A stretch of 53,934 nt of DNA from Lachnospiraceae bacterium. GTDB lineage: Bacteria > Bacillota > Clostridia > Lachnospirales > Lachnospiraceae. Shown in pieces: positions 1-53,934 of this stretch (position 1 is its first letter; every line of letters begins with the position of its first letter). The stretch spans positions 1 through 53,934 of the forward strand of contig JAFRGQ010000016.1 in assembly GCA_017433725.1 (NCBI GenBank), read 5' to 3'. Made by a program: the position numbers and the translations under genes. The notes beneath the pieces were generated by a model. It had not been told where the DNA came from, made no database searches, and saw only the letters and a program-made list of their open reading frames with translations.

Positions 1-5
1 AAACT

Positions 6-1949
6 ATGGCACTTGATTACAGAAAATGCGCGCAGGAGATCGCCGATAATATCGGTGGCGGCGCTAACGTCGTCTCTGCTGCACATTGCGCTACAAGACT
101 TCGCCTTGTTATCGCAGATAACAGCAAAGTCAACAAGGAAGTCCTTGAGAACGTCGATGGCGTCAAGGGTATGTTCGAGTCCAATGGCCAGCTACAGCTG
201 ATCATCGGTACCGGAACAGTTAACAAAGTTTATGATGAGTTCCTTTCCATCACGGGCGCTTCCGCAGCTTCCAAGGAAGATGTAAAGGCAGCAGCAGCTG
301 CACAGCAGCCGTGGTACATCAGACTTCTTAAGCCGATCGGCGATGTTTTCGTTCCGATTCTTCCGGCTATCGTTGCTTCCGGTCTTATGATGGGTCTCGT
401 TGAGGCTCTTGCTAAGATTCCGGGTCTCGGTTTCGGTGGTACCGACTGGTTCGCTTTCCTTGATACAGCAGCGAACACAGCTTTCGCTTATCTGCCGGTT
501 ATCGTAGCTATTTCAGCGGCGAGAGTATTCGGCGGTAACATTTTCCTCGGCGCGGTTATCGGTCTTTTGATGATCCATGCTGCATTCCTTAACGGCTGGA
601 ATGTCGGTAGCGCTGAGCAGGTAGCAAAATTCTTTGGTATTGATGTTAACGGCGTAAGCCCGTATCTGTATGACTGGGCTGCAAATCCGGATAATGTGAC
701 AGTTGCATCGTTAGGCGGAATACCTAAGTGGCATCTGTTTGGACCGATTCTCCCGATTAACAGAGTAGGTTATCAGGGCCATGTTATCCCGGTCATGCTG
801 GCTGTCCTCTTCATGAGCAAGATCGAGTCCTGGCTGCATAAGCATGTTCCGGAAATGATCGACCTCTTCGTAACTCCGCTGACAACTGTTCTTGTAACAG
901 CACTTGTAACTCTTACAATTATTGGACCGATCTTCTCCACACTTGAGACACTCGTTCTGAACGGTGCTGAGAAGCTTGTTGCAAATCCGATCGGTTCCTG
1001 CATCATGGGTGCACTTTATCCCTGTACTGTTGTTATGGGTCTTCACCATATGTACAACGTTATCGAGGCCGGTATGCTTGCTTCCAAGGGTCTCAATACC
1101 TGGATGCCGATCGCATCTGCCGCGAACTTTGCACAGTTCGGCGCCTGCCTCGCAGTCGGTCTTCGCTCCAAGAATCAGAAGACAAAAGCTGTTGCTATTC
1201 CGTCTTCCATGTCCGCAGCTCTCGGTATCACAGAGCCGGCTATCTTCGGTGTTAACATGCGCTTCATGAAGCCGTTCGTCGGTGGTATGATCGGCGGTGC
1301 TGTAGGTGCACTTGTTGCTGCATTCATGGGTATCGGTGCTTCCGCATACGGCGTAACAGGTATCCCGGGATATCTTACAATCAACAATCCGGTGCTTTAT
1401 ACGATCGTTCTTGCGATCTCCGGCGGTCTTGCATTCTTTATCACAACAGTTATCTTCAAGGAAGATGAACCGAAGAAAGCAGCTCCGAAGGCAGCTCCGC
1501 CAATCGATATCAATACACAGCCGGTCGTTATGGAAGTCGGCGCTGACAAGGTCAAGTCTCCGGCAGTCGGAACACTGGTTCCGCAGGAGCAGATCCCGGA
1601 TGCTACATTTGCATCAGGCGTTCTCGGCGCAGGTCTCGGTATCACACCGTCCAAGGGCGTTGTAGTTGCACCGGTAGACGGCACGATCTCCACAGTTGCA
1701 GAGTCCAAGCATGCAATCGGTATCTCCACAGATTCCGGACTTGAGCTTCTCATCCATGTCGGCGTAGATACAGTCGCTATGAACGGCGATGGATTCTCAC
1801 CGGCAGTCGCTGAAGGCGATACAGTCAAGGCCGGCGACCTCCTTCTGAACTTCGATATCGACAAGATTCACAAGGCAGGCTATGCTGACACGGTTGTATT
1901 CCTTCTTACAAACTCTGATGACTTTAACGATGTTAAGATCAATGCCTGA
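6..1949 (+). CDS. PTS sugar permease, fused EIIBCA (sucrose/glucose superfamily)
   Basis: Membrane permease that imports and phosphorylates a sugar, using phosphate passed from HPr. Three domains are visible in order. EIIB is at about 1-85, with active cysteine C28 in HCATRLRL. The hydrophobic EIIC is at about 105-475 and contains the family motif GITEPAIFGVN. A Lys/Ala/Pro linker leads to a glucose-type EIIA at about 525-647, with phospho-acceptor H584 in LLIHVGVD. The EIIB and EIIC sequences most resemble the sucrose/trehalose group, but the substrate cannot be fixed from sequence alone. The ATG lies five bases into the window, so its promoter and any antiterminator target are not visible. 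No glycosidase gene follows it. A strong terminator comes 50 bases after the stop, so it ends its transcription unit. Confidence 0.92.
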   Translation: MALDYRKCAQEIADNIGGGANVVSAAHCATRLRLVIADNSKVNKEVLENVDGVKGMFESNGQLQLIIGTGTVNKVYDEFLSITGASAASKEDVKAAAAAQQPWYIRLLKPIGDVFVPILPAIVASGLMMGLVEALAKIPGLGFGGTDWFAFLDTAANTAFAYLPVIVAISAARVFGGNIFLGAVIGLLMIHAAFLNGWNVGSAEQVAKFFGIDVNGVSPYLYDWAANPDNVTVASLGGIPKWHLFGPILPINRVGYQGHVIPVMLAVLFMSKIESWLHKHVPEMIDLFVTPLTTVLVTALVTLTIIGPIFSTLETLVLNGAEKLVANPIGSCIMGALYPCTVVMGLHHMYNVIEAGMLASKGLNTWMPIASAANFAQFGACLAVGLRSKNQKTKAVAIPSSMSAALGITEPAIFGVNMRFMKPFVGGMIGGAVGALVAAFMGIGASAYGVTGIPGYLTINNPVLYTIVLAISGGLAFFITTVIFKEDEPKKAAPKAAPPIDINTQPVVMEVGADKVKSPAVGTLVPQEQIPDATFASGVLGAGLGITPSKGVVVAPVDGTISTVAESKHAIGISTDSGLELLIHVGVDTVAMNGDGFSPAVAEGDTVKAGDLLLNFDIDKIHKAGYADTVVFLLTNSDDFNDVKINA

Positions 1950-1998
1950 TCACTGAAGTGAAGTCAGTCGGGACATAGGTTCCTACATATGAAGTTTT

Positions 1999-2027
1999 CC
2001 CCGGGATCTTCGGATCCCGGGGTTTTT
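1999..2027 (+). terminator. Intrinsic terminator of the PTS gene
   Basis: A perfect 10-bp GC-rich stem, CCCCGGGATC with GATCCCGGGG, is closed by a TTCG tetraloop (C-UUCG-G type) and followed by five T. This is a textbook Rho-independent terminator. Confidence 0.95.
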
Positions 2028-2053
2028 CATACCTACACAAATCGCTTTTCTTA

Positions 2054-2062
2054 TGCTATAAT
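2054..2062 (+). promoter_or_regulatory. Extended -10 promoter of the binding-protein gene
   Basis: TGCTATAAT is a perfect extended -10 (TGn-TATAAT). No good -35 hexamer stands 17 bases upstream, which extended -10 promoters tolerate. The predicted start near 2069 gives an untranslated leader of about 195 nt. Confidence 0.6.
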
Positions 2063-2068
2063 TAAGCC

Positions 2069-2263
2069 AATTTCAAGTCTCGCTGCACGGGGAGAATTGC
2101 AGCGATATATCATGGTAATGCCAATCGGCATACAGTCATAAAAGATACTTGTCTGTGGGATGCTTCGGGCATACTGGGGAGTAGCAAGCCGGAGCAGAAA
2201 GCAGATATGAACTGAATGGGGAGAGGGTATCCCTAAACTGTGATGAAGGATGGAACTGGGGTT
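2069..2263 (+). promoter_or_regulatory. Structured 5' leader, unassigned
   Basis: About 195 nt separate the extended -10 from the lipoprotein start. The leader holds an 8-bp perfect hairpin (TCGCTGCA 2080-2087 with TGCAGCGA 2098-2105) and a second hairpin (ATGCC 2118-2122 with GGCAT 2127-2131). A third small hairpin, ATGC with GCAT around TTCGG, lies near 2160. The motif GGGGAG occurs three times. I do not recognise a known riboswitch class. It may be a cis-regulatory RNA, but that is inference. Confidence 0.35.
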
Positions 2264-3577
2264 ATGAAGAGATTTCTTGCGGCTGCAGTTTCTGCAGCCA
2301 TTCTTTTTGCTGTGACAGGCTGTGCGGGAGGAGAGAGCACAGCTCAGACCGACAGCAGTATTACTGGCGGGGCGGCTTCACTGGCGGAGGAAGTTCTGAC
2401 AGAAAGCGAGAGTACTGAACTGAAAGATGTGAAAGCAGTTGCGCTCTCACGCAATGCGGCAAGAATGTGGATGCTTGCCGGCGGTGAACTCATCGGTGCA
2501 GCCGACGAGGCACAGGACCTGCCCGGAATTCCGAAAGATTTAGTCTGGATCGGAAGCGAAAAAGAACCTGATTTGAGAAACATTCCGAAAACGAAAACGG
2601 ATGTGGTCATAGCTGACAAGTCTGTCGAGAACTACTCGGGAATCAAAAAAGAGCTGTCAGAGGCGGACTGTGATATGATTGAGGTCAGCGCCAACAGTTT
2701 CAGGGACTACGATGCCTCCATGCAGCTTCTGACCGAGAGGACCGGCAACACGGAGTCCTATCAGAAATATGTCACGGAGGTTGCCTCCAGGAATGAAGGT
2801 ATCATTTCAAGTGCGTTGGAAGCTGCTCACAAAGTAGAGGTTACCGTGACGGAGTCGCCTGCACGGGACCTCAGTGATACGAAAGTATCTGACGAAGCGC
2901 CGAATCAGTACTATAAAGGACGAACTCCGACTTACATGGTCATACGAGTCGGGAGCGAGGAATGCTGTGCAATGTCGAACGACGACTTTATCTGCAGTAT
3001 GCTTTGCGACTTTGGTATGACGAACGCCAATAAGAGCGGTCAGCGCGTCCACGTGTGGAGGATGAACGAGGAGGAAACTTCTAAGGCTGAAGAATCTGCG
3101 GCGACGCAGTCCGGGGAAAGCAGGGCTGAAAAAGGCAAAGCCGATGATTCTTCGGTTATGTCGAAAGCGGAGGACAGCAGGCCGGAAAAAGGCGAAGTAG
3201 AAGACTCATCGGCAACGTCGAAACCGAGCGATGTATCGACCGCTTCGCTCATACCGGAGACTCCGGTCGAGACGGATGCTGTTGATACATTTGCCGGAGA
3301 GGTCGATGCGAGGGAGAGTGACGATGCGGGCAGGAGAACATTTGAAAATCTCCTTGCCAATAACCCTGATTTTATATTCATTATTTACGAGGGGAATGAG
3401 AAGGAAGCTGCAGCAAGCTGCAATGAGCTGGTAAAATCCTGTGACGCGTGGAAAAATGTGTTTGCCGTGCAAAGCGGACGTGTCTATGAGCTTCCGCAGA
3501 GCTCATTCCGTTATCAGCCTGATGAACTGTGGGATATGGCTTATGAATATCTCTACCAGTCGATTTATAATTTCTGA
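2264..3577 (+). CDS. BtuF/FhuD-like substrate-binding lipoprotein with acidic insert
   Basis: Extracellular ABC-type binding protein anchored by lipid. The start at 2264 gives MKRFLAAAVSAAILFAVTGC, a signal peptide with lipobox VTGC. An in-frame ATG at 2240 would add eight residues before the basic start and is less likely. The body resembles the Peripla_BP_2 (TroA/BtuF, metal-chelate) fold: an N lobe with a LAGGELIG-like segment and a C lobe with NNPDFIFIIYEGNEKEA and VFAVQSGRVYELP. A Ser/Glu/Lys-rich insert of about 75 residues, containing two imperfect repeats of the EKGxxxDSSxxSK type, separates the lobes. Family members are normally about 300-350 residues, so the insert explains the extra length. 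No permease or ATPase gene is adjacent, so the ligand is unknown. It could bind siderophore, cobalamin or heme, or act without a transporter. Confidence 0.75.
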   Translation: MKRFLAAAVSAAILFAVTGCAGGESTAQTDSSITGGAASLAEEVLTESESTELKDVKAVALSRNAARMWMLAGGELIGAADEAQDLPGIPKDLVWIGSEKEPDLRNIPKTKTDVVIADKSVENYSGIKKELSEADCDMIEVSANSFRDYDASMQLLTERTGNTESYQKYVTEVASRNEGIISSALEAAHKVEVTVTESPARDLSDTKVSDEAPNQYYKGRTPTYMVIRVGSEECCAMSNDDFICSMLCDFGMTNANKSGQRVHVWRMNEEETSKAEESAATQSGESRAEKGKADDSSVMSKAEDSRPEKGEVEDSSATSKPSDVSTASLIPETPVETDAVDTFAGEVDARESDDAGRRTFENLLANNPDFIFIIYEGNEKEAAASCNELVKSCDAWKNVFAVQSGRVYELPQSSFRYQPDELWDMAYEYLYQSIYNF

Positions 3578-3682
3578 TACAGAATTCAGGTAATATCGTC
3601 GAGAGATGAGTGTGAAAACAACTTGTCTTCTGCGAACTCGGGTAGACTGACAAAACAATAACGGAAACAAATAAGAATACAC

Positions 3683-3739
3683 AAGGGCTGCCGTACCGAG
3701 TGGTGATCATGATTGGCACCATTCGGGACGACAGCCCTT
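3683..3739. terminator. Large convergent hairpin (GCTGYCRCAY family, copy A)
   Basis: AAGGGCTGCCGTACCGAG and the following five bases pair with 3717-3739 over about 23 bp, with a few mismatches and an 11-nt loop. AATAC and GTATT lie just outside. It lies between the convergent lipoprotein and htrA genes. On the minus strand a T-rich stretch follows, as expected of an htrA terminator. Its outer arm resembles those of seven other hairpins in this window. Confidence 0.75.
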
Positions 3740-3837
3740 CTTATGTATTTGTCAGAAACGTTATTTTGATTTAAGTCGATTTACTAATACTGCCCGTTGA
3801 GGCTTATTCCAGTCAGAATTTAAGCCGGCGCTAAAAG

Positions 3838-5271
3838 TTACTGCTCGTTGAGACTTGTCCTCTGAGCCTCGTCAGATCCGAATGTCACGGTCGTCTTGCC
3901 GGACTGATATTCGGCTGACTGTCCGTTCTCTGCGAAGATGTCGGGGTAGGAGACTTCACGGCTGACGGTCAGCTCTGCAGAGTCGCCGATGCTGTAAGCT
4001 GCAAGGGCGTTTGTCAGATCTTCTACAGAGGTAACCTGCGTATCATCGATTGCAGTGATGATGTCGCCTTCCTGAAGACCTGCATTTGCGGCTGCGGAAC
4101 CCTGCTCCACTTCCTTTACATAGACGCCTGCCGGAATTCCGTAGTAAGAGGAATTCTCTTCACTGATGCCGGTGCAGGAGATGCCGAGGCGAACGGTATT
4201 TGTATTGGTCTCAGCGTCGGGAGCTGCCTGTACGGCCTCACCGTTCTGCAGAGCAGTGAGGATCGGCTGAGCAGATGTGATCGGAATTGCATAGCCCATT
4301 CCCTCAACTTCCGTGTCTGCATATTTTGCGGAGTTTATGCCGATTAGCTCGCCTTTCATATTGAGGAGAGCGCCGCCGGAGTTGCCGGGATTGATTGCCG
4401 CGTCAGTCTGGATCAGACCGTCGTCAGTTCCCTCTCTGGAGCCGTCATAGGATTCGAGTGTGCGATGCATTGCACTGACAATTCCGGAGGAGACGGACTG
4501 GCCGTATCCGAGAGCATTGCCGATCGCGACGACTTCTTCACCGACTAAGAGTTCATCGGAGTTTCCGATCTCGATAACTCTGATTGCGGAAAGTGTATCT
4601 TCGGAAAGATCTGCTTTGTTCACCGCGATGACCGCCAGGTCTGTAGAGCTGTCCTCACCCAGGACGGTTGCGCTTGCTGCCGTGTCATCGATGAAAGCTA
4701 CGGAGAGTTCTTTGGAGCTGCTGATTACGTGCTGGTTCGTAGCGATGATGATCTGATCATCTGTCTCACCGATAATGACGCCTGTTCCCATGCTGACGGC
4801 TTCGTACGGCTGCCCCTGTCCGTTGCCGTTTCCGAAGATATCTCCGAACTCATCTCCGAAAATGCTGCTGAAATCGCCGTAGGAACCTCCGAAATAACTC
4901 TGGACGTCCTCAACGGAAGTATTGGTAATTGCGACCATGGCGGGCATTGAGTTGGCTGCGACTTCGGCAACTGTCATGGTTCCGCCTGAGGCATTTGCGT
5001 CAGCGGTGTTGGCGTCCTTGGTCGACTCGATCTCACCGGTATCGGTTTGTGTGGGATCCACACTGTTCGCCTCATTGAAAAGCATGCTCTTTGTATCTTC
5101 TCCGGCAGCGGCGCTTCCTGCCTGTGCGGTAGCTTCAATCGCTGTCTGCTGCGCGGACGTTGACTGAGCTATCCCGTTCACGGAGAGAAATACGCCCGAT
5201 GAGACGAGACCGAATGTTGCGGCCAGAGCAGTTGTAAGACCAAGTTTTTTCCATAATGTATTGTTTTTCAT
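3838..5271 (-). CDS. htrA: HtrA/DegP-type serine protease
   Basis: Membrane-anchored, surface-facing protease that degrades misfolded exported proteins. The ATG at 5271 has AGGAGG at the right distance, whereas the longer frame from 5292 would run through that site. In the resulting 477 residues, a hydrophobic N-terminal anchor (about 9-35) is followed by an Ala/Thr/Asp-rich linker. The trypsin-like domain comes next with the triad H181 (ATNQHVI), D211 (SSTDLAVI) and S298 (NPGNSGGALL). A single PDZ domain is at about 360-450, with GDIITAIDD. A Gly/Phe/Asp-rich loop (about 125-155) sits at the start of the protease domain. The gene is divergent from the lipid kinase and ends against hairpin copy A. 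Stress control is likely for the family, but no operator is visible. Confidence 0.93.
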   Translation of the reverse strand: MKNNTLWKKLGLTTALAATFGLVSSGVFLSVNGIAQSTSAQQTAIEATAQAGSAAAGEDTKSMLFNEANSVDPTQTDTGEIESTKDANTADANASGGTMTVAEVAANSMPAMVAITNTSVEDVQSYFGGSYGDFSSIFGDEFGDIFGNGNGQGQPYEAVSMGTGVIIGETDDQIIIATNQHVISSSKELSVAFIDDTAASATVLGEDSSTDLAVIAVNKADLSEDTLSAIRVIEIGNSDELLVGEEVVAIGNALGYGQSVSSGIVSAMHRTLESYDGSREGTDDGLIQTDAAINPGNSGGALLNMKGELIGINSAKYADTEVEGMGYAIPITSAQPILTALQNGEAVQAAPDAETNTNTVRLGISCTGISEENSSYYGIPAGVYVKEVEQGSAAANAGLQEGDIITAIDDTQVTSVEDLTNALAAYSIGDSAELTVSREVSYPDIFAENGQSAEYQSGKTTVTFGSDEAQRTSLNEQ

Positions 5272-5410
5272 GTTTTTCCTCCTGTACGGCATGTATTCTT
5301 TGCCGTATGCGTAATATTGTATGTTGTTGTGCTCCGGGCAGGTGCCGCGTTATGTGTCTTGCCGATAAGACCTGATTTCCGGAACGCATCTTGTGTTGTT
5401 TCTTTTCATG

Positions 5411-5438
5411 TCATTATTTTTGAAAAAAAGTTTGTCAA
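5411..5438 (-). promoter_or_regulatory. Candidate htrA promoter
   Basis: On the minus strand, TTGACA (5438-5433) is followed after 16 bases by TAATGA (5416-5411). The -35 is perfect and the -10 is only fair. It lies about 140 bases before the htrA start. The 319-base gap 5272-5590 holds this, the divergent kinase promoter and nothing else I can identify. Confidence 0.4.
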
Positions 5439-5484
5439 ATTTGTGTCAGGATATTGCTCCTTTTGTGAAATGAAAATGGCGTAC

Positions 5485-5513
5485 TTGTGAATTTATTCCT
5501 TTGGGTGTAGAAT
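5485..5513 (+). promoter_or_regulatory. Promoter of the lipid kinase gene
   Basis: TTGTGA, exactly 17 bases, then TAGAAT. The predicted start near 5520 leaves a leader of about 70 nt before the ATG at 5591, which supports that start over the longer open frame beginning at 5501. Confidence 0.6.
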
Positions 5514-5590
5514 TCTTTTATCAATCATTCGCTGAGGAAAATGTATCGGTCTCAGCACATTTTTGGACCGAAGTAACGGGAGCTGTCAGA

Positions 5591-6625
5591 ATGTCGCAGA
5601 AAATTCTTCTCATATATAACCCAAAAGCGGGAAAAGGACTTTTTGTTCAAAAGCTTGCTGATGTCATTGACATGTTCGTGAAAGCCGGCTATCGCGTGGA
5701 GGTTCATCCGACACAGAAACGGAAGGATGCAGTAGAAATAGCGAGAAATGCAGGCGGATTCATCGACATGATAGTAGCAGCGGGCGGTGATGGGACACTT
5801 GATGAAGTCGTGACGGGTATCACCATGTCCGGAAGGGACTTACCGATCGGTTATATTCCTGTCGGATCGACCAATGATTACGCTGCCAGTCTCAATATGT
5901 CCACATCAATTCTCGAGGCGACGGGTGATATTGTGGGTGGTGAGCCGCAGGCGGTGGATATAGGAGAGTTCAACGGCGACGCATTTGTCTATGTCGCGGC
6001 TTTCGGTGCCTTCACGGACGTTTCCTATGACACGAATCAGGATATGAAGAATCTGTTCGGGCATCTTGCTTATATTTTTGAGGGAATGAGAAGGCTTCCG
6101 GATATCAAGAGCTATAACCTGAAAGTGGAAGTGGAAGGAAAACTTCACGAGGGAAATTACATTTACGGTATGGTGACGAACTCCATCTCTGTCGGTGGAA
6201 TTAAAGGCATGACAGGACCCAATGTATATCTTGATGACGGCGTGTTTGAAAGTATGCTGATCCACTCGCCGACAAATCCGATGGAGCTCAATGAAATTAT
6301 TACTGCATTATTATCAGGAAATGTTGAATCCACTCCTCTTATAGAGTATTACCATACAAGCAGTGTTCACATTACTGCGGCCGAACCGATACCATGGACT
6401 CTGGACGGTGAGTATGGCGGGAACCATCAGGATGTGACGATCAGGAACCTGAAACAGCGTGTCAGAATCATTCTTTACGGAGACAAATCCGACGTGCTTC
6501 ACGGATGGCGCGATATCCCCGGAGCAACCGGAGACGACGAGCTCAGCGAAGGAAAATTCGAAGTGGCCGACTCTCTGAAAGTTATTTCGGAAGAATTCGG
6601 CAAGATTCTGGACGTAGACGTATGA
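5591..6625 (+). CDS. Diacylglycerol kinase family lipid kinase
   Basis: Cytosolic or membrane-associated enzyme that phosphorylates a lipid, probably diacylglycerol for recycling into phospholipid synthesis. It has 344 residues. The family motifs are in place: NPKAGKG at 10-16, the nucleotide-binding GGDGT at 65-69, and GSTNDYA at 92-98. Further on come the conserved Gly/Asp segments of the C-terminal sandwich, including LDDGVFE and WTLDGEYGG. The start is preceded by GGGAG eight bases upstream and lies downstream of a promoter at 5485-5513. It appears to be a single-gene unit ending at a terminator. The YegS/BmrU/DgkB group shares these motifs, so the exact lipid is not certain. Confidence 0.88.
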   Translation: MSQKILLIYNPKAGKGLFVQKLADVIDMFVKAGYRVEVHPTQKRKDAVEIARNAGGFIDMIVAAGGDGTLDEVVTGITMSGRDLPIGYIPVGSTNDYAASLNMSTSILEATGDIVGGEPQAVDIGEFNGDAFVYVAAFGAFTDVSYDTNQDMKNLFGHLAYIFEGMRRLPDIKSYNLKVEVEGKLHEGNYIYGMVTNSISVGGIKGMTGPNVYLDDGVFESMLIHSPTNPMELNEIITALLSGNVESTPLIEYYHTSSVHITAAEPIPWTLDGEYGGNHQDVTIRNLKQRVRIILYGDKSDVLHGWRDIPGATGDDELSEGKFEVADSLKVISEEFGKILDVDV

Positions 6626-6688
6626 TGTGCTTCTTGTTCGAAAATCATCTCTGATAATACTCTCAAATGATGAAAATTTGTTAAAAAT

Positions 6689-6733
6689 GGGGATTTTGCT
6701 TTAAAAAAGCAGGATTCCCTTCTTTTATTTTTT
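6689..6733 (+). terminator. Intrinsic terminator of the lipid kinase gene
   Basis: A 14-bp stem, GGGGATTTTGCTTT with AAAGCAGGATTCCC, includes three G-U pairs and has a three-base loop. It is followed by TTCTTTTATTTTTT. Confidence 0.88.
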
Positions 6734-6745
6734 GCAGTTTTACTA

Positions 6746-6751
6746 TATAAT
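6746..6751 (+). promoter_or_regulatory. -10 element of fba
   Basis: A perfect TATAAT follows a T-rich stretch. No strong -35 is seen at 16-18 bases; the T-rich tract overlaps the previous terminator. The predicted start lies near 6758. Confidence 0.5.
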
Positions 6752-6810
6752 GAACTCAAAGTGTTCGGGACACGATAAAGCCCGAAACAAATAATAAGGA
6801 GGACATTCTA

Positions 6811-7674
6811 ATGTTAGTATCAGCAAAGGAAATGGTCGCTAATGCTTACGCCGGACATTATGCTATCGGCGCTTTCAACCTCAACAACCTTGAGTGGACA
6901 AAATCCGTTCTTAAGGCTGCTCAGGAGACAAACTCTCCGGTTATCGTACAGGTTTCCGAGGGTGCAGGCAAGTACATGGCCGGCTTCAAGACAGTTAAGG
7001 ACATCGTAGCTGATGTTATCGAGAGCCAGGGCATCACTGTTCCGGTAGCTCTTCATCTTGATCATGGTACATATGAAGGCTGCAAGAAGTGCATCGATGC
7101 TGGATTCACATCCATCATGTTCGACGGCTCCGCTCTTCCGTTTGAAGAGAACGTTGAGAAGACAAAAGAACTCGTAGCTATCTGCAATGAGAAGGGCATG
7201 TCCATCGAAGCAGAAGTCGGCGCTATCGGCGGTGAGGAAGACGGCGTTGTCGGCGCAGGCGAGTGCGCAGATCCGGAAGAGTGCAAGAAGATCGCTGACC
7301 TCGGCATTTCCATGCTTGCAGCCGGCATCGGCAACATCCATGGCGTATATCCGGAAAATTGGCCGGGCCTTCGCTTCGACGTTCTTGAAGCAATCAAGGC
7401 TGCTGTAGGCGCAATGCCGCTCGTACTTCATGGCGGTTCCGGAATCCCGGATGCTATGGTTCAGGATGCAATCAAGCTCGGCGTTTCCAAGGTCAATGTT
7501 AATACAGAGTGCCAGCTTGCATTTGCTAAGGCTACACGTGAGTATATCGAAGCAGGCAAGGATCTGCAGGGCAAGGGCTTCGATCCGAGAAAGCTTCTGG
7601 CTCCGGGCGCAGCTGCAATCACAGATATGGTTAAGTACAAGATCGAAGTATTCGGTTCTGCAAACAAGGCTTGA
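6811..7674 (+). CDS. fba: Class II fructose-1,6-bisphosphate aldolase
   Basis: Zinc-dependent glycolytic and gluconeogenic enzyme that interconverts fructose-1,6-bisphosphate with dihydroxyacetone phosphate and glyceraldehyde-3-phosphate. It has 287 residues, the usual length of the short Gram-positive form. The active-site sequence LHLDHGTYEGC gives catalytic D84 and metal ligand H85. Other metal ligands are H177 in GNIHGVY and H207 in LHGGSGI, and the phosphate site is NVNTE near 229-233. AAGGAGG stands nine bases before the ATG. Codon choice is strongly biased, as expected for a highly expressed gene. It is monocistronic by its own -10 and the hairpins after it. Confidence 0.96.
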   Translation: MLVSAKEMVANAYAGHYAIGAFNLNNLEWTKSVLKAAQETNSPVIVQVSEGAGKYMAGFKTVKDIVADVIESQGITVPVALHLDHGTYEGCKKCIDAGFTSIMFDGSALPFEENVEKTKELVAICNEKGMSIEAEVGAIGGEEDGVVGAGECADPEECKKIADLGISMLAAGIGNIHGVYPENWPGLRFDVLEAIKAAVGAMPLVLHGGSGIPDAMVQDAIKLGVSKVNVNTECQLAFAKATREYIEAGKDLQGKGFDPRKLLAPGAAAITDMVKYKIEVFGSANKA

Positions 7675-7692
7675 TAGAATCGGTATAAATGA

Positions 7693-7814
7693 CTGCCCGA
7701 GGGCAGCCTGACGATTGAAAACTGATGAAAGTACGGGTGCTTTTCTGAGCGGAAATGTACCCGAATAGACCAAATCCGGAGGGCGCTGGAAGGCAAACTC
7801 CGGATTTGAGTACA
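7693..7814 (+). promoter_or_regulatory. Hairpins between fba and glnN
   Basis: Three paired elements lie here. The first is CTGCCC-GA-GGGCAG (7693-7706). The second is a perfect 11-bp stem, CAAATCCGGAG (7771-7781) with CTCCGGATTTG (7798-7808), flanked by TGTAC and GTACA. The third, CGGGT (7733-7737) with ACCCG (7759-7763), would overlap the TGTAC arm and so compete with it. None has a clear T-run. They could end fba transcripts, or form a leader that controls glnN. Confidence 0.45.
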
Positions 7815-7841
7815 CTTGCCCCATTATTGTAAGAGGAGACT

Positions 7842-9956
7842 ATGAGCGAAGGATTTACGAATATTTCCCAGATTTTCGGGGAAGATGTTTTTAACGATAC
7901 TGTAATGCAGCAGAGGCTTCCAAAGAAGGTTTATCGTGCACTGCGCGAGGCGATAGAAGAAGGCACGGAATTGACGTTGGAGACGGCAGATGTCATCGCT
8001 CATGAAATGAAGGAATGGGCTATAGAAAAAGGTGCGACGCATTACACGCACTGGTTCCAGCCTCTTACAGGTACAACAGCTGAGAAGCATGACTCTTTCA
8101 TAACTGCCCCATTGCCGAGCGGAAAGGTCCTCATGAGCCTTTCGGGCAAAGAACTGATAAAGGGAGAGCCGGATGCATCTTCTTTTCCGTCCGGCGGACT
8201 CCGTGCGACATTTGAAGCCAGAGGATATACGATCTGGGATTGCACATCCCCGGCGTTTGTAAGGCATGACGAGGGGGGAGCGACACTTTGCATTCCTACT
8301 GCTTTCTGTTCCTATACCGGTGAAGCGCTGGATCAGAAAACGCCGCTTCTCCGATCCATGCAGGCAATAGGTGAACAGTCGCTGAGACTCCTCCGACTGT
8401 TCGGGAATAAAACATCCAATCATGTATCGCCTTCTGTCGGAGCGGAGCAGGAATACTTTATCATTGACAGAGAAAAATATCTGAAGCGAATGGATCTGGT
8501 CTTTACAGGGCGCACGCTTTTCGGAGCAATGCCTCCCAAAGGTCAGGAACTCGATGATCACTATTTCGGAACGCTGCGTCCGAGAATCGCGTCTTATATG
8601 CGGGATGTGAATCTTGAACTCTGGAAACTCGGGGTTCCTGCAAAGACACAGCACAATGAGGTCGCACCTGCTCAGCATGAACTTGCGCCGATTTACGAGA
8701 AATGTAACATTGCGGTAGACCATAATCAGATCGCCATGCAGACATTAAAGCGTGTAGCGACCAGACATGGTCTCAGATGTCTGCTTCATGAGAAGCCGTT
8801 CGACGGTGTGAACGGATCGGGAAAGCATGACAACTGGTCGCTGACCACGGATGACGGAATCAATCTTCTTGATCCGGGCAGAACACCGCATGAAAACATT
8901 CAGTTCCTTCTTGTCCTTTGCTGTATACTGAAGGCCGTCGATGAACATGCGGATCTTCTCAGGGAATCTGCGGCGGACGTGGGAAATGAGTGCCGTCTCG
9001 GAGGAAATGAAGCGCCCCCGGTCATCATCTCCGTATTTCTCGGCGATCAGCTCGAAGATGTTCTGAGACAGCTTAGAGACAGAGGTTCGGCTACTAGTTC
9101 GATCAGGGGCGGAAAACTTCGGACAGGCGTATCGGTACTGACGGATGTTGCCCGTGATGCTACGGACAGGAACAGGACATCGCCATTTGCATTCACCGGA
9201 AATAAATTTGAATTCCGTATGGTGGGCAGCCGGGATTCCATCGCCGGTGCTAACACTGTATTGAATACGATCGTCGCGGATGCTTTCTGCGAGGCGTGTG
9301 ATTGTCTGGAGAAATCAGAGAATTTTGATGATGCTGTCCATGATCTGATCAGAGAATATGCGACAAAGCATAGCAGGATCATATTTAACGGAAACGGTTA
9401 TTCCGAGGAATGGGCAAAGGAAGCTGTAGAACGGGGACTACCGATTATTCCGTCTATGGTTGACGCAATACCAGCTCTTGTATCGGAAAAATCCGTTGCT
9501 TTGTTTGAGAAATTTAAGGTATTTTCAAGGACAGAGCTTGAGTCCAGAGCTGAAGTCAAGTATGAGCTTTACGCGAAAGCCATCAATATAGAGGCGAGGA
9601 CGATGGTACAGATGGCTGACAGAGAATATATTCCGGCAATCATGAGATATATCGGTAAGCTTGCGGAATCCGCCAATGCTTCGGCTGCGTGCGGCGTGGA
9701 ACCCATCGTACAGAAAAAACTTCTTTCAGAGCTGAACGAGTGCCTCAAGGCAGCAAGGGAGGCATGCGAAATTCTCGAGAAAGAGACACTGCAGGCGGAA
9801 CAGAAGAAAGAAGGACCGGAGCAGGCGGCTGCTTTCAGAAAACATGTTGTTCCGGCCATGGAGAAACTCAGAAAACCTGTCGATCAGGCAGAATGTATAG
9901 TAGACCGAAGCTTCTGGCCGGTTCCTACTTATGCGGACTTGATCTTTGAAGTTTGA
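7842..9956 (+). CDS. glnN: Glutamine synthetase type III
   Basis: ATP-dependent ligation of ammonia to glutamate, the main nitrogen-assimilation step. At 704 residues it matches the type III enzyme, which is much longer than type I (about 450). Diagnostic blocks are present: a GSIII N-terminal region with YTHWFQPLTG, the catalytic SVGAEQEYF segment, KTQHNEVAPAQHELAP, and NGSGKHDNWS. The C-terminal part contains the FAFTGNKFEFR segment. AGAGGAG precedes the ATG. Its leader contains competing hairpins, and a CdaR-like regulator gene follows. No GlnR or PII gene is nearby. Confidence 0.95.
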   Translation: MSEGFTNISQIFGEDVFNDTVMQQRLPKKVYRALREAIEEGTELTLETADVIAHEMKEWAIEKGATHYTHWFQPLTGTTAEKHDSFITAPLPSGKVLMSLSGKELIKGEPDASSFPSGGLRATFEARGYTIWDCTSPAFVRHDEGGATLCIPTAFCSYTGEALDQKTPLLRSMQAIGEQSLRLLRLFGNKTSNHVSPSVGAEQEYFIIDREKYLKRMDLVFTGRTLFGAMPPKGQELDDHYFGTLRPRIASYMRDVNLELWKLGVPAKTQHNEVAPAQHELAPIYEKCNIAVDHNQIAMQTLKRVATRHGLRCLLHEKPFDGVNGSGKHDNWSLTTDDGINLLDPGRTPHENIQFLLVLCCILKAVDEHADLLRESAADVGNECRLGGNEAPPVIISVFLGDQLEDVLRQLRDRGSATSSIRGGKLRTGVSVLTDVARDATDRNRTSPFAFTGNKFEFRMVGSRDSIAGANTVLNTIVADAFCEACDCLEKSENFDDAVHDLIREYATKHSRIIFNGNGYSEEWAKEAVERGLPIIPSMVDAIPALVSEKSVALFEKFKVFSRTELESRAEVKYELYAKAINIEARTMVQMADREYIPAIMRYIGKLAESANASAACGVEPIVQKKLLSELNECLKAAREACEILEKETLQAEQKKEGPEQAAAFRKHVVPAMEKLRKPVDQAECIVDRSFWPVPTYADLIFEV

Positions 9957-9993
9957 TTTTGTTAAGAAATTGTTAAAAAGGTATCGATATATC

Positions 9994-10022
9994 TTCACAA
10001 AAACGTAAAAATGTTGTATGGT
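9994..10022 (+). promoter_or_regulatory. Promoter of the CdaR/PucR-type regulator
   Basis: TTCACA, 17 bases, then TATGGT. No terminator is visible between glnN and this promoter, so read-through from glnN is possible. Confidence 0.45.
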
Positions 10023-10042
10023 AGTGGGGCTATTTTAGGTTC

Positions 10043-10083
10043 TTTCCCTGAATATCCCCGATCACAAGGTAAAGCGAGGGAAA
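10043..10083 (+). promoter_or_regulatory. Hairpin that would cover the ribosome binding site
   Basis: TTTCCCT (10043-10049) is perfectly complementary to AGGGAAA (10077-10083). The second arm is the Shine-Dalgarno region of the following ATG at 10087. The loop is 27 nt. Pairing would hide the ribosome binding site. Confidence 0.45.
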
Positions 10084-10086
10084 GAA

Positions 10087-11178
10087 ATGATTTCCAATCT
10101 GGTACTTCAGGATACAATAAACGGGATCAAAAACATCGGGCGCTGCGAACTGACAATTGTTGACCTGGAAGGCAAGGTGGTTGCTTCTACAGAAGAAGAG
10201 AACAATATTAATCGATCGGATATTGTAAGCTTTGCCGAATCGCAGGCGGATTCGCAGGAAATCAAAGGCAGCATGTATTTCAAAGTTTACGATGATTATC
10301 AGGTAGAGTATGTGGTCATCGTACGCGGCAATGAGGATATGACAATGATCGGAAAGCTTGCCGCTTTCCAAATCCAGAATCTCGTAATTGCCTATAAGGA
10401 GCATTTTGATAAGGATAACTTTATTAAAAATCTTCTTCTTGACAATCTGCTGTTGGTAGATGTATATAATCGTGCTATGAAGCTCCATATTGCGACCAAC
10501 GTGAAGCGTGTCGTTTATATTCTGGAGTCTGAACAGAGCAAGGATTACAGCACACTTGAAGCAGTCAAGGGACTGTTCTCAAAATCTAAAAATGATTTTA
10601 TTACAGCTGTCGATGAGAACAGCATCATAGTGATCAAGGAACTGGATGAAGAAGCCGGACATGAAGAGCTGCATGCAATTGCGGAATCAATTATTAATGT
10701 TCTCTCAAAAGATAATGAAGATTTTGATTCCACACATGTCGCTTACGGAAATGCCGTTTCTGAGATCAAGGAAGTTTCCCGCTCCTACAAGGAAGCCAGA
10801 ATGGCGCTTGATGTAGGAAAGATCTTCTTTGGAGATCAGAATATTATAGCATATAGCCAGCTCGGAATCGGCCGTCTGATTTATCAGCTTCCGATCCCGC
10901 TGTGCAAGATGTTCATCAAGGAAATCTTCACGGATAAGTCTCCGGATGATTTTGACGATGAGACTCTCACAACTATCAATAAGTTCTTCGAGAACAGCCT
11001 GAATGTATCAGAGACTTCACGTCAGCTGTACATTCACAGAAATACGCTTGTATACCGTCTGGATAAGCTCCAGAAGAGCACGGGACTTGATCTCCGTGTA
11101 TTCGACGATGCAATTACTTTCAAGATTGCGCTTATGGTCGTAAGGTATATGAAATATATGGAGACACTTGAGTACTAA
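10087..11178 (+). CDS. CdaR/PucR-type transcriptional regulator
   Basis: Probable DNA-binding regulator of carbon or nitrogen metabolism, 363 residues. The N-terminal part (about 1-125) looks like the sugar-diacid sensing domain of the CdaR family. The middle (about 150-280) matches the GGDEF-like fold of the PucR/CdaR group. The C-terminal 60 residues carry the PucR helix-turn-helix, with NVSETSRQLYIHRNTLVYRL-type spacing, a segment typical of this family. Its ligand is unknown. It stands alone between glnN and ftsE, with its own promoter and a hairpin over the ribosome binding site. Proteins of this type usually activate genes next to them, but neither neighbour is a sugar-acid gene. Confidence 0.82.
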   Translation: MISNLVLQDTINGIKNIGRCELTIVDLEGKVVASTEEENNINRSDIVSFAESQADSQEIKGSMYFKVYDDYQVEYVVIVRGNEDMTMIGKLAAFQIQNLVIAYKEHFDKDNFIKNLLLDNLLLVDVYNRAMKLHIATNVKRVVYILESEQSKDYSTLEAVKGLFSKSKNDFITAVDENSIIVIKELDEEAGHEELHAIAESIINVLSKDNEDFDSTHVAYGNAVSEIKEVSRSYKEARMALDVGKIFFGDQNIIAYSQLGIGRLIYQLPIPLCKMFIKEIFTDKSPDDFDDETLTTINKFFENSLNVSETSRQLYIHRNTLVYRLDKLQKSTGLDLRVFDDAITFKIALMVVRYMKYMETLEY

Positions 11179-11297
11179 GACATGCATGAGCAGATGCACT
11201 CAGCATCAGCGGTCAGATTGAACCATGTCATCGGTACTACATGGCGATGCCGTCGGAGACGGCTTCAGTGTCTTCCGAGAAAAAGAGGAGGATATAT

Positions 11298-11981
11298 ATG
11301 ATCGATCTTGACCGCGTAAGCAAGTCATATAACAGGGGTCAGCCGGCTGTTGATGCGGTTTCTCTCCATGTTGACAAGGGAGAGTTCGTATTTATTGTCG
11401 GTGAAAGCGGTTCCGGTAAATCTACGCTTATAAAACTTCTTCTCAAGGAGTTGGACCCGACAAGCGGTGTGCTAACGGTTAACGGCCATGTGCTGAATAC
11501 CATGAAACGTAGTGCGATTCCTAAATACAGACGTGAAGTAGGCGTTGTATTTCAGGATTTCAGACTTCTCAATGACAGAAATGTATATGAGAATGTTGCA
11601 TTTGCCCAGCATGTCGTCGAGGCTCCCGGAAGAGTGATTCGCAAGAGAGTTCCCGAGACACTTCAGCTCGTAGGACTGGCGGAGAAGTACAAGAGCAAAC
11701 CGCTTCAACTCTCCGGAGGTGAGCAGCAGCGTGTCGCCGTTGCCAGAGCAATCGTTAACAGACCGGAACTTCTTCTGTGCGATGAGCCCACCGGCAACCT
11801 GGACCCGAAGAATTCATATGAAATCATGAAGCTTTTGCTGGATATCAATGAGCGGGGAACGACAGTACTTGTTGTTACTCACAACAGGGAGCTTGTGAAC
11901 AGATTCCAGAAACGAGTTATTACCATGCGCCGCGGTATTATCGCCCGGGATGTGGAGGAAGGAGGCTATCATGAAGCCTAG
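11298..11981 (+). CDS. ftsE: Cell-division ABC ATPase FtsE
   Basis: Cytoplasmic ATPase of the FtsEX complex, which transmits an ATP-driven signal to peptidoglycan hydrolases at the septum. In 227 residues it has Walker A GESGSGKS at 35-42, signature LSGGEQQ at 138-144, Walker B LLLCDEP at 158-164, and an H-loop in VTHNRE. The start at 11298 follows GAGGAGG. An upstream in-frame ATG at 11241 lies inside a hairpin region (GCCGTC 11249-11254 with GACGGC 11258-11263) and is rejected. The stop overlaps ftsX by 11 bases, as expected for co-translated partners. Confidence 0.95.
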   Translation: MIDLDRVSKSYNRGQPAVDAVSLHVDKGEFVFIVGESGSGKSTLIKLLLKELDPTSGVLTVNGHVLNTMKRSAIPKYRREVGVVFQDFRLLNDRNVYENVAFAQHVVEAPGRVIRKRVPETLQLVGLAEKYKSKPLQLSGGEQQRVAVARAIVNRPELLLCDEPTGNLDPKNSYEIMKLLLDINERGTTVLVVTHNRELVNRFQKRVITMRRGIIARDVEEGGYHEA

Positions 11982-12882
11982 GTCTTTCATCTACAATCTG
12001 AGGCAGGGATTTAAGAATATCTGGCGCAACAGAATGTTCTCACTTGCTTCTATCGCCACGATGGCAGCATGCATTCTTATATTCGGCGTATTTTTCTCAA
12101 TTCTTATGAATGTGAACTATATGATTCGTACACTTGAGGAGGAAGTCGGTATTACGGTCCTTTTTGATGAAGGTCTTGACGATACTTCCATCAAGGATAT
12201 CGGTCAGAAGATCGAGAAAATGGATCATGTAATCAACGTGAAATTCACATCCGCCGAGGAAGCCTGGGAGGCTTTCCAGGAAGAATATTTTGAAGGAAAT
12301 CCGGAGTACGCCGAGAGTTTTGCGCAGGATAACCCGCTGGCCAACTCTGCTAGTTACACTGTTCAGGTCGATGAGATAGAAAATCAGAACGGTGTGGTTA
12401 CGGAGATCGAGAAGCTGAAGGGAGTAAGACAGGTCAATCAGAGTGCTGCAGCGACCAAAACTCTGATCAGCTTTAACCGGCTTTTCATGTACGTGTCGAT
12501 CGGCCTCATCGCAATCCTGCTGGTGGTATCTGTTTTCCTGATTTCCAATACCGTTAATGTTGGTATTTCCGTCAGACGCAACGAGATCGCTATCATGAAA
12601 CTGATCGGTGCGACCGATAGCTTTGTAAGAGCTCCTTTCATTGTGGAAGGTCTTCTGCTCGGATTAATCGGTGCAGCTATACCGCTGGTCTTCCTCTATT
12701 TTGCCTATGACAAGATGATTGGAGCGATTTTGAATCGATTTGACATTCTCTCGACTATCGCTTCATCGCTTCCGTCGGTAAATCAGGTATTTATGAACCT
12801 GGTACCGTTCGGTCTCGGCCTTGGTCTCGGTATCGGTCTGATCGGATCTATCATAACGGTCAGAAGACATCTCGACATCTGA
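11971..12882 (+). CDS. ftsX: Cell-division membrane protein FtsX
   Basis: Integral membrane partner of FtsE, 303 residues. It has a first membrane span at about 20-45, a large extracellular domain at about 45-165, then three C-terminal spans, including the conserved RRNEIAIMKLIGAT loop. The ATG at 11971 has GGAAGGAGG before it and lies inside the ftsE 3' end; the longer frame from 11950 is not needed. The extracellular domain is where Gram-positive FtsX contacts a PcsB- or CwlO-type hydrolase. No such hydrolase gene is adjacent here. Confidence 0.94.
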   Translation: MKPRSFIYNLRQGFKNIWRNRMFSLASIATMAACILIFGVFFSILMNVNYMIRTLEEEVGITVLFDEGLDDTSIKDIGQKIEKMDHVINVKFTSAEEAWEAFQEEYFEGNPEYAESFAQDNPLANSASYTVQVDEIENQNGVVTEIEKLKGVRQVNQSAAATKTLISFNRLFMYVSIGLIAILLVVSVFLISNTVNVGISVRRNEIAIMKLIGATDSFVRAPFIVEGLLLGLIGAAIPLVFLYFAYDKMIGAILNRFDILSTIASSLPSVNQVFMNLVPFGLGLGLGIGLIGSIITVRRHLDI

Positions 12883-12965
12883 TCGTCTTGCAGCGAAATA
12901 AAACAACGCAGGCTTTCCGAAAATCATGCGGGAAGGTTCAATAACACGGTTCGAAAGATAATGGA

Positions 12966-13060
12966 CTGTCGCACTAAGCGAAAATACAACTATATACGAT
13001 GATGCGCACTGCTTTGTCGGACACGATAGTTGTTTTGACGGTTAGTGCGACAGCTTTTTT
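12966..13060 (+). terminator. Large terminator hairpin after ftsX (family copy B)
   Basis: CTGTCGCACTAA (12966-12977) pairs perfectly with TTAGTGCGACAG (13042-13053). A nested stem, ACAACTAT (12986-12993) with ATAGTTGT (13026-13033), extends it. Six T follow. It terminates ftsEX and lies directly before the next gene. Confidence 0.85.
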
Positions 13061-13094
13061 ATGCATTATTTTTATAGGAGGTGGCAGAGATAAT

Positions 13095-13778
13095 ATGAAT
13101 AGCATTTTGTTCTGGGGACTTGTTCCTCCGATTCTTCTTCTTTTTTATACCTGGCGTCTTGACCGGATAGAGAGGGAACCTGCCGGCCTGGTAATTAAGG
13201 TATTCTTGCTCGGGGCGATAACGACGATCCTTGCGGTCCTTCTGGAATCTCTGGCGGCTCTCGGTCTTTCCTATCTGGATCTCGATGAGAGTTCTAATCT
13301 GTATTTGCTCATCGATAATTTTCTGGCTGTCGCACTGATTGAGGAGTTTTGCAAGCGAATGCCGGTTAAGAGAAGCATCTGGAAAAGTCCTGAGTTCAAT
13401 TACAGGTTCGACGCCATCGTATATTGTCTCGCATCGGCCCTGGGTTTTGCCGCCACAGAGAATATAGTCTATATGATTTCCTATGGAACCGGGATCGCAC
13501 TGACGAGACTGATACCGGTCCATTCGATCTGCGCGATATATATGGGACACTATCTCGGTATAGCCAAAATGGCTGAGAAAGCCGGAGACCAGAAAACTTA
13601 CAAAAGATTTCGGAGACTGTCTCTTGTCATACCGACTCTTATCCACGGCTTCTGGGATTTCTCCCTTACTTCAGAGGATACGATCTTCTATCTGGCTGCA
13701 CTCGGTATGATCATCGTACTTACAATTATTTCGTTCAATAGTCTTCACAAACATTCAAAGGAGGATGTACCGGTCTGA
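13095..13778 (+). CDS. prsW: PrsW-family intramembrane protease
   Basis: Multi-span membrane protease of the glutamic-type CAAX/PrsW superfamily. In Bacillus, PrsW makes the first cut in an anti-sigma factor. The 227-residue protein has about seven hydrophobic segments. The motif EEFCK gives E83, E84 and K87, and further conserved polar residues lie in TEN (E122) and in [11 protein letters not shown] (H143, H152), with LIHGFWDF near the end. The start at 13095 follows AGGAGGT 12 bases upstream. A longer frame starting at 12999 begins inside the terminator hairpin and is rejected. No anti-sigma gene is in the window, so the substrate is unknown. The stop lies two bases before uvrB. Confidence 0.85.
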
Positions 13779-13780
13779 TT

Positions 13781-15895
13781 ATGGAATTCAAACTTCACTC
13801 TGATTATGCCCCTACCGGGGATCAGCCGGAAGCCATCGATGATCTGGTCAACGGATTTCGCGAGGGAAATCAGGCGCAGACACTTCTGGGCGTCACCGGT
13901 TCGGGAAAAACATTTACCATGGCCAATGTGATTGAAAGGCTCGGGAAGCCGACACTGGTCATCGCACACAATAAAACGCTTGCAGCCCAGCTCTACAGTG
14001 AATTCAAGGAGTTCTTTCCGGAAAATGCCGTCGAGTATTTTGTCTCCTACTATGATTATTATCAGCCGGAAGCCTATGTCCCTTCATCGGACACGTACAT
14101 TGCCAAGGATTCGGCTGTCAACGATGAGATAGATAAGTTGAGGTTATCCGCACTTTCCTCCCTTTCCGAGAGAAGGGACGTGATCATTGTCGCATCGGTA
14201 TCGTGTATTTACGGTATCGGTGCACCGGAAGATTTTGCGAACATGATGACATCCGTGCGTCCGGGCATGCAGAAAGATCGCGACGAACTGATTCGCGAAC
14301 TGATCGATATGCAGTATGAGCGGAATGAGATGGATTTTCACCGCGGAACATTCCGCGTGAAAGGAGATACGCTGGAAGTTATACCCGCGGACAACAATGA
14401 ATATGCAGTCAGAATTGAATTCTTCGGCGATGAGATCGAGCGGGTCATGCAGGTCGATACGTTGACAGGGGATGTGAAGGCGGAGCTTTCCTATCAGGCG
14501 ATTTATCCGGCTTCCTTCTATGTTGTACCGCCCGAGAGAATGCGTGAAGCATGCGATACGATAGAGCAGGAGATGCGGGACAGAGTTACATTTTTCAAAG
14601 CGAACGACAAGCTTCTCGAAGCACAGCGCATCAGCGAACGAACCGAATTCGACGTCGAGATGATGAAGGAGACCGGGTTCTGCTCCGGAATCGAGAATTA
14701 TTCAAGACACTTAACGGGCAGGGAAGAAGGCCAGCCGCCTTATACGCTGATTGATTATTTTAGGAATGATTTCCTTATTATTGTGGACGAGTCGCATATG
14801 ACAATTCCTCAGATCGGTGCCATGTATAACGGTGACAGAAGCAGAAAGATGACATTGGTCGACTACGGATTCCGCCTTCCGAGTGCCCTCGATAACCGTC
14901 CGCTAAACTTCACGGAATTTGAGGAGAGAATTGATCAGATCATGTTCGTCTCTGCGACGCCCGGCAAGTATGAGCAGGAACATGAATTGCTCCGCACGGA
15001 ACAGATCATACGCCCGACCGGTCTGCTGGATCCGGATGTGGACGTGCGTCCGGTCGAGGGACAGATCGATGATCTGATCGGTGAAGTCAATAAGGAAGTT
15101 GAAAATCATAATAAGGTACTGATCACGACGCTCACGAAAAGGATGGCGGAGGATCTCACCAATTACATGAAGGACCTCGGTATCAGGGTGCGCTATCTGC
15201 ACTCCGACATCGATACGTTGGAACGTACCCAGATCATCCGTGACATGAGACTGGATGTGTTCGACGTACTTGTCGGTATCAATCTGCTCCGCGAAGGTCT
15301 GGACATACCGGAAATCACACTGGTCGCGATTCTTGACGCCGACAAGGATGGCTTTCTGAGATCGGAGACGTCTCTGATCCAGACAATCGGCCGCGCATCA
15401 AGAAACTCGGACGGACATGTAATCATGTATGCGGATGTGATGACGGATTCCATGCGCAAGGCAATCGGTGAAACGAAGCGCAGAAGGGCTATTCAGGAAG
15501 AATACAATAAGGCAAACGGCATCACGCCCACTACGATCCGCAAAGCGGTACGTGATCTGATCTCTATCTCCAAAGAGGTGGCTCAGACGGAAGCCAAACT
15601 TGACAAGGATCCGGAGGATATGAGCCGGGCAGAACTGGAAGAGCTGATTGCCAAAGTGGAGAAGCAGATGCGCGCCGCTGCGGCTGAGCTTAACTTCGAG
15701 ATGGCAGCCGAACTGCGTGACAAGATGGTGGAACTTAAGAAGAATCTGGATGACGTCGAGGATACGGAATCCTCCGTTCGGAAGATTCGGGCGAGAGCAC
15801 GGCAGGACATGGCAGTGGAAAAGAACGCGCAGCCAAAACGTACTTATAAGAAGTACAATAAGGCGCGGGGCAGGAACCGCGGCGGAAAGGCCTGA
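13781..15895 (+). CDS. uvrB: Excinuclease ABC subunit B
   Basis: Damage-verification helicase of nucleotide excision repair; loads on DNA with UvrA and recruits UvrC. It is 704 residues. Walker A is GVTGSGKT at 38-45, and the strand-separating beta-hairpin follows the [12 protein letters not shown] segment near 90-110. DESH-type Walker B ([10 protein letters not shown]) and the helicase motif QTIGRASRN are present. A UVR domain for UvrC contact lies at about 628-665. The basic Gly/Arg/Lys tail ends in GGKA. The 3' end of the gene is repeated twice more downstream. Translation may be coupled to prsW, whose 3' end carries AGGAGG 16 bases before this ATG. Confidence 0.96.
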
Positions 15896-16067
15896 CAGGA
15901 ACGCACGGGCATAATGTATTTATAAGAAGTGCAATAAAGTGCGTGGCAGGAACTACGGAGGAAAGGCCTGAAAAGAATATTCAGCTCAAATGTACATTTA
16001 AAAAGCACAATAGGGTGTGGAGTGGGAACCGTGGCAGAAAAGCCTGACAGGGTATCATAGAAATCTA
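15840..16067 (+). repeat. 76-bp tandem triplication of the uvrB 3' end
   Basis: Three head-to-tail units, at 15840-15915, 15916-15991 and 15992-16067, keep an exact 76-base period. Unit 1 contains the last 18 codons of uvrB and its stop. Unit 2 is about 84% identical to it over 60 bases, and unit 3 is more diverged. Read in the matching frame, units 2 and 3 still end in GGKA-stop and GRKA-stop, and both keep the K-K-x-N core. Units 2 and 3 lie after the uvrB stop and have no start codon or ribosome binding site, so they look like relics. Confidence 0.9.
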
Positions 16068-16090
16068 TATTCAGGAGGACTGCAAAAGAT

Positions 16091-16264
16091 ATGAGCATGT
16101 GTGACAGCTGCGTGAACTTCGAGTATGACGAGAATGATGAGGAGTATTATTGCTCGGCCAGTATGGATGAGGATGATTATGTCCGGTTCATCACATCCCC
16201 GGAGAAGATTTGTCCGTTCTACAGACTTAACGATGAGTATGCTGTAGTAAGGCATCAAATGTAA
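16091..16264 (+). CDS. Small cysteine-rich protein (DUF6472-like)
   Basis: A 57-residue acidic protein, MSMCDSCVNF... to ...AVVRHQM, preceded by AGGAGG with good spacing. Four cysteines (C4, C7, C21, C41), arranged as CxxC plus two singles, suggest a small metal-binding or zinc-ribbon-like fold. The tail pattern RLNDEYAVVRHQ and the order after uvrB match a small family I remember as DUF6472 from Lachnospiraceae genomes. That assignment is from memory and not checked. Function is unknown. Its place behind uvrB suggests co-transcription, although the relic repeats lie between them. Confidence 0.75.
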   Translation: MSMCDSCVNFEYDENDEEYYCSASMDEDDYVRFITSPEKICPFYRLNDEYAVVRHQM

Positions 16265-16282
16265 TACGGAACATCTACAATC

Positions 16283-16311
16283 TCGACAAGAGAGAGCACA
16301 GATGATATACT
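16283..16311 (+). promoter_or_regulatory. Promoter of the SPFH gene
   Basis: TCGACA, 17 bases, then TATACT, with TG one base before the -10 (extended -10). A 7-bp hairpin, ACAGACT (16324-16330) with AGTCTGT (16350-16356), lies in the leader. Confidence 0.55.
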
Positions 16312-16394
16312 TATATACAGCGGACAGACTGTGCATTAAGTGAAGAGCAAGTCTGTTCAGGGAACCCTTAAAGAGTGTAGTGGGAGGTAAAGAT

Positions 16395-17402
16395 ATGGGA
16401 TTTACAATTTTTATTATTGTCCTGATAGTTCTTATTTTATGGCTTCTGCTCTCATGCATACGCGTCGTGCCGCAGGCTAACGCATATGTTATCGAATTCC
16501 TCGGAAGCTATCGTGCTACATGGGAGCACGGTCTGCATCTGAAAGTTCCGTTCGTAGAGAGAATTGCAGGGAAAATTTCTCTGAAGGAGCAGGTCTGTGA
16601 CTTTGCACCGTCCAATGTGATCACAAAAGATAATGTTACAATGAAGATTGATACGGTCGTTTATTTCAAGATATTTGACCCGAGACTTTACACCTACGGT
16701 GTTGACAGACCGGTCAGTGCTCTTGAGAATCTTAATGCGACAACACTCCGTAATATCATCGGCGGTATGGAACTTGATCAGACACTGACGAGCCGTGACA
16801 TTATTAACAGCCAGATGCAGCAGATCCTTGACGAGGCGACGGATGCATGGGGCATCAAGGTCACCCGTGTTGAGCTGAAGAACATCATCCCGCCGGCAGA
16901 GATTCAGAGCGCGATGGAGAAGCAGATGAAGGCTGAGCGTGAGAAACGCCAGACGATCCTTGAAGCTACCGCTCATAAGGAATCCGTTGTAGCACGCGCC
17001 GAAGGTGATAAGCAGGCGAAGATCCTTGCAGCTGAGGCAGAGCGCGACGCACAGATTGCTCTTGCAGAAGGCCGTGCGCGTTCCATCGCACTCGTTTATC
17101 AGGCAGAGGCGGATGGTCTCAAAGCACTGAAGGATGCAAATGTCGATGAGTCCGTTCTGAAACTGAAAGGCCTGGAGGCTCTCAAGAATGTATCGGACGG
17201 CCGTGCAACGAAGATTTATATGCCGACCGATCTGTCGGGCATTATTTCTTCCCTCGGACTGGTTTCCGAAGCGACCGGTCTCGGAGATGCTACTCCGATC
17301 GATAAGAGTGCCAAGCCGAAACCGGTACATCATGTTGATGTGTGCTGCGATGATGATGAGAAGACGCCGGAGACGCGCAGGATGGCAAATGTAAATAACT
17401 AA
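16395..17402 (+). CDS. SPFH/stomatin-prohibitin family membrane protein
   Basis: Membrane-organising scaffold protein of 335 residues. An N-terminal hydrophobic span (about 3-25) is followed by the SPFH/Band 7 domain (about 28-200), with VVPQANAYVIEFLG and the conserved ALENLNATTLRNIIGGMELD block. Next comes an Ala/Glu/Lys-rich coiled coil (about 195-260) with the repeat KAEREKRQTILEATAHKE. The tail is short and polar. The ATG at 16395 has GGGAGG eight bases before it; the frame could open 15 bases earlier at a GTG but without a site. The usual partner NfeD is not adjacent. Related proteins (slipins, QmcA, YbbK) help organise membrane proteases and lipid domains, but the specific role here is unknown. 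Confidence 0.85.
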   Translation: MGFTIFIIVLIVLILWLLLSCIRVVPQANAYVIEFLGSYRATWEHGLHLKVPFVERIAGKISLKEQVCDFAPSNVITKDNVTMKIDTVVYFKIFDPRLYTYGVDRPVSALENLNATTLRNIIGGMELDQTLTSRDIINSQMQQILDEATDAWGIKVTRVELKNIIPPAEIQSAMEKQMKAEREKRQTILEATAHKESVVARAEGDKQAKILAAEAERDAQIALAEGRARSIALVYQAEADGLKALKDANVDESVLKLKGLEALKNVSDGRATKIYMPTDLSGIISSLGLVSEATGLGDATPIDKSAKPKPVHHVDVCCDDDEKTPETRRMANVNN

Positions 17403-17451
17403 AACTTCCCACAATGATATCGACTGTAGCCGAGTATGGGATGGGAAGTTT
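17402..17451 (+). other. Hairpin at the SPFH stop codon, without a T-run
   Basis: AAACTTCCCA (17402-17411) pairs perfectly with TGGGAAGTTT (17442-17451). The first base belongs to the stop codon. No U-tract follows, so it may be a 3'-end stabiliser rather than a terminator. Confidence 0.55.
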
Positions 17452-17481
17452 GAGTAAATAACTGATGGCTCTGCAAACAGA

Positions 17482-17560
17482 ACACATAAGTAGAAATCCA
17501 TGAGTGTCCTGATACAAAGGACACATAAGCAGACATTCGTGAATGACCCTGACACAGGGG
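17482..17560 (+). repeat. Decayed 39/40-bp tandem duplication
   Basis: Two adjacent units begin with ACACATAAG at 17482 and 17521. They share the frame AGAxATxCxTGAxTG and CTGAxACA, at roughly 80% identity with one inserted base in the second unit. No start codon with a binding site is present. The 434-base gap 17403-17836 otherwise holds the stop-codon hairpin, hairpin copy C, and the hrcA promoter with CIRCE. Confidence 0.7.
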
Positions 17561-17597
17561 AATAAAGAGTAATTAAGGCAAAGCATAAGAAATATTA

Positions 17598-17694
17598 AAG
17601 ATGCTGCCGCACTGAGACATGCAATAATTGTTATGGCGATTCTCACAGAACCTGCCAAAATGAGTTGCAAGATATCTCAGAGCGGCGGCATCTT
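17598..17694 (+). terminator. Large hairpin before hrcA (family copy C)
   Basis: AAGATGCTGCCGC (17598-17610) pairs with GCGGCGGCATCTT (17682-17694) with one wobble. The stem continues through CTGAGA (17612-17617) with TCTCAG (17675-17680), then GCAA with TTGC. Only TTT follows, so termination may be weak. It insulates the heat-shock operon from upstream transcription. Confidence 0.7.
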
Positions 17695-17740
17695 TCGTTA
17701 TGGAATACTCGAAAGACAGCATTTTTTATGAAAATAATTG

Positions 17741-17769
17741 TTGACATCCTCAATACCGCGGAGTATATT
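17741..17769 (+). promoter_or_regulatory. SigA promoter of the hrcA operon
   Basis: A perfect TTGACA, exactly 17 bases, then TATATT. The start is expected near 17776, only a few bases before the CIRCE element, so repressor binding would block transcription. The groES promoter has the same -35, spacing, -10 and CIRCE distance. Confidence 0.92.
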
Positions 17770-17781
17770 ATGTCTTAGATG

Positions 17782-17808
17782 TTAGCACTCCAATACATCG
17801 AGTGCTAA
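17782..17808 (+). promoter_or_regulatory. CIRCE operator (HrcA site)
   Basis: TTAGCACTC, nine bases, GAGTGCTAA: a perfect match to the CIRCE consensus. It binds HrcA, the product of the first gene of this operon, giving autoregulation. Confidence 0.98.
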
Positions 17809-17836
17809 CAAAATCTAAAAGAAAGGAAGTCAACCT

Positions 17837-18937
17837 ATGGAACTGACCGATAGAAAACGGAAAATTCTGAATGCCATAATCCGGAACTATCTCGAAACAG
17901 GCGAGCCTGTGGGTTCCAGGACGATTTCCAGATACACTGACTTGAATCTCAGCTCAGCTACGATCCGAAACGAGATGTCGGATCTGGAGGAAATGGGATA
18001 TATCGTTCAGCCGCATACATCTGCCGGACGTATTCCTTCAGATAAAGGGTACCGCCTGTATGTCAATGCGTTGGTCGAGGAGAAGACCTCACAGGTCTCC
18101 GCGATGAACACTCTGATGATTTACAAGACGAACCGGATGGAGGAAATCCTCAAGCAGGTTGTAAGACTGCTGGCAACAAGGACGAACTACACGACAATGA
18201 TTTCAGCCCCGTCCTATAAGGGGAATAAAGTCAAGTTCATCCAGCTCAGCAGATTGAATGAGAGACAGCTCCTGACCGTTGTTGTCATCGAAGGCAATAT
18301 TATTAAGAACCATATCATTGATCTGGATGAGTCCATCAATGAGGAACAGGTGTTAAAATTGAACCTGCTTCTCAACACAAGACTGAACGGTCTCACTCTG
18401 GCGGATATCAATCTCGGGCTTATCTCCAATATAAAGGAGGAGGCCGGTATACATGTCCAGGTCGTCAATGACGTACTGGACACGATCGCGGAAGTTATCC
18501 GGGCCGAGACAGACGAAAATATGGAGATTTACACGAGCGGAGCGAATAACATTTTCAGATATCCGGAACTTGCCGATAAATCAAGAGCAAGCCAACTGAT
18601 AACCGCACTGGAGGAGAAAAGCCTTCTCGCAGACTTTATCAAAGATACCGAGGCGGACGAGACGGATCCGGGAACCGGAATCAAGGTCTACATCGGAGAG
18701 GAAGGCCCGGTCGAGTCGATGAAGGATTGCAGTGTTGTGACTGCTACCTACGATCTGGGAGACGGTCTTCAGGGAACAATCGGAATCATCGGTCCGAAAC
18801 GTATGGACTATGAGAAGGTCATGCATAATCTGAACACCGTTAAGGAGTCGCTGAATGAACTGTTCAGGACAAAAAAGGTAACAGATGAGGTGACGGATGA
18901 TGAGGTCATGCCTTCGGGTCCGGGCAGTCAGACATAG
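17837..18937 (+). CDS. hrcA: Heat-inducible transcription repressor HrcA
   Basis: Dimeric repressor of the chaperone operons; it binds CIRCE and is kept active by GroEL. It is 366 residues. An N-terminal winged helix (about 1-75) contains LSSATIRNEMSDLEEMGY and the HTSAGRIPSD segment typical of HrcA. A GAF-like domain and C-terminal dimer region end near 350. The ATG follows AAGGAAG. It is first in the operon, behind a promoter-CIRCE pair, and a second CIRCE controls groESL at the end of the window. The last 20 residues are polar and Asp-rich and look like a lineage-specific tail. Confidence 0.97.
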   Translation: MELTDRKRKILNAIIRNYLETGEPVGSRTISRYTDLNLSSATIRNEMSDLEEMGYIVQPHTSAGRIPSDKGYRLYVNALVEEKTSQVSAMNTLMIYKTNRMEEILKQVVRLLATRTNYTTMISAPSYKGNKVKFIQLSRLNERQLLTVVVIEGNIIKNHIIDLDESINEEQVLKLNLLLNTRLNGLTLADINLGLISNIKEEAGIHVQVVNDVLDTIAEVIRAETDENMEIYTSGANNIFRYPELADKSRASQLITALEEKSLLADFIKDTEADETDPGTGIKVYIGEEGPVESMKDCSVVTATYDLGDGLQGTIGIIGPKRMDYEKVMHNLNTVKESLNELFRTKKVTDEVTDDEVMPSGPGSQT

Positions 18938-19048
18938 GGGCTTTTCCGGAAGCAATCCCGGATGACTTGGACAGCCGGCATAAAGAGGCAGAGCATCTGA
19001 ACAAAGGCATGTCGGTTCATAAAAGCAAGTAATAAGGAGGAACCTTAA

Positions 19049-19738
19049 TTGGATACAGAAGAGAAGAAGGTTTCTGATGAAATGGAAGAAGCCGTAAAAA
19101 AAGCCGTCGCTGACGCCCATGAGCAGGCCGCAGAGGAAGTTGAGAATGCAGCAAATTCTGATGCGGAGCCGGAGACAGACGGACAGGAGACAGCTGATGC
19201 TGAGTCGGCAGCGGACGGACAGGAAGCAGCCGATGAGGCTGAAGACGGAAAGGAACCGGAGGCAATGGACATCTTCGGTAGGAGAAGCAAGAAAGAGCTT
19301 GAAAAGAGAGAAGAAAAGATTCGAGCTCTGAACGATCAATACATTCGGCTGATGGCTGAGTTCGATAATTTCAGAAAGCGTACGGAGAAAGAGAAATCCG
19401 GAATGTACGCGATGGGCGCAAAGGACGTTCTGGAGAAGATTCTTCCGGTCCTCGATAATTTTGAAAGAGGATTCGCGCTTGTCTCCGAGGAAGATCAGGA
19501 AGATCCTTTCACACAGGGCATGGAAAAAATCTACAAGCAGTTCGTAACAGTCCTTACAGATCTGGGCGTTACGCCAATTGATGCGACAGGCAAGGAATTC
19601 GATCCGAATCTTCATAATGCGGTCATGCATGTGGAAGATGAGGAACTCGGAGAAAACGTAGTCGCTGAGGAACTTCTGAAAGGATATATGTACAAGGACA
19701 CCGTCCTCAGACATTCCATGGTCAAAGTGGCAAACTGA
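19049..19738 (+). CDS. grpE: Nucleotide exchange factor GrpE
   Basis: Releases ADP from DnaK and so sets the pace of its chaperone cycle. It is 229 residues. The first 70 residues are strongly acidic and Ala/Glu-rich. Next come a long helix (about 85-135) and the GrpE head with NFERGFAL and FDPNLHNAVMHV, the family signature region. The start is TTG at 19049, with AAGGAGG eight bases before it; the first in-frame ATG would lose conserved spacing. The gap of 111 bases after hrcA contains no promoter or terminator that I can see, so it is co-transcribed. Confidence 0.95.
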   Translation: MDTEEKKVSDEMEEAVKKAVADAHEQAAEEVENAANSDAEPETDGQETADAESAADGQEAADEAEDGKEPEAMDIFGRRSKKELEKREEKIRALNDQYIRLMAEFDNFRKRTEKEKSGMYAMGAKDVLEKILPVLDNFERGFALVSEEDQEDPFTQGMEKIYKQFVTVLTDLGVTPIDATGKEFDPNLHNAVMHVEDEELGENVVAEELLKGYMYKDTVLRHSMVKVAN

Positions 19739-19804
19739 TTCAAACCCGATTTCGGGATGAATATAAATAAGAAAAATACCTTTTTTCGATTTGGAAATAC
19801 ATGA

Positions 19805-21682
<1,878 letters not shown>

Positions 21683-21702
21683 TTACATAGTAGGCTGAAT
21701 GA

Positions 21703-21737
21703 AAAGGCTCCCGCTTAGGAGTGGGAGCCTTTCTTTT
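21703..21737 (+). terminator. Intrinsic terminator between dnaK and dnaJ
   Basis: A 13-bp stem, AAAGGCTCCCGCT with AGTGGGAGCCTTT (one G-U pair), has a TAGG loop and is followed by a CTTTT-type tract. It would lower dnaJ levels relative to dnaK unless read through. Confidence 0.85.
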
Positions 21738-21778
21738 ACTGCGCTGTAAGCGTATGACAGATTCATCAGAGGGGATTT

Positions 21779-22858
21779 ATGGCAGATAAGAGAGATTACT
21801 ATGAGGTGCTTGGCGTCGGTAAGGACGCCGATGACGCCGAACTCAAGAAAGCATATCGAAAACTGGCTAAGAAATATCATCCGGATGTGAATCCGAGCGA
21901 GGAAGCGGCCGAGAAATTCAAAGAGGCTTCGGAAGCATATTCGGTTCTTTCCGATCCGCAGAAGAGGAAGCAGTATGATCAGTTCGGCTTCGCCGCGTTC
22001 GAGCAGGGAGGCTACGGCGGATTCTATGACGGATTCGGCGGAGCGGATATCTTCAGCGATCTGTTCGGCGATCTTTTCGGCTGCGGAGGCAGAACGAGAA
22101 CGCGTTCTGCGAACGATCCGATGCGCGGTGCAAATGTGCGCACGTCCGTCAATATCAGCTTTGAGGAGGCAGTCTTTGGCTGCGAGAAGCAGATAGAGAT
22201 TAATTACAGGGAAGAGTGCGAGACCTGCCATGGTACAGGTGCGAAAGCGGGGACTTCGCCTGAGACCTGTACAAGGTGTCACGGAACCGGACGCGTTGTA
22301 CAGACACAGCAGTCAATCTTCGGTATGATGCAGACGGAGGGTGTGTGCCCGGAGTGCCGGGGTGCAGGTAAGATCATCAAGGAAAAATGCCCGGATTGCC
22401 GAGGGACCGGTTATAAGACGAAGAAAATCAAGATCAAGGTCCAGATTCCTGCAGGAATTGATAACGGCATGTCCGTACGCGTGCGCGAAAAGGGCGAACC
22501 CGGCGTCAATGGCGGCTCAAGAGGAGATCTTCTTGTCGAAGTACGTGTTGCCCGACATCCGATTTTCCAGAGAAATGATACAGAGCTGTATTCGACTGCG
22601 CCGATTTCTTTCGCGAAAGCTGCTCTTGGTGGCAAGATCCGCATAAAGACGATCGACGGAGAGGTCGAGTATGATGTGAAAGCCGGAACACAGACGGATA
22701 CAAGAATCCGTCTGAAAGGAAAAGGCGTTCCTTCCCTTCAGAATCCCAACAGGCGCGGGGATCATTATGTGACGCTGGTAGTACAGGTCCCGACAAGGCT
22801 GAACAAAGCGCAGAAGGAAGCGCTGAAGAAGTATGCCGATGCTTGCGGCGAAAGCTGA
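21779..22858 (+). CDS. dnaJ: Chaperone DnaJ (Hsp40)
   Basis: Co-chaperone that stimulates DnaK ATPase and delivers substrates. It is 359 residues. The J domain (about 1-70) has the essential HPD at 34-36. A Gly/Phe-rich linker (about 70-105) follows. Four zinc-binding CxxCxGxG repeats come next: [24 protein letters not shown] and CPDCRGTG. The C-terminal substrate domain ends near 350. The start has only a modest GAGGGG site. It lies 41 bases after the dnaK terminator, and I see no separate promoter, so read-through is likely. Confidence 0.98.
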
Positions 22859-22898
22859 AAAGTAAATATCAGTCCTTAGAACTGAGGAAAAATTTTCA

Positions 22899-22986
22899 GG
22901 GCTGCTGCACTGAGATGATACACGGCTGCATATGCAGGCATTATTGCATATGCGGAAAGTGTGTTGTATAGTGCAGCGGCTCTTTT
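22899..22986 (+). terminator. Large hairpin after dnaJ (family copy D)
   Basis: GGGCTGCTGCACT (22899-22911) pairs with AGTGCAGCGGCTC (22970-22982) using two G-U pairs. Nested inside, GCATATGC at 22928-22935 pairs with the same sequence at 22946-22953. TTTTGT follows. It terminates the chaperone operon. Confidence 0.78.
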
Positions 22987-23154
22987 GTGTTATAGAACAC
23001 ATCGTTCGCTGTGACACAAAAACATTCTTCCGTGAGAGACTTAAGGAGTGAAACGCCGGATTTCATATTGCATAATCTCCGAAAAGGTGTTAACAATATG
23101 AGAAGACTGTTAAAGGTGAGTCTTCTCGCAGGGACAAAAGAGTACTGAATTGAA

Positions 23155-23286
23155 TCTTTAATGATTACAACTGTATAGAATGTCTGAAGACGGAGTCTTT
23201 AATGATTACAACTGTATTGAATGTCAGAAGATTAAGTCTTAAATGATTACAACTGTATAGAATGCTTGAAGATTGAGTCTTTAATG
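23155..23286 (+). repeat. 41-bp tandem repeat array before prmA
   Basis: Three full units start at 23155, 23196 and 23237, followed by a nine-base fourth start at 23278, all beginning TCTTTAATG or TCTTAAATG. The period is exactly 41. The core GATTACAACTGTATAGAATG is nearly constant and includes the small palindrome TACA-AC-TGTA. The array ends 27 bases before the prmA ATG. The 454-base gap 22859-23312 also holds hairpin copy D, a GTGTT-ATAG-AACAC hairpin and AGAAGACT (23101-23108) with AGTCTTCT (23119-23126). No protein gene is evident in it, apart from a doubtful 16-codon frame at 23098. Confidence 0.92.
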
Positions 23287-23312
23287 CTTTGTAACAGGAT
23301 GGGAGAGATACC

Positions 23313-24296
23313 ATGGAATGGACAAAATATACGATTAATACCACAGAGGAAGCGGAGGACCTGGTCTGCTCGATGCTCAGCGAGCTGGGAATTACCGGCA
23401 TTGAGATAGAAGACAAGGTTCCCGTGCTGCCGGAGGAAAACGGCGGTTATTTCGGTGATGTTGTGCCGAATCTTGGATACAATGATCATAAAGCCAGGGT
23501 CTCGTTTTATGTAGAGATTACGGATGAGAATGCCGAAGAGTCAGATCAGAAAGACTTTGCGGATGAGGATGAACTTCTTCAGAAAGTCATCAAAGGTCTT
23601 CTTGAGCTGGGGCAGATTGTCGATGTGGGCGAGGGCTCTATTGAAATCGGAACGACCGCTGAGGAAGATTGGATTAATAACTGGAAGCAGTACTTCCATC
23701 AGTTCACGATCGATGATATCCGCATTATACCGTCCTGGGAGGAAGTGCCGACGGAAGGTTCCGAGGAGATGATCCTTCATATTGATCCGGGTATGGCGTT
23801 CGGAACCGGGAAACACGAATCCACACAGCTTGCGATTCGTGGCATCCGCAAATACCTGAAACCGGGGATGCGCATGCTTGACATTGGAACCGGCAGCGGC
23901 ATTTTGGGAATCATCGCCTTAAAGAGTGGCGCTGAGTATGTGTTCGGAACGGATCTGGATGAAAATGTCCTGCCGGCAATTGCGGAGAATCTGGAGAAAA
24001 ATGAGATTGAGGCGGCTGCATTTGAATACTGTATCGGAGATATAACGGAAGAGCAGGCGGTTCAGGAGAAAGCCGGAGCAGACTATGATATCGTTGTCGC
24101 GAATATCATTGCCGAGATCCTTGCCGGAATCACGCCTCAGGTACCGCACCATCTGAAAAAAGGCGGGTATTATATCACATCCGGCATCCTTCAGACGCAT
24201 GCGCAGGTTGTCCGCGATGCAGTTGCCGAGGCCGGGCTCACGATCGTCGAGGAAGTGCCCATGGGTGAATGGGAGAGCATTGTTGCCCGTTTCTGA
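23313..24296 (+). CDS. prmA: Ribosomal protein L11 methyltransferase
   Basis: SAM-dependent enzyme that trimethylates ribosomal protein L11 on lysines. It is 327 residues. The N-terminal substrate-recognition domain (about 1-130) has the family start WTKYTINTTEEAEDLV. The Rossmann-like catalytic domain has the SAM motif MLDIGTGSGILGI near 190 and the post-motif VVANIIAEIL. The DPGMAFGTGKHEST block before it is diagnostic of PrmA. GGGAGAG lies before the ATG. The gene is followed by rsmE after 16 bases. It frequently follows dnaJ in Clostridia. Here a 41-bp repeat array occupies its upstream region and could carry its control. Confidence 0.95.
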   Translation: MEWTKYTINTTEEAEDLVCSMLSELGITGIEIEDKVPVLPEENGGYFGDVVPNLGYNDHKARVSFYVEITDENAEESDQKDFADEDELLQKVIKGLLELGQIVDVGEGSIEIGTTAEEDWINNWKQYFHQFTIDDIRIIPSWEEVPTEGSEEMILHIDPGMAFGTGKHESTQLAIRGIRKYLKPGMRMLDIGTGSGILGIIALKSGAEYVFGTDLDENVLPAIAENLEKNEIEAAAFEYCIGDITEEQAVQEKAGADYDIVVANIIAEILAGITPQVPHHLKKGGYYITSGILQTHAQVVRDAVAEAGLTIVEEVPMGEWESIVARF

Positions 24297-24312
24297 AATG
24301 AGGTGAAAATAC

Positions 24313-25050
24313 ATGTTTCGATTCTTTATAGATTCCGATCAGATCGAGGGAGATGTGCTCAGCGTTACAGGCGGTGACGTCAATCACATCCGCAACGTTC
24401 TGCGCATGAAAATCGGGGATGACATCGAGGCCGTTGATGAGAACGGAAATGTTGCGACCTGCCGGATCAGAGAAATCAGCGCGGATGAGATATACGCGGA
24501 TGTGCTTTTTACGGAAGTGAATGAGGCGGAGCTCTCGAATCAAATTACACTCTACATGGGTCTCCCGAAATTTGATAAGATGGAGCTGATCGTTCAGAAA
24601 GCGGTTGAGCTCGGAGTGTATCGAATAGTGCCGGTCAGGATGAAGCGATGCGTTCTGAAACTGGATGAGAAGAAGGCTGAGTCCAAGGTGAAGAGATGGC
24701 AGAGTATAGCCGAGGCGGCTGCGAAGCAGGCGAAACGGGGAATCGTTCCGGAAATCGCACCGGTCGCGACATACAGTCAGGCTCTGTCGGAGGCCCGGAA
24801 TGCAGGTCATATCCTGTTTCCGTATGAGTGCGCGGAAGATATTGCAAAAACCAGAGAGTTCATCAGCGGCATAGGTCCGGGGGAGTCTATAGCTGTTTTT
24901 ATCGGACCGGAGGGAGGATTCGACCCTGCAGAAGTGGAAGCGGCAAGGGATTCCGGAGCGCATATCATAACTCTCGGGCGTCGTATTTTGAGGACGGAGA
25001 CAGCTGCGATTTCTGCAATGTCCATTCTTATGTTTTATCTTGAAAAATGA
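24313..25050 (+). CDS. rsmE: 16S rRNA m3U1498 methyltransferase
   Basis: SPOUT-family methyltransferase acting on U1498 of 16S rRNA in the decoding centre. It is 245 residues. The N-terminal PUA-like domain (about 1-70) contains HIRNVLRMKIGD. The C-terminal trefoil-knot domain ends with the SAM-binding signature IGPEGGFDPAEVE and LGRRILRTETAAI, typical of RsmE. GAGGTG precedes the ATG. It forms a two-gene unit with prmA. No terminator is clear before the next promoter. Confidence 0.95.
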   Translation: MFRFFIDSDQIEGDVLSVTGGDVNHIRNVLRMKIGDDIEAVDENGNVATCRIREISADEIYADVLFTEVNEAELSNQITLYMGLPKFDKMELIVQKAVELGVYRIVPVRMKRCVLKLDEKKAESKVKRWQSIAEAAAKQAKRGIVPEIAPVATYSQALSEARNAGHILFPYECAEDIAKTREFISGIGPGESIAVFIGPEGGFDPAEVEAARDSGAHIITLGRRILRTETAAISAMSILMFYLEK

Positions 25051-25088
25051 ACCGGCAAATTGTTTGCACAAAAAACTATATTTAACAG

Positions 25089-25117
25089 TTGTGATTTCAA
25101 AACAAATGAGTTAAAAT
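25089..25117 (+). promoter_or_regulatory. Promoter of the IMP dehydrogenase gene
   Basis: TTGTGA, 17 bases, then TAAAAT. The predicted start near 25124 leaves a short leader. No purine riboswitch is visible. Confidence 0.55.
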
Positions 25118-25151
25118 AACTCCCAATATATCATGATAAAGGAGAGTATGT

Positions 25152-26654
25152 ATGGCTTTTTACTTCACAGAACCGTCTCGCACATTTGGTGAGTATCTGC
25201 TTGTTCCGGGTTATTCTTCTTCAGAATGCGTCCCATCAGCTGTTTCTCTGGAAACTCCGCTTGTGAAATATAAAAAGGGCGAAGAAGAGTGTCCGCTCAA
25301 AATGAACATTCCGATGGTTTCTGCCATCATGCAGTCTGTATCCGGCGAAAAGCTTGCCATTGCTCTCGCAAAGCAAGGCGGCGTTTCTTTCATTTACGGG
25401 TCACAGACAGTTCAGGAAGAATCTGATATGGTCAGACGTGTAAAGGCATATAAGAAGGGATTTGTCACCAGCGATTCCAATCTTCCGCCGGAAGCTACGC
25501 TTGCCGATGTCCTTGATCTCAAGACCAAAACAGGTCATTCCACTGTTGCAATCACGGATGACGGAACGGCACACGGGAAACTTCTCGGTATTGTTGCATC
25601 CAGAGATTACAGACTGTCCCGTATGTCCCGCGACAGCAAGGTCATTGATTTTATGACGCCGCTTGAGCACCTTGTCACAGCGCCGGCTACGACGTCTCTC
25701 CATGACTGCAACGATATTATCTGGGATAATAAGATCAACACACTACCGCTCATCGATGAGGATGGGAAGCTTCAGTACATCGTTTTCCGCAAGGATTATG
25801 ACAGCCATAAGGAAAATGTAAATGAACTTCTCGATGCCAATAAGAGCTATATCGTCGGAGCGGGTATCAATACAAGAGATTACGCAGAGCGTGTCCCGGC
25901 GCTGGTTGAAGCCGGAGCGGACGTTCTCTGCATTGATTCTTCCGAAGGCTTCAGCGAGTGGCAGAGCAGAACAATCGCCTGGATCCGTGAACACTATGGA
26001 AACAGCGTCAAGGTCGGTGCCGGCAACGTTGTCGACAGAGACGGTTTCCTGTTCCTCGCAAAGGCCGGCGCGGACTTTATAAAGATCGGTATCGGCGGAG
26101 GCTCCATCTGCATCACACGTGAGACCAAGGGTATCGGCCGCGGACAGGCTACGGCAGTTATCGAGGTCGCAAAGGCAAGGGATGAATATTTTGAGGAGAC
26201 AGGTATTTATATCCCGATCTGCTCAGACGGTGGCATTGTTCACGATTATCATATTACGCTTGCACTGGCAATGGGTGCCGACTTCGTTATGCTCGGCCGC
26301 TATTTCGCAAGATTCGATGAGAGTCCGACGAGCAAGCTCCGTGTTGGTGGAAATTATGTGAAGGAGTACTGGGGCGAAGGTTCCAATCGTGCCCGCAACT
26401 GGCAGAGATATGATCTCGGCGGTGCGACAAAACTCAGCTTTGAGGAAGGCGTTGACAGCTATGTACCGTATGCCGGTACACTTGCCGAGGGCGTCGGAAC
26501 GACGCTTTACAAGGTTCGTTCTACCATGTGCAACTGTGGAGCGCTCTCCATTCCGGAACTTCAGCAGAAGGCAAGGCTGACGCTTGTCTCTTCGACATCT
26601 ATCGTCGAAGGCGGCAGCCATGATGTTATCCTGAAGAATAACCCGAGAGATTGA
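25152..26654 (+). CDS. guaB: IMP dehydrogenase, divergent clostridial type
   Basis: NAD-dependent oxidation of IMP to XMP, the committed step to GMP. It is 500 residues. The TIM barrel is split by a region of about 110-225 that resembles a pair of CBS domains. The catalytic loop [12 protein letters not shown] has C320 in the GSxCxT pattern. The GNVV and SDGG motifs of the substrate site are present. Near the C terminus, [10 protein letters not shown] replaces the usual flap sequence, and the extra CNCGAL segment is unusual. The frame differs clearly from the Bacillus enzyme. GMP reductase shares the loop, but its smaller size and lack of CBS domains argue against it. RBS AAAGGAGAG. Confidence 0.85.
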
Positions 26655-26738
26655 TCAACGCTGCCGGATTTAATCAATTTTGCAGTCTGAATTCTGAAAC
26701 CGACGCCTGTAGAGGCGGGGAATTTCATTGAGATATTG

Positions 26739-26843
26739 GGGCTGACACATAAAATGATATAGTTTTACTGCAGAGGCGACAGAAGACCTTTTCCGCTGTA
26801 GAACGATACATACATTTTATGTGTCAGCCCTGTTTTGTTTATT
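26739..26843 (+). terminator. Large terminator hairpin (family copy E)
   Basis: GGGCTGACACATAAAAT (26739-26755) pairs perfectly over 17 bp with 26814-26830. An inner stem pairs CTGCAGAGG with CCGCTGTAG, with one mismatch. The tract TGTTTTGTTTATT follows. It terminates guaB. The 396-base gap 26655-27050 contains this, the dispersed repeat at 26844-26908 and the promoter of the next gene. Confidence 0.85.
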
Positions 26844-26908
26844 CTTCATCGCGCAATATTCGTGACGTAAGTCTATGATACGTGCGCAAGGTGACACTCG
26901 CCTTCATC
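26844..26908 (+). repeat. Dispersed 58-nt-spaced repeat, copy R4
   Basis: CTTCATC occurs at 26844 and again at 26902, exactly 58 bases apart, with CGCGCAATA, TCGTGACGT and GCGCAAGGTG between. The inverse complement closely matches the copies at 31044-31117 and 44878-44945, including ATCATAGA, ACGTCACGA and TTGCGCGATGAAG. It directly follows the T-rich side of hairpin copy E. Confidence 0.85.
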
Positions 26909-26966
26909 TCAGCTGCCGCATTTGCATCTGCGCAGAGTAACAAATCCTTTTATTTTTAAAATTATA

Positions 26967-26975
26967 TGGTAATAT
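26967..26975 (+). promoter_or_regulatory. Extended -10 promoter of the cysteine desulfurase gene
   Basis: TGGTAATAT fits TGn-TAATAT, with no convincing -35. Start is expected near 26982. Confidence 0.4.
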
Positions 26976-27050
26976 ATTCTTTGTGATTTCAGAAATGACA
27001 GAATGAAGAGAATATGTAAGCACTCAAAGAAAGAGGAATTGCCTACCCTT

Positions 27051-28208
27051 ATGAGAGAAATTTATTTTGACAATGCATCGACAACAATTGTTTCACCGGC
27101 TGCTGCGGAGACAGTGTTCCGCGTTATGCGGGAGGATTACGGAAATCCATCCTCCATGCATGCCAAGGGAGTCCGGGCCGAGAAATATGTGAAGGGAGCT
27201 GCGGAGACGATCGCAAAAATTCTGAAAGTCGCTCCGAACGAGATCTATTTCACATCCGGAGGAACGGAGGCAAATAACTGGGCTCTCATCGGAGGAGCCA
27301 GGGCTAACAAACGCGCCGGGAATAAAATCATCACGACTCAGATGGAGCATCCTGCTGTTTCGGAACCTCTTAAGATGTTGGAAAAGGAAGGGTTCGAGAT
27401 CGTCCGAATACCGGTAGACGAGAGTGGCAGGATTGACATGGGCATGCTCGAGAACGAACTGGATGAAAATGTCATCCTGATATCCATGATGTATGTCAAT
27501 AATGAGATCGGTGCGGTCACGCCTGTGGAGGAGATCGGCAGGCTCAAAAAGAGGAAAGCACCGGGTGCTCTGTATCATGTAGATGCAATCCAGGCTTTCG
27601 GAAAATACCGCATATTTCCACGCGAGGCCGGAATCGATATGCTCTCAGTGAGCGGTCATAAATTACACGGACCGAAGGGAACCGGATTTTTGTATAAGAG
27701 CGACAAAGCGAAAGTTCTGCCCCTCATTTATGGAGGAGGGCAGATGGCGTCGCTCAGGTCAGGCACTGAAAATGTACCCGGTATCGCGGGGCTCGGCGTC
27801 GCGGCGGCCGAGGCTTACACAGATTTTGATGAGAAAATCGCACACATAAGGACGTTGCGGAATCGCATGGTCGCCGGATTATCCGATATGGAGAATGTGG
27901 TGGTGCACGGGATGCCCGGAGAGGAGGGTGCTCCTCACATTGTAAATGCGGCCTTCATCGGCGTCGGCTCCGAGGTCCTGCTTCACACCCTGGAGGAGCG
28001 GGGAATCTATGTATCGGCAGGTTCCGCCTGCTCAACGCATAAGAGATCCGGGTCTCCGACGCTGACTGCGATCGGAGCTGCGAAGGAGGAGATGTCCTCA
28101 TCCGTCAGATTCAGTTTCTCGGAGCTGAATACAGAGGATGAAGTGGATGAGACCCTGAGGGTTCTTGAGGAGGTCCTTCCGATGTTGCGGCGATACAGGA
28201 GACGCTGA
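27051..28208 (+). CDS. iscS: Cysteine desulfurase (IscS/NifS-like)
   Basis: PLP enzyme that takes sulfur from cysteine as a persulfide and hands it to tRNA-thiolation or Fe-S assembly partners. It is 385 residues from 27051. MREIYFDNASTT is the family start. A frame opening at 27003 would add 16 basic residues but has no better binding site. The PLP lysine is K204 in SGHKLHGPKG, and the catalytic cysteine is C327 in SAGSACSTHK. Its long SACS-type loop places it near IscS/NifS. No IscU gene follows. The next gene, thiI, uses such a desulfurase for s4U formation, so this pair probably serves tRNA thiolation. Confidence 0.93.
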   Translation: MREIYFDNASTTIVSPAAAETVFRVMREDYGNPSSMHAKGVRAEKYVKGAAETIAKILKVAPNEIYFTSGGTEANNWALIGGARANKRAGNKIITTQMEHPAVSEPLKMLEKEGFEIVRIPVDESGRIDMGMLENELDENVILISMMYVNNEIGAVTPVEEIGRLKKRKAPGALYHVDAIQAFGKYRIFPREAGIDMLSVSGHKLHGPKGTGFLYKSDKAKVLPLIYGGGQMASLRSGTENVPGIAGLGVAAAEAYTDFDEKIAHIRTLRNRMVAGLSDMENVVVHGMPGEEGAPHIVNAAFIGVGSEVLLHTLEERGIYVSAGSACSTHKRSGSPTLTAIGAAKEEMSSSVRFSFSELNTEDEVDETLRVLEEVLPMLRRYRRR

Positions 28209-28233
28209 CCTGACGGGAATACGGCGGATCGCT

Positions 28234-28298
28234 GACGTGCGCAGTGGAAGGCGTTTACGCGCCGCGCACGTCGCGGCAAGAACGCCGAGGCGTTCTTG
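28234..28298 (+). repeat. Dispersed double-hairpin element, copy R5
   Basis: There are two hairpins side by side. GACGTGCGC (28234-28242) pairs with GCGCACGTC (28264-28272) around GGCGTTTACGC. CAAGAACGC (28277-28285) pairs with GCGTTCTTG (28290-28298) around CGAG. The sequence recurs with modest change at 32658-32716 and, inverted, at 44802-44832. Each copy follows a stop codon closely. No T-run is present. Confidence 0.85.
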
Positions 28299-28378
28299 AA
28301 TCTCAAATGCATGATCAAGCGCCTTCAGGTATCTGAAGAACGGGAAAAAGCAACACATTTTAATAGAAAGAGAGAACT

Positions 28379-29557
28379 ATGTACAATTCCTTCTTAATTA
28401 AGTATGGTGAGATTGGCCTTAAAGGCGACAACAGACACATTTTTGAAGATGCACTCGCAAAACGGATCCGGACGGTCCTCACGAGAATCGACGGAGATTT
28501 CGAGGTGAGAAAGACACGCGGACGAATTTATGTCTTCTGCAGCGGGGACTGGAATTTTGACGAGACGGTCGATCGCCTGTCACACGTGTTCGGTATTGTC
28601 GGGATCTGCCCGGTCGTTATCTACGACAGCTGCGACATTGAACAGCTCAGAGAGCATATGGTAGAGTACCTGAATGAGGAGCATCCGGACTGCACATCAA
28701 CCTTTAAGGTCAAAGCCCGCCGTGTGGACAAGGAATATCCGCTCACATCCATGGAGGTCGATGCGGAGCTCGGCGAGGCTATTCTCATGGCAAATCCGAA
28801 GATGAAGGTCGATGTTCACAATCCGGAAATCGTCTTTGACGTCGAGATCCGAGAAGAGATCTATATTTACTCAAAGGTGATTCCGGGTCCGGGCGGCATG
28901 CCGGTCGGAACTGCAGGGCGTGCCATGCTTCTTCTCTCCGGCGGCATCGATTCACCTGTCGCAGGCTGGATGGTAGCGAAGCGCGGCGTTACGATTGATG
29001 CGGTGTATTTCCATGCACCTCCGTACACATCGGATCGTGCAAAGCAGAAGGTTGTCGACCTTGCGAAAATCATTGCGCAGTACACCGGTCCGATTCGACT
29101 GCACATTGTAAATTTCACGGATATACAGCTATACATTTATGATCAGTGCCCGCACGAGGAACTCACGATCATCATGCGCCGCTATATGATGCGTATCGCG
29201 GAACATTTTGCTGCGGAGAACGGTGACATGGGTCTTGTCACCGGAGAAAGCATAGGTCAGGTCGCGAGCCAGACCATGCACAGCCTGCTCTGTACAAATG
29301 CAGTCTGCGAGTTACCGGTATATCGTCCGCTCATCGGATTTGATAAGAATGATATCGTAGATATCTCCCGCAGAATCGGTGCATACGATACGTCTATTCT
29401 GCCGTACGAGGATTGCTGCACGATTTTCGTGGCCAAGCATCCTGTTACGAAGCCTCAGCTCAAGATCATAGAGAGAAGTGAGACGAAATTGAAAGAGAAG
29501 ATAGAGGAGCTGATGGCGACGGCTATAGAGACGGCAGAACTTGTCATTGCAAAATAA
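28379..29557 (+). CDS. thiI: tRNA 4-thiouridine synthase ThiI
   Basis: Adenylates and thiolates U8 of tRNA to s4U, a near-UV sensor. It is 392 residues. An N-terminal ferredoxin-like part and THUMP domain (about 1-165) are followed by the PP-loop ATPase domain with SGGIDS at 187-192. The C-terminal rhodanese-like domain of the E. coli enzyme is absent, as in many Firmicutes. In such forms a dedicated desulfurase donates the sulfur directly, consistent with the cysteine desulfurase gene upstream. GAAAGAGAG precedes the ATG. Its 3' end faces truA across a bidirectional hairpin. Confidence 0.95.
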   Translation: MYNSFLIKYGEIGLKGDNRHIFEDALAKRIRTVLTRIDGDFEVRKTRGRIYVFCSGDWNFDETVDRLSHVFGIVGICPVVIYDSCDIEQLREHMVEYLNEEHPDCTSTFKVKARRVDKEYPLTSMEVDAELGEAILMANPKMKVDVHNPEIVFDVEIREEIYIYSKVIPGPGGMPVGTAGRAMLLLSGGIDSPVAGWMVAKRGVTIDAVYFHAPPYTSDRAKQKVVDLAKIIAQYTGPIRLHIVNFTDIQLYIYDQCPHEELTIIMRRYMMRIAEHFAAENGDMGLVTGESIGQVASQTMHSLLCTNAVCELPVYRPLIGFDKNDIVDISRRIGAYDTSILPYEDCCTIFVAKHPVTKPQLKIIERSETKLKEKIEELMATAIETAELVIAK

Positions 29558-29603
29558 TATCTGTATAAATATCAGATGACGCTGACAAAAATTTTGCTCA
29601 GGT

Positions 29604-29626
29604 CTCGCGAGTATTGCGCGATGAAG
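29604..29626 (-). repeat. Dispersed 58-nt-spaced repeat, truncated copy R3
   Basis: The last part of the element, TCGCGAGTATTGCGCGATGAAG on the plus strand, matches the end of the copies at 31044 and 44878. The other CTTCATC box is not found, so this is a partial copy. It stands one base before hairpin copy F, on the same side and in the same orientation as R2 and R4. Confidence 0.6.
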
Positions 29627-29627
29627 A

Positions 29628-29699
29628 AAAAAGGCTGCCGTATGAAGGAGCAACGCCACATTGTTTCGTGGAGGTACTGCTTCATACGGCAGCCTTTTT
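29628..29699. terminator. Bidirectional terminator between thiI and truA (family copy F)
   Basis: A perfect 20-bp inverted repeat joins 29628-29647 (AAAAAGGCTGCCGTATGAAG) with 29680-29699. CCAC and GTGG pair again inside. The A and T tracts on both ends make it work in both directions for the convergent genes. Confidence 0.95.
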
Positions 29700-29709
29700 A
29701 ATCTATAGC

Positions 29710-30462
29710 TTAATTATATTTTACTTCCATCAGCGTCAGCCCTCTCGCCGGAGCTGTGGGACCTGCAAGATTCCTGTCTTTCGCTTCCAGAAGCTCTTTC
29801 ATGGAGAACGGATCTCTTTTACCTTCTCCGACCTCGATCAATGTCCCGACCAGTATGCGGACCATGTATTGAAGGAAGCCTTCCCCGATGAATTCCAGAT
29901 CGATCTCATCCGGAGTCTCGATGATGTGGATGGCGTACAGCTTGCGTACTGTAGATTTCCTCATGCGCGGATTTCCGCAGAAGCTCCGGAAATCATGTTC
30001 ACCCCGGAGCTGGATTGTTGCCACTTTCATGGCGGCAGTGTCGAGGGTTCCTCTGTATTCATAGAGATATTTCCGGTCAAATACATGGTAGGATTTGTCC
30101 TTGCAGATTCTGTAAAGATAAGTCTTCTGCGAAGCATTGTAGCGGCTGTGGAATCGGGGAGCTGCGACGGCGACGGAAGTGACACCGATATCGTCCGGTA
30201 GATATTCGTTGAGATAATCACGAATCTCATCCGGCGTTTTATCGGTTTCCAACCGGAACTGCGCTACTTGTCCCCTGGCATGTACACCTGCATCTGTGCG
30301 GCCTGCCCCGTGGACATCCACAGGAGAGTCAGGGGAACCGTCGACCATGCGCGTGAGAATCGTCTCGAGCTTCTGCTGGATCGTGTTGTCGGTATCCCCC
30401 TGCTTCTGCCATCCGTTATAGCGGGTACCGTCATATTGTACAATCATTCGGTAGTTCGTCAT
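29710..30462 (-). CDS. truA: tRNA pseudouridine(38-40) synthase
   Basis: Forms pseudouridine at positions 38-40 of the tRNA anticodon arm. It is 250 residues, a normal size. The catalytic aspartate is D57 in GAGRTDAGVHA. The N terminus MTNYRMIVQYDGTRYNGWQ is the usual family start. Later conserved segments include YNASQKTYLYRI-type and HDFRSFCGN. AGAGGAA stands six bases before the ATG on the minus strand. It is downstream of a small membrane protein gene in the same direction, so they may share a transcript. Its terminator is hairpin copy F. Confidence 0.96.
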   Translation of the reverse strand: MTNYRMIVQYDGTRYNGWQKQGDTDNTIQQKLETILTRMVDGSPDSPVDVHGAGRTDAGVHARGQVAQFRLETDKTPDEIRDYLNEYLPDDIGVTSVAVAAPRFHSRYNASQKTYLYRICKDKSYHVFDRKYLYEYRGTLDTAAMKVATIQLRGEHDFRSFCGNPRMRKSTVRKLYAIHIIETPDEIDLEFIGEGFLQYMVRILVGTLIEVGEGKRDPFSMKELLEAKDRNLAGPTAPARGLTLMEVKYN

Positions 30463-30517
30463 GTATATTCCTCTTTACATGTACTTCCGTGCAGGCGTTT
30501 AGTCTGAACGATGTTCG

Positions 30518-30958
30518 TCAGTTTTTCGCTTCGGTATCCGATATATCTCCGGCTATAGTGGAATCACTGTAATTGGTGTATACTTCAGAGCCGGGCAGAT
30601 CATAACCTGATGTTCCGGAAGAAGCTGTGCTGTCGAAGGAACCTGTTATCGAAGTGGAAGTCTGCTCAGCGGCAACGGCAGCAGACTCTTCTTTATCTTT
30701 CTTCCGGCCCCATCTGGATTCTTTGGGTTCCTTTGGCTGTTTTGGCTCTTTCGGTTCCTTCTCGGCAGATTTCCTGAACGCGAAGGAGATCAGGAATCCC
30801 GTGAGAATCGGATTGAACATGAATACGCAGGCAAACAGCATGCGATATGTGAATAACATCTCCGCAAGGAACACCATGTACATGCCGATGACTGCAGCTG
30901 CGATACTGACTGCGATTGCCAGTATTGAAAGGAATACTTTCTGTAGAGTGAGTTTCAC
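30518..30958 (-). CDS. Small two-span membrane protein with Lys-Glu-Pro repeats
   Basis: Not recognised. Choosing GTG at 30958 gives 146 residues. AGGAGGTGAT, a full-length match to the 16S anti-Shine-Dalgarno, ends five bases before it. An ATG two codons upstream would lie too close to that site. Two membrane spans (about 8-30 and 36-58) are followed by a charged linker, KEPKEPKQPKEPKES, then a Lys-rich stretch. A Ser/Thr/Ala-rich tail makes up the last 60 residues. The tail contains no cysteine or obvious sorting motif. A divergent gene pair on the other side encodes an efflux operon. It may be co-transcribed with truA. Function unknown. Confidence 0.65.
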   Translation of the reverse strand: MKLTLQKVFLSILAIAVSIAAAVIGMYMVFLAEMLFTYRMLFACVFMFNPILTGFLISFAFRKSAEKEPKEPKQPKEPKESRWGRKKDKEESAAVAAEQTSTSITGSFDSTASSGTSGYDLPGSEVYTNYSDSTIAGDISDTEAKN

Positions 30959-31043
30959 GAGCATCACCTCCTGTTTTATACTACTTAAACTATAACATAA
31001 ATTAGAATAGGATGCGCATTTTTTTGCGCTTGCAAAGCAAATA

Positions 31044-31117
31044 TGCGCGATGAAGCCAGATTTCACTTTGCGCGCGTAACGCAGACTCACGTCACGAGTA
31101 TTGCGCGATGAAGAATA
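31044..31117 (-). repeat. Dispersed 58-nt-spaced repeat, copy R1
   Basis: On the plus strand TGCGCGATGAAG occurs at 31044-31055 and again at 31102-31113, exactly 58 bases apart. Between them are CAGATTTCACTTTGCGCGCG and ACTCACGTCACGAGTATT, shared with R2 and R4. Unlike the other copies it has no family hairpin next to it. It sits between the divergent membrane-protein and HlyD genes. Confidence 0.85.
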
Positions 31118-31162
31118 AAAACTCGAAATAATGATTAAGGACACAATGTGGTGACAGTTATC

Positions 31163-31171
31163 TGCTATAAT
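31163..31171 (+). promoter_or_regulatory. Extended -10 promoter of the efflux operon
   Basis: TGCTATAAT is a perfect extended -10. No clear -35 is seen. Start near 31178 leaves about 70 nt before the first ATG. Confidence 0.55.
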
Positions 31172-31250
31172 ACTCAGTTAAATACTGCCGGATATTGTGG
31201 TAGAATATTGGGGATCTTGATTGAACACAGATTTCCGAAGGGGGATTTTG

Positions 31251-32651
31251 ATGAATAACAGCGGATTTTCCGGAAAAAAGGCAGGCATCATTATAGCCGT
31301 GACCATCTGTGCGGTCATCGCCGTCTTTTTTCTGATTCGATACCTGAATGATACGTCCTATAAGGAGGATGATCAGGTAGTCTATGTGACGGATGTGGCA
31401 ACACTGACCGGGCAGAGTATCTCCGATGGAATTGTCAACCGTTACGGCGGGATCGTTGAATCACAGGAGACATGGAGCTGTACCGCCAACTCTGATTATA
31501 CGATTCAGGCTGTTCTTGTCGAAGTCGGTCAGGAGGTCACTGAGGGACAGGCCCTGTTTGTCTACGATGTTAATACTCTTGAAAATACTCTTGAGCAGCA
31601 GAAGATAGACCTTGAGCGTCTTAATGCGGAACTCGAAAGTCTCAAAGATACCATTGCAGCGCTCGAAAAGGAAGCAAAATCTGCAGACAAATCGCTGAGA
31701 GCCAATTACACGATCCAGATCAAACAACAGGAGCTCGAGAGAAAGCAGAAAGAATACGATATCCAGTCCAAGCAGAAAGAAATAGAGCTCACGGAAAAGA
31801 ACATAGCCAATTCAACGGTCACGAGCCAGATCTCCGGAGTCGTCCAGTCCATACGGGATTCCGAGACGCAGGCTAGCGATTACAATTCCGGAGACACTTC
31901 CTTTATTAAGATCATAAAAACCGGTGAACTCCGTGTAAAGGGTACAGTTAATGAGCAGAATATCGGAATGCTGACGGAGGGTATGCCTGTCATCGTGAGA
32001 AGCCGTGTCGACGATACACAGATCTGGAGAGGTACTATTTCCAAGATCGACAGGGAGAACCAACAGACGAATAAGTATGCGGATATGTACGGAACCGATA
32101 ACGGGTCCGGAACAAACTATCCGTTTTACGTAGATCTTCCTACAAGTGAAGGCCTCATGATGGGTCAGCATGTTTATCTCGAGCCGGATCTCGGTCAGGA
32201 AGATACAGGGACGGCGGAAGGAATCTGGCTTGATGAGTGGTATGTCGATGAGAGTGATGAAAACGCCCCGTTCGTATGGGTCGATGACGGGGAAGGGAAG
32301 CTTGTAAAGCGCGATGTCATAATCGGCGAGCGCGACACTGAGATGGGGACCCTGCAGATTCTGTCGGGTCTTGAACTGACCGATCTCATCGCCTTTCCGG
32401 ATGTGAATTGTTCGGAAGGAGCTAAGACAGAGAAGGCTGAATACACGACCGGCGGTGCGGACGGAGGTTACACCGGCGAGGAAGAGGGCTACGTTCCATC
32501 AGAAGACTACACAGGTCAGGGAGAGGATTACGTTCCATCAGAAGACTACACAGGTCAGGGAGAGGGTTATGCTCCGGTAGAAGGCGGTCCTGAGGAAAAC
32601 TTTATGGGAACAGAGGTCATGAATTCGGGTATGGCAACGGACGCTGCCTGA
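31251..32651 (+). CDS. HlyD/MacA-like efflux adaptor, first copy
   Basis: Membrane-anchored adaptor of a MacAB/YknXYZ-type exporter, 466 residues. An N-terminal span (about 8-30) leads to a lipoyl-like half (WSCTANSDYTIQAVLVEVGQ), then a coiled-coil hairpin at about 105-190 rich in Glu, Lys and Leu. The second lipoyl half and a beta-barrel with TGELRVKGTVNEQNIG follow. The C-terminal tail is low complexity and holds a 13-residue tandem repeat, YVPSEDYTGQGED, encoded by two 39-base copies near 32490-32567. AAGGGGG precedes the ATG at 31251; the longer TTG frame at 31221 is rejected. It is the first gene of a four-gene operon that encodes a second adaptor. Confidence 0.85.
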   Translation: MNNSGFSGKKAGIIIAVTICAVIAVFFLIRYLNDTSYKEDDQVVYVTDVATLTGQSISDGIVNRYGGIVESQETWSCTANSDYTIQAVLVEVGQEVTEGQALFVYDVNTLENTLEQQKIDLERLNAELESLKDTIAALEKEAKSADKSLRANYTIQIKQQELERKQKEYDIQSKQKEIELTEKNIANSTVTSQISGVVQSIRDSETQASDYNSGDTSFIKIIKTGELRVKGTVNEQNIGMLTEGMPVIVRSRVDDTQIWRGTISKIDRENQQTNKYADMYGTDNGSGTNYPFYVDLPTSEGLMMGQHVYLEPDLGQEDTGTAEGIWLDEWYVDESDENAPFVWVDDGEGKLVKRDVIIGERDTEMGTLQILSGLELTDLIAFPDVNCSEGAKTEKAEYTTGGADGGYTGEEEGYVPSEDYTGQGEDYVPSEDYTGQGEGYAPVEGGPEENFMGTEVMNSGMATDAA

Positions 32652-32657
32652 GGGTGA

Positions 32658-32716
32658 GCTCTGCGGAGGGCGCTTACGCGCTGTGTACGTCACTGCAAGA
32701 ACGTCGAGACGTTCTT
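32658..32716 (+). repeat. Dispersed double-hairpin element, copy R6
   Basis: GCGGAGGGCGCTTACGCGC and ACGTCACTGCAAGAACGT match copy R5 closely. AAGAACGT (32697-32704) pairs with ACGTTCTT (32709-32716) around CGAG, with compensating C-to-T and G-to-A changes relative to R5. It starts seven bases after the adaptor stop and lies inside the operon, before the ATPase gene. Confidence 0.85.
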
Positions 32717-32809
32717 TATATGTGAGACGAAAGAACAGCAGGAAATCCTTATAATACAGTGTGAGACGTCCATCGCCTCTATAGGCAGTGACGGTAAAAC
32801 GAGGCATGT

Positions 32810-33475
32810 ATGATAATAGAATGCAGGCACATCTATAAAACTTATAAGACCGGTCGGATTGAATTTCCGGCACTCAAGGATATCAATCTCGAAGTGGAAG
32901 AAGGGGATTACCTTGCAGTCATGGGGCCTTCGGGGTCGGGTAAATCGACCCTGATGAACCTCATCGGGTGTCTCGATGTTCCGACGGAGGGCACTCTCCT
33001 TCTTGATGGGGAAGATGTCGGAAAATGCAGCGAGGATCGCATGTCAGATATTCGCCTTTACAAATTAGGATTCGTCTTTCAGACTTTTCATCTTCTACCT
33101 CATCAGACCGCACTTGAAAATGTCGAACTTCCGCTGACATATGCACATGTTCCGAGAGCAGCCAGGCGGGAAAAGGCTATGAAGGCTCTGGAAAGGGTAG
33201 ATCTTGCGACGCATTGGGACCACCTTCCGACGGAGCTGTCCGGCGGTCAGAAGCAGAGAGTCGCGATCGCGAGAGCAGTTATCAATGAACCGAAGATCCT
33301 TCTGGCAGATGAGCCGACCGGTGCGCTGGATTCCGCATCGGGGGAGAGGATCATGGAAATTTTCAAAGAACTTAACCGGAGCGGCGTCACAGTAATCATG
33401 ATAACACATGACCGCGATATCGCCGCCCACGCTGAGCGTGTCGTGGAAATACGCGACGGAGTACTTAAATGTTGA
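32810..33475 (+). CDS. ABC transporter ATPase, MacB/LolD/YknY type
   Basis: Cytoplasmic ATPase that powers the exporter or efflux pump encoded by the neighbouring genes. It is 221 residues. Walker A is GPSGSGKS near 43-50, Q-loop QTFHLLPH, signature LSGGQKQR, Walker B LLADEPTGALD, and the H-loop MITHDRD. The sequence falls in the MacB/LolD class, which works by mechanotransmission with FtsX-type permeases. GAGG lies before the ATG. Its 3' end overlaps the second adaptor by seven bases, so translation is coupled. Confidence 0.93.
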   Translation: MIIECRHIYKTYKTGRIEFPALKDINLEVEEGDYLAVMGPSGSGKSTLMNLIGCLDVPTEGTLLLDGEDVGKCSEDRMSDIRLYKLGFVFQTFHLLPHQTALENVELPLTYAHVPRAARREKAMKALERVDLATHWDHLPTELSGGQKQRVAIARAVINEPKILLADEPTGALDSASGERIMEIFKELNRSGVTVIMITHDRDIAAHAERVVEIRDGVLKC

Positions 33476-35703
33476 CAAATCACATGAAACAGGCTAAGAA
33501 AATTCTGGCAGTCCTTATTACGCTTGCCCTCATTGCAGGTATTGTCGGCAGCGTCATTTATGCTGTTCAGAGATCTTCCCGCAAGAAAATCACCGTCTAT
33601 CGAGCGAGTGAGCTGAATTACGGCGGATACGGCTTCGACGCCGGCAGCACTATGGAAGGGTATGTGACTGCGGATGCGGCACAGAACGTCTACGCTTCCG
33701 GGGAGCTGGTGGTAAAGGAGATCCTGGTAAGAAGAGGGCAGGAGGTTTTTGTAGGAGATACTCTGCTTACATACGATACGGACAAAACACAGATGAATCT
33801 GGAAAAGGAAGAACTCTCGCGGCAGCAGATTCAGTTGCAGCTGGATGTTGCTATGCGAAATCTGGCGACGCTTGAAAAGCTGAAACCTGTCTCCGAGACC
33901 GAGGAGGTTGAGGAGGGATACACTGATGAAGAGGGCTGGGAGATTATTGAAATCGGCGAAGAAGATGAGAGCCAGCCGGAAGAGACGCCCTATAAGGATG
34001 CGATCTGCTATAGCGTGCTGAATGCAGATTCGCTCGCATATAATCGAGGTGATATTCTTGTAATTTCGGAGGAGGACCTTGACCCGAGTGAAACAGAAGG
34101 AATGACGGAAGAGGAGATCGCGGAATATATACGGGAGCTTACGGAAGAATCTGAGCTGCAGCTTGGTTCGGAGAGCAACCCGTACCGATTTCTGTGCCGG
34201 AACGGTGCCGTCATAGAGGCTTCCTTTATTCATCACATGAAACAGCTCGCTGAGGAGAAGAACAGATCGATCTATATTCAACTCGAAGTCCGCGAAGACG
34301 ATACTGCGGAAGGGAAGCTCGTTGAAGCCTGGGAGATGGATGCATCGCGGTTCGTAAAAGTTCCCCGGGATTGGTATGCCAGGGTGATCGTGGAGGATTA
34401 TATTGCGACGCCAACCCCGAGACCGACTGCAAAACCATCCGGGACCATACCTCCGTCGCCGACGATGCCCGCATCACCGACACCGACGCAGGAAGTGACA
34501 GGAAGCGTCACTCCGACGACAGACCCTTCGGAGTCTGATGAGTCGGATGTGCCGGATGATTCGGGAGATATGAGTGATGTGACGCCGACGCAGGAACCGG
34601 GCGAGACCGGGATACCTGATATAACGGAACCTGTCACCGGAATACCGGATGATTCATCTTCCGAAAGTGCGGATCCATCCGGTACGGAACCGGAAACGAC
34701 ACAGCCGCCGGCTGCCGATGATTCACACGATGCAGCTCCTTCCGGCTCAGAGAACGGTTACAACGGTGCTCTGTCAGGTGCTTCCTGGCCGAACCGGAAA
34801 GGCGGCACGGGTCTCGAATATGCCACTGCCAATATCACAACACAGTATCTGATGACTGCCATGGCCGTAACGGATTCATCCGATGCCACGAAGAACAGTA
34901 AGGCGGATAGCAATCAGATTGCGGCTGCTCTGGGTCTTATTACATCCGACGCACAGATGACTGCCGATGAAATAAAAGAGGCAAAAAAACAGGAGCAGCA
35001 GACCATAAAGTCACTTAAGCTGGATCTGCGTGAATCGAATCTGAAAATAGAGGCCGCAAAAAAGGCCGTCGACGAAGGAGTGGCCAAGGCTAAGATGAAC
35101 GGTGTTGTAAAATCCGTCACTGATCCGGATGCCGCGCAGGCGTCAGGATCGCCGATTGTCCAGGTGACGGCGGCTGAAGGCCTTTTCGTGAGGAGCGCTC
35201 TGCCGGAAAACCTCTATGACACTGTTCACGTCGGTGACTTTGTGAATATTATGTCATGGACGACCGGTCAGTCATTTTCCGGGCGAATACGTGATATCTC
35301 ACCTTACCCTGATACAAGCGGTATGTTCGGATACGGAAACGGGACAACGTACTATCCCATGACGATTTATATTTCCGGATCCGGCGAAACACTCAGTGAC
35401 GGGGAATGGATGCAGGTAACCGTGGACAAGAGCGCGGGAGATGCCGTGGACCGGACGACGGATGCCCTGTATCTTTACAAAGCGTTCATACGCGAGGACA
35501 GTGACGGAAAATATGTCTTGAAGCGGGGGGACGACGGAAAACTTGTAAAGACTTATGTTGTGACCGGTGAGCTGTCCTTTGAGGGTTATGAGATCTTATC
35601 GGGCGTGACCGGTGATGACTGGCTCGCTTTCCCATACGGTCGCAATCTCTCGGAGGGACTGGATACAAGAGAGGGTACTATAGATGAGTTTTATGCATCC
35701 TGA
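33469..35703 (+). CDS. Large HlyD-like adaptor with inserted domain and Pro/Thr spacer
   Basis: Second adaptor of the operon, 744 residues, about twice the usual length. An N-terminal span (about 8-28) and a lipoyl-like half (VYASGELVVKEILVRRGQ) are followed by a first coil. An acidic inserted domain of about 180 residues then occurs, and after it a Pro/Thr/Ser-rich spacer (about 316-425) with TPTPRPTAKPSG. The second coil (KSLKLDLRESNLKIEAAKKA) and the barrel (LFVRSALPENLYDTVHVGDFV) complete the adaptor. The start overlaps the ATPase stop, and GGAG lies seven bases before it. An alternative ATG is at 33484. The spacer is typical of surface-exposed proteins. Substrate unknown. Confidence 0.8.
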   Translation: MLTNHMKQAKKILAVLITLALIAGIVGSVIYAVQRSSRKKITVYRASELNYGGYGFDAGSTMEGYVTADAAQNVYASGELVVKEILVRRGQEVFVGDTLLTYDTDKTQMNLEKEELSRQQIQLQLDVAMRNLATLEKLKPVSETEEVEEGYTDEEGWEIIEIGEEDESQPEETPYKDAICYSVLNADSLAYNRGDILVISEEDLDPSETEGMTEEEIAEYIRELTEESELQLGSESNPYRFLCRNGAVIEASFIHHMKQLAEEKNRSIYIQLEVREDDTAEGKLVEAWEMDASRFVKVPRDWYARVIVEDYIATPTPRPTAKPSGTIPPSPTMPASPTPTQEVTGSVTPTTDPSESDESDVPDDSGDMSDVTPTQEPGETGIPDITEPVTGIPDDSSSESADPSGTEPETTQPPAADDSHDAAPSGSENGYNGALSGASWPNRKGGTGLEYATANITTQYLMTAMAVTDSSDATKNSKADSNQIAAALGLITSDAQMTADEIKEAKKQEQQTIKSLKLDLRESNLKIEAAKKAVDEGVAKAKMNGVVKSVTDPDAAQASGSPIVQVTAAEGLFVRSALPENLYDTVHVGDFVNIMSWTTGQSFSGRIRDISPYPDTSGMFGYGNGTTYYPMTIYISGSGETLSDGEWMQVTVDKSAGDAVDRTTDALYLYKAFIREDSDGKYVLKRGDDGKLVKTYVVTGELSFEGYEILSGVTGDDWLAFPYGRNLSEGLDTREGTIDEFYAS

Positions 35704-35715
35704 CGGGAGGTTATG

Positions 35716-36963
35716 ATGATAGAAAACATACGGCTTGCCTTTCAGGGAATATTTTCTCATAAGCTGAGATCGTTCCTGACCATGCTCGGCGTCATCATAG
35801 GAATCGCATCCATCATAGCTATCGTTTCGACGATTCAGGGTACAAATGAACAGATCATGCAGAATCTGATCGGTGCCGGCAATAACGCGGTGACGATCTC
35901 CTTAAGGCAGGGTGACGGCGAATACTACATGGATTCGGGTCTTCCGACCGGGGTCACTCCGGTGACGGATGAACAGAAAGAATCGATCAGGAAGATTCCG
36001 GCAGCAGCGGACGCCACATTTTACGTTACGAGATCATATGTGGACGGTATAACAAGCGTCAATGCATCGCTGAGCAGCGGGCGCGCATTGGGAATAGATA
36101 CACATTATCTGTCGACGTGCGGATATGAGGTTTACAGCGGGAGACCGTTCACCGAGAATGACTACAAAATGTTCCATAAGGTCCTGCTGCTGGATGAAAC
36201 GGCGGCCGGAATACTTTTCCCGGATGAAAGTCCGATCGGTAAAGTTGTGGAGGTGAGATCCGAGCCGTTCACGGTCGTCGGTCTGATACGGAAAGCTGAC
36301 AAGTTCCAGCCGGTCATCGAATCGTACGAGGACTATATGACATATACACAGGAAGCATACGGGATGGTCCTGATGCCGGATGCCAGTTGGCCGATCGTAT
36401 TCCTGTATGATGAGCCGGAGAATTGTTCTGTCCGTGCGGTAAGGACAGAGGACATGAGTTCGGTCGGACGTGATGCAGAGAGTATCATGAATGAATCGGT
36501 CGCCGGAGGCGGGGATATATCTTACCACGCCGAGGACCTTCTGGAGAAAGCAAGAAATAAGCAGGAGCTCAGCGCGAGCACCAACAATCTTCTGATCTGG
36601 GTCGCAAGCATTGCTCTGCTCGTAGGCGGTATCGGAGTCATGAATATCATGCTTGTCTCCGTCACAGAGCGTACTTCGGAGATAGGTCTGAAGAAAGCAA
36701 TCGGCGCCAAAAAGAGGACAATTCTTTTCCAGTTTCTCACCGAGTCTGCGGTCCTGACCAGCATGGGAGGGGTGATCGGTGTGGCGGTAGGAATTATTCT
36801 TTCACAGATCATCTCACGAGTCACTGCAACACCGGTATCTATATCGGTGCCCGCAATCATACTGAGTGTGGCATTTTCAATGCTGATCGGCATCGTGTTC
36901 GGGATTCTGCCGTCCATCAAGGCGGCCAATCTGAATCCGATTGATGCACTGAGAAGTGAATAA
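35716..36963 (+). CDS. MacB/FtsX-type ABC permease
   Basis: Permease of the exporter, 415 residues. An N-terminal span with LTMLGVIIGIASIIAIVS is followed by a MacB-like extracellular domain (about 45-285). Three C-terminal spans include the conserved NIMLVSVTERTSEIGLKKAIG loop and end LNPIDALRSE, the standard finish of the family. Two adjacent ATG codons are possible; the one at 35716 is five bases from GGGAGG and fits better than 35713. Together with the ATPase and the two adaptors it resembles B. subtilis YknXYZ, which protects against a toxic peptide. That role here is inferred from homology only. Confidence 0.93.
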   Translation: MIENIRLAFQGIFSHKLRSFLTMLGVIIGIASIIAIVSTIQGTNEQIMQNLIGAGNNAVTISLRQGDGEYYMDSGLPTGVTPVTDEQKESIRKIPAAADATFYVTRSYVDGITSVNASLSSGRALGIDTHYLSTCGYEVYSGRPFTENDYKMFHKVLLLDETAAGILFPDESPIGKVVEVRSEPFTVVGLIRKADKFQPVIESYEDYMTYTQEAYGMVLMPDASWPIVFLYDEPENCSVRAVRTEDMSSVGRDAESIMNESVAGGGDISYHAEDLLEKARNKQELSASTNNLLIWVASIALLVGGIGVMNIMLVSVTERTSEIGLKKAIGAKKRTILFQFLTESAVLTSMGGVIGVAVGIILSQIISRVTATPVSISVPAIILSVAFSMLIGIVFGILPSIKAANLNPIDALRSE

Positions 36964-37030
36964 AAGATTTCGACTGAGATTTCAGGACTCGTATGATAGT
37001 CCCGGTGCGGGATTTAGGGCCGGCTGAGAT

Positions 37031-37065
37031 AAAAAAGAAGGAGCTGTCACAAGTGGGACAGCTCC
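37031..37065 (-). terminator. Terminator of the HPr-like gene (family copy G)
   Basis: GGAGCTGTC (37040-37048) pairs with GACAGCTCC (37057-37065) around an eight-base loop. On the minus strand the stem is followed by CTTCTTTTTT. This is the shortest of the eight related hairpins and lies between convergent genes. Confidence 0.88.
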
Positions 37066-37107
37066 GATAATAAACGCTATTCTGATATTTCTGTCGCAGG
37101 ACAGAAG

Positions 37108-37341
37108 TCAGACCTGATACTGCTCGAGGGATTTGATGATCGTTTCGAGTCTTTCACCCTCTGCATGGATATTCAGATCGATCGGCTTTGAAAGGTCGAG
37201 ACTGAAAATGCCCATGATGGATTTGGCGTCGATAACATAGCGTCCGGAAACGAGATCAAAGTCGGAATCGAAACGATTTATGTCATTTACGAATTTCTTG
37301 ACTCGGTCGATGGAATTCAAAGAAACTTTAATTGTTTTCAT
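37108..37341 (-). CDS. HPr-like protein lacking the phosphorylated histidine
   Basis: A 77-residue HPr-fold protein. The ATG at 37341 follows AGGAGG; longer frames from 37389 run through that site. The regulatory Ser46 region is kept as KSIMGIFSLDL. The segment that in HPr holds the phospho-histidine (HARPA) reads NSIDRVKKF here, so the catalytic His15 is missing. It cannot carry phosphate from enzyme I to EIIs in the normal way. It might act as a regulator through the Ser46 region, possibly as in Crh, a B. subtilis HPr paralog that also lacks His15. This is a likeness, not proof of function. It is monocistronic, with its own terminator. Confidence 0.8.
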   Translation of the reverse strand: MKTIKVSLNSIDRVKKFVNDINRFDSDFDLVSGRYVIDAKSIMGIFSLDLSKPIDLNIHAEGERLETIIKSLEQYQV

Positions 37342-37482
37342 AGGTATGGAATCCTCCTTCATTGTCAGTAGAATACACTGTTGACTCAATAATAGAGTGA
37401 ATCATCAGACAAGTCAAGTGAAAAGCATCCGGTATTCATTACGTTTTTTTTAAGCACACATTTCTTGAGTTTGGAGATAAAG

Positions 37483-38862
37483 ATGGGTAAGAAAGCAGCA
37501 TTCCACAGTCTGGGATGCAAGGTAAATTCATATGAGACTGACGCTATGCGCCAGAGCCTTATGGCGGCAGGATATGAGGAAGCACCGTTCGCACCGGGAG
37601 CTGACGTATATGTGATCAATACATGTACCGTGACGAATGTCGCGGATCGCAAGTCGAGGCAGATGCTTCACAGGGCGAAAGAGATGAACCCGGATGCGGT
37701 TGTAGTTGCGGCAGGATGCTATGTGCACGATTCGGGTGACCGTCTGAAGAAGGATCCCGCAGTTGACATTATTGTCGGAAACCATGAAAAAGGAAAACTT
37801 GCGGATATTCTTGAAAATTATTTTAGCAATCTCGAACAGTCCAAAGGAATCTCTGTTACGGATATCAATACCGTCAGGGATTACGATGAGCTTGCATTTG
37901 TGCCGGTGGGAGAGCATACGCGGGCATTTGTCAAAATACAGGACGGATGCAACCAGTTTTGTTCCTATTGTATGATACCCTATGTGCGGGGGCGCGTACG
38001 AAGCCGAAGAATGGAGGAGATTCTGAGAGAAGTCCGGGAACTCTCACAGAGAGGGTACCGTGAGGTGGTCCTTACAGGGATCCACATCAGTTCCTACGGG
38101 CTTGATTTTGATTATCCCGGAACCAACAGGCAGACGCCGGATGCATCCTGTGCTGAGACGAACAGACACATGACGAATCTTATTGAACAGATGTCCCGGA
38201 TACCGGGCATTGACAGGATCAGACTGGGATCTCTCGAGCCCGGTATCATTACGGAGGAGTTTGTCCGTAAGATTTCTTCCATCCCGGAATTTTGTCCGTC
38301 TTTTCATCTCTCCATGCAGAGCGGATGTGACGCGACGCTTGCAAGGATGAAGAGAAAGTACAGGAGTGCCGATTTTGCGGAAAAGGTCGACCTTATCAGG
38401 AGGTATTTTGACAACCCGGCAATCACGACGGACATCATTGCGGGATTTCCCGGTGAGACGGAGGATGAATTTGCCGCTACTCTGGAATTTGTCAAAAGCA
38501 TCCGTTTTTCAAGAACGCATATTTTTAAGTATTCTGTGCGTCAGGGTACCGTAGCGGCAAGAATGCCGGATCAGGTACCGGAGAAGAAAAAGCAGGCAAG
38601 ATCCGCCGAGCTGCTCGCAATCGATAAGACGGCGAGAGAAGACTATGCGCGCGGTTTCCTGAACTGTCCGGTCTCCGTTCTCTTTGAGGAGAGAATCGTA
38701 CATGATGGAGAAAAGTATATGAAGGGATACACAAGAGAGTACATTCCGGTCCTTTTGTACACGGAGGATGATCTTTCGAACCGGATCCTGGAAGTGATCC
38801 CGGAAAATGTGACAGCGCAGGGAGAGCTGGTTTCGACCGCAGTATGCGGCATTTGCAAATGA
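37483..38862 (+). CDS. mtaB: tRNA t6A37 methylthiotransferase MtaB
   Basis: Radical SAM enzyme that adds a methylthio group to t6A37 in tRNAs reading ANN codons. It is 459 residues. The N-terminal UPF0004 domain has cluster ligands C12, C48 and C79 (GCKVNSYE, NTCTVT, AGCY). The radical SAM cysteines are C156, C160 and C163 (CNQFCSYC). A C-terminal TRAM-like domain follows. The MiaB/RimO relatives have different N-terminal motifs; GCKVN-Y is typical of MtaB. The start at 37483 follows TTTGGAG; a TTG frame at 37465 is less likely. No terminator is visible before ireB. Confidence 0.9.
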   Translation: MGKKAAFHSLGCKVNSYETDAMRQSLMAAGYEEAPFAPGADVYVINTCTVTNVADRKSRQMLHRAKEMNPDAVVVAAGCYVHDSGDRLKKDPAVDIIVGNHEKGKLADILENYFSNLEQSKGISVTDINTVRDYDELAFVPVGEHTRAFVKIQDGCNQFCSYCMIPYVRGRVRSRRMEEILREVRELSQRGYREVVLTGIHISSYGLDFDYPGTNRQTPDASCAETNRHMTNLIEQMSRIPGIDRIRLGSLEPGIITEEFVRKISSIPEFCPSFHLSMQSGCDATLARMKRKYRSADFAEKVDLIRRYFDNPAITTDIIAGFPGETEDEFAATLEFVKSIRFSRTHIFKYSVRQGTVAARMPDQVPEKKKQARSAELLAIDKTAREDYARGFLNCPVSVLFEERIVHDGEKYMKGYTREYIPVLLYTEDDLSNRILEVIPENVTAQGELVSTAVCGICK

Positions 38863-38866
38863 TTGC

Positions 38867-38895
38867 TTTACTAATATCTGAATTAAGTGTAAAAT
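38867..38895 (+). promoter_or_regulatory. Candidate promoter upstream of ireB
   Basis: TTTACT, 17 bases, then TAAAAT, just after mtaB. The leader contains a hairpin, GCGGA (38915-38919) with TCCGC (38925-38929), directly before GGGAGGAG. Confidence 0.4.
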
Positions 38896-38956
38896 GTTCA
38901 TAAGTATGTAATCTGCGGAGCTAATCCGCGGGAGGAGATGTAAGAGAGGTTACGTT

Positions 38957-39232
38957 ATGGCAGATTTGGGAAACACGCAATATTGGAAAGTGAAATCCGG
39001 ACCGGAAATTCACGTCAAGGATGTACTGAATGTGGTTTATAACGCAATGGCGGAAAAAGGCTACAACCCGGTCAATCAGATCGTGGGCTACATCATGTCC
39101 GGAGATCCTACTTATATCACAAGTTATAAGAATGCAAGAAGCATGATCATGAAAGTTGAACGCGATGAGCTCGTGGAAGAACTTCTGAGAGCATATATCA
39201 GGAACCGTTCATGGGAGGATCCCGAGAACTGA
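38957..39232 (+). CDS. ireB: IreB family regulatory protein (DUF965)
   Basis: Small regulator of 91 residues. In Enterococcus the homolog is a substrate of the Ser/Thr kinase IreK and affects cephalosporin resistance. The family core VLNVVYNAMAEKGYNPVNQI and the ending RNRSWEDPEN are intact. In Enterococcus phosphorylation occurs on N-terminal threonines; here T7 in GNTQYW is the obvious candidate. The stop overlaps the ruvX start as TGATG. This ireB-ruvX-DUF1292 run is conserved in Firmicutes. Confidence 0.92.
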   Translation: MADLGNTQYWKVKSGPEIHVKDVLNVVYNAMAEKGYNPVNQIVGYIMSGDPTYITSYKNARSMIMKVERDELVEELLRAYIRNRSWEDPEN

Positions 39233-39675
39233 TGAGGATTCTGGGACTTGATTACGGATCAAAGACAGTCGGCGTGGCTGTCTCTGATATGTTGGGAATG
39301 ACCGCGCAGAGACTTGAAATTATCAGACGTCCGAAGGAAAACCACCTGCGGCGAACATTCCGGAGAATAGAGGAACTTGCAAAAGAGTACGAGATAGAGT
39401 CGGTCGTGCTCGGCTATCCTCTGAATATGGATGATTCTGTCGGGGACAGGGCGGAAAAAACTCTTGCTTTCAAAAGAGAACTTGAGGAACGTCTGAATGT
39501 CCCTGTTTTTCTTGTGGATGAGAGACTTACGACAGTCGAAGCGGATGAGATCATGGCGGAGTGCGGGATTCCACGAAGCGATTTCGGACTTTATGTGGAT
39601 ATGATCGCAGCGGAAATCATTTTGCAGGATTATCTTAATAATATGATGAGTACAGTGCCGAAAGTATCATTCTGA
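39232..39675 (+). CDS. ruvX: RuvX/YqgF putative Holliday junction resolvase
   Basis: RNase H-fold nuclease, implicated in 16S rRNA 5' maturation and proposed as a Holliday junction resolvase. It has 147 residues. Conserved motifs are LDYGSKTVGVAVSD at the N terminus, LGYPLNMD, and LVDERLTTVEA near 100, with acidic catalytic residues D at each. The ATG at 39232 overlaps the last base of the ireB stop, so translation is coupled. The longer frame from 39211 is not used. An 11-bp hairpin starts at its stop codon. Confidence 0.9.
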   Translation: MRILGLDYGSKTVGVAVSDMLGMTAQRLEIIRRPKENHLRRTFRRIEELAKEYEIESVVLGYPLNMDDSVGDRAEKTLAFKRELEERLNVPVFLVDERLTTVEADEIMAECGIPRSDFGLYVDMIAAEIILQDYLNNMMSTVPKVSF

Positions 39676-39709
39676 CACCGAGCTCGCTCGAGTAGGGAGA
39701 ATGATACTT
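39662..39709 (+). other. Hairpin over the ruvX stop codon; gap 39676-39970
   Basis: AAGTATCATTC (39662-39672) pairs perfectly with GAATGATACTT (39699-39709). The first arm covers the last ruvX codons, and no T-run follows. The rest of the 295-base gap to the DUF1292 gene holds no gene I can support. It has a 17-codon TTG frame at 39708 that I do not call. In many Firmicutes a fur-family gene sits here; none is present. Confidence 0.55.
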
Positions 39710-39970
39710 GGCGCACGCTCTACATGAGCAAGAAGTGAAGGAGGGACCCCACGAATTGTAAATGTAGACAGGATTGCGGGAGTGCGCAAGCTTTATGGTC
39801 GGGACGGAAGATAAGATTCGTAATGGTTCCTGTGGCAGCGAAAGGGGTAAATCGTTGCAACAGGATACAGTATGAATGATCTCGACCGGATATAAGGCAG
39901 ATAAAAGAAATCTGAGGAACGTGAGACAGCAGATTCTTATTCTTGAACTTTGAGTCTGACCGGAGGAAGT

Positions 39971-40237
39971 ATGAAAGTCGAATCAATTACATTTAAAGAT
40001 GAAAGCAACAATGATCACGAATTTTACGTCGTTGAGCAGACGCGTGTGAACGGGACCAATTACCTTCTGGTTGCAGATGCACCGGAAGGAGACGCGGAAG
40101 CTCTGATACTGAAAGATATTTCCGATGAGAGCTCCGGGGAGGCGGAGTATGTCCCTGTGGAGGACGAAGCGCTGCTCGAGGCTCTGATGAAAGTATTTTC
40201 GGAACTGTTGGAGGACGACGTGGAGATTCAACTTTGA
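39971..40237 (+). CDS. DUF1292 protein (YrzB-like)
   Basis: An 88-residue acidic protein of the DUF1292 family. It has an N-terminal beta-rich part with HEFYVVEQTRVNGTNYLLVA and a Glu/Asp-rich C-terminal helix. CCGGAGGAAG precedes the ATG at 39971, whereas the longer frame starting at 39950 has no site. Function is unknown in the family. It is usually linked to ruvX and ireB, as here. It ends 18 bases before rnj. Confidence 0.88.
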   Translation: MKVESITFKDESNNDHEFYVVEQTRVNGTNYLLVADAPEGDAEALILKDISDESSGEAEYVPVEDEALLEALMKVFSELLEDDVEIQL

Positions 40238-40255
40238 ACGAAACGGAGGAAATAC

Positions 40256-41989
40256 TTGATTAATCAGGACAACAGAATAGACGCCGTGAAGACCCGGGAC
40301 GCGGCAGGACAGAACGATCGTGAGCGTGTCATCGGGGAGAAACTTAAGATTATTCCGCTCGGAGGCCTTGAAAGAATCGGAATGAATATCACAGCTTTCG
40401 AGTACGGAGACAGTATCGTAGTAGTCGACTGCGGGATGGCCTTCCCCGAGGACGACATGCTTGGTATAGATTTCGTTCTTCCGGATACGACCTATCTGGA
40501 AGAGAACTACAGTAAGGTCAAAGGTTTCGTTATCACACACGGGCATGAGGATCATATAGGCGGGATTCCGTATGTATTCCGCAAGATTAATGTGCCTGTT
40601 TACACGACAAAGCTCACCATGGCTCTGATCGAAAATAAGCTTGAAGAGCATAATATGCTCCAGACTGTACCCCGCAAAGTCGTAGAGTTTGGGGATACGA
40701 TTGATTTTGGAGAAATCCAGGTCGAATTCATCAAGACGAACCATTCTATTCAGGATGCAGCGGCGCTTGCCATCTATACGCCGGGCGGAACGGTGGTTCA
40801 TACCGGCGACTTTAAGGTGGATTACACGCCGGTGTTCGGCGACGCTATAGACTTGCCGCGCTTTGCGGAGATCGGGCGCCAGGGCGTGCTTGCGTTATTG
40901 TGTGATTCTACAAATGCCGAGCGGCCGGGACACACTATGTCCGAGAAGACGGTCGGAGCGACATTTGACAGGATTTTTTCCGAGTACGGAAAGTCCAGGC
41001 TGATCATCGCGACATTTGCCTCAAATATCGACAGAGTGCAGCAGATCATCAATTCCGCCTCAAAATACGGACGGAAGGTCTGCCTGGAAGGACGCTCTAT
41101 GGTGAACGTCATCGGAACCGCTATAAAAATCGGTTATGTTGACGTACCCGACGGTACGCTGATCACATTGGATGAGCTTCATCATTATCCGCCGGAAAAG
41201 ACCGTTCTTGTGACGACCGGAAGCCAGGGTGAATCTATGGCGGCTCTGTCGCGCATGGCGGCAAATCTTCATAAGAAAGTCAAGATCATGCCCGGCGATG
41301 TGATCGTATTCTCTTCTCATCCCATACCGGGAAATGAGAAGGCAGTATCGAATGTCATAAACGAACTGGCAGAGATCGGAGCAACCGTGCTTTTCGAGGA
41401 TGCACATGTCTCCGGACATGCCTGCCAGGAAGATATCAAGCTGATTTATTCATTGGTACAGCCGAAATATGCAATTCCCGTTCATGGGGAGATGCGCCAT
41501 CTCAGGGCGCAGGCTGCGGTCGCTGAGTCGCTTGGTATCCCGAAAGATAATATTTTTATTCTACATTCCGGAGATGTTCTCGAAATCAGCGAGGAAAAAG
41601 CCAAGATTATCGGTAAAGTACAGACCGGTACAATCCTGGTTGACGGCTTGGGTGTGGGTGACGTCGGCAATATAGTCATCAGAGACAGACAGCGTCTGTC
41701 CGAGGACGGTATTATTGTGGTAGTGCTCACTCTCGAGCAGTATACGAACCGCCTGCTGGCGGGACCTGACCTGGTCTCCAGAGGATTTGTCTATGTCAGA
41801 GAATCGGAGGATCTTCTGGAAGAGGCGACCAGAACAGTGGAAGATGCTGTCTGGAGATGTCTTGACCGAAAGGTGACAGACTGGTCAAAAATCAAAACGG
41901 AAATAAAGGATGATCTCAGCGGATTTGTATGGAGACGGACGCAGAGAAGACCGATGATCTTACCGATCATAATGGAGGCCTGCCCGTGA
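40256..41989 (+). CDS. rnj: Ribonuclease J
   Basis: 5'-3' exonuclease and endonuclease of the RNA degradosome, a metallo-beta-lactamase/beta-CASP enzyme. It is 577 residues. The metal-binding motif THGHEDH gives H95, H97, D99 and H100. The beta-CASP segment includes FASNIDRVQQII and the RPGHTMSEK-type serine loop. The start is TTG at 40256, five bases after GGAGG; no ATG has a comparable site. A C-terminal domain of about 100 residues ends RRPMILPIIMEA. It clusters with small regulators as in other Lachnospiraceae. Confidence 0.95.
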   Translation: MINQDNRIDAVKTRDAAGQNDRERVIGEKLKIIPLGGLERIGMNITAFEYGDSIVVVDCGMAFPEDDMLGIDFVLPDTTYLEENYSKVKGFVITHGHEDHIGGIPYVFRKINVPVYTTKLTMALIENKLEEHNMLQTVPRKVVEFGDTIDFGEIQVEFIKTNHSIQDAAALAIYTPGGTVVHTGDFKVDYTPVFGDAIDLPRFAEIGRQGVLALLCDSTNAERPGHTMSEKTVGATFDRIFSEYGKSRLIIATFASNIDRVQQIINSASKYGRKVCLEGRSMVNVIGTAIKIGYVDVPDGTLITLDELHHYPPEKTVLVTTGSQGESMAALSRMAANLHKKVKIMPGDVIVFSSHPIPGNEKAVSNVINELAEIGATVLFEDAHVSGHACQEDIKLIYSLVQPKYAIPVHGEMRHLRAQAAVAESLGIPKDNIFILHSGDVLEISEEKAKIIGKVQTGTILVDGLGVGDVGNIVIRDRQRLSEDGIIVVVLTLEQYTNRLLAGPDLVSRGFVYVRESEDLLEEATRTVEDAVWRCLDRKVTDWSKIKTEIKDDLSGFVWRRTQRRPMILPIIMEACP

Positions 41990-42020
41990 CCATCCGCTTT
42001 GAGATTGGAGGACGGTTAAC

Positions 42021-42359
42021 ATGAGTAGCATTCAGAAAAGCACCGAGGAACTGATAGAATGTGTCAAAAGCGGAGCGACGTACAAACGGTACAGAAAGTG
42101 CGAAAAGGCTCTGAAAAAGTATCCGGGGCTCTCAGATAAGCTGAATAAACTGAGAGGAGACATCTATCGGCTCTACGACGGATCAGATAGTGAAGAGCTT
42201 CTGAAGAATACCGAGGAGCTGCAGAAAATGTATCAGGAGATGCACAAGATACCTGAAGTGAACGCGTATCTTGAGGCGGAGACCGAATTATGTATGCAGG
42301 TCAGGAATATTTATCGACGGCTCGTGCGTGAAGTCGGAATCGAACCGCCCGAAATGTGA
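42021..42359 (+). CDS. YlbF/YmcA family regulator of RNA processing
   Basis: Mostly helical protein of 112 residues, related to YlbF and YmcA of B. subtilis, which join a complex that adjusts RNase Y activity. The YEMH-type core MYQEMHKIPEVNAYLEAE is characteristic. GGAGGACGG is upstream, 31 bases after rnj. Being next to RNase J fits a role in RNA turnover, though that is context only. Its stop lies 20 bases before the next gene's start. Confidence 0.85.
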   Translation: MSSIQKSTEELIECVKSGATYKRYRKCEKALKKYPGLSDKLNKLRGDIYRLYDGSDSEELLKNTEELQKMYQEMHKIPEVNAYLEAETELCMQVRNIYRRLVREVGIEPPEM

Positions 42360-42379
42360 CGGAGCTGAAAGAGGAGTGT

Positions 42380-42829
42380 ATGGCAAATAAAAAGAAAAAC
42401 GATGTCACATACATTGTGACGGTAATGGGTGCACGGGGGATTATCAAGCTTCTTCTTATCGTGCTTGTCATAATCTTCTTTATCTTCCTGGCGAGGACTT
42501 CCTATAAGTTCGGGTATGCTATCTTTAATGAGAGGCCCATGAACGCGGAGACGCCGACGGAGATATTGGTGGAGATTCCGAAAGATGCCTCTACGCTGGA
42601 GATCGCGACCATTCTCGAGAATAACGGTCTTATCGAGAATCGGTTCATTTTCCTCCTGCAGGAGAGATTCTCCGCTCACCATGGGAATCTTCAGCCCGGT
42701 AAGTATTACATGAATACCGGGCAGACAGCTTCACAGCTGCTGAAGATCCTGGCAAGAGTGGATACTGAAAATCAGCCCGAGCAGGAGGATGAGAGCACTG
42801 AAACTGATTCGTCAGCGGCAGGTGGATGA
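42380..42829 (+). CDS. MltG-like membrane protein, short form without catalytic domain
   Basis: A 149-residue protein with one membrane span (about 26-46) followed by the YceG/MltG N-terminal fold. This part includes VEIPKDASTLEIATILENNG and LQPGKYYMNTGQTASQLLKIL. Full MltG has about 330-390 residues with the transglycosylase domain and its catalytic glutamate after this region. Both are absent here, and a Glu/Ser-rich tail follows instead. Either a short LysM-like paralog or a truncated ancestor is possible. GAGGAG precedes the ATG at 42380. In Bacillus yrrL (mltG) precedes yrrM-yrrN-yrrO, the same order as here, so it is probably an old, reduced member. Confidence 0.75.
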   Translation: MANKKKNDVTYIVTVMGARGIIKLLLIVLVIIFFIFLARTSYKFGYAIFNERPMNAETPTEILVEIPKDASTLEIATILENNGLIENRFIFLLQERFSAHHGNLQPGKYYMNTGQTASQLLKILARVDTENQPEQEDESTETDSSAAGG

Positions 42830-42856
42830 AACATTTGTAAGTTTTGGAAGGATAGT

Positions 42857-43495
42857 ATGACAGAAGCGGAGAGAATGAGAATCTTTCTCGCATCGCTGGA
42901 TACAGGAAATTCGGAGTTCCTTGACGAGCTGGAAAAGCAGGCCCGGCAGCAGTATGTTCCGATTATCCGACATGAGACGCAGAGCGTACTCAGAGTTCTT
43001 CTTACACAGACAAGACCCGCGGAAATTCTGGAGGTAGGAACTGCCATCGGATTTTCCGCGATTCTTATGTGTGAAAATTCGGAAGCGCATATCACAACGA
43101 TCGAGAATTATGAAAAGCGAATAGAACCGGCGCGCGACAATTTCAGAAAGGCCGGGGTGGCTGACCGAGTCGATCTGATATTCGGAGATGCGACAGAGGT
43201 CTTGCCGATCCTTGACGGACCGTACGATTTTGTCTTTATGGACGCCGCGAAAGGCCAGTATATCCGTTTTCTGCCGGATGTGCTCAGAGTGCTGCGACCG
43301 GGAGGAATGCTCGTATCAGACAATGTCCTGCAGGAGGGTGATATTCTCGAATCACATTATGCGGTCGAGCGAAGGAACCGGACGATTTATAAGCGCATGC
43401 GGGAGTACCTGTATGAGTTGACACACAGAGAGGATCTTGTTACGACGATTTTGCCGATAGGAGATGGGCTGGCGCTTACGGTGAAGAAAGTATGA
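42857..43495 (+). CDS. trmR: O-methyltransferase TrmR-like
   Basis: Class I SAM-dependent O-methyltransferase of 212 residues. The SAM motif is ILEVGTAIGFSAI near 58, and metal-binding DAAKGQY is near 132. Family members include YrrM/TrmR, which methylates 5-hydroxyuridine at position 34 of tRNA. The assignment rests on gene order: the next gene is a U32 protein of the kind that makes that 5-hydroxyuridine. Catechol O-methyltransferase-like activity cannot be excluded from sequence. The ATG lies 27 bases after the previous gene, with a weak GGAAGG site. Confidence 0.8.
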   Translation: MTEAERMRIFLASLDTGNSEFLDELEKQARQQYVPIIRHETQSVLRVLLTQTRPAEILEVGTAIGFSAILMCENSEAHITTIENYEKRIEPARDNFRKAGVADRVDLIFGDATEVLPILDGPYDFVFMDAAKGQYIRFLPDVLRVLRPGGMLVSDNVLQEGDILESHYAVERRNRTIYKRMREYLYELTHREDLVTTILPIGDGLALTVKKV

Positions 43496-43572
43496 GAGAT
43501 TGCGTAATCGATTTTTGGTGACTTTATCATCATTTAAAAAAAGATACCAGTTGGTAATGACAGGAGTGGCAT

Positions 43573-44796
43573 ATGAGAAAACCGGAACTTCTTCTGCCGG
43601 GAGGCAGTCTGGATGTTTTAAAAGTGGCGGTGCTCTACGGAGCGGATGCCGTTTATATCGGAGGGGAAGCGTTTGGCCTCAGGGCGAAAGCGAAGAATTT
43701 TACCCGTGCGGAGATGGAGGAGGGCATTGCCTTTGCCCACGAGCACGGGGCAAAAGTGTACGTGACTGCCAATATATTTGCTCATGACGCAGATCTTGAG
43801 GGGGCGGCCGCGTACTTCAGAGAGCTGTCTGAAATCAGGCCGGATGCGGTCCTTGTCGCGGATCCCGGTATGTTTATGATAGCGAAGCGCAATGCCCCGA
43901 ATCTGGAATTGCATATCAGTACGCAGGCCAATAACACAAACTATGAGACCTGTCTCTTCTGGCACGAGCTCGGGGCAAAACGCATCGTCACAGCGCGGGA
44001 GCTTTCTTTGAGGGAAATCAAAGATATCCGTGAACATATTCCGGACGACCTCGAGATAGAGTCGTTCGTCCACGGTGCAATGTGTATCTCCTATTCAGGC
44101 AGGTGCCTTCTGTCCAGTTATCTGGCGGGGCGGGATGCCAACAGAGGACTCTGTACACATCCATGCCGCTGGAAATATGCGGTGATGGAGGAGACAAGGC
44201 CCGGCGAGTACATGCCGATTGAGGAGAATGAGAGGGGAACGTTCATTTTCAATTCAAAGGATTTGTGTATGATTGAGCACCTGCCTGACCTCTACGAAGC
44301 CGGAATAGACAGCTTTAAGATCGAGGGACGGATGAAGACAGCGCTCTATGTGGCAACAGCTGCCAGAACATACCGGCTTGCGATGGATGCATATGAGCGG
44401 GATCCGAAAGAGTACGAGGAGAAGCTTCCGTGGTTCCGTGAACAGATTGCGGATTGTACGTATCGCAAGTTCACGACGGGTTTCTTTTACGGGAGACCGG
44501 ATCAGGAAGACCAGATATATGACAACAACACGTATGTTAATAATTATTCGTTCCTTGGAATTGTGAGAGAAATTGACGGGAACGGGGATGCGGTCACAGA
44601 GCAGAAGAACAAATTCTGTGTCGGAGATACGATTGAGATCATGAAACCGGACGGGCGCAATGTGATTACAAAGGTGCTTGCGCTGCATGACGGGGAGGGT
44701 CAGTCGATGGAATCTGCACCTCATCCGAAACAGGAGCTGCATATCCGCCTTGAGGCGGAGGCGGAGCCGTGGGATATCCTCCGGCGGGCGAACTGA
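43573..44796 (+). CDS. trhP: U32 family protein, tRNA 5-hydroxyuridine synthesis (TrhP-like)
   Basis: Iron-sulfur protein of 407 residues, annotated as peptidase U32 but known in Bacillus and E. coli to be needed for prephenate-dependent hydroxylation of U34 in tRNA. The U32 signature ESFVHGAMCISYSGRC and the following NRGLCTHPCRW segment carry the conserved cysteines for the cluster. GAVYIGGE-like and STQANNTN motifs are in the N-terminal half. AGGAGTGG precedes the ATG. B. subtilis has two adjacent copies (yrrN, yrrO); only one is here. The paired methyltransferase directly upstream would finish 5-methoxyuridine. Confidence 0.87.
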   Translation: MRKPELLLPGGSLDVLKVAVLYGADAVYIGGEAFGLRAKAKNFTRAEMEEGIAFAHEHGAKVYVTANIFAHDADLEGAAAYFRELSEIRPDAVLVADPGMFMIAKRNAPNLELHISTQANNTNYETCLFWHELGAKRIVTARELSLREIKDIREHIPDDLEIESFVHGAMCISYSGRCLLSSYLAGRDANRGLCTHPCRWKYAVMEETRPGEYMPIEENERGTFIFNSKDLCMIEHLPDLYEAGIDSFKIEGRMKTALYVATAARTYRLAMDAYERDPKEYEEKLPWFREQIADCTYRKFTTGFFYGRPDQEDQIYDNNTYVNNYSFLGIVREIDGNGDAVTEQKNKFCVGDTIEIMKPDGRNVITKVLALHDGEGQSMESAPHPKQELHIRLEAEAEPWDILRRAN

Positions 44797-44801
44797 GCCG
44801 G

Positions 44802-44832
44802 AGAACGCTTCGGTGTTCCTTCCACGACGTGC
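44802..44832 (-). repeat. Dispersed double-hairpin element, inverted copy R7
   Basis: The reverse complement contains CGTCGTGGAAGGAACACCG and GAAGCGTTCT, matching the hairpin half of R5. GAACGC pairs with GTGTTC around TTCG. It starts six bases after the U32 stop, as the other two copies follow their stops, but is in the opposite orientation. Confidence 0.65.
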
Positions 44833-44877
44833 CCGCATGTTTCAACCATGGTCTCGAGCATCGCGTGATTGTACTCA

Positions 44878-44945
44878 CGATGAAGCTGGATTTCACTTTG
44901 TGCGCGTATCATAGATTCACGTCACGAGCATTGTGCGATGAAAAA
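44878..44945 (-). repeat. Dispersed 58-nt-spaced repeat, copy R2
   Basis: On the plus strand CGATGAAG at 44878 and CGATGAAA at 44936 are exactly 58 bases apart. The stretch between has CTGGATTTCACTTTGTGCGC, ATCATAGATTC and ACGTCACGAGCATT, matching R1 and R4. Hairpin copy H begins four bases later. The 303-base gap 44797-45099 is filled by R7, this repeat and copy H. Confidence 0.85.
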
Positions 44946-44948
44946 TTA

Positions 44949-45048
44949 GGAGCTGCCGCATTAAAGTGTGGAGCCACAATATAAAGCAGACGATATTTGA
45001 AAATGTCTGCTTTATATTGTGTCAACACTGCTTTAATGCGGCAGCTCC
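44949..45048. terminator. 100-nt bidirectional hairpin (family copy H)
   Basis: A perfect 18-bp stem (44949-44966 with 45031-45048, starting GGAGCTGCCGCATTAAAG) encloses a perfect 16-bp stem (44976-44991 with 45005-45020, starting ACAATATAAAGCAGAC). An asymmetric junction lies between. It stands between the convergent U32 and uracil permease genes. On the minus strand TTTTTC follows four bases later. Confidence 0.93.
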
Positions 45049-45099
45049 GTTTTGAATTCAAGAAACTTTCTTGAAGAAGAATGCGATTATTTCTGCGCT

Positions 45100-46479
45100 T
45101 TATTTATTCGGATCGAGAGTAACGCCCTGATGCTTGTCACCTTTCGGGTTGGTTCCGTACTCATAATCATTGCCCGGCAGAATGGCGTTCAGCAGGACGC
45201 CGGCGAGTGAAGCAATCGCAAGACTTGTCAGGGTGATGGATGTACCTGCGACCTCAAATGTAAGTCCGTCCGCAAAACCGAGTCCGCAGACGAGGATGAC
45301 AGCGCAGATGATCAGGTTGCGGCTGTTCGTCAGGTCAACACGGTTCTCGACAACATTACGGATACCGATTGCGGAAATCATACCGTAAAGGATGAAGCTT
45401 ACGCCGCCGATGATGGAAGCCGGAAGCATTGTGATGATGCCGGCAAATTTCGGTACGAAGCTCAGGATGATAGCGAAAATGGCTGCCAGGCGAATAACGG
45501 ACGGATCATAAACCTTGGAGAGTTCGAGTACGCCTGTGTTCTCACCGTATGTCGTGTTGGCCGGGCCGCCGAAGAATGCGGATAATGCTGTGGCAAGACC
45601 GTCACCGATCAATGTGCGGTGAAGACCCGGATCCTCGATAAAGTTCTGTCCGACAGTCGCTGAAATAGCGGACATATCGCCGATGTGTTCCATCATTGTC
45701 GCAATTGCGATCGGCGCCATGACCAGGATCGAGGTGATGTTGAATTTGCAGATAAAGAAATCCGGGACACCGACCCAGGAGGCAGCGGCAACATTTGTAA
45801 AATCGAGAATTGCACTTCCGTCCGGATTGTGGAGTCCGGTGATGAACATGATGAAGGCGACTGCGTATGAGATAACAACGCCCATCAGGATCGGGATGAT
45901 ACGGAACATTCCCTTGCCCCAGATGTTGAATACAATGATGACCGACAATGCAATCAGTGCAAGGAACCAGTTGGTGCTGGCGTTGCCGATCGCGGATCCT
46001 GCGAGTGAAAGACCGATGCAGATGATGATCGGGCCGGTGACGACGGGCGGCAGATATTTCATGACGCGCTTAACGCCGACAAACTTAATGACCAGGGCAA
46101 GAATCAGGTAAAGCAGACCTGCTACAACGATACCGCCGCACGCATACGGGAGCTTTTCGCCGTACGTCATATCTGCGAAAATTCCGCTTTTCAGGTTAGC
46201 AACGGTGGCAAAGCCGCCGAGGAATGCAAAGGATGAACCGAGAAATGCCGGAACCTTCATCTTGGAGCAAAGGTGGAAGAACAGTGTTCCTACGCCTGCG
46301 AAGAACAGAGTGACCTGAATGGAGAGACCTTCTCCGTGGAAATACGTGTTGACCAGAATCGGCACAAGGACCGTCGCACCGAACATTGCGAACAGATGCT
46401 GAAGTCCGAGGATCAGCATTTTCGGAGTGCCCAGAGTGCGAGCATCGGTGACGGCTTCCTGGTTTGGTGTGTTGCTCAT
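45100..46479 (-). CDS. uraA: Uracil permease, NCS2 family
   Basis: Proton-coupled nucleobase importer of 459 residues with about 14 membrane spans. Segments typical of NCS2 are present: GLQHLFAMFGATVLVPIL near the N terminus, and the signature NTTYGENTGVLELSKVYDP with the substrate-binding region in the second half. The similarity to uracil permeases (UraA/PyrP) is stronger than to xanthine permeases. The last 15 residues are polar. GGAGG lies eight bases before the ATG on the minus strand. No PyrR-binding leader or purine/pyrimidine riboswitch is evident, and no pyrimidine gene is adjacent. Confidence 0.93.
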   Translation of the reverse strand: MSNTPNQEAVTDARTLGTPKMLILGLQHLFAMFGATVLVPILVNTYFHGEGLSIQVTLFFAGVGTLFFHLCSKMKVPAFLGSSFAFLGGFATVANLKSGIFADMTYGEKLPYACGGIVVAGLLYLILALVIKFVGVKRVMKYLPPVVTGPIIICIGLSLAGSAIGNASTNWFLALIALSVIIVFNIWGKGMFRIIPILMGVVISYAVAFIMFITGLHNPDGSAILDFTNVAAASWVGVPDFFICKFNITSILVMAPIAIATMMEHIGDMSAISATVGQNFIEDPGLHRTLIGDGLATALSAFFGGPANTTYGENTGVLELSKVYDPSVIRLAAIFAIILSFVPKFAGIITMLPASIIGGVSFILYGMISAIGIRNVVENRVDLTNSRNLIICAVILVCGLGFADGLTFEVAGTSITLTSLAIASLAGVLLNAILPGNDYEYGTNPKGDKHQGVTLDPNK

Positions 46480-46629
46480 GTAAAAAACCTCCTCATTTAA
46501 AGACCGTTGACATCTTCACGTGACAGAATACCACTCGAAATGTTATAAGTACAGCACTTTTTTCCGGGAAATGCCGGTTGTCCTGTGAGCCGGAGCGAAA
46601 AGGACTTTCCAACAGATGCCGTTCCGGTA

Positions 46630-46635
46630 TATAAT
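46630..46635 (+). promoter_or_regulatory. -10 element upstream of comM
   Basis: TATAAT, with TTTCCA 18 bases upstream as a weak -35. It would start the comM-dprA unit near 46642. Confidence 0.42.
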
Positions 46636-46708
46636 AAGACTACTTTCAGGGGCGTTCTGCCCGCTTTTTTTCCACTTATTCATTTCATAATGCACAAGGA
46701 GAGGTACT

Positions 46709-48238
46709 ATGTTCAATCGTGTACTTTCTGCCGCCATCGTCGGAATAGATGTCATTCCGGTACAGGTCGAAGTTGATGTCAGCGACGGCCTTCCGCAGTT
46801 CACGATGGTCGGAAGTCTGACCGGACAGGTCAGGGAAGCCGAAGACCGTGTGCGCACGTCTCTGCGCAACATCGGCATTGCGCTTCCCCCGAAAAAGATA
46901 ACTGTCAATCTCGCACCGGCAGATGTGTTGAAAAACGGATCCGGTTTTGATCTGCCGATTGCACTCGGAATCCTTGCCGGTGAACAAAAGATTCCGTCGG
47001 ACTCCCTTGCAAGCGTCATGGCCATAGGAGAACTCAGTCTGAACGGAGATATAAACCCTGTCAGCGGGATCCTTCCGTCTGCGCTGCAGGCAAGGAAGCT
47101 GGGTATTCATACTATGCTTGTACCGGCGGGGAATGAGAACGAAGCCAGGGTTGTGACTGATCTCGACATCATTGGGTTCAGATGCATAAATGAGGTTCTG
47201 GAGTTTCTCAGACACGGCACATTGCCGAAAACAGAGGAAGTAAGCAGCGGGTCTCCGGAACTCAACCGCTATAACCTTGATTTTTCGGACATCCGGGGGC
47301 AGGAGAATGTAAAGAGAGCTGCCACCGTCGCAGCCGCAGGCTTTCACAATCTTCTCATGATCGGTCCGCCCGGTGCCGGGAAGACAATGATCGCAAGGCG
47401 TATCCCCACAATCATGCCGCCTCTGACGCAGGACGAGAGTCTTGAAATCTCGCAAATCTATTCTGTTGCCGGTCTTCTGAACCCGGAACAGCCCTTCCTG
47501 GGAACACGTCCGTTCCGCTCACCTCACCATACTATGACCGCGCAGGCCCTTGCCGGAGGAGGCCGAATCCCCAGACCCGGGGAATTGACGCTCGCGCACA
47601 GAGGAATCCTTTTTCTGGATGAAATGCCGGAATTCAAAAAAGGATCGCTGGAAATTCTGAGGCAGCCTCTCGAGGACCGGGAAATTGTCATAGCAAGAAC
47701 CGCCGGTACATATCGGTTTCCGGCTGCGTTCCTGCTTCTGGCAGCGATGAACCCCTGCCCCTGCGGGCATTTTCCGGACATGAATCGATGTACCTGCAAA
47801 CCGAATGAAATTGCAGCATATATGCACAGAGTATCGAGACCGCTTCTTGACCGGATCGATTTGTGCGTTGAGTGTCCTGCCGTGACATATGAGGAGCTGA
47901 CCGGAAGACATGAAAAAGGGAGGACATCTGCGGAGATAAGAGCGGAGGTGTGCGCAGCGCATTTGCGACAAAAGAACAGATTTGAAGGGCACTCCATTCA
48001 TTTTAATTCGGAGATACCTGCAGATAAACTCGAGACATTCTGCCCGATGGACGGTGAGGCTTCGAGACTGATGCAGAGAGCATTTGAACAGATGCACCTC
48101 TCCGCAAGAGGTTACCACAGAATAATCCGCGTTGCGCGAACGATCGCGGATCTGGCCGGGGAAGATACTATCCGAACGCCACACGTATCGGAAGCGATCT
48201 GTTATCGGACTATCGACAAAAAGTACTGGAGGGTATGA
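46709..48238 (+). CDS. comM: ComM/YifB AAA+ helicase-like protein (Mg-chelatase fold)
   Basis: AAA+ ATPase that helps branch migration of incoming DNA during natural transformation in Gram-negatives; its role in Firmicutes is not settled. It is 509 residues. An N-terminal Lon-like domain (about 1-185) with LNGDINPVSGILPSAL is followed by the ATPase domain: Walker A GPPGAGKT at 219-226 and Walker B ILFLDEMPEF. A zinc-like cysteine cluster is CPCGHFPDMNRCTC. The C-terminal MgChl-type domain ends near 505. AGGAGAGG precedes the ATG. Its stop overlaps the dprA reading frame, so the two are co-translated. Confidence 0.93.
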   Translation: MFNRVLSAAIVGIDVIPVQVEVDVSDGLPQFTMVGSLTGQVREAEDRVRTSLRNIGIALPPKKITVNLAPADVLKNGSGFDLPIALGILAGEQKIPSDSLASVMAIGELSLNGDINPVSGILPSALQARKLGIHTMLVPAGNENEARVVTDLDIIGFRCINEVLEFLRHGTLPKTEEVSSGSPELNRYNLDFSDIRGQENVKRAATVAAAGFHNLLMIGPPGAGKTMIARRIPTIMPPLTQDESLEISQIYSVAGLLNPEQPFLGTRPFRSPHHTMTAQALAGGGRIPRPGELTLAHRGILFLDEMPEFKKGSLEILRQPLEDREIVIARTAGTYRFPAAFLLLAAMNPCPCGHFPDMNRCTCKPNEIAAYMHRVSRPLLDRIDLCVECPAVTYEELTGRHEKGRTSAEIRAEVCAAHLRQKNRFEGHSIHFNSEIPADKLETFCPMDGEASRLMQRAFEQMHLSARGYHRIIRVARTIADLAGEDTIRTPHVSEAICYRTIDKKYWRV

Positions 48239-48240
48239 AA

Positions 48241-49254
48241 ATGAGTGAGAGCACATATATTATTAGTAGAAACTCAGACATGTATCCGGCCAGATTTGAG
48301 GGCATCTCTAACATGCCCGAAGAGCTGTATGTGATGGGGTCGCTTCCTGATGAACATGCACCTGCTGTGGCTATCGTCGGAGCGAGGATGTGCAGCCGTT
48401 ACGGGCACAATATCGCGTTCACTTTCGGCAAAAAACTTGCAGAGCACGGCGTCTCGGTCATCAGCGGTATGGCGCTCGGCATTGACGGAGCTGCGCAGGA
48501 AGGAGCTCTCTCAGGAGGCGGAAAAACGTATGCTGTCCTCGGATGCGGCGTGGATATATGCTATCCGAGATCGAATCGGATGCTGTATGATCAGATCCCT
48601 GCGCATGGCGGAATTCTCTCTGAGTTCCCCCTTGGCACACAGCCCCTGCCGTACAATTTTCCGCTCCGTAACAGGCTGGTTTCCGCTCTTGCCGACGTAG
48701 TGATTGTAGTGGAAGCGAGGAAAAAGTCCGGATCACTTATCACAGTTGACTATGCACTGGAGCAAGGAAGGAGTGTCTACGCCGTTCCGGGCAGAGTGGG
48801 GGACGCTCTCTCGGACGGCTGCAATTACCTGATTGCGCAGGGAGCGGGGATTGCCTGGTCTGTGGAAGCTATCATCGAGGAACTGTCCATGCAGGCTTCT
48901 CTTTCAAATGCAGCCAGGGCAGCTCGTGTGGCTGCAGCGGCGAAACTTCGGCAGCTTTCGGCGGAGGGAAAAATATCGGGCAAATGTCCGGCACAGGAAA
49001 AAGGTGTAGGCGAATTGACCCTCACGGAAGCAGGCAGCGCAGGTGAGCGTCCGCTTCCTTTGGGGGTGGACTCTGGGTCTCATAAGGGAAAAATACTGGT
49101 CGCTCTCGGAAGTGAAACATATTCGCAGGATGAACTGGCTGAGAAAACGGGTCTTTCTGTGGCGGATCTTAACGCCGCGATGGGTGAGATGCTTCTCCTC
49201 GGATATATCGAGGAAGTCGGACGTGCAAGGTATGTAAGAACGCGTGAAAGTTAG
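48241..49254 (+). CDS. dprA: DNA processing protein DprA
   Basis: Loads RecA on incoming single-stranded DNA during transformation; widely kept in non-competent bacteria. It is 337 residues. The Rossmann-like core has AIVGARMCSRYG near 44 and VISGMALGIDGAAQ near 75, typical of DprA. A C-terminal winged-helix of the DprA type occupies roughly residues 285-335. Two ATG are possible; 48241 is seven bases from GGAGGG, whereas 48235 is only one. It follows comM directly. No late competence (comE, comG) gene is here, so transformation itself is not shown. The gap to topA has a run of T but no clear stem. Confidence 0.92.
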   Translation: MSESTYIISRNSDMYPARFEGISNMPEELYVMGSLPDEHAPAVAIVGARMCSRYGHNIAFTFGKKLAEHGVSVISGMALGIDGAAQEGALSGGGKTYAVLGCGVDICYPRSNRMLYDQIPAHGGILSEFPLGTQPLPYNFPLRNRLVSALADVVIVVEARKKSGSLITVDYALEQGRSVYAVPGRVGDALSDGCNYLIAQGAGIAWSVEAIIEELSMQASLSNAARAARVAAAAKLRQLSAEGKISGKCPAQEKGVGELTLTEAGSAGERPLPLGVDSGSHKGKILVALGSETYSQDELAEKTGLSVADLNAAMGEMLLLGYIEEVGRARYVRTRES

Positions 49255-49308
49255 GATTTTGTTCAAATTGCCCAATAAAGTCTTCTCGAAATTTATTTTT
49301 TTTCCATC

Positions 49309-49337
49309 TTGTCAGTAGATTTTTTTTGTTGTATAGT
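49309..49337 (+). promoter_or_regulatory. Promoter of topA and terminator-like hairpin in its leader
   Basis: TTGTCA, 17 bases, then TATAGT. About 55 bases downstream, ACAGC (49392-49396) pairs with GCTGT (49401-49405), followed by TTTT. The ribosome binding site AGGAGG comes next. The hairpin is small, so any attenuation is speculative. Confidence 0.65.
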
Positions 49338-49424
49338 TTGGAACTTGAGGAGAGACACATGTGATGTACGAAATCCATGATGTCGCCCCGGACAGCATAA
49401 GCTGTTTTTGATAGGAGGTAAAGT

Positions 49425-51485
49425 TTGGCAAAGAATCTTGTAATCGTAGAGTCCCCTGCCAAGGTCAAGACCATCAAAAAGTTTCTCGGTTCCAGTTATG
49501 AGGTTGCAGCGTCAATGGGCCATGTGCGCGACCTGCCAAGAAGCCAGATGGGAATTGATGTTGAGCATGACTTTGAACCTAAATACATTACGATCCGCGG
49601 AAAGGGTGAGCTTCTGGCGAAACTCAGAAAATCCGCCAAGGCAGCAGACCGTGTTTTTCTCGCGACTGACCCTGACCGTGAAGGAGAAGCGATTTCATGG
49701 CATCTTGTCACGGCATTGAAGCTGGATGAGAAAAAAATGCGCCGCATCACATTCAACGAGATTACGAAGAATGCCGTCAAGGCTTCGCTGAAGAATCCCA
49801 GAGAGATTGATATGAATCTTGTTGATGCGCAGCAGGCCAGGCGTGTTCTGGACCGTATGGTAGGCTATCAGATTTCTCCGCTGCTCTGGGCTAAAGTGAA
49901 ACGCGGGCTTTCCGCGGGACGCGTCCAGTCAGTCGCACTCAGGATCATAGCCGACAGAGAGAAAGAGATAGAGGCATTTGTACCGTCTGAGTATTGGACG
50001 ATCGATGCGGACTTCAGCATTCCGGATACAAAAAAGCCTTTGACAGCGCATTTTTACGGAACGGATAAAAAAATGAACCTCGGCTCCGAAGAAGAGGTTA
50101 ACGCGGTTCTGTCTGAGCTGGAAGGGGTTGACTGGGAGATCGCTGAAGTCAAAAAAGGCGAGCGGACAAGAAAGCCGCCGCTTCCGTTCACGACCAGTAC
50201 CCTTCAGCAGGAAGCTGCCAAGACGCTCAACTTCTCGACGTCAAAGACGATGCGGATCGCACAGCAGCTCTATGAAGGTGTGGATATTGCCGGTGAAGGC
50301 ACGGTCGGTGTGATCACTTATCTGAGAACAGATTCCACGCGTATAGCTGTGGAGGCGGATACAGCGGCGAGACAGTATATAGGCGAGGTCTACGGGCAGG
50401 AATCGGTAGGGTCTTTCGGCAGTGAGAATGTCAACAGGAATTCCCAGGATGCTCACGAAGCGATCCGCCCGACGGATATAAGAAGAGTACCGGTCAAAGT
50501 GAAAGAGTCCCTGACAAGAGATCAGTTCAGGCTGTATCAGTTGATTTGGAAACGATTTACGGCGAGCCGTATGTCCAACGCCGTATATGAGACTGCGTCG
50601 GTCAAGATTCGCGGCGGAAAGTATACGTTCACAGCTGCATCATCCAGACTCCGCAAAGCCGGATTCATGGATGTATATACCACGGACGAAGATGAAAAGA
50701 CGAGCGGTGACAAGGCAGTCGGAAGTCTCACAAAGGAAACCCCGCTCACGCTCCGAGAGATGAAGCCGGAGCAGCATTTTACGCAGCCGTCGCCGCACTA
50801 CACGGAAGCTTCGCTGGTAAGAACGCTCGAAGAGCTCGGCATAGGCCGTCCCAGCACGTATGCACCGACGATCTCTACGATTCTGGCAAGAAGATATATC
50901 ACGAAGGAGCAGAAAAATCTGTATATCACCGAGCTCGGCGAGGTGGTCAACGATATCATGTGCAGGGAGTTCCCGCAGATCGTCGATGTACACTTCACTG
51001 CCAATCTTGAAACACTGCTCGATGGCGTCGCGGACGGAAAGGTCCAGTGGAAGACAATCGTTGAGAATTTTTATCCGGATCTTCAGGAGGCGGTCAATAA
51101 GGCCGAAGCAGAGCTGGAGAAAGTGAAGATCGAGGACGAGGTCAGCGACGTTCCCTGTGAGAATTGCGGCAGGATGATGGTCATAAAGTACGGACCGCAC
51201 GGAAAATTCCTTGCATGTCCGGGATTTCCGGAATGCCGTAATACCAAGCCGTATTTTGAGACGATCGGAGTCAAATGTCCGGAGTGCGGCGGAGAGGTCG
51301 TGCTGAAGCGCACGCGCAAGGGCAGACGATATTTCGGCTGTGAAAATAATCCGGAGTGCGGATTTATGTCGTGGACCAAACCTGTCGCGAAGAAGTGCCC
51401 GGTGTGCGGCGGATATATGACCGAGAAGGGAAATAAGTTCGTTTGCGCGGACAAGAAGTGCGGTCATTCAGAGAATGCCGAGTGA
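49425..51485 (+). CDS. topA: DNA topoisomerase I
   Basis: Type IA topoisomerase that relaxes negative supercoils behind RNA polymerase. It is 686 residues. The TOPRIM domain starts LVIVESPAKVKTI and holds TDPDREGEAIS. The catalytic tyrosine is Y299 in GVITYLRTDST. Three C-terminal zinc ribbons follow: CENCGRMM to CPGFPEC, CPECGGEV to CENNPEC, and CPVCGGY to CADKKC. The start is TTG at 49425, six bases after AGGAGG, encoding MAKNLVIVES. It follows dprA, as in Bacillus. Confidence 0.97.
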   Translation: MAKNLVIVESPAKVKTIKKFLGSSYEVAASMGHVRDLPRSQMGIDVEHDFEPKYITIRGKGELLAKLRKSAKAADRVFLATDPDREGEAISWHLVTALKLDEKKMRRITFNEITKNAVKASLKNPREIDMNLVDAQQARRVLDRMVGYQISPLLWAKVKRGLSAGRVQSVALRIIADREKEIEAFVPSEYWTIDADFSIPDTKKPLTAHFYGTDKKMNLGSEEEVNAVLSELEGVDWEIAEVKKGERTRKPPLPFTTSTLQQEAAKTLNFSTSKTMRIAQQLYEGVDIAGEGTVGVITYLRTDSTRIAVEADTAARQYIGEVYGQESVGSFGSENVNRNSQDAHEAIRPTDIRRVPVKVKESLTRDQFRLYQLIWKRFTASRMSNAVYETASVKIRGGKYTFTAASSRLRKAGFMDVYTTDEDEKTSGDKAVGSLTKETPLTLREMKPEQHFTQPSPHYTEASLVRTLEELGIGRPSTYAPTISTILARRYITKEQKNLYITELGEVVNDIMCREFPQIVDVHFTANLETLLDGVADGKVQWKTIVENFYPDLQEAVNKAEAELEKVKIEDEVSDVPCENCGRMMVIKYGPHGKFLACPGFPECRNTKPYFETIGVKCPECGGEVVLKRTRKGRRYFGCENNPECGFMSWTKPVAKKCPVCGGYMTEKGNKFVCADKKCGHSENAE

Positions 51486-51846
51486 TGTAACCGGAGCAAC
51501 TGTCCGAAAGAGTTGTCTGAACTTGTTGTGCCGAAGAAATTTTTGCAGAAAGTTTATCAATCGGTCCCTTATAAATGCAGACAACTTGACAAGGTGACAT
51601 ATATATAGAATGCACAGGATTAAGAAAATAAAATAGTACGAATAATCAGAAAATACCGTCGGAACAGTTGTTTTGACGGTATTTTTGTGATATTATCAGA
51701 GTTATAAAATATAGTGTAAATCTCGTGGTATATCTGCCATGTCTGCACCCATAAAACAGCGCTAACAGAAAAATACAACTGTTTCCGTTTCTGCTTGATC
51801 GATGCAGACCGGCTGACTTTTATCTATGGAAAGGAAGTACGGCAAG
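51486..51846 (+). other. Gap between topA and codY
   Basis: A 361-base stretch with no gene. It has a small stem, CAACT with AGTTG, right after topA (51496-51516) and the terminator at 51651. An AT-rich region follows near 51690-51715, where the codY promoter should be; I cannot assign a spacing that fits. No other structure is evident. Confidence 0.4.
51651..51686 (+). terminator. Intrinsic terminator between topA and codY
   Basis: AAATACCGTC (51651-51660) pairs perfectly with GACGGTATTT (51675-51684), followed by a T-tract that the stem's own T residues extend. The 14-base loop is longer than usual. Confidence 0.75.
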
Positions 51847-52632
51847 ATGAGTGTACAACTGCTGGATAAAACAAGGAAAATCAATAAATTGCTGCACAAT
51901 ACGAGCAGCTCAAAGGTTGTATTTAATGACATCTGTAAGGTGATGGTCGATACGCTGAAGTCCAATATCCTTGTGATCAGCAAGAAAGGGAAGGTATTGG
52001 GCGTAGGCAAATGCGAAGGCGTGGATGAACTCACGGAGCTTTTGTCGAACAATGTCGGCGAATTCATCGACAAGCTTTTGAATGAACGTTTTCTGGGAGT
52101 CCTCTCGACAAAAGAGAACGTCAACCTGATCACACTTGGTTTTGAAGGGGGCGACATTTCCAAATATGTCGCAATTATCAATCCGATTGATATTGCCGGT
52201 GAAAGGCTGGGAACCGTATTCTGCTATCGTTCGGGTGAGCCGTTCGATATCGAGGATATCATTGTCAGTGAATACGGCACGACAGTAGTAGGTCTCGAGA
52301 TGATGAGATCCGTTGATGAGGAAAATGCCGCTGAGGCACGCAAGAAACAGGTCGTGAAATCCGCGTTCTCTACTTTATCCTTCTCCGAACTTGAAGCGAT
52401 CATCCATATTTTCGATGAACTTGACGGCAAGGAAGGCATTCTTGTTGCCAGCAAGATCGCAGACCGGGTGGGAATCACAAGATCGGTCATCGTCAATGCA
52501 CTGCGCAAGTTCGAGAGTGCGGGAATTATCGAATCGCGTTCTTCCGGCATGAAGGGAACGTATATTAAGGTGCTGAACGATTACATATTTGAAGAGCTGG
52601 AAGAAATAAAACTGCGCAGGGAAAAGAAGTAA
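51847..52632 (+). CDS. codY: GTP-sensing transcriptional pleiotropic repressor CodY
   Basis: Global regulator of nutrient response that binds branched-chain amino acids and GTP. It is 261 residues. The N-terminal GAF domain (about 1-155) has the MSVQLLDKTRKINKLLH start of CodY. A linker and a C-terminal winged HTH follow, with ASKIADRVGITRSVIV and GMKGTYIKVLND, which is the most conserved part of CodY. The ATG at 51847 has AAAGGAAGT upstream; the frame from 51826 would include that site. It is monocistronic, between its own terminator and topA. Its targets in the window are not established. Confidence 0.95.
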   Translation: MSVQLLDKTRKINKLLHNTSSSKVVFNDICKVMVDTLKSNILVISKKGKVLGVGKCEGVDELTELLSNNVGEFIDKLLNERFLGVLSTKENVNLITLGFEGGDISKYVAIINPIDIAGERLGTVFCYRSGEPFDIEDIIVSEYGTTVVGLEMMRSVDEENAAEARKKQVVKSAFSTLSFSELEAIIHIFDELDGKEGILVASKIADRVGITRSVIVNALRKFESAGIIESRSSGMKGTYIKVLNDYIFEELEEIKLRREKK

Positions 52633-52670
52633 GCCCGGCAAAATACATTTTAAAAGAATATGCATTTTAT

Positions 52671-52722
52671 AAATAATCTCTGTTTCGAAAGTTGATCTAA
52701 GCGAAACAGAGATTATTTTTTG
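52671..52722 (+). terminator. Intrinsic terminator of codY
   Basis: AAATAATCTCTGTTTCG (52671-52687) pairs perfectly over 17 bp with 52702-52718, with a 14-base loop and a long T-run after it. Confidence 0.93.
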
Positions 52723-52781
52723 CCAACTTCCCACACGCAGTTCATCGCAAGTCTCATCTCCTAAGTTTTAAAAAATAAATG

Positions 52782-52810
52782 TTGACATTAGAGTTTTGGG
52801 AGAGTATATT
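52782..52810 (+). promoter_or_regulatory. SigA promoter of groESL
   Basis: TTGACA, 17 bases, then TATATT. GAGTATATTATC repeats the sequence around the hrcA -10 almost exactly, and the CIRCE distance is the same. Confidence 0.93.
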
Positions 52811-52822
52811 ATCATACAGATG

Positions 52823-52849
52823 TTAGCACTCCATATAAATGAGTGCTAA
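52823..52849 (+). promoter_or_regulatory. CIRCE operator of groESL
   Basis: TTAGCACTC, nine bases, GAGTGCTAA: perfect consensus. It binds HrcA encoded at 17837-18937. Confidence 0.98.
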
Positions 52850-52898
52850 CAAATCAAAAACAGAGATATTCGAAACATTCACATAAGGAGGCTTTATT

Positions 52899-53189
52899 AT
52901 GAAGTTGGTACCGCTTAGCGACAGAGTTGTTCTGAAGCAGAAGGAAGCTGAAGAGAAGACAGCATCCGGAATCATTCTTTCCGGACAGGCTAAGGAAAAA
53001 CCGCAGCAGGCAGAAGTTATCGCTGTAGGACCGGGCGGAATCGTAGACGGTGAGAAAGTCGAGATGAACGTCAAGGTAGGTCAGATGGTTATTTATTCAA
53101 AGTATGCAGGAACAGACGTTAAGCTTGGTGATGAGGAATATACAATCGTACGTCAGAGTGATATTCTTGCAGTTGTAGAGGAGGACTAA
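52899..53189 (+). CDS. groES: Co-chaperonin GroES
   Basis: Ten-kDa ring lid of the GroEL folding chamber. It is 96 residues. The family start KLVPLSDRVVLKQ and the mobile loop EEKTASGIILSGQAKEKPQ are intact, with VYSKYAGTDV-type and ILAVVEED endings. AAGGAGG precedes the ATG. It is the first gene of the CIRCE-controlled groESL operon, with groEL following after six bases. Codon use is biased toward highly expressed patterns. Confidence 0.99.
   Translation: MKLVPLSDRVVLKQKEAEEKTASGIILSGQAKEKPQQAEVIAVGPGGIVDGEKVEMNVKVGQMVIYSKYAGTDVKLGDEEYTIVRQSDILAVVEED

Positions 53190-53934
<745 letters not shown>

Follow-up and report, generated by a model that had tools for sequence, protein, structure and literature searches.

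In the window, by which we mean the whole stretch of 53,934 nucleotides analysed here, a dispersed repeat is represented by four copies or stubs of its left end and by two clear pieces of its right end. The first left-end copy (26843..26908, plus strand) carries both of its boxes, A and A', and misses its right end; it was read in place as well as found by profile. It sits between ORF 25152-26654 and ORF 27003-28208, which we take from their sequences to be guaB-like and cysteine-desulfurase-like, respectively. The TTTAT immediately before it (26838..26842, plus strand) flanks its left end and, judging from sites elsewhere, would be the host target. A right-end module with helices IV and V, ending in CTTGAA and missing its left end, follows at 28220..28300 on the plus strand. 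On the minus strand, a left-end stub (29604..29627, profile E 0.001) comes directly after an intrinsic-terminator-like hairpin (29633-29694), and a further left-end copy with boxes A and A' (31046..31114, read in place and by profile) is flanked by a TTTAT target at 31115..31119 on the same strand. A degenerate right-end module lies at 32658..32716 (plus strand), just past the stop of ORF 31221-32651. The last left-end copy (44859..44943, minus strand) again follows a terminator-like hairpin, its first box has degenerated to TTTCATC, and a weak profile match (E 0.007) at 44802..44835, also on the minus strand, is a degenerate remnant of its right end. The profile, built from 16 full main-type copies, gave 9 rows in the window at E <= 1, two of them weak opposite-strand matches overlying two other rows, and 0 in the reversed window.

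The initial annotation had described three of these copies and a truncated fourth as an intergenic repeat with two CTTCATC boxes. Its coordinates and strands are borne out by our reading, with profile edges slightly shifted; its list was correct for the three copies and the stub, and missed the two right-end pieces (28220-28300 and 32658-32716). The proposed spacing of exactly 58 nt between the boxes is true of two window copies and fails for the third, because the first box of that copy is TTTCATC. Exact box pairs at 58 nt are indeed unexpected by chance: the window has 2, whereas 500 shufflings of its 10-base blocks gave 0.004 on average and never more than 1. Among 71 main-type copies examined in the window's genome, 53 have an exact first box and 22 of these an exact second box as well, at a spacing of 56 nt in one, 57 nt in two, 58 nt in eight and 59 nt in eleven. 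Selection on a two-box unit, which had been suggested from the exact spacing, is thus unsupported, since the spacing varies between 56 and 59 nt and both boxes form part of the left end of something bigger. The bigger unit is a mobile element of 180-235 bp, whose left end contains the two boxes as box A and a direct repeat of it, A'; the copies in the window are decayed insertions of this element.

The full element and its distribution

A full main-type element runs from TCTTCATCGCG to CGTTCTTGAA and measures about 180 bp, or about 226 bp when a middle module (GCCTCAGCTACACAATGC...) is present. It starts with TC, a feature present in the subfamilies, and ends with CTTGAA, or with CTTGAT in a sibling subfamily. 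The left end consists, in this order, of box A, a putative 4-nt guide, a TnpA-type hairpin (CTCGTGACTTYAGTCGTGAG), A', box B, a target-complementary stretch and GCCTCCGGC; box B is an inverted copy of box A. The right end is helix IV with an AGTGGAA bulge, followed by the terminal helix V. Box A reads TCTCTGACGC in the sibling subfamily. A third type, TCAGCTGGG, comes from genome G191 (one contig, 25 terminal-hairpin matches), and a fourth, TCTTCAACACAG, was seen once (L199, position 2331). Across genera the right end is kept and the left end changes. Partial copies are common, either truncated on the 3' side at many points or reduced to the right end only. Tandem copies also occur: in L110 a right end joins a left end as TTGAA followed by TCTTCATC, and L026 has an extra 59-nt left-end unit in tandem compared with L182.

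A genome-wide search, which the initial annotation had proposed as a check, confirms a dispersed family. Genome G000, from which the window comes (2.66 Mb in 98 contigs, 77% complete), has the left-end pattern at 73 places with at most 3 mismatches, the right-end piece at 54, the box-B region at 33 and the terminal hairpin at 83; each reversed pattern gave 0. The left end was found in 7 of 41 relatives, all within the genus, with counts of 66 in G000, 73 in G226, 10 each in G210 and G223, 5 in G208 and 1 each in G222 and G229. A sample of 200 genomes of the family contains the left-end pattern in 2 and the terminal-hairpin pattern in 10 (G000 being in both), and some of the distant terminal-hairpin matches, for example L208 and L214, have no helix IV. 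A pattern scan of named genomes, which may omit records of the window's own genome, returned 47 stretches, every one from a MAG with Lachnospiraceae or Clostridiales in its title (8 MAGs by our count of titles). The G191-type sequence, the only type queried against these records, matched two phage records, over 53 bases in one and 24 bases in the other, and 0 plasmid records; an exact-pattern scan of viral contigs returned one G191-type copy. We found no earlier description of the element in Rfam or in the (mainly open-access) literature, including that on Lachnospiraceae dispersed repeats and rumen IS200 MITEs.

The copies are mostly intergenic, as had been noted for the window: an ORF of at least 120 aa spans 6 of 61 copies, compared with 154 of 213 positions drawn at random from the loci that hold them (the copy count covers 61 of the 71 main-type copies, the remaining 10 lying too close to a locus end). 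A recent spread of the family, also suggested at the outset, is supported by the dozens of copies, the near-identity of the full ones and the sites without the element in a near relative.

Insertion sites and target complementarity

We compared 29 locus pairs with relatives in three sets (7 + 7 + 15), most of them with G226, which matching coordinates identify as RUG12161. The element is absent from the relative in 5 pairs. Three of these empty sites are base-clean apart from point differences (L123/L182, L018/L289 and L079/L287), and two show small differences in the flank: the relative has CTTAC in place of TTTAT in L041/L285, and TTCTAT plus 9 extra nt in L060/L282. The insertion point lies 3' of TTTAT in the main type and 3' of TTAA in the sibling type, the two subfamilies that the presence/absence sites cover, with neither duplication nor loss of the target. 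For instance, one site reads TTCAGAGTTTTAT, element, aCCCTGATG, and in the relative TTCAGAGTTTTAT is followed directly by GCCCTGATG; a sibling site reads GGGATTAA, element, TGTTAGG, against GGGGTTAA and TGTTAGG. Any single empty site fits equally well a gain by insertion in G000 and a precise loss from the relative. The copy is common to both genomes, wholly or partly, in 15 pairs, and 7 pairs are rearranged or unclear (L008, L004, L025, L010, L026 position 315 and both L037 copies); as for further pairs, L114 is rearranged and the L085 pair did not cover the element.

The 5' flanks are fixed and the 3' flanks mixed. The last three positions of the 5' flank are TAT in all 19 full main copies, at least 17 of which have the whole TTTAT; the flank ends in TTAA in 5 full siblings and in TATA in 11 G191-type copies, the G191-type and L199-type targets being read from flanks alone. 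Over all loci, a flank ending in TTAT precedes 92 of 132 main copies and one ending in TTAA 9 of 12 siblings, counts in which the 144 copies do not equal 144 independent events, because the set includes closely related genomes.

For IS608, a target-guide pair TTAC/AAAG is printed in the excerpted text of PMC5934647. Our guide test reads target and guide in the same direction, which simplifies that printed pair, and under this reading the expected guide is AATA in the main type and AATT in the sibling type. The 4 nt preceding the hairpin match the target at all four positions in 85 of the 132 main copies and in 9 of the 12 siblings; when the guides are swapped, a full match is seen for one of the 132 main targets and none of the 12 sibling targets. 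No such match was found in G191-type or L199-type copies. A resident IS605 in G025 apparently has the same relation, TTTAA with AATT, at 3 sites.

A second complementarity lies further inside. The 4-6 nt between box B and the invariant GCCTCCGGC (the B-extension) are ATAAAA in the main type, TTAAAA in the sibling, TATA in the G191-type and TTGA in the L199-type; in all four, this is the reverse complement of the end of the subfamily's own target. Pairing with the target extends over at least 5 contiguous positions in 23 of the 41 main copies with a recognisable box B, over two to four in 6, and over none or one in 12, which we attribute to decay and 3' truncation. At least 4 contiguous pairs are present in 5/5 sibling, 13/13 G191-type and 1/1 L199-type copies. 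The excerpted IS608 study places the nucleotides 3' of the left hairpin near the target; they have been engineered to lengthen pairing upstream of the target and are normally buried by a second hairpin (PMC5934647).

In our element, A' and B form a hairpin, and B can alternatively pair with A plus the target. It seems reasonable to speculate that the A'-B hairpin would keep a second guide hidden until B pairs with A or with the target, and switching of this kind would explain why A and A', the two boxes first noticed, are direct repeats. We tentatively propose, at less than even chances in our opinion, a re-addressed single-strand transposon with subfamily-specific antiparallel guides (for TTTTAT, TTTTAA, TATA and TTCAA) masked by A'-B, which would have undergone reprogramming at least three times, with a single right end retained throughout. 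It is also conceivable, if rather unlikely, that the B-extension matches the target merely as a relic without targeting role, left over from an inverted duplication that took in one ancestral flank and gave rise to the left end. That box B is an inverted copy of A and that the complementarity ends at the invariant GCC would both fit such an origin. However, there are four subfamilies, each with its own target and a matching extension, and this counts against a relic because a relic need not match new landing sites.

Folding, terminal hairpins and candidate transposases

The element folds strongly (z-scores of -7.2 and -10.4). The initial annotation had looked to compensating changes as support for a family, and these are present between subfamilies, in the right-end helices (compensated at 10 of 18 pairs in 22 sequences from several genera) and in hairpin IIa, where both sides changed at 5 of 8 pairs among 34 main-type left ends. 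They are not a feature of the A'-B helix, whose covariation among main-type copies is no higher than in shuffles (210/500), and changes in helix I are mostly one-sided: in the same 34 left ends, both sides changed at 4 of 17 pairs and one side only at 10. Helix I and IIa together do exceed shuffles (covariation score 0.109 against 0.090, 0/500), a significance that is overstated because main-type sequences are related. Within one subfamily, then, the stems show mostly decay and not compensation. Wholesale change between subfamilies together with largely one-sided decay among copies is what the evolution of a mobile element would give.

The left end has a relative among known transposons. An IS605 with tnpA and tnpB in RUG006 (L297) has a left-end hairpin CTCGTGACTTTAGTCGTGAG within its closing stem and a right-end hairpin CACGCGACTTTAGTCGTGTG, and the element carries the RUG006-type hairpin core 16 nt from its insertion point. 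This left hairpin is kept before tnpA fragments in G217 and G228, has diverged in G226 and G223, and was not seen in the stretch before the tnpA fragment of G214. Close relatives of the RUG006 tnpA (at least 58% identity, mostly short fragments) occur together with the element in G226 and G223, and without a left-end match at up to 2 mismatches in G228, G217 and G214; G000, G208, G210, G222 and G229 have the left end and no close tnpA match. Presence of this tnpA thus follows the element counts within the genus only partly and in poor agreement, in a comparison limited by incomplete assemblies.

The right end resembles none of the IS605 right ends examined: hairpin V does not match CACGCGACTTTAGTCGTGTG, and no right-end guide is visible. 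In the loci examined, no transposase of the element's own was found between its two ends; what lies there is a nested IS200, stretches free of ORFs, or ORFs between apparently separate copies. A Y1 gene inside the element in L238 was rejected as its own transposase because it belongs to the nested IS200, and one beside the right end in L207 because the gene there is an IS605 tnpA, into whose 3' end the element has inserted. The Y1 genes of G000 are partial only and lie at contig ends. In G191, with its 25 right-hairpin matches, two Y1 proteins were found at E <= 0.001; both are presumably REP-type, and the terminal hairpin was not found in their two loci (L247 and L256). An origin from TnpB or its omega-RNA was rejected, as the PF07282 model matches 0 times in G000, G223, G025 and G010; elsewhere, it gave one match below the cut-off in G226 and three in G191, two of which lie downstream of a resolvase-like gene, the arrangement found in IS607 elements (the third is L296). 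With origin and terminus placed from the GC skew of 20 sampled stretches, 15 of the 20 listed G191 copies (out of 25) lie on the lagging-strand template (p 0.04), the target motif itself being near 50%; in the longer loci elsewhere, local GC skew puts 26 of 51 copies there.

Interpretation and relation to known systems

We consider it probable that this is a miniature, gene-less element which behaves like the 'peel and paste' transposons of IS200/IS605 and which a Y1 (HUH) TnpA most likely mobilises in trans. The data demonstrate its ends, its duplication-free presence and absence 3' of TTTAT or TTAA, the identity of its hairpin with the left-end hairpin of an IS605 in the same genus, and the co-variation of target and putative guide between subfamilies. 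On this basis, TnpA would excise and insert the element as a single strand, the target would pair with the guide or guides during insertion, and TnpA is predicted to act on the element in trans. The changing left end with a kept right end is the reverse of what one would expect if one TnpA bound both ends. Given the right end, the lack of a gene-bearing partner in the loci examined and the mixed strand bias, we state the class as IS200/IS605-like and non-autonomous, membership being unproven.

A different HUH system, either a REP-type TnpA or a rolling-circle enzyme like those of IS91 and Helitrons, might mobilise the element instead, which we regard as improbable. A 5' TC and a 3' terminal hairpin make Helitron-like ends, and the subfamilies have both, without target duplication; moreover, the only Y1 matches in the one-contig G191 are the two that look REP-type. 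On the contrary, those two loci (in G191 only) are without the terminal hairpin, and the target-guide relation and the IS605 left-end hairpin favour IS200/IS605. Slightly less probable still, in our opinion, is an RNA-borne element whose transcript folds, whose B-extension pairs with the 5' flank in an intron-like manner, and which a reverse transcriptase copies into DNA. The strong fold, the compensated helices IV and V and the target complementarity of the B-extension would all suit it, and one distant terminal hairpin (L214) has an ORF for a maturase-like reverse transcriptase about 1 kb away. However, that hairpin lacks helix IV and its neighbour is a single case, the left-end hairpin belongs to a DNA transposon, and no intron or other Rfam family reaches the gathering score over the element. 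The few overlapping Rfam matches are far below it, intron families gave no match in 12 loci (7 at E <= 1, 5 at E <= 5), and the sole match above threshold, a TPP riboswitch, is outside the element.

Least probable, and very unlikely, we find a host regulatory or structural RNA, or a terminator-associated element, under selection. Its mostly intergenic copies, strong fold and some covariation among main-type copies could be read in this way. Moreover, 38 of the 71 copies are flanked by TTTAT, and a strong hairpin adjoins the target in 9 of these 38; among the window's control TTTAT sites, 13 of 146 have such a hairpin (p 0.02). Yet this terminator measure is weak, hairpin energies overall being alike in copies and control sites (p 0.32), and the empty sites in a near relative, truncation at many points, the mostly one-sided changes in helix I and the A'-B helix without covariation all speak against it. 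On balance, decaying copies of a mobile element fit better than a host RNA under selection.

The likeness of our IS200/IS605-like element to IS608, as far as the excerpted account goes, extends to insertion exactly 3' of a short target retained in the left flank, to a putative guide tetranucleotide 5' of a subterminal hairpin, and to a second left-end hairpin 3' of the first (PMC5934647). Unlike IS608, it is without tnpA and tnpB, and its right-end hairpin differs from the left. Its second complementarity 3' of the hairpin is natural and includes the target, whereas that described for IS608 was engineered and lies upstream of the target (PMC5934647, same excerpt). The RUG006 IS605 shares the left-end hairpin CTCGTGACTTTAGTCGTGAG but carries both genes and the right-end hairpin CACGCGACTTTAGTCGTGTG. 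Another comparison is the short PATE-like IS605 element of Halanaerobium, one sequence of ~271 nt with palindromic ends only; such ends-only elements are often moved by a trans-acting transposase, according to the excerpt of PMC7290912. The Halanaerobium element has the ends of a resident IS, whereas here there are dozens of copies and a right end without a known IS owner. With REP and REPIN sequences, as portrayed in excerpts of PMC3116915 and PMC8266576, the element shares palindromy, lack of autonomy and high copy number. It differs in being a unit of 180-235 bp with directional ends, and in that the two REP-type loci checked, both in G191, are without copies. REP-type loci are here understood by the general criteria for REP tags.

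It looks as if the element travels with its own address label, a short sequence able to base-pair with the spot of insertion. If this is true, the four subfamilies would be a natural data set linking an internal guide to the insertion site, and would test whether single-strand transposons gain new addresses through a few nucleotide changes; they would also offer small donor ends for programmable insertion. A re-addressed transposon would then be a natural counterpart of the longer target pairing that was engineered in IS608. There is also a caution in it, namely that structured intergenic repeats in these Lachnospiraceae genomes are not necessarily regulatory RNAs.

Element copies within reading frames

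One IS605 tnpA gene of genome G025 (loci L207/L261, contig C65) holds in its 3' end an inserted copy of the G191-type element, the relative with the TATA target, and it is this copy that supplies the tnpA ORF with a new C-terminus. Because a second pair of matches like this tnpA and its element is present on contig C67, the composite may have been duplicated to a second place. On a viral contig (L291, near 2945-3830), a predicted response-regulator-like ORF encloses a G191-type copy, which partly encodes its N-terminus.

Neighbours of divergent sequences

At L210 (G058) a TPP riboswitch (1885-1987, Rfam score 64.8) is located upstream of an ORF that we take to be thiS-like, and a divergent element lies between the two. 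At L214 (G175) the ORF at 2483-3025 is a maturase-like reverse transcriptase, with a divergent terminal hairpin about 1 kb away.

Interrupted and perhaps longer copies

The left and right ends are separated by 588 bp at L112 and by 462 bp at L343, with no ORF of 90 codons in between at either locus; these are perhaps longer gene-less forms of the element. A different middle module is present too, at L269. At L238 (G205, contig C341, 780-1860) a full element copy is interrupted by a nested IS200-type tnpA element; the nested element lies on the opposite strand and has TTTTAT on its 5' side, a target that it shares with the main subfamily.
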